Made by a program: the position numbers and the translations under genes. A DNA stretch of 29,110 bases from Cochliopodium minus (Eukaryota; Discosea; Himatismenida; Cochliopodiidae), in assembly GCA_024220525.1 (NCBI GenBank), contig JAMYWO010000061.1, forward strand, positions 153,703 to 182,812, written 5' to 3'. Shown piece after piece: positions 1-29,110 of the stretch. The notes under the pieces are model-generated. The model searched no databases, was not told the DNA's origin, and saw nothing but the letters and a program-made list of their open reading frames with translations. Numbering within the stretch: the stretch's first letter is position 1; each line of letters opens with the position of its first letter.

Positions 1-73
1 TTTATTTTTTATTTTTTATTTTTTATTTTTTATTTTTTATTTTTTATTTTTTATTTTTTATTTTTTATTTTTT
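1..73. repeat. A-T6 heptamer array (window start)
   Basis: About ten tandem copies of a 7-base unit (one A, six T) run from the window edge to the acceptor of the CLU last exon. The same array in the same orientation ends piece B (5388-5451), and the two are probably halves of one intron. The contig edge falls inside the array, as expected if assembly could not cross it. Confidence 0.95.
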
Positions 74-78
74 AATAG

Positions 79-327
79 GCCGAGGAACACTATATCGCTG
101 CATTGAAAATAGATCCTAATCTCATCAACGCTTTGGAAGACTACTCCATTTTTTTGCGACACATCCGTAAATCCAAAACGGATTATTCCTCTTTTAGGAA
201 AAGGGCGATAGATATCAGGCAGAACCTTTCTCTTTTGGAGAGAAAAAAATCCATTGTTAATACTCGAATCATCACAAGGGTTCAACAAAGACCTTCTGTC
301 GAGATTTTTTTTCCAAACACAAAATAA
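79..327 (+). CDS. CLU-family protein, last exon (TPR C-terminus)
   Basis: This is the terminal exon of the CLU gene whose 5' part lies at 24185-28841 and whose middle lies at 2726-5351. It starts after the acceptor AG at 77-78, in phase 0, and reads AEEHYIAALKIDPNL..., which is the second half of a TPR unit. The first half, ending ...ERCGDWDE, is the exon at 5203-5351, which also ends in phase 0. The join restores a canonical TPR (GDWDE+AEEHYIAALKIDPN). The exon carries 82 codons and a TAA stop, with a basic tail after the TPR. It has no start codon of its own: an ATG-free open frame runs straight from the acceptor. The upstream intron is the heptamer array at 1-73. The gene is tail-to-tail with the KCTD gene, about 180 bases away. 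TPR and exon status are seen; linkage to the other pieces is inferred from phase and homology. Confidence 0.85.
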   Translation, partial: AEEHYIAALKIDPNLINALEDYSIFLRHIRKSKTDYSSFRKRAIDIRQNLSLLERKKSIVNTRIITRVQQRPSVEIFFPNTK

Positions 328-509
328 AAAAGAAAAAGAAAAAATTAATTATTTTGGAATTTTTGTTATTGTCGTAAACAAAGAATTAGATAACATTTTT
401 TGATCAAGAAGAATTGCTATCAAAAAAAAGAAAGATTAAGCAAAGTCAATGAGATTTAATTTTAAATTATTTTTTAAATTTATTTATTATTTTTAATTAT
501 TTTTTATTC
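328..509. other. Convergent 3' spacer between CLU and KCTD genes
   Basis: This is a short AT-rich spacer between two genes that point at each other. It must hold both 3' UTRs and polyadenylation signals. No ORF, RNA gene or repeat is visible apart from T- and A-runs. Confidence 0.6.
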
Positions 510-2175
510 TTAATTTTTTTCATTTTCTATTGCTGGAGGATCGAACGAGTCAATGACAAGAATGAAATTATGATACACACTGACCTCGTTTGCACCTCCC
601 GCAGAACTAGTGACCACTTGCCATCCAAGAGTAGTCAAATCATTCAGGATCATGGCAACCAATTCGTGTGAATGACTAAACAACTCCCATTGATTACCTT
701 TTTTAAAAAAAATGAATATAAAAATAAAAAGATAAAAATAAAAAAAATAATGGGATTAATTAGTAATAAATAAACTTTTTTGCCATATTTTCTTGTTTTT
801 TTGAAATTGTATTTTAGTGCGACAGAAACTTCCACAGCACCACTCAGACCTATCCAACTAGCCAACCTGCAAGCAACAATCATCACTTTTTTGAAAATTT
901 TTTTCTTTTGAGGATCGACCATTCCTTCAATATTGAAATAATAAATTCAAACAGTAAATTTCATTTTATTTTATTTTTTAATTATTTTTTTAAAATTATT
1001 TTTTTTTTTATTATTTCTTTTTTTAAAAAAAAAATTACCGTTTTCTTTCATTACATTGATCATCGGTGTAATTTTGTATTTTTGTGCAACACAAAACACT
1101 CCCAAAGGGTCCAAGTTTTTATCGAAAGACAATTTGTCATACCTATAAACCAAAAATTTATGATTTTTTTGAGTAAAAAGATTTTTAATATTTTTAATAT
1201 TATAATTTTTTAAAAAAATTTTTTTATTTTTTATTTAAATAATTATTTTCTCTGAATTTTTATTTTTGATACTTTTTTATTTTATTTTATTTTACATTTT
1301 CTGATGTTTTTTGTTTTTTATTTTTTAATAATTTTTTCACCTCAGAAAATTCAAGACAGGTTGAAAAAACTCATAGTTTTCGTCGAGTAGATACGCACCA
1401 TTCTCGTCTTTCGCCAATGTTTCGTTTTGAACATTTTCGTTCTCAAACATTTTGGCAAGGTAGGACTCGGGAACTTTAATGAGAGTGGATCTCGTTGTTC
1501 TGATTAGTTTTCCGCCACAATTGATTGTTATCCAATCTTTTATTTAAAAAAAATTAAAATTTGATTTTTTAACAAAAAAAAAATCCTAATTGAAATTTCT
1601 TTAAAAAAAAAGGCTGAATATAATATTATTAAATAAATTTTTTCTTTTGTTTGGTTAATGGATGAGAAATGTCATTTGAGGAAAGAAAATGAAAAATTTT
1701 TTTGTGAGAATTTAATATGTGCCATCTAATTTGGATCAATTTTTATATCTCAACATAAAAACTATATAATTGATCAATGAGATCCAAATTATCTTATTAT
1801 CATTTGTATATGTTGATTAATATTGATCCTTTATCGATCATTTTTAGTAACAAATTTTCAATATCTTTCTTTTAGGATATCATATTTATAATATGGTTAA
1901 TATGGGTTTCAATTTGTATTATAATAGATTGATTATCAATTGAATTGTTTTTTAAAAGTGTATTATAAATATTTTTTCTCACCAGCTTTCTCAATAGACT
2001 TTATGAACAAATTTTGATTTTCTTCAATCTTTAATTCTTCCAATTTATCAATCTTCTGTTCTATTGTGAGCTCAGAAGATACAGAAGAGATTTGTTTTTT
2101 GACTTCCATTTCTACCAATTGCTTCAAATATTTGATTTGTGATTCTGTAAAGACTTCTTTGATTTCCAAATCCAT
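510..2175 (-). CDS. KCTD-like BTB/T1-domain protein, 5 exons
   Basis: Predicted exons on the minus strand are 2175-1983, 1536-1341, 1142-1039, 924-784 and 697-510, totalling 822 bases (273 residues) in one frame. Residues 1-64 form a charged, probably coiled N-terminus (MDLEIKEVFTESQIKYLKQL...). Residues about 65-165 are a BTB/T1 (K+ channel tetramerisation) domain: DWITINCGGKLIRTTRSTL, then DENGAYLLDENYEFFQPVLN, then FLRYDKLS. The NxGG, RSTL and LNFLRY signatures are typical of KCTD proteins, which usually act as oligomeric adaptors for cullin-3 ubiquitin ligases. The C-terminus (about 166-273) is not recognised; it includes WELFSHSHELVAMILNDL. Exon 4 only stays in frame if its donor is GC (at 783-782), giving a GC-AG intron; a one-base error in the A-run is the alternative. 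Intron 1 (1537-1982) contains a dispersed repeat. Domain call is strong; the exon 1 join and the GC donor are inferred from phase. Confidence 0.8.
1690..1862 (+). repeat. Dispersed intronic repeat, copy 1
   Basis: This non-coding stretch is closely similar to part of 17516-17912. Two blocks, 1728-1753 and 1808-1834, are essentially identical in both. Inside it, 1728-1737 and 1781-1790 are perfect inverted 10-base arms (AATTTGGATC / GATCCAAATT), so a hairpin of about 60 bases could form. It sits antisense in intron 1 of the KCTD gene. No ORF or transposase is present. It could be a MITE-like or other non-autonomous element. Confidence 0.75.
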
Positions 2176-2454
2176 AAAATGAAAAAATTTTTATGAACAA
2201 ATTAAAAGAAGAATATGAATATATTTCTCCTTTTATCAAAAATCCTTGATTTTTTTTTGATCAAATGGTAAAAAATGTGGTATTTGATTTTATCCAAAAA
2301 AAATTTTTTTTTCTTTTTTTTAATTTTCATATTTAACAAAAAGTGATCAAAGAAATCAACAAGAAATATTTTTGCAATGTTTTTGAGAGAGGAGGATTTC
2401 TATTCAAGCATTAGATTATTCAAGTCTTACCCATCTAAGGTTTTTATCATCAAT

Positions 2455-2646
2455 TTAGATTTTGATTTTGTTTTTGTAAAGAGAAATTGCAAGATACTCA
2501 ACAATCATAAACAAAATAGGTTTTGGAAAATAGACAAACATTTTCTTTTTCTGAATCAAAAAGAGTTTAAAAATTGTTTTTTGGAAAGAAAGAGGAAACA
2601 ATTTGTGTTTTTCTTTGTTCCATAAAATTCTTCTTTTCAAATCTTT
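2455..2646 (-). pseudogene. Broken ankyrin-family gene, 3' fragment
   Basis: Only the last 63 codons and a TAA stop are present (KDLKRRILWNKEKHKLFPLS...), reading leftward from the N at 2647. The fragment nearly matches the last 63 codons of the ankyrin gene at 5453-6493, including HKLFPLSFQKTI and FPKP near the end, with a few substitutions. Similarity continues into the 3' flank (2377-2454). The coding sequence stops exactly at the N, so this is more likely a gene cut by the assembly than a real pseudogene. It is a paralogue rather than an exact copy. The open frame on the opposite strand (2377-2625) is its shadow. Confidence 0.75.
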
Positions 2647-2647
2647 N

Positions 2648-2679
2648 ATTTTTTATTTTTTATTTTTTATTTTTTATTT

Positions 2680-2716
<37 letters not shown>

Positions 2717-2724
2717 ATTTTTTA
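2648..2724. repeat. A-T6 heptamer array (start of piece B)
   Basis: About eleven copies of the A-T6 unit, with one 6-base variant near 2696, run from the N at 2647 to the acceptor of the CLU exon at 2726. The array at 29044-29110 has the same unit and orientation and follows the donor of the preceding CLU exon. Confidence 0.95.
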
Positions 2725-2725
2725 G

Positions 2726-5351
2726 GTGACCATACCTTGTTTTGCAGTGGATTTGATTTCATTGTTTGACAGCCATTTATCTGTTTACCCTTCTCTTTCC
2801 CATTTTCAACTCACTCAATTCATTCACAGCAGAGGAATAAATATGAGGTAAGCAAAATCAATTTAAAAAAAAATAAAATAAATTTAAAATGAAAAATAAT
2901 GTTTTTAATAAAATTCAAAAAAAATTTTAAAATACAGAAATTGAAAAAAATTTTTATTTTCAAGTAAAAATAATAAAATAAAAAAATTTAAATCAAAAAT
3001 AAATATATCTGTCATAAAAAAAAATTTAAAAATAATTATTAAAAATAAAATAACAATCAAAAAAAATTTTTTACCAAAAAAAAAAAAAATAAAACAAAAA
3101 AAAAGATTAAAAAAATAATTAAATTAAAATTTAATAAATTTATTTTTTTTAAAAAAAAAAAAGATACTTGGGAATGGTGTGCATCAGAATGAAAAACAGC
3201 CCATACGCCAAAATAGTGATGCTCGAAATGGTAGCGCGAATCATCAAAAACGAGCTCCGCGCCAAACTCCGCAAGAAGATGCGTGACCTCGAGCTCATCG
3301 TCGACGAGCCCTACCGCAACACCATCACCGATTACCTCAACGACGTCTTCTCTAAGAAGAGGCCTCTCAACCAGAAGATTTGGGAGGACGATTTCGTCTC
3401 CATTTTGAATTCCAAGTTCAATTTCAATAAGGAGACTTACTCTTTCTTCCCTTCTAATTTGAGATCTTACATTTTTCTTCCAAAGCTCGAAGTTGGTATA
3501 GCATTTTTTTTTTATTTTTTTTTTTTTATTATTTTTATTTGGTAAAAAATTTTTTTGATTGTTTCATTTTATTTTTGATAATTATTTTAAAATTTTTTTT
3601 TATTTTTGATAATTATTTTAAAATTTTTTTTTATTCTTTTGTTTTTAATTTTTTTCTTTTATTTTGTTTTATTTTTTATTTATTGATTTATTTTTATTTT
3701 TATTTTTATTTTTCTTTTTCAATCCTTATTTTTAATTTTATTTTTAATTTTATTTTTAATTTTATTTATTATTTTAATATTTAAATTTTTTTTTTTAATC
3801 AGCATTTTTTTTTTATATTTCACAATTTTTATTTATTAATTTAAATCTTGTCTAATCGTTTTATTTGTTTTTTAATTTGTAGTCATCAATATTTTTTTTT
3901 TAATTTTTTTTTACAATTTTTTGATTATTTTAAATTTTTCCTCAAATTTTTTTATTTATTCATTCATTTTTTTTAAAATTAATTATTTCTTTTTTTTAAA
4001 GGAACAACCACATTCGACGGATGTTTTTATTTGTACAAAAGAATAGAAGATATGACGGGTGTCAGTTTCGACAGTAACTTATTGGAGCTCTTGAAAACTT
4101 CGCCTGACATCTACGACAAGTACGATCAGATTTTCATGAACACCGACCTCATCGACATGGGTGATCGTGTCAAACATTTGGTAATCTAAATTTAACTTTA
4201 AATTTAAATTTCATTTTTACATTTTTTTTTTATTTTATTTTTTTATTTTTTTATTTTTTTATTTTTTTTATTTTTAAATATTTATTTTTTTAAATTTTAT
4301 TTATTATTTTGAGTTTTTTTGAACTGTTTTTTTATATTTTTTATTTTTCTCATTCTTATTTTTATTTTTTTATTTTTATTTATTTCATATTTTTGTTTTT
4401 TAATTTTTATTTTATTTGAATTAATTTTTTTAATTTTTTACATTTTTATTTTTTATTTTATTTTTTATTTTTTTTATTTTTTTATAATTTTTTTATAATT
4501 TTTTTTTTTAATAAAATAGGATGTGGTTTCAAATGCGAAAGGAGACACTTACATGTTCCACGCGAGAGAAAAAGAGAAACAAAGACATTTGTTGGGAGCA
4601 GAACATCTCTACAAATCCGCCCTCCACTTCTTCAACTACGCCCTCAACTCCGACCCCAACGACGTCATGTTGCTCAACAACACTGCTAAAGTCTTGCAGA
4701 AATTGGAAAGCATCAACCTTTGCAAAAACAAAGGTGTCGAGTCCATCTCTGAGCTCATTGATGAAATAGAGAAAAATGGTTTTTTTATTTTATTTTTTTT
4801 ATTTTTTATTTTTTTTTAATTTTTGTTTTAATTTTTTTTTTGTTTATTTTATTTAATATTGTTTATTTTTTAATTTTTTATTATTTTTTATTTTTTATTT
4901 TTTATTTTTTATTTTTTATTTTTTATTTTTTATTTTTATATTTTTTTTAAATTTTTCAATATTTTTTTAATTTAATTTTTTATTTAATAGATTTTATTTT
5001 AATAGATTTTATTCTATATTTTATTTAATATTTTTAATGTCATGTTTTTATTTATTTTTTATTTTTTATTTTTTATTTTTTATTTTTTATTTTTTATTTT
5101 TTAATTTTATTATAAAAGGATTCTATTTATTTAATGAAACTTTATTTACATTTTTATTTAAAAATTAATATTTTGTATGTTTTTTTATTTTTTTTATTAA
5201 AGGAGACGCAACATCCCTTTTTTCTTTAAATTCACCCGGAATTTTCACTGCCAACAACTATTATTTAAGAGCACTCAGAGCAGACAACAACAATGCCACA
5301 ACACACAGAAACTACGCTTTATTTAAAGAACGTTGTGGAGATTGGGATGAA
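2726..5351 (+). CDS. CLU-family protein, middle part (5 exons)
   Basis: Exons 2726-2847, 3164-3495, 4002-4180, 4520-4778 and 5203-5351 total 1041 bases (347 codons), entering and leaving in phase 0. The first exon encodes the end of the CLU core (TIPCFAVDLISLF, then HSRGINMR). Across the splice this becomes GINMRYLG, a hallmark of the CLU/TIF31 family, followed by EMVARIIK. The third to fifth exons hold helical TPR-like repeats (AEHLYKSALHFFNYALNSDP; NNYYLRALRADNNNATTHRN). The previous exon is at 28687-28841 and the next at 79-327. CLU proteins are cytosolic, bind mRNAs for mitochondrial proteins and affect mitochondrial distribution; that role is family knowledge, not shown here. Exons at 3230-3350 and 4600-4690 are unusually rich in C-ending codons. 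Introns contain heptamer arrays (4883-4936, 5054-5102). Family assignment is firm; order relative to the other pieces is inferred. Confidence 0.88.
4883..4936. repeat. A-T6 heptamer array in CLU intron
   Basis: About seven to eight A-T6 units lie within the intron between the exons ending at 4778 and starting at 5203. Orientation is the same as all other arrays in the window. Confidence 0.9.
5054..5102. repeat. A-T6 heptamer array in CLU intron (second)
   Basis: Seven A-T6 units lie in the same intron as the array at 4883-4936, separated by about 115 bases of ordinary AT-rich intron. Confidence 0.9.
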
Positions 5352-5387
5352 GTATAAAAATTTTTGAATTTTTGATTTTTAATTTTT

Positions 5388-5451
5388 ATTTTTTATTTTT
5401 TATTTTTTATTTTTTATTTTTTATTTTTTATTTTTTATTTTTTATTTTTTA
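5388..5451. repeat. A-T6 heptamer array (end of piece B)
   Basis: About nine A-T6 units follow the donor of the CLU exon ending at 5351 and run into the N at 5452. The array at 1-73, which precedes the next CLU exon, has the same unit and orientation. Confidence 0.95.
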
Positions 5452-5452
5452 N

Positions 5453-6493
5453 TCATTCAAAGCTGATCTCAATTTTTCTCCAAAATCTGATATGAATGCT
5501 CTTCATTTTGCTTGTATGAAAGGAATGGATACTTCGATCATCGATTTCTTAATTTCAGAAAAGCTAGATGTCAATACTTTATCCAGGATTTCCAAGGGAA
5601 CACCTCTTCATTTTGTAACTTCTGATTACCTGCCAAAAGTAATTGATCATTTATTATCTCTTGGTGCGAATATCAATGCAAAAAATAGAATAGGATATAC
5701 TCCTCTTCATTGTGCTTGCGGTACAGATAATAGATCTATTCCCATTTTAATTTCAAAAGAAGGAATCGATGTCAACCTCAAAAATGATGAAGATTTCTCT
5801 CCACTTGAACACTTATGCGACAAAGATCCTGAATATCTGGATGGAGAATTGATAAAGAAACTGATTGAATTCGAGAAAACAGATTTGAAGAATTTCAAAA
5901 TGAAAATAGACAATAGTGAAAGATATTCTCTCCTGTTTTGGATCATTTCTATTCATTCAAAATTATCCTTATCCTACAAGAAAGAATACAATGAAAAAGC
6001 ACCTATCTTTTTTGAAATTTTTGAATATCTTCTTTCTCGAAAAGAATTGGAATGGAAGGATGCCAAATCTAATCAACAGAGTTGTCTTCATTTTTCAGCA
6101 TCAAGATATCCATCAATTGAGATGATTGAGTTGATGATTGAGAAGGGAATGGATGTAAATGAAAAGGAAGATGATCTTACTTGTCTTCTTGGTTCAATCT
6201 ACAAAGAAAACACTCATTTATTTTTCATTCTTTTGTTGAATGGAGCAATTCTTGATGAAGAATCAGAATTATACATGGGAAAAGAAAGAAGAAAATTGGT
6301 GAAAGATTTGAAAAGAAGAATTTTATGGAACAAAGAAAAGCACAAATTATTTCCTCTTTCTTTCCAAAAAACAATTTTGGATCTCTTTTTGATTCAGAAA
6401 AAGAAAATGTTTGTCTATTTTCCAAAACCTATATTGTTTGTGATTGTCGAGTATCTTGCAATTTCTCATTACAAAAACAAAATCAAAATCTAA
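5453..6493 (+). CDS. Ankyrin-repeat protein, 5'-truncated at the N
   Basis: The open frame starts directly at the N at 5452 with no start codon, so the N-terminus is missing. The visible 346 residues contain at least five ankyrin repeats: MNALHFACMKGMDTSIIDFL, GTPLHFVTSDYLPKVIDHLL, GYTPLHCACGTDNRSIPIL, a degenerate SPLEHLC unit, and SCLHFSASRYPSIEMIELMI. Ankyrin repeats bind proteins. The last 65 residues form a separate module (WNKEKHKLFPLS ... YFPKPILFVIVEYL) that recurs in the gene at 6869-8835 and the fragment at 2455-2646. Its position after the ankyrins and its P-x-P-hydrophobic helix recall F-box- or SOCS-type C-terminal adaptor modules; that is only an analogy. The downstream gene, same strand, begins about 375 bases later. 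Confidence 0.85.
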   Translation, partial: SFKADLNFSPKSDMNALHFACMKGMDTSIIDFLISEKLDVNTLSRISKGTPLHFVTSDYLPKVIDHLLSLGANINAKNRIGYTPLHCACGTDNRSIPILISKEGIDVNLKNDEDFSPLEHLCDKDPEYLDGELIKKLIEFEKTDLKNFKMKIDNSERYSLLFWIISIHSKLSLSYKKEYNEKAPIFFEIFEYLLSRKELEWKDAKSNQQSCLHFSASRYPSIEMIELMIEKGMDVNEKEDDLTCLLGSIYKENTHLFFILLLNGAILDEESELYMGKERRKLVKDLKRRILWNKEKHKLFPLSFQKTILDLFLIQKKKMFVYFPKPILFVIVEYLAISHYKNKIKI

Positions 6494-6868
6494 ATTGATG
6501 ATTATAACTTTGATGGATAGGAATTTGAATGCTCGGATCCTTGAATAGAAATCCTCCTTTTTCAAAAATATTTCTAAGATTTTGGAAGATTGCTTGTTTA
6601 TTTCTTTGTGTAAAATAATTAAAAAAAAATAAAAAATTAACAAAAAAAGTTGTTGATTTCTTTTTGTAAATTTGAAATTAAAAAAAAATAAAAAAATGAG
6701 ATGAATGTTTTTTGTTGAACATTATTTGCTCCTGCCAAGTTTGTTGAGAAAAAATTTCAAAGAATAAAGAAGCAGCCGGTAAAATTTCAACAAATGAACT
6801 TTTATATCTTTTTTTTAAAAAATTTTCTGAAGGGATTCATTTTTAATATTTCAAACAAATTTAAAAAA
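6494..6868. other. AT-rich spacer upstream of second ankyrin-like gene
   Basis: The first 80 bases are similar to the flank of the fragment at 2377-2454, so the ankyrin duplication includes 3' flanking DNA. The remainder is AT-rich 5' flank. No RNA gene or convincing ORF is seen; the in-frame codons upstream of 6869 are hydrophobic low-complexity and are left out. Confidence 0.5.
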
Positions 6869-8835
6869 ATGGATATTATTAAAAATTTCTCTAAACATAA
6901 AATTGAAGAATTTTGTGATTTCCATCAATCATTTTGTGGAGAAGGAATGGGAAAAGATCATTGCGATAATATAGTAAAAAATATTCTTCAAAAATAAAAT
7001 AATTCAACAAGCATCATTTAACCATTTGCTTATTCCCATTGTTTAATCTCATCAAATTAAGATCCCATTGATTGTAAAAAGAAAAGATTTTTATGATGAA
7101 ATTTTTAAAGGAAGAAAAGAAGAGAATATACCAGATTGGGATGAATATAATAAGAGAATGATGAGCAAATCAGATCCGAGATGCTGTCAAGATGTGATCA
7201 CATTCGCTGAAAATTATCATCTCACAAAAATAAATGGCGCCAAAAATAATAAAAATGTGGATGACGATATAAAAGAAGAGAAACAATCAAATATGAAAGA
7301 ATTTGATAGGATATGCGAAGCAGGAGATAAAACAAAATTTGACGAATTTCTTTCAGAGAATAATAATAAATTGAGAAAAGATGAATGGACTCTTTATCAT
7401 TGTTGCAAGGGAGGAAATGTAGAAATGATCGAGAAGTTGATGGAGATGGGAGCGAGAGATTATAACAAGGGTTTGAAAGGAGCGTATGAGATGATGAATG
7501 TAGAGATAATGGAGAAAATGATACTGAAAGGGGCTGATGATTATTACAAAGTGTGGGATGTGGTAGTATCTCATCAAAAAAGCAAGAACTCACTATTTAA
7601 AAAAACACTCGATAAAATTTATGGTAAATTTTTAATTTGTAATTATTTTTTATTTTTTAATTTTAAATATTTTCATATTTGAATAAAAATTAATTTTAAC
7701 TTTTATTTCTTCATTTTTTAAATTTTTTAATTTTAAAAATTTTAACTTTTATTTCTTTATTTTTATTATAATTTATATTACATTTTTCTTATTTAAAATT
7801 TTAATGTTAATTTTAATGTTAATTTTTGGAATTTTTAATTCCGTGAATAATTTATGTATCATTTAAATGTTTTTAATTTTTTTTTAAAAAATTTTTCTAG
7901 ATTACCACGCCTACAAACTTAGTTTGATGGATGAAATTAATGGAAAGGGATCAGAAGAAGAAGCAGAAATATTGGGAGAAGCAACAAGAGAAGCGTTACG
8001 CAACTACGACACAGACTGCATCGAAATTTTATTGGAAGAAAAAGAAAAAGAAACTGTACAAATAATGGAGAATATTTTTGACACGCAAGACCCTTTTTGG
8101 TTAAATTTTATCTCTAAAAAAATCCACATTGTTCCTGATTTGGAAGATCTTAAACATGTTAGTAAGAGTGTGATTCTCCAATCTCTTTTGATGAATATTT
8201 ACAAGTTTAACCATGCTTTGCTTCCTCTTATTGATTTGAACCAAGTTTACAATGTTTTTTTAGGAGATACTAAAATCACTCTTTTGCATGAAAGTTGCAG
8301 TGAAGACAATCACGACACCATTTTTTATTTGCTTTATTATGGCGCTAAATATGATATTTCTGTCGAAATTGGAGTAATTTTAATTTTTTTTTATTTTTAA
8401 TTAAAAATAATTAATTTCTTTTTTTTTTTGTTAATAAAGGAACAATCCTGCACTGCTGAAGAATTGGCCTTTGAATTATTTCAAAAAGATAAAAAACATG
8501 GCTACAATCTTATCAATGACTTTAAATCTGGGAAAATATGGAATGTGGAAAGACATAAATTGTTCCCCAAATCTGAAAAAACTCGAGTTCTCCACTTCTT
8601 ATTATTTATCAAATTTTTTTCTACTCAAATACTTCATAAGAAGATTCCAAAACCTGTCCAGTTTATCATAATTCAAAATTTTTTGATTCCTTTTGAACAC
8701 AAAAACGAAGAAAATCTTTCTTTAAATGAAATTGATAATCTTAATGAAGAAGATGACAATGAAAGTTTTTCTGAAAACACCAAAAGAAATAACAAAAGAA
8801 AAAGAAATTCAAGTGAAGAAAATTCTAGTGAATAA
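6869..8835 (+). CDS. Ankyrin-like protein with shared C-terminal module, 4 exons
   Basis: Exons 6869-6973, 7062-7623, 7901-8373 and 8440-8835 join in phase to 1536 bases (511 residues). The start at 6869 (MDIIKNFSKHKIEEF) was chosen because upstream codons are low-complexity. Degenerate ankyrin-type repeats occur at about residues 110-200 (WTLYHCCKGGNVEMIEKLME, then GARDYN; a following unit has EIMEKMILKGADDY) and again before residue 375 (TLLHESCSEDNHDTIFYLLY, then YGAKY). The fourth exon carries the module shared with the gene at 5453: WNVERHKLFPKS, then IPKPVQFIIIQNFLI. After it comes a charged Ser/Asn/Glu/Lys tail with a basic cluster (KRNNKRKRN), a possible nuclear signal. Function is unknown beyond probable protein binding. 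It looks like a diverged tandem relative of the 5453 gene on the same strand. Confidence 0.8.
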
Positions 8836-9137
8836 ATAAATAATACTATTAAAGATAAAAAATATAAATTTTTTTAAAAATGTAAAAAGAAAAAATTGTT
8901 CGTTTTCAACAAAAGTTTGTTTAATCCATTTTTCAAAATTAATGAAAAAAAAAGAAAATTTTTTATTCCTCAATAAAAAAAGGTTTATTGAAATCTTTCC
9001 ACAAAAAATACAAAAGAATTTTTAAAAGAAGACTTCCAAAAGAAAAAGAAAAATTTTGAAAGAATGCCTTTAGAAGAAAAAAAGTAAAACGAAAAATTAA
9101 ATAGAAGGAAAAAAAAGAAGGAAGGTTGTGAAACTCC
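8836..9137. other. Convergent 3' spacer
   Basis: This A-rich spacer lies between the second ankyrin-like gene and the RhoGAP-like gene, which converge on it. No ORF, RNA gene or repeat is visible. Confidence 0.5.
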
Positions 9138-11636
9138 TCAACCCCATAAGCTAGATTTTTTAGGCTTTTTGAGATTTGATTTCTTCACAAAGTTGACTTC
9201 CTCTAAATCTAAAGAATTTTTCGAGTCGCTCCTATGACTAGAAGTGTTAGGATTAGAAGAGATGTAGAAACTCTCCGTGCTATAGCTGCTGCTTTGGTTG
9301 TGGATAGTTTTGATAGAATGATTCTTGTTGCTTTTTAAAAGAGGATTTATATAATGGTCAGAATATGACAAATTATGACGAGAAGAGCTTACAAGAGCGT
9401 ACAACATGGGAGTAGTGATAGACTCGTCAATAAAATCAGACAACTCGTTAAAGTTGAACTGAGAGAAAATGGATTTTTCTTCCAACAAAAAGTTTACAAA
9501 GTCCTTAGGAGTGGTCTCTAAAGAAGATTTGAGGTTGAGAGATTCAAAGGGAGAGTAAGCGAGACGATCCTCGGAATCAGCAAAGCGAACAAAGCAGTTT
9601 CCGAAGAAAGAGGAGAGCACCATCTGGATCTTCGGGTCGCCGTTGGAGATGCTAGAGAAGCAATCCACAATGCACTTGATGGTAACCAAGTTGGAAGAAG
9701 GGATGCTCTCGAGCAGGTTTTTCAAGAAAACTTTTCTTTCATTTTCACCAGTCTTTTCAAGGGAAATGGACAAAGCAGTGATGGAAAGAGACCAAGTCAT
9801 GAGAGGAGCAGGCATGTCAGTGAGGATGTTCTTGAGAGTGTGGAGAAGCTCAGGAATGGTGAAATTCTTGTCGGTGAGGTTGACAGAGTGCGCATAACTC
9901 ACTTCGAAAGCAGCTTGGATGGCCTGGCAGTTTGTTTTGTCCGGTTTTTTCCAGATGAGCCCTTCGAACTCACTTGCGGTGATCTTTACATTCCTCATCT
10001 CCTTGATGAGAGCCCTGCAAAGAAGATAAATGCCGAGAGGAATCTTTTTGTTGATGGAATGTTTAGGTTTGAAGCGTTTCAAACCACCCCTCTTTTTATT
10101 CTCTTCTTCATCTTCTTCCATGGTGGGGAAATTAAGAGCAGATTCAACAGGAGCGGAATTGAGAAAGGAGGAGGAATTGAATTGATTACATTTGCATGCA
10201 TATTCACAACAGGCTAGGCAATAAGAATCAGACAAATTCCTCAAGTTTTTGTAAGATAATTCAGAGAATTCTGCAAAGTTTTTTACACGAGGGGATTTTT
10301 GGAGGATCGAAGTGGATTGCATGAGAGTGGGTATACGATTTTCTTGCTGGATATTCTTTTGGGATATCATGATATTCTTCTTGAAATCTTTGAGATTGCC
10401 AGAATTATTCTTCTTGCTATCTTTCTTTTCTTCTAGCACCATTTGTTCTTCTTCAAATGCATAGATATCTCCATTGGATGTGGATTGAGGGTTGTGAGGG
10501 ATATTATCATTCGAGATGGCGAATTTAGGGATGGTATCTTGGCTGGATTTTTCAAAGCTGATCTCATTCATTTGCATTTCTAAAGAAGTGGAGGAGGTGG
10601 ATTTCTTAATATCATCATTAGAGGTAGATTTATTATCCTTTGGTTTTATTTTGAGGATATCCTGAGGAATATTATTATTTTCAGAGATTTCATTATTATT
10701 TTCGTCATCATTCTCGTTAAATTCGTTTTTAGGTTCGCCAAAATCATGAGGCTTGATGAGGACTCTTTTGGTCTTTGTAATTTGTTCGTTTTTATTAGCT
10801 GATTCAGTCTTTGTTTTTCTCTGATTGATGTAATATCTGGCATGTGATTGTCTATGCAACTCATAAGCATTGATATAAAGAAGAGGTAACTTGTAGATCT
10901 TTGTCTTCATCTTATTCTCCACCCCAAATGTCAATGGCAAGATCATAAGCTCCAAAATACAGATCATATGCAAAGCTTCATTAACTTTCTTGAAGAATCT
11001 TTGGATGAATGTTTGTTCCAAGATTTGTTTCTCATCATCTTGGTATAATGAATCCAATATCTTCAATTCTTTAGAGATATCTCCTTCCGCGAATTTGATC
11101 TTCATCTCCTTTGATCTGAGAGGACAAACAAAAGGGCGAAGATCTTGCAATCTCTTTTTCATATTGATTTTGCTCATCTTTCCTCCTATTTGATCCTTCA
11201 ATAGATAGAAAAGCACTAAAGATATGATGATTAAAAAGAATTAATTGAAAAAAGTAATTTTAAGGAGAATTATAAAAGGTGTTTATTTTTACAAATATAT
11301 TTGTATTATAAAAGTTAATTGAGAGTATTATGACATAATGATGGTATATTTTTTTTTTTATAAATGTTTACTTTCTAATTTTGATTCTATACATCCTCTT
11401 GTTATTATAAAACATGTTTGCAAATAATCTTCAAAATGAATGATATCATCTGAATCTATATCCATTATTCTAAACAATGTTTTTGATACTTGGTCATAAT
11501 TTGAAATATTGCTAGTATTTGGTCTGTATGTCAAACATAATTTCAAAAAAGAAGAGAAACTAAATTTATCTTTTCCGTTTGTTATTCTCATAAATGATGT
11601 CCAAAGATATAGAGTTTCGCTGTTTGAAACTAACAT
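9138..11636 (-). CDS. EF-hand / RhoGAP-like protein (probably one two-exon gene)
   Basis: Exon 1 is 11636-11393 and exon 2 is 11215-9138, giving 773 residues if joined. Exon 1 has an EF-hand loop, DIDSDDIIHFED, with acidic residues at ligand positions 1, 3, 5 and 12, so calcium binding is plausible. Exon 2 has a long Ser/Asn/Lys-rich linker with a Cys cluster (CLACCEYACKC). Its C-terminal half is RhoGAP-like: KKIPLGIYLLCRAL, EGLIWKKPD, LKNILTDMPAPL, IPSSNLVTIKCIVDCF, and KIQMVLSSFFGNCFV. The catalytic arginine finger expected in the E-G-hydrophobic-R motif is absent (EGLIWKK), so it may bind rather than activate a Rho-type GTPase. The exon 2 frame opens exactly at an acceptor AG (11217-11216) and phases agree. 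Alternative: two genes, an EF-hand protein ending at 11358 and a GAP-like protein starting at 11177 (MSKINMKK). Confidence 0.65.
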
Positions 11637-12940
11637 ATTAATAATAAAAAATATATTAGATTGTGTGAAAAAAAATTAAAAATAATATTATTATTATTAT
11701 AAAGGTATTTAACCATAATATTAAGTATTTGAGTAGATATTATGTTATAATGTAATTTGTATTTAAAGGTCTTTTATAATTAATTTTTTTTTTTTGAAAA
11801 GGTAATGTTTTGATAGATTATCGTTTTATTATTACAAGGATTTTGAAAGCTCCATTTAGTGGGATATTGTTTTAATGATACATTGTTATTCCCCATTATT
11901 ATTATTATTGGTATATTACAATTGCTTATTGTTATTTTGATGATAGTTTGAAGTTTATTTTGATTTGATGTGTTGGTAGGAAAAATTATACAAAGAAAAA
12001 AGGAAAAAGAAGGGAAAAATTTCTTTTATAAAAGAGAAAGGAAAAAATTAAGATTTTTTTTTTATTTTTTATATTAAAATATTTTTTAAGAGAATCTTTC
12101 AACAAAAAAGGATATTTTGTTCAAAAATAACTTTAATAAAAAAAGAGCTTCAAAGATACTGCTATCATCAAATTAGAAAAAATAAGCAATGAAAAAAATG
12201 AAATTTTTTTTTTTCGGAGGAAATATATTGAAATGAAAATTATTTTTATTTATTTAGAAAAGCAACCATCAAATTATTTTTGAAAAAGGGAAAATTGTTT
12301 GAAATGTAGACCAGATTCGTTATTTGATTAATTTAAATTCTTCCTCTTATAGAAATTAATTTTTATTTTTTTAACGGAAATAAGAAAACTGAATAACAAT
12401 ACATTCCTTTATATTTTTTGTATTGTTGATTTAAAAAAAAAATTAATTCAAGATATTGAAGGTGATTTAACAAACAAATATTAAAGGAAAATTAAAAATT
12501 TAAAGAGGAAGAATTTAGGTATTTCAATAATTTAAAAATAATTATTATTTAAAAATTATAAATCACACTAACGGAAAATTTTAACTATCTTTCAATTTAA
12601 ATTTTCTCAAAAAATCGATTATAAGAACTAATATAGTAATATGTAAAAGAAAACGAGATTTAACTTCATCCAATAATTAAAAATTTAATAAAAAAGGATG
12701 AAAGAAGTATCTTTTTTTTTTTTGAAATGTCAAAAGTAAAAGTAAACAACAATTAGAAGTTCTTAGGAAAAATCAAAGAAATTGAAAGAAGGAGTCAAAA
12801 AAATAAATATTAAAATCTAAAAACCTTGATGGAGAAGCGTTGGCAAACAATCATTAAAAGAAAAGCTGTTTGTATTAGACTAATTCTCAACATTTTAGAA
12901 AAAAATTTAATAAAAATAATTTAATATATAAAAATTTAAT
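11637..12940. other. 1.3 kb AT-rich intergenic region
   Basis: This is the longest gene-free stretch. It separates the 5' end of the EF-hand/RhoGAP-like gene from the 3' end of DIMT1. It holds short TTA/ATT trinucleotide runs (about 11688-11700 and 11897-11909) and many homopolymers. No open frame of useful length, tRNA-like cloverleaf, inverted repeat or exon of a known family was found on either strand. Confidence 0.5.
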
Positions 12941-14312
<1,372 letters not shown>

Positions 14313-14403
14313 TTTTTTCTCTTGATTTTTTTTTTAAATTCTTTTTTCAGTTCAAAATAATAAAAAAAAGGTCCCTCTTTATTGATATATATTAGATACC
14401 ATC
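14313..14403. promoter_or_regulatory. Shared divergent upstream region
   Basis: Only 91 bases separate the start codons of DIMT1 (minus) and the gene at 14404 (plus). Both promoters and 5' UTRs must fit here. It is AT-rich with T-runs and a TATATAT-like stretch near 14386; no defined factor site can be named. Confidence 0.5.
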
Positions 14404-16387
14404 ATGAATAATAACTCAGATAATAATTTATCTGCTTACATAGAAAATGATTTCAAAATTTCCAAGCAGAATTTGGATGATCTATTGAAAAAGGATGAGA
14501 GGAAATTGAATTCCAGGGATTATATCGAGATGGGTAAATGCTATATACATTTGGTTGATCCTATGAAAGCAATTGAAGGTATATATTTTTTTTTTTGTAA
14601 AATAAAATTATAGACCCTTTTTTAATTCTATGAAAATTGATTAATCAAAATAGTATTGGAGAAAGGATTGAAAGAGAATTTAAAAGGGAAGAATAGAGTG
14701 AATATGAATGGTATATAAAAATTTTTTTTTTTAAAAGTGAGTTTAGATAAAAATTTTATATTCATGGTGGTAAAACTAAAATTGAATCTATTTTGATAAA
14801 TAAAGAGTTGAGAGAAATACACGGACTAATTTACAAAGGTATAATTAAAAAAATATTTTCTAATCTGAAATAATTAAATTTCAATTCATACAAGCAAAAT
14901 ATCAAAGTGGAGAGTTTTTGATGATATTCGATGAAAATGAGATAAATGAACACCCACATTTGATTGCACTTAATTTTTTATCTCAAATAAAAGAATGCCT
15001 TTTCTTAAAAACAGGGAATTTAAGATTTGATGAAACCATCGAAAAAATCAACAAAGTGAAAGAAAAAGTTCCTCAAAAAGAACAAGATATACTTTTGTAC
15101 ATAAATGCGGAAGTTAATTTTCACGAGGAGAAATACGATGATGCTTTAGGGATGTTGCAAGTATTATTTGATAACATGGATTATGTACCTGATATCTTTA
15201 TTCTGGGAATTTACCTAAAGTAATTTCATTCTTTATTTTCTTTTAAAAAATTTTTAAAACTTTTTATTATTAATTTTATTTTATTGATTTGATTAATAAA
15301 TTTTTTTTATCATTTAGAATATTGATTTTTGAGAAACTAAAAAAAAATTTTGATCAAGAAATCTCCTTTTTTTTCCAATTCTTGAACAAATTTCCCAAAT
15401 ATATTTCGAAACATCCATCTTTGTTTCTTAGTAAAAAAAAAAAAATTACAGTTCTGATTTCTACCAATTCTAAAATTTTTTTTGTTGGATAGTCATCAAA
15501 ATATTTATCAAAAAATGTTTAAGAGAAAAAAAATGGGAAATCATTTTGCAGATAAAAAGTTATCTTGAAGAAGCAGAAATGTTAGCAAAAGATCCAAAAT
15601 TTATTCCCTTGTTTTCTTTTTTGAAAAGAGCAAGAATAAAAGCTTTTTTTGGTAAATTTTTTTTTTTTTTGTTACATTTTTTTTTAAATACAATTTTTTA
15701 GAATTAGAAAAATATCTTAAATGCTTCAGAGAATTGAAGGGCTTCAAATACGAATGTGAAAAAATGAGAATTTTGGAAGACAAAGTAATTAAGAACAGCA
15801 TCTTCAGGAGGTTACACCTCAGAAAAATCACTTATGGAACCAAGTTTCTCAAATCCGATAAGGTTTTCAAAAACAGGGATCTGATTTTATTCTCCAAAAA
15901 TATCAAAAGTGATAGTAAAACTGATTTGGAAGATTTTGGGTTTTTTAGGCAATGTAAATTATTTTTTAAAAATTTTATTTTTAATATTTTTTTAAAATTT
16001 TAATTGCAATGTTTTTTATTGTGTATTCATTGAAATTTTTTGTTTTTTTTAGGTGTTTATTTTAGAGAAGAGCCCAAATTTTCTCTTGCAATGAAATTGT
16101 TGATATCATCCAACAACATTATCAACACCCACAAACGCTGTCCTTACAAGTTGGACTTTAAAAACGAGAAATATTTTATCACCACTTACCCCGCCAACAA
16201 AAATGAAGAGGATATGGAGAGTTTGTACTGGGTAAGCAAGAAGTATACTTCCAATTTTGTTGGTGGTCTGGGTGAGATTGAAATTCCTTGTTTTTATGAT
16301 GAGTCAGAGTATAATATGCAGTCTGCTAAAAATTCTATCAACCAAATGATGGAGGATCTCAAAAAGAAATATTCCAATAAAAACTAA
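14404..16387 (+). CDS. Helical TPR-like protein of unknown function, about 8 exons
   Basis: Predicted exons: 14404-14578, 14654-14710, about 14747-14838, 14895-15219, 15318-15483, 15552-15651, 15702-15953 and 16053-16387. All junctions agree in phase except at exon 3, where the useful frame (IHGGKTKIESILINKELREI) appears only after a stop at 14748-14750. One added A in the run 14749-14753 would restore it. The product is about 500 residues. The first exon (RDYIEMGKCYIHLVDPMKAI) and the fourth (DILLYINAEVNFHEEKYDDA) look like TPR or TPR-like helical hairpins. The C-terminal 110 residues (YFREEPKFSLAMKLL..., GGLGEIEIPCFYDE) match no family I recognise. The gene lies head-to-head with DIMT1. No function is assigned. 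Confidence 0.7.
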
Positions 16388-16939
16388 AAAAAAAGTTTTT
16401 TTTTTTAAAATTTTTTTTTCTTGATCTTTCAGTTTTGAAGTGAGAAATTACATTCACTTACCTAATTGGAGTGAACAATCAGATTTATAAGACCAAACAA
16501 ACAAGTTAAATATTTGATCCTTTTTTCTCGTATGTACTCAATTTTTATATCATAGTTTAACTATATTATCTTTGTTGTTTTAACAATCGATTCTACAAAT
16601 TTTTTCAATCAAACAAAAATTAAACAAAACAATTGAAATACTTTTAAAAAAGAAATCAAAAGCCAAACAATATTTTTAGAATAGTTTAGTTTCAAGATTT
16701 TTTCATCCCATAATTCTTTTATAGATTTCTTTCCTCAACAGTTTAGGTCTTTTGGAACATTTTTCTTGTTGCTTTTGATTTTTGATAATAAATTTTTAAT
16801 TAATTTAAAATTAAATATAAACCCAAAAAAATATAAAAAAAAATTGAAATAAATTGTTAGATCAAACTGTAAATAATATAAAATCACTTCTATTTATCAC
16901 AGGATTTTCAACCTCAAATCTATCAAATACAAATAATAA
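16388..16939. other. Intergenic spacer, 552 bases
   Basis: This is AT-rich DNA holding the 3' flank of the TPR-like gene and the 5' flank of the zinc-module gene, which read in the same direction. No ORF, RNA gene or repeat matching other parts of the window was seen. Confidence 0.5.
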
Positions 16940-18987
16940 ATGGAGAAATGTGCAGGTTGTAAAAATACTCGGATAGATACTCCCACCAAATTCAGAAAGA
17001 AAAACAAATTCTGCGACGATTGCCTTCAAAGAAAGAAATCAAAGATAAGCATGATAAATAAAATAAATGAGAAAGTAGAAACATCACATTGTTCATTATG
17101 CCATAAAAGCAGGAAGGATAATCCAAATGATTTCAGGAAGAAAAATAAGATTTGCAATCAATGCCTCGAAAAGAAATATGCACACAAAGAGAAATATAAA
17201 AAACAAAATGAAGCCAAAAAAAAGATGGAAGAGAAATGCCTCAAATGCGATAACAATAGGGGAGATCATCCCAAAAGATTCACTGCTCAAAACAGATACT
17301 GTGATGATTGTCTCTTCAAAAACAAATCCAAGTGGGAGGATGAGGAATGCGCCTCTTGCAAGATAAGCAGGGCGGAGAATCCGAACAAATTCAGGGATTG
17401 TGATAAGAATTGCACAGATTGCCTTCCCAGAATAAGCAGAAAGGATGAAAAAAGAGAGAGTTCCAAGAAAAAGATAGAGAGCGAAAATGATATTCATGTT
17501 GATAACAAAGAAGGTGAAAATTTTTTTTGTCAGAATTTTTAATATGCGTCATATAATTCAAGATCAATTATATCTCAAACATATCATGCTATTTATTGAT
17601 GCATGAATTTCTAAATTATGAATAGACATGTCCAAAATTTACAACTTTGTTAGCGGATATAAAATTTTTACTAACAAATTTTAAACTGTTGTAAAATTTT
17701 GAACATCTCTAAATTATGAAATTTGGATCAATTTTTATATCTCAAAGTAAGATACTATATTATTGACAATGTGATCCAAATTATCATATTATCATTTGTT
17801 TATGTTGATTAATATTGATCCTTTATCAATCATATTATACAATATCATTTGTATATGTTTGATTATTAATAATTGATGTTATAATAGATCATTTTTACTC
17901 ACAAATTTTCAAAGAGATAGTGGAAAAAAAAGAGGAAATAAAAAGAAAGAGAGGTAGACAAAGTTTGAAAAAGAAAAATGGAAAAACCTCTCCTGACAAA
18001 AAAGAAAAGGTAAGTGAGGAGGAAGAGAGGGGAGGAGATGTTTACTACAGTGAAGATGATTCTTCTGAAAAAGTGGGAGAGATAAACTTTGAGATGAATG
18101 AGAAAGAGGAAAAAGAAGATGGTAAAGAAGAAGAAGAAGAAGAAGATATTAATAATGAAAAAAGAAAACCCAAAAAAATCATAATTTCTCCAAAGAAATC
18201 TTCGAAGAAATCTTTAAAAAAATCTTCAAAAAAAACTCCCATAAAAAATAAAAAAAGAAATTTAGATCTTTCTTTTGATGATGATGGAGATGAAGTGGAT
18301 GAAGTGAGTGTTAAGAGGAGATCTTCTTCAAACAAAAAGAGGAAATCCAGAAAAAGAAATAGGCGGAGTCAAAAAATAGGCGGGGTCGATTTATCTCCGC
18401 ATGACACCGTTTGTTTGCTACAATCCATTTTCTCTTCTTATTTTCCTCCTACTCCAAACCAATACCAACAAGAACTTTTTCCTTCGCCCCACTCCAACAA
18501 TCCCTTTCCAAACAACACTCCTCTTCATCACAATTTTCATAACAATACACCCAACAACTATTTAAATCACAATTCATTTATTAATAACACCAATTTACCC
18601 AATAATTCACCAAATCATTATTTAAATAACAATTATTTAAATAATAACGTTACCCCCACAAATAAAATTGGTTCTCCAAGTATTCTTCCCGTGCCTAATT
18701 TCCAACCTCCAATTAACTATTATCCCCCAAATAACCAACACTTTTACTACAACAGTCCTCAACACATCCCTTATAACCACTTTTACAATTCTCCTCTCCC
18801 CCCAAACAACAATAATCTTTTTCCAAGTTCTCCTCTTCCCCCAAACCCTCTAAATGTTGCAAGTACTTCGAATTTATACCCTCATCCAAATCCTCATTCT
18901 CCTTTTAACACTCAAACAACTTTAAACAGTCCTCCAATCAATAACGACCATACAAATACTCCAAATAATGTAGAAAATAAGAATTAG
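16940..18987 (+). CDS. Tandem CxxC zinc-module protein with prion-like tail, 2 exons
   Basis: Exons 16940-17513 and 17921-18987 join in phase 1 to 546 residues. Exon 1 has four copies of a 26-residue module, C-x2-C-x3-R-x-D/E-x-P-x2-F-x6-C-x2-C-L, starting at 16949, 17090, 17237 and 17348. The four cysteines per unit could bind one zinc each. Linkers are Lys-rich. Exon 2 begins with a basic stretch including KRKRGRQS (AT-hook-like), then alternating acidic and basic segments and a strong NLS-like cluster (KKRKSRKRNRRS). It ends with about 190 residues rich in Asn, Pro, His, Tyr and Ser, typical of a prion-like disordered domain. A nuclear DNA- or RNA-binding role is a reasonable inference, not shown. 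The intron (17514-17920) is filled by the dispersed repeat. If the exons were not joined, exon 2 would lack an ATG, since its frame opens at the acceptor. Confidence 0.8.
17516..17912 (+). repeat. Dispersed intronic repeat, copy 2 (near-tandem double unit)
   Basis: This region fills the intron of the zinc-module gene in the sense direction. Its right half (17720-17912) matches copy 1 at 1728-1862, including the inverted arms at 17720-17729 and 17773-17782. Relative to copy 1 it has an extra block of about 50 bases near 17835-17888 that partly repeats its own left flank. The left half (17516 to about 17680) is a more diverged unit starting like copy 1 at 1690 and ending with a similar TACTAACAAATTTT stretch. 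Confidence 0.7.
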
Positions 18988-19085
18988 TTTGATAAAACTA
19001 AAAAAAAAAATTTTTTTGTTCAATAAAAATTATTTATTCAAAATTTTTTTATTTTTTTTTTTTTAAAATTTTTTTTTTCAAATTT

Positions 19086-21847
19086 TTAATCATCATCGTC
19101 ATCATTTTCTTCATCATCAATGTCCTCTCCTTCCTCTTCATCCTCCTCATCAACATCCTCCATCCCAAGCTCATTGTTCTGTTTCATGATGACACTAAGT
19201 TTTCCATCAGAAATGAGAACACAAGAAGCCATGTTACCTGATCCACAATAATGACTCGATGAAAAAACAGTTAACACTTTTGCTTTATTAGTAAATGAAA
19301 CACCGACATGTTCCCTAAAATTTTAAAAAAAAAAAAAAAATATTAAAAAAATAATTGAAAAAATAAAAATAATTAATAAAATAATTTTACTTTTCGTGTG
19401 CTCTTATGATGTATGTACAACCTGTTTTTTTGAGAAAATTTTCTACTGCTTTTGGTCCAAACATACAAACATTTTCACCTCTTTTATTTGGCTAATTCAA
19501 AAAAAAAAAAATAAATTAAAAAATAATTTTTTTTTTTCAAAATATTTTTCTTACACCAAACCATTCGTGGAAACCTTTTGATCCCAGATCCTTTCTTTCA
19601 TTTGTTTTTGCAGGATCTAATTCAGACAACAATAAAATTACAAAATGAGTTTCAAAAAAATAAAAAATTAAAAAATAAAAAATAAAATAAAAATAAAATA
19701 AAATTAAAATTGAAAAATTAAAAAATAATAAAATAAAAAAAAAATAAAACTGATATTAAAAAATTAAAAAATTAAACTAAAAAATTTTAAAAATAAAAAA
19801 TTAAAAAATTAAAAAATTAAAAAATAACAAAATTAAAAAATAAAAAATAATAAATAATAAAATTAAAAAATTAAAAAATTAAAAATAAAAACTAAATAAT
19901 AAAAAAAATTAAAAAATTAAAAAATTTAAAAAATAATATTAAAAAATAAAAAAATAAAAAAAAAATAAAACTAATATTAAAAAATAAAAAAATTAATAAA
20001 TAAAAAATAACAATATAAAAAATAAAAATAAAAATTTTTATACCAGCCCAGAGGAGATCGTTAACAAGAGGACTGGTAAGAACAGGAGGTCTTTTGATGG
20101 AGGAGATGTCATCAAGGATGTTGGGGCTGTCAACCAAAGCTCTGGGCAAACCTCCATGTACGCAGAAAATTTTATTGTCTATCACCGCAGCAAGAGGCAA
20201 CAAATCGAAACAATGGTTTATTTCTCCAAATATTTTTTTCCCATTCTTTTTTCCTTTTTAAAAAAAATTTTTTAATAAAAATAACAAAAATGTAAAAATT
20301 AGAATGAATGAAAAATAAAAATGAAAAATATAAAAATTAATAAAACAAAGAAATAAGAAAAGTAAAAATAAATAAAAAATTAATATTAAAAAAAAATAAA
20401 AATAAAAAAAAAAGTAATAAAATTAATAAAACAAAGAAATAAGAAAAATAAATAAAAAATTATTTATAAAAAAAAAAGTAATAAAATTAATAAAACAAAG
20501 AAATAAGAAAAATAAAAATAATAAAAATAAAAGTTTTTAATGAAATAACAAAAATAAAATAATAAAAAAAACAAATAATAAATGATAAAAATGTAAAAAT
20601 TAATTTGATGAAAGAAAATAATTTTTAAATGAATAAAATAATCAAAAAGATGGATTAAAAATAAAAAAATTAATGAAAAAATTAATTTAATGGAAAATAA
20701 AATAATTTTTTACCATACAACTTTATACATTGGAACAAAAATGATCCTTCTCCATAAGTATTAAGATCTCCATTAACATCTTTATGAAAAAAATTTAAAA
20801 TTGAAAAAAAAAAAAGAAAAAAAATTTTAAAATTAAAAAAAATATTTTAATTGAAAAATAAAAAAATAAAAAAGAAAAAAATATTTAAAATTAAAAAATA
20901 TTAAATATAAAAAAAATAAATAAAATTTGAATTTTTTTTTTTTTTTTGGTTACCTTTGTCTTCGTGGTTCCCTCTGAGCAAAAAAACTTTTTTTGGAGAT
21001 TTTAGTTTGAGAGCCAATAAATAAAGGGAAACTTCTAATGAATGAGGACCTCTGTCAACATAATCTCCCTTTTAAAAGAAAAATAAGAATAGAAATAAAG
21101 AAAAATAAAGAAAAAAAAAATGATATATAATAAAAAATAAAAATAAATAAAAATAAATAAATAAAAATAAAGAAATATAATGAAAAATAAAACTGTGGAA
21201 AAATAATAAAAATTAAAAAAAAATAATAGAAAAATAATTTTACTAAAAACAAAAAGTTTCCAAGGGCAATATTTATTCCAACTTTCCAACACATGTTTTG
21301 GAAAAAAAGAAGATCTATTGGTTTATTTGTAAAAATTAACAAAAAAAAAAAATTTAAAAAATTCTTTTGTTTTTTTTTTACCTTCATAATTTCTGCATTT
21401 ATTGTTTTTTGATTTATTTTGAAAATATTTGATTAGTGATTTGAATATTTTTTTTAAATATCAGATTTGTTGGTTTACCCGTGGAGATCTCCAAAAACGT
21501 AGGTGGGAGATTCCAACCGCAACAAAGAAGCGTCCCTTTTCAAAACATCTTTGACAGCAACACAAAGCTTCAAAATTCTTTAATAAAAAAATAAACAAAA
21601 ATCTTAAAAATAAAATGAAATAAAAAATAAAAAAATAAATTTAAAAGAAAAATTAAAAAATTAAAAAATAAAAAAATAAAAATAAAAATTAATTATTTAC
21701 TTTTCCATTGGAATCAGTTTGTCTTCAGTCCATTCGTGACTCGGCTCATTTAAAGCGTAGTTGAACCCTTTGACAGGGAGAAAGTAAGAGCGCAAATAAC
21801 TGAAAACTTCCGTGGAAAGATCGGTGGTGGCAAAGATGGTGTCTTGT
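19086..21847 (-). CDS. PPP-family serine/threonine protein phosphatase, at least 10 exons
   Basis: Exons on the minus strand: 21847-21701, 21577-21479, 21392-21382, 21314-21244, 21068-20954, 20779-20714, 20253-20044, 19616-19555, 19491-19391 and 19314-19086. All phases agree, giving about 370 residues. PPP motifs are in order with metal ligands present: [44 protein letters not shown]...FG, IIRAHE and [10 protein letters not shown]. The enzyme removes phosphate from Ser/Thr using two metal ions. The C-terminus has an acidic tail ([19 protein letters not shown]). Exon 3 is only 11 bases and encodes G-N-Y-E of the active-site loop. The first visible exon enters in phase 2 and has no ATG upstream on this strand before the next gene; the only in-frame Met in it is at 21708-21706, so the N-terminus is unresolved. 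The subfamily is not certain; it is not a plain PP1 or PP2A. Confidence 0.9.
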
Positions 21848-22143
21848 CTATTTTTTATTATTTTTTAAAAAAAATTTTTAGATGGGAAAAATTAATAGAT
21901 TTTTTTGTTTTGAAAAATAGAAAAGAAAATTTAAAAAAAAATAAAAATCTTAAGATAATTTAAAAACAAAAAGAAAATAAAAGTTTTGTTTGATTTAAAA
22001 AAAAAAAAAAGAAAAGAAAGGAAAAAAAAAAAAAATGGTAAAAAAAAATGGTTAAAGTGAATTAAAATCAGTATGAAACTAGTATTTTTAAAAATGGACA
22101 GGATAGATTAAATTTTGAAGTAAGAGGGGAAGTAAGTGAGAGA

Positions 22144-23363
22144 ATGTACTGCGAATGCAAAAGATTGATGAGGGAACCCAAAATATGTTTCGTATGTTCC
22201 AAGTCATACTGTTTGGATTGCCATCAAGGGAAAGAGAAATGTGCCAAGTGTGGAGAGGGGATGGAGGAGAACAAAAAACTGGGGGAGATGGTGGCGAAGA
22301 TAAGAGTCAAGTGTAAAACATGCAGTCAAGAAATGATGGCGGAAGATATGCAAAAACATCCGCAAAGCGAAAATGAACACGTGGAAAAGTGTGATGGTTG
22401 TGGAGATGAGAAGATAAGACAGTTGTTGGAGATTCATCAGATGAAGTGTCCGCCTTTTGTTTTCAAACATAATGTAGAACTTAAGAAGAGCATGTGCGAG
22501 TTGAAAAATAGTTGGGAGGAGATGAAGGAGAAGTTTGAGAAGAGCATTCTTGAGAATGAAAAGTTGAAGAGTGAAAATGTAGAAATTCAAAAGAACTTGA
22601 ATTGTATCAAAAAGAAAGTGTTTGATCCAAAATTGGAAAATGGTAAAAAAAACTTTTTGGAAAATACTTTTCGTTCTTCTCGTGATTTTTATGGTGATTA
22701 TTACAAAATGATTTTAAAGAAAAAGCAGTAGAAGCGTTATGCATGTTTTTGGGGATCGGAATTAAACAAGACAGAATAACAGCAAATAAAATTATCATAA
22801 AATGCTCTCTTAAAGGAAGTAAACTGGCAGAAGGAATCAAGCACTATTACGGATGGGAAACAAAAAAAAACCATGAAAAATCACACCAAATTTTCACTCA
22901 AGTAACCACAGAAGACCCAGAGATGAAGAACAAAGAGACCGTCTACTGTTGGAACTACCTTGGCTTACAATACAAGTGCGGATTAGGTGTCTCCATTTGC
23001 TACAATAAAGCGATTGAGTGTTTTGAAAAGGGTTTGAGTTTGGAGAATCCTCTTTCGATCCACAACATTGGAAACTTTTACTTGGAGAAGAAGAACTATA
23101 GACGTGCGTTAGAGTTTTACGAGAAATCTTGCAAGTTGGGAAATTCTCTTTCTATGAACAACATCGCTCACATTTACTGCTTGAGTGGGGACTTTAAAAA
23201 TGCGAGATTGTTTTATGAGAAGGGATGTGAATTCAACAATCCTGCTTCTTTTTACAACCTCGCTTTGTTTTATATGCATGGTACAGGTGTGCATAAGGAT
23301 ACTGAAAAAGCTATCCAATATAATAAAATTGCTTCAGATTTGGGATATCAAACCCAAAACTAG
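22144..23363 (+). CDS. RING-like / coiled-coil / Sel1-repeat protein, 2 exons
   Basis: Exon 1 is 22144-22642 and exon 2 begins at 22726 or 22729 (tandem AG acceptors, both in frame), giving 377-378 residues. Residues 1-90 are Cys-rich: KICFVCSKSYCLDC and EKCAKCGEG resemble the second half of a RING finger, and VKCKTCSQEM plus EKCDGCGDE resemble a TRAF-type zinc region. The first Cys pair is CEC rather than CxxC, so E3 ligase activity is uncertain. Residues about 115-165 are a charged coiled coil (ENEKLKSENVEIQKNL). Exon 2 is a chain of Sel1-like repeats (YKCGLGVSICYNKAIECFEK; NFYLEKKNYRRALEFYEKSC; HGTGVHKDTEKAIQYNKIAS). RING plus Sel1 suggests a ubiquitin-pathway scaffold. The start at 22144 follows an in-frame stop, so no earlier Met fits. 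The 3' end converges with the small gene at 23548. Confidence 0.85.
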
Positions 23364-23547
23364 TGATAATACTTCACAAATTAAATCATTTTTTAAAAAA
23401 TTTATATTCCTTATCAATCAATTAATTAATCATTAAAAATTTGATGATTTCCAATCAATATATATATCTTCATATTTCTTGTTATTTTCTATATATTAAA
23501 TAATTCTCAAATAAATTTTCCTTTTTCTATCTTTATTGATTATTTCA

Positions 23548-23896
23548 TTACCTTTTTAATTCTTGTACACTCACAATTGAATGTGCAACTGTGGTCAATT
23601 GCAATCCGACTTCATTTCTCTTCATATTTACCAATTCTATATCTCCTTGTTTACTTACACAATGAATGGTTGGTGATATTTTGAAAGTAACATTTTTCTT
23701 TGTATTTGGAGAATATAATTCTATGTTTTTTGATATAATCAACAAATTATTCGAAAAGATTCAGTATTTTCTATCATATTTTACCTTGAGTTGTATCTTC
23801 CTCTTCATCTTCTTCTATATCCTTTTCGCTTGCAAAATTAACTTTTTTGGTTATTTCTTTCACTTCTTTGACTGGTGTATTTGCTTTTCTTTTCAT
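23548..23896 (-). CDS. Small charged protein, 2 exons, unknown function
   Basis: Exon 1 is 23896-23785 and exon 2 is 23720-23548, with a 64-base intron and matching phase 1, giving 94 residues. The N-terminus is basic (MKRKANTPVKEVKEITKK), followed by an acidic run (EKDIEEDEEEDTTQ). The C-terminal 55 residues alternate in a beta-like pattern (TFKISPTIHCVSK; EVGLQLTTVAHSIVSVQELK) and end at a TAA. It could be a small nuclear or chromatin-associated protein, but I recognise no family. Its 5' end is 288 bases from the first codon of the CLU gene, so the two are divergently arranged; its 3' end faces the Sel1 gene. Confidence 0.6.
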
Positions 23897-24184
23897 ATTA
23901 TGATTTATAAATTCTTAAAAGTTGGTAGATTTTGGTACTTTTCTTCTTTTTTTTTTATTTTTTTTGATTCTTTTTATTTTTTAAATAAAATTTATAATTG
24001 AAAAAAAAAAAGAAAATATTCTTCGCATTAATTAATTTAGATTATATTTTTGATAATCAAAACCAGATATTGATTATTAAAGTAAATTTTTAAACTGGAT
24101 CAAAAAAGAGATTTTAATTTTTTTTTATAAATTTGCTTCAATCCAAATTTTCTAAACAAAAAAAAATTTGAGTTTTTTTTCTTC
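23897..24184. promoter_or_regulatory. Divergent upstream region, small gene / CLU gene
   Basis: These 288 bases separate two outward-facing start codons and must contain both promoters. They are AT-rich with T- and A-runs. No specific element is recognised. Confidence 0.45.
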
Positions 24185-27100
24185 ATGCAGAACTCAATAA
24201 AGGACATTCTCAAAAATTCAACAAGTTCCCAAGAAAATTTGAAAAGAATAACCGGATTTATAAGACAAAATTATCCAGAATTTTTTAAATCATTCGAATG
24301 TTGGTGCAATATAGATAATATCTTAAACAAAATAGAAAATAAGCTTTATGATAATGAAAAAAGAGATCTTGATCTTCATTTTTTATTGGATAAATTTATA
24401 TTAGGAAATGAACCTGTTCCATTCGATCTATCATTGAAAAGGAAAGCAGACTTAATGAAGAAGAAATTATATAATTTAGGAAGCGAAATCAATTTCAAAT
24501 TCATAGATGATCCTATTGATTTACTTGTAAATAAAATTTTTTTGGAACTTTTAATAAGATGCGTGATATTAGAAAAATTAATTTTATAAAATTATCCTTC
24601 ATATTTCAATAAACTATCAGAATATTACAATTATAAACAATAATCTTGTGGATATACATTAAAATTTAAAGCATTTTTAATTGAAAATAATATATCGAGG
24701 ATATTTTATTATTATGCTTCATTTCCTTATTTAGGGTTTGATGAATGCATCATTGGAAAAAATTCTCCAAAGAGCAGTGAAAGATTATAGAAAAGAAGAA
24801 AATGCATTTGCATTTCCTGGAATAAGAATGACACAAGTAGATCCAAACACACAATTTCTCAAAAGAAATAGGAGCAGCAATTTGTTTGTGAAGAAAAAAG
24901 AGAAGGAGACTGAAAAAGAGATATCAAAAGAATCATTAAATGCACCCAGTTTGGAAATATTGAATAAAACCTTCGAGACTTCCATCTCCACCATCTTCAA
25001 TGCACTGACATCGATCAATGAGATGGACATGTTGAAATCAAAGGAAGGATATAACAAAACCATCGATGTGACATCAGAATTGATGATGATAGATCATAAC
25101 ATGGATTCGAGGGAAAAGTTTGAAGATACTTTAAGAATCAAAGGAAATGATCTGATCAAATACTTTTCTTGCTGGAGAGATATCTACAAATACATCAGGA
25201 AACTGGTGGCTGCCACCCTCAACAACAAGCAAATCGTGGGGTACATTTGCTACATCGTGGATGTTCACGTTTGCAATGTGGGAGGCAGTGTAGTGATAAC
25301 CAAAGAGTTGAAAGAGAAGCTTATCAATTTGCAAAAGACAATCACTTCCGATAAAGAGTTTAAGAATCTTCACAATAAAATTGGGGTTCCTGAAATGTTG
25401 CTTCTAGCAAAAGAGAGTAATCGACAAAAATTTTTTTTCTTTTTTTAAAATACTGCATATTTTTGTTTTTATCTTATTTGTTAATTTTGTTTATTTTCTT
25501 TAGTGGAAGAAGTTTTAGGTAGACATGTTGAGGATTGGGTGGAATTAATTTTAAAGACCAAAAACGATCGAAAAACTAGTTCAAGTGCACACAGTTATTT
25601 CAGTGTAGAACTTTTGTCTGTGAAGAGATCCAAACTTCCCAAAAAGCCTTTGACGAAACCAAATTTTATAAAGCTGTTTCAAAAGGGAAGCAGCTCAATA
25701 AACACAACAAATATTTATGTATATACAGATGATACCAAACTCATATTCAAAAAAGCAGAGAAAATATCGATTATCCTCACTGAATTTAACATTTCGGAGC
25801 TGCTTTGGGACAAAGATTCTTTGGAAAACCAGATTTTGTTTTCTGTTCAAGACTTTTCAAACACCAGTAACCTTAACATTGTGAAGCTTCCTTATGACTT
25901 TTCCATCCGCTTCGAAAATCAAGAAAGGAGAAATGCTTTTCTTTACAAACTTTCTTATTCCAAGGGAAGAATCGAGAACATTATCAAAACGAGGGAGAAT
26001 GACGTAAAATATATTTTGTCGCAACCTCTCCCTTTACCCAAGGGAGGCAAAGAAACTGTGGACATTTACACTACTGACAAGGGAAATAACAACTATGGAT
26101 CTGCTTACGTCACTTTGAAAAACACTTTGAGGACAAAGAGCTATGGCGGATCGGAGTTGATGAACAGTCAATTTTTGGAGTTGAGGAACAGCACTATTTT
26201 GGACAGCCAGGATCTTTCCCTGGGAGATTCTAAAAAGATGTCGGTGGGAATCTATGATAAAAAAGACAACAGCAACAGTGAAAACAACAGCAATAAGAGT
26301 GATAAAAAGGATCCTTACAAAGATGATTCTGGAGACAGCAGTGAAAAACAAGGGGATAACTATGGTCCTGATGGAAGTGATAGTGACAAGAGTGGGAGTG
26401 AAGACAAGAGTGCCAGTAAAAGCAACTATGTTGAAGATGCTTCAAGTAGCGAAGAAAAGAACGAAAAAAACAAAAAGAAGGACAAAAAAGACAACAAAGT
26501 AAAGAAAGATGACAAAAAAAAGTTGAGAAACAGTAATTATGTTGATGTTGATTCTTCTAACGATGATAAAAAAGATAAGAGTGATGATCATGATAACATT
26601 TTGAAGAAAAAAAAAGGGGAGAACAATTATTTGCAAGATGATTCTGAAAACACCAACGAAGATGAAAAGGACAAAGCAAGCAAAGAAGAGTCCAGTGAAG
26701 AAAATTATGGAGTGGATTACAGTTCTGACAAAAGCGATGAACAGAAAGACAAGAAAAAGGACAAAAAAGAGAAGAGCGAGGAGAAATCCAAAGAAGAGAA
26801 GGAGGATTCATCTGAGGAAAATGGAGGGAACTACGGAGCCAATGATTCATCTTCATCTTCGTCCGAGGAAAAAAAAAAGAAAGACAAAAACAGAGTGAAG
26901 ATTAGAAATCTCAAAAAAAAAATCAGCAACGAAGACTTCAACAAAAGCCTCTCTGAGACCAACCTCTCCGAATCCATCGTCAATCTCTCCGAAGAGAACA
27001 TCAGGTCCAACAACCTCTCGTTGAACAGTTCGGAGAGTCCCCTCATCGTAAAGAAGAAAGGAGGGGAAGAGGAGGAAGAGGATCCTTTTACTGAACGCGG

Positions 27101-28841
27101 GCAGTTCGATTGGAACGCGGAGTTTCAGGAGCACGTCACTGCTTTGAGGAATCCTTATCTCCGTTCGACTTCTAGGCGACGCCACACGGATGCTTTGATC
27201 AAGCTTGCTGAGGATTTCGTTTCTTGTGCCAAGCGTTACGGAAAAATCATCATCAGTGAAGTTTATCTTCCTCTCGACAGAAAAACCATCAAACCAAGAG
27301 CTATAGGAGGTTTATATTTTTATTTTTACATTAGTTAATATTTTTACATTAATTTTTTATTTTATTTTTTTATTAATTAATATTTTTTCATTAATTTAGT
27401 TAATTTTTTAATTTTTATTTAATATTTTAAAATCTTTTTTTTTTTTATTTAATTTTAAATTTAACATTTTTAATATTTTTATACTTTTATACTTTTTATT
27501 TTCTAGGGATTATTGGAGGGGAGAAATACATAGTTGCCAATTTTTTGTTCAAATTTGCTGTGGACAGAGATTATGTTTTCGACGGAGACCATCATTATGC
27601 CGCCAAAGTGGCAGGACACGAACTAAAAGGTCTCAAAGCTTTCTTCTCTGTTAATACTCCCGATCTCCATTTTCCATTAATGGCTCTCATTGATTACAGA
27701 GGATTTAGGTTCAAAAAAAAAACTAATTTGTTTTTCTTATTTAGTATTATTTTTTATTTTATGTTAATTCATTATATTTTTTTTTTTATTTTTTTAAAAA
27801 AAGATTGATTGCTTCTGCTTTATTGCCTTTGTCAAAGAACTCGTTAAAGTATGGAAGTGGTAAAAATAAAAGATTTTTACATTGTGTTATTTTTTTTTTT
27901 GCTATTTTATTATATTTGTTATTTTTGAGTTTTTATTTTTGTTTAATTTGTTTTTAATAATTTTTATTTTTTTGAATTTAATCTTTTTATTAATTTGTTA
28001 TTTTTTTATTTGTTTTATCTTTTTTTGTGATTAATTTTTTATTTATTTATTATCTTTTAATTAATTTTTTTTTTTTAAAAGGAGATGGAGGAAGAACGAT
28101 ACACAGAGATAACCAAATGTTGGCGAGCAGAATCGAACAGTCTTCCAAAACCTTTAACTTGAAACTCCATCCATGTGGACCGGAAAACGTGATGATGGCC
28201 ACTTGTTGCGACATAGAGGGACACATAGGGAAAGATGGCAGGTTTTACATGTTGGATTTCAGTCGTACTTTTCCTTGTACTTCCCTCCCTAAAAAACGAG
28301 AAGATAGAAAGAAAGGTAATAAAAAAAAAGTTCAAAAAATTATTAAAAACAATTAAAAATCTTAAAAATTAAAATATTAAATTAAATTGGAAAAAATTTT
28401 AAATAAAAAAATATAAATGAAATTAAAATTCAAAAAAAAATTAAAAAATATTGGAGATCTTTAAAATTTTTCAACAGTTTAAAATTTGTTGATTAAATGA
28501 ATAAGTAATTTTTTAAAAAATAAAAAATAAATTAGAACAAAAAATAAATTAGAATGAATAAAAAATGAATTAGAATAAAAAATAAATTAGAATAAAAAAT
28601 AAATTAAAATTTAAAATAAATTAAAATTTAAAATAAATTAAAATTTAAAATAAAAAATAAATAAACATTTTTTTTTATGATTAAAGGATCTCATTTGTTT
28701 GAGATGTTCAGACAAGAGTTTGTGAAGAGTTGGCAGATTTTCCCTTTGTGTTCGGACGCTTACTCCCACTTTGTTAAATACAACGAAGGAGCAAAGGAAC
28801 ATCGTTGGGAAGTTGATTTGGCGACATTCTTTCTGGAAAAA
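24185..28841 (+). CDS. CLU-family protein, 5' part (7 exons)
   Basis: Exons 24185-24526, 24735-25416, 25504-27309, 27507-27708, 27804-27859, 28082-28315 and 28687-28841 total 3477 bases (residues 1-1159), all in phase, ending in phase 0. Residues 1-340 are mostly helical and unrecognised; the stretch around residues 50-140 is faintly RGS-like in helix pattern. Residues about 355-500 look PH-like (NIYVYTDDTKLIF; a terminal helix ENQERRNAFLYKL). Residues about 600-840 are a highly charged Ser/Asp/Lys linker with six NYxxDxS motifs. From about 880 the CLU domain begins: GQFDWNAEFQEHV, EDFVSCAKRYGKIIISE, HELKGLKAF, IDYRGFRLIASALLPLS, then the DGGRT and CDIEGHIGKDGRFYMLDFSR blocks. The next exon is at 2726. 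CLU proteins act in the cytosol on mitochondrial mRNA and distribution. Exon 1 may instead be a separate 134-residue gene (24185-24589), but its donor at 24527 gives a perfect phase join. Confidence 0.88.
26340..26860 (+). repeat. Coding NYxxDxS repeat region in CLU linker
   Basis: Six degenerate protein repeats each begin with N-Y-(G/V/L), then acidic/Ser residues and a Lys/Glu-rich spacer: DNYGPDGSDSD, SNYVEDASSSEE, SNYVDVDSSNDD, NNYLQDDSENTN, ENYGVDYSSDKS and GNYGANDSSSSSSEE. Spacing is about 20-40 residues. The DNA diverges, but the NY core and acidic-Ser stretch persist. Confidence 0.8.
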
Positions 28842-29043
28842 GTAAAAAAAAAAATTATTTTTTATTTTTTATTCTTTTATTTGATTTTTTCATTTTATTT
28901 TTTATTTTAAATTTATTTTTTATTTTTTTATTTTTAAATTTTTTAATTTTAGTTTTATTTTATTTTTATTTTTTATTTATTTTTATTTTTTCATTGATAT
29001 TTTGTTTTATTTTTATTTTTTATTTTTGTATTGTTTGTTTTTT

Positions 29044-29110
29044 ATTTTTTATTTTTTATTTTTTATTTTTTATTTTTTATTTTTTATTTTTTATTTTTTA
29101 TTTTTTATTT
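29044..29110. repeat. A-T6 heptamer array (window end)
   Basis: About nine A-T6 units run to the window edge, following the donor of the CLU exon ending at 28841. Same unit and orientation as the array opening piece B (2648-2724). Confidence 0.95.

Follow-up and report, generated by a model that had tools for sequence, protein, structure and literature searches.

Contig order swapped at single-N joins in the Cochliopodium minus assembly: a CLU-domain gene printed in three pieces

The right end of scaffold C61 (182,812 bases) of the Cochliopodium minus assembly GCA_024220525.1 (44.65 Mb, 598 sequences) carries a single gene of normal make-up, rich in introns and encoding a CLU-TPR protein, with its exons printed out of order. 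The stretch of DNA analysed, which will be referred to as the window, comprises 29,110 bases and lies directly downstream of 4,892 Ns. The gene reads in the order A-B-C through three contigs that the assembly presents as C, B and A. Both printed junctions are false, and the same swap was observed at four further single-N joins. Almost certainly, the arrangement results from a misassembly in which a gene broken at repeat arrays was scaffolded as C N B N A. The original prediction, made for this locus alone, had regarded misassembly as by far the simplest reading; this is supported by the gene order, by exact overlaps of 77 and 68 bases on scaffold C159, by two more split CLU paralogues and by copies of an ankyrin-repeat gene. 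The error is, however, a recurring swap of order at single-N joins and thus goes beyond that single-locus reading. The locus itself is biologically ordinary, its scrambled order being an artefact and not a real feature.

Window layout, gene model and domain content

A base scan of the window detected only two Ns, single bases at 2647 and 5452, which divide it into C, B and A as predicted. The contigs, their joins and the terminal A-T6 arrays are as follows.

1..2646, no strand: contig C; A-T6 array at the left end, then the last CLU exon, then other sequence
1..74, plus strand: A-T6 array opening contig C, exact run of 74 bases
2647, no strand: single-N join C/B, order swapped
2648..5451, no strand: contig B; five CLU exons, A-T6 array on each end
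2648..2702, plus strand: A-T6 array opening contig B, exact run of 55 bases
5383..5451, plus strand: A-T6 array closing contig B, exact run of 69 bases
5452, no strand: single-N join B/A, order swapped
5453..29110, no strand: contig A; left end within an ankyrin-repeat coding frame, right end (the scaffold end) in an A-T6 array
29038..29110, plus strand: A-T6 array closing contig A, 73 bases of exact period 7

Splicing the contigs in the order A-B-C yielded an in-frame model of 13 exons, separated by GT-AG introns, that encodes 1588 residues plus a stop; this corresponds exactly to the 1589 codons counted beforehand.

24185..24526, plus strand: CLU exon 1, start codon (spliced gene model)
24735..25416, plus strand: CLU exon 2 (spliced gene model)
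25504..27309, plus strand: CLU exon 3, charged linker and start of the CLU domain (gene model, Pfam)
27507..27708, plus strand: CLU exon 4 (spliced gene model)
27804..27859, plus strand: CLU exon 5 (spliced gene model)
28082..28315, plus strand: CLU exon 6 (spliced gene model)
28687..28841, plus strand: CLU exon 7, final exon of contig A, ending in phase 0 (gene model)
2726..2847, plus strand: CLU exon 8, opening contig B in phase 0 (gene model)
3164..3495, plus strand: CLU exon 9, eIF3_p135 region (gene model, Pfam)
4002..4180, plus strand: CLU exon 10 (spliced gene model)
4520..4778, plus strand: CLU exon 11 (spliced gene model)
5203..5351, plus strand: CLU exon 12, first part of the TPR, ending in phase 0 (gene model, Pfam)
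79..327, plus strand: CLU exon 13, remainder of the TPR, stop TAA (gene model, Pfam)

In the spliced model the exon end at 28841 and the exon start at 2726 are both phase 0, and the same holds for the pair 5351 and 79, in agreement with what had been proposed for both joins. Exon 9 ends at 3495 with the donor GTATAG, and exon 10 begins at 4002; an end of exon 9 at 3491 was rejected, as it would need an acceptor without AG. The shares of the protein encoded by the three contigs (A, residues 1-1159; B, 1160-1506; C, 1507-1588) are complementary with zero overlap.

Pfam searches identified a CLU domain (PF13236) at residues 877-1095 with 186.8 bits (curated cut-off 24), followed by eIF3_p135 (PF12807) at residues 1187-1264 with 37.1 bits (cut-off 22) and TPR_17 at residues 1476-1509 (cut-off 24.4). 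The latter crosses the B/C join at residues 1506/1507 and scored 29.8 bits in the joined protein versus 24.8 bits from contig B alone, which bears out the claim that joining 5351 to 79 rebuilds a TPR. PF15044 and PF05303 are the N-terminal domains of canonical CLU/TIF31. Both were absent from the 1588-residue protein at E ≤ 0.01 and from its first 522 residues at E ≤ 1, and residues 1-522 yielded zero Pfam matches over the curated cut-off. The designation CLU gene here denotes a CLU-domain protein with PF13236, PF12807 and TPR, whereas the N-terminal domains of canonical CLU/TIF31 were not found.

A protein search with the joined CLU protein returned 109 relatives, the best-scoring named ones being those of the amoebae Pelomyxa schiedti and Balamuthia mandrillaris. 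The CLU-domain records of these two species share PF13236 and mostly also PF12807 and TPR with the window's protein, at 33-37% identity; the relatives P0001 and P0002 show the domain order CLU, eIF3_p135, TPR. Compared with these amoeba proteins, the window's member differs by its long N-terminal part, the first 522 residues without a Pfam match over the cut-off. PF15044 was detected in only two of the 109 listed relatives, P0108 and P0109, both the weakest matches. In other CLU relatives an RGS match (P0002, P0004) or a PH match (P0020) precedes the CLU domain, all under the Pfam cut-off. A literature search on clustered mitochondria with tetratricopeptide in amoebae, and on the Clu domain with the RGS domain, retrieved nothing.

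Order of the pieces and the printed junctions

To test the order, piece A (from residue 870), B and C were joined in each of the six possible arrangements and aligned to the 109 relatives and to two open frames of the same genome. ABC was the sole best order in 66 of the 111 cases and tied in 35 (34 with CAB, one with BCA), in a sample that is not unbiased for this comparison as the 109 relatives had been retrieved with the A-B-C-joined query. CAB was the sole best order in six cases and ACB in four; CBA, the order as printed, did not rank first for any of the 111. Considered pairwise, A before B won 109 of the 111 comparisons, and B before C won 69, lost 8 and tied in 34. The alignment to P0001, by its name a Trinity transcript ORF, which shows 43% identity and covers 97% of the query region, runs gapless through both the A/B and the B/C join.

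As had been predicted, both breaks lie in introns with the same A-T6 array, and all four inner contig ends carry it. The array ends overlap in the sense of the gene, from B to C over 74 bases with one mismatch and from A to B over 60 bases with two. These overlaps are non-specific: exact matches to the left end of C324 were also seen for the right ends of A (67 bases) and B (64 bases), and the right end of contig A aligns to the left end of C as well, over 77 bases with three mismatches. The order of the C61 pieces is therefore fixed by the gene and not by the arrays. In the whole assembly, with overlapping places counted, 42 bases of the array were found 2003 times in forward and 1934 times in reverse orientation.

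The two printed junctions are false, because the outer contig ends cut ankyrin sequence that is continued in other copies. The sequence at the left end of contig A is present in three other copies in the assembly, with 66, 69 and 69 of 70 bases matching. Upstream of the point at which contig A starts, the three copies carry coding sequence and no array; over this stretch the copies share 109-111 of 120 bases with one another but just 35-36 of 100 with the terminal part of contig B. The upstream frame holds a stop in one of the three copies, which counts against this evidence. The right end of contig C falls within an ankyrin gene, read from the 3′ end of that gene. Two copies, on C548 and on contig A itself, continue here with ankyrin coding sequence, whereas the window shows the array. 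Such ankyrin-repeat copies at contig ends probably also break the assembly.

An open frame at 5351-6493 crosses the N at 5452 in a mechanical way, as the array lacks stop codons in this reading frame. A gene across this printed join was rejected, since the ankyrin frame of contig A is open from the first base and the upstream sequence of the other copies differs. The ankyrin-repeat gene copies, 95-99% identical in the matched stretches, are located at window positions 5453-6493 and 2347-2646, C548:1576-2551, C61:126504-126631 and C61:104473-104542.

The left end of contig A also matches, in 69 of 70 bases, the right end of the contig ending at C61:104542. This contig end may be the true left neighbour of contig A or may belong to a paralogue. 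The contig is the first after a long gap, with at least 2,871 Ns before it, as expected. The copy at C61:126504 likewise matches in 69 of 70 bases, so that C61:104542 is not unique as a neighbour, and simply reversing the entire scaffold would fail to bring the C61:104542 contig beside contig A, which has to be counted on the opposing side.

Recurrence at other single-N joins

Scaffolds C159 and C324 were read whole and C61 in part, and ten single-N joins were seen (three on C61, two on C324 and five on C159). A swapped order with orientation kept fits all six of the ten joins that were testable, and the printed order fits none. The other four, C61:104543, C324:33400, C159:44277 and C159:71040, are without an order call; the open frames found at contig ends of C324 and of C159 (contigs 3, 4 and 5) gave no order for them. 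The array is present on one side only at seven of the ten joins and on neither side at three. None has it on both sides, unlike a true break in an array.

On C159 three contigs repeat at their right end the left end of the contig printed before them: contig 1 that of contig 0 (77 bases, exact), contig 2 that of contig 1 (68 bases, exact) and contig 3 that of contig 2 (52 bases of array). Each of these overlaps is the reverse of the printed order. The 77- and 68-base overlaps are not simple repeats. No further full-length identical copy was found among the 40 matches scored for each string (out of 192 candidates for the 77-base and 49 for the 68-base string), the remaining 38 scored matches per string being similar or partial copies. 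Both strings nevertheless belong to dispersed repeats, which counts against their specificity. Among the 40 scored matches each, the repeat families at these contig ends show identities of 96-100% (C159:1-77) and 85-100% (C159:6925-6992). Elsewhere on this scaffold, the two ends of the contig at C159:89114-100940 appear by eye to be inverted copies of each other over ~38 bases. Contrary to a prediction made beforehand, C159 contig 4 does not end in an A-T6 array, which counts against the present reading.

Two further CLU paralogues, on C159 and C324, are likewise in order only when the contigs are swapped. The paralogue on C159 matches residues 943-1137 on contig 2 and 1156-1404 on contig 3; weaker in-order matches extend to residue 1567, with scores of 57 and 44 that lie within the chance range (up to 59). 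On C324, residues 875-1036 are found on the first contig and 1117-1548 on the next. The 80 residues between these pieces (1037-1116) are missing, and the array units at the two pieces are unlike (ATTATTTT versus ATTTTTT), both of which count against the assignment. All four breaks in CLU gene order that were found (two on C61, one each on C159 and C324) coincide with single Ns, and within any one contig the strong matches to the CLU genes of the three scaffolds are in order.

The sole other short gap read, the 100-N gap at C324:20662-20761, behaved differently. Both its flanks repeat the same 77 bases exactly: the two contigs overlap in the sense in which they are printed but were not merged, and the fault may therefore be limited to single-N joins. 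We consider it somewhat more likely than not that most or all single-N joins in the 44.65-Mb assembly are reversed and that this has silently disrupted the order of many genes with numerous introns and A-T6 arrays, all of which could be repaired by one rule (Y N Z becomes Z, Y). For users of the assembly this means that genes over single-N joins can seem scrambled, truncated or fused, and that gene predictions, synteny and rearrangement claims built on such joins would be wrong. The suggested correction rule is simple and can be checked at every join.

Origin of the swapped order

We infer that a short-read assembly with a word length of ~77 would have broken the gene in the two introns in which the A-T6 arrays exceed the word length. 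Small contigs bounded by arrays, such as B, would then have been left to the scaffolder. The expectation that short reads fail in these arrays fits the data, as exact A-T6 runs did not exceed 79 bases in the stretches scanned and the eight at contig ends measured 52-75 bases. Scaffolding would have exchanged the order of the contigs without turning them round and written a single N at each join. The likeliest cause may be read pairs of the wrong sense, i.e. inward-facing pairs within a long-insert library: if these were taken as outward-facing, the right-hand contig would be placed on the left, the gap estimate would become negative and a single N would be written. Scaffolders may write a negative gap estimate as one N. 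The available portions of PMC6733440 and PMC8389630 contain no statement that a single N denotes a negative gap. That long-insert libraries contain inward-facing pairs is documented by counts in the part of PMC4060946 available. The window resembles a misassembly of this type in its swapped order, its kept orientation and the negative gap that the joins would imply.

Another conceivable course, which we regard as unlikely but deserving some weight, is that the swap was introduced after assembly, by file handling or curation that reversed the order without reverse-complementing the contigs. Reversed order with kept orientation would be equally expected in this case, and the tested joins on the three scaffolds all fit. 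The 100-N join of C324 is, however, correctly ordered, so the reversal is not universal, and the swap seems tied to single-N joins.

It is very improbable that A, B and C stem from different CLU genes and fit together by coincidence. CLU-related loci are indeed numerous in this genome, and the gene is one of them: the last 651 residues of the protein gave 74 matches on 32 contigs, the window's own included. In favour of the order A-B-C, one paralogue at C74:10914-12710 covers query residues 46-641 of these 651 with 33% identity and forms one frame except for one TGA. Against a mixture of genes, the three pieces are complementary, in phase at both joins and gapless in the alignment to P0001, and among the 74 matches listed none beyond C61 exceeds 72% identity.

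The least credible explanation, with a probability close to nil, is a natural scrambled locus of the ciliate-germline type, whose pieces would be reordered during development by means of matching short repeats (pointers). Scrambled germline genes of ciliates have their blocks out of order and share sequences at the block ends. The window is alike in its out-of-order blocks, and the 52-77 bases shared by neighbouring contig ends are superficially pointer-like. It differs in that every break found in CLU order sits on a single N while strong matches within contigs are in order, in that the longest overlaps equal the putative assembly word of 77, the same length recurring exactly at the correctly ordered 100-N gap as a fixed word length would give, and in that the printed junctions are contradicted by continuous ankyrin copies. 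The genome moreover holds several CLU paralogues with their parts in order, among them those on C84, C192 and C205. A second near-identical CLU copy was absent among the matches listed, although a somatic genome could lie outside this assembly. The original prediction had kept natural scrambling as a remote alternative, and it is now set aside in favour of misassembly. A circular molecule cut elsewhere was also rejected, as A-B-C cannot be rotated into C-B-A.

Rfam and tRNA scans of the 29,110-base window gave zero matches. Two further open frames of the window carry recognizable domains, namely a RhoGAP domain on the minus strand at 9141-11240 (38.2 bits, cut-off 24.5) and Sel1 repeats on the plus strand at 22698-23360 (55.1 bits, cut-off 30.7).
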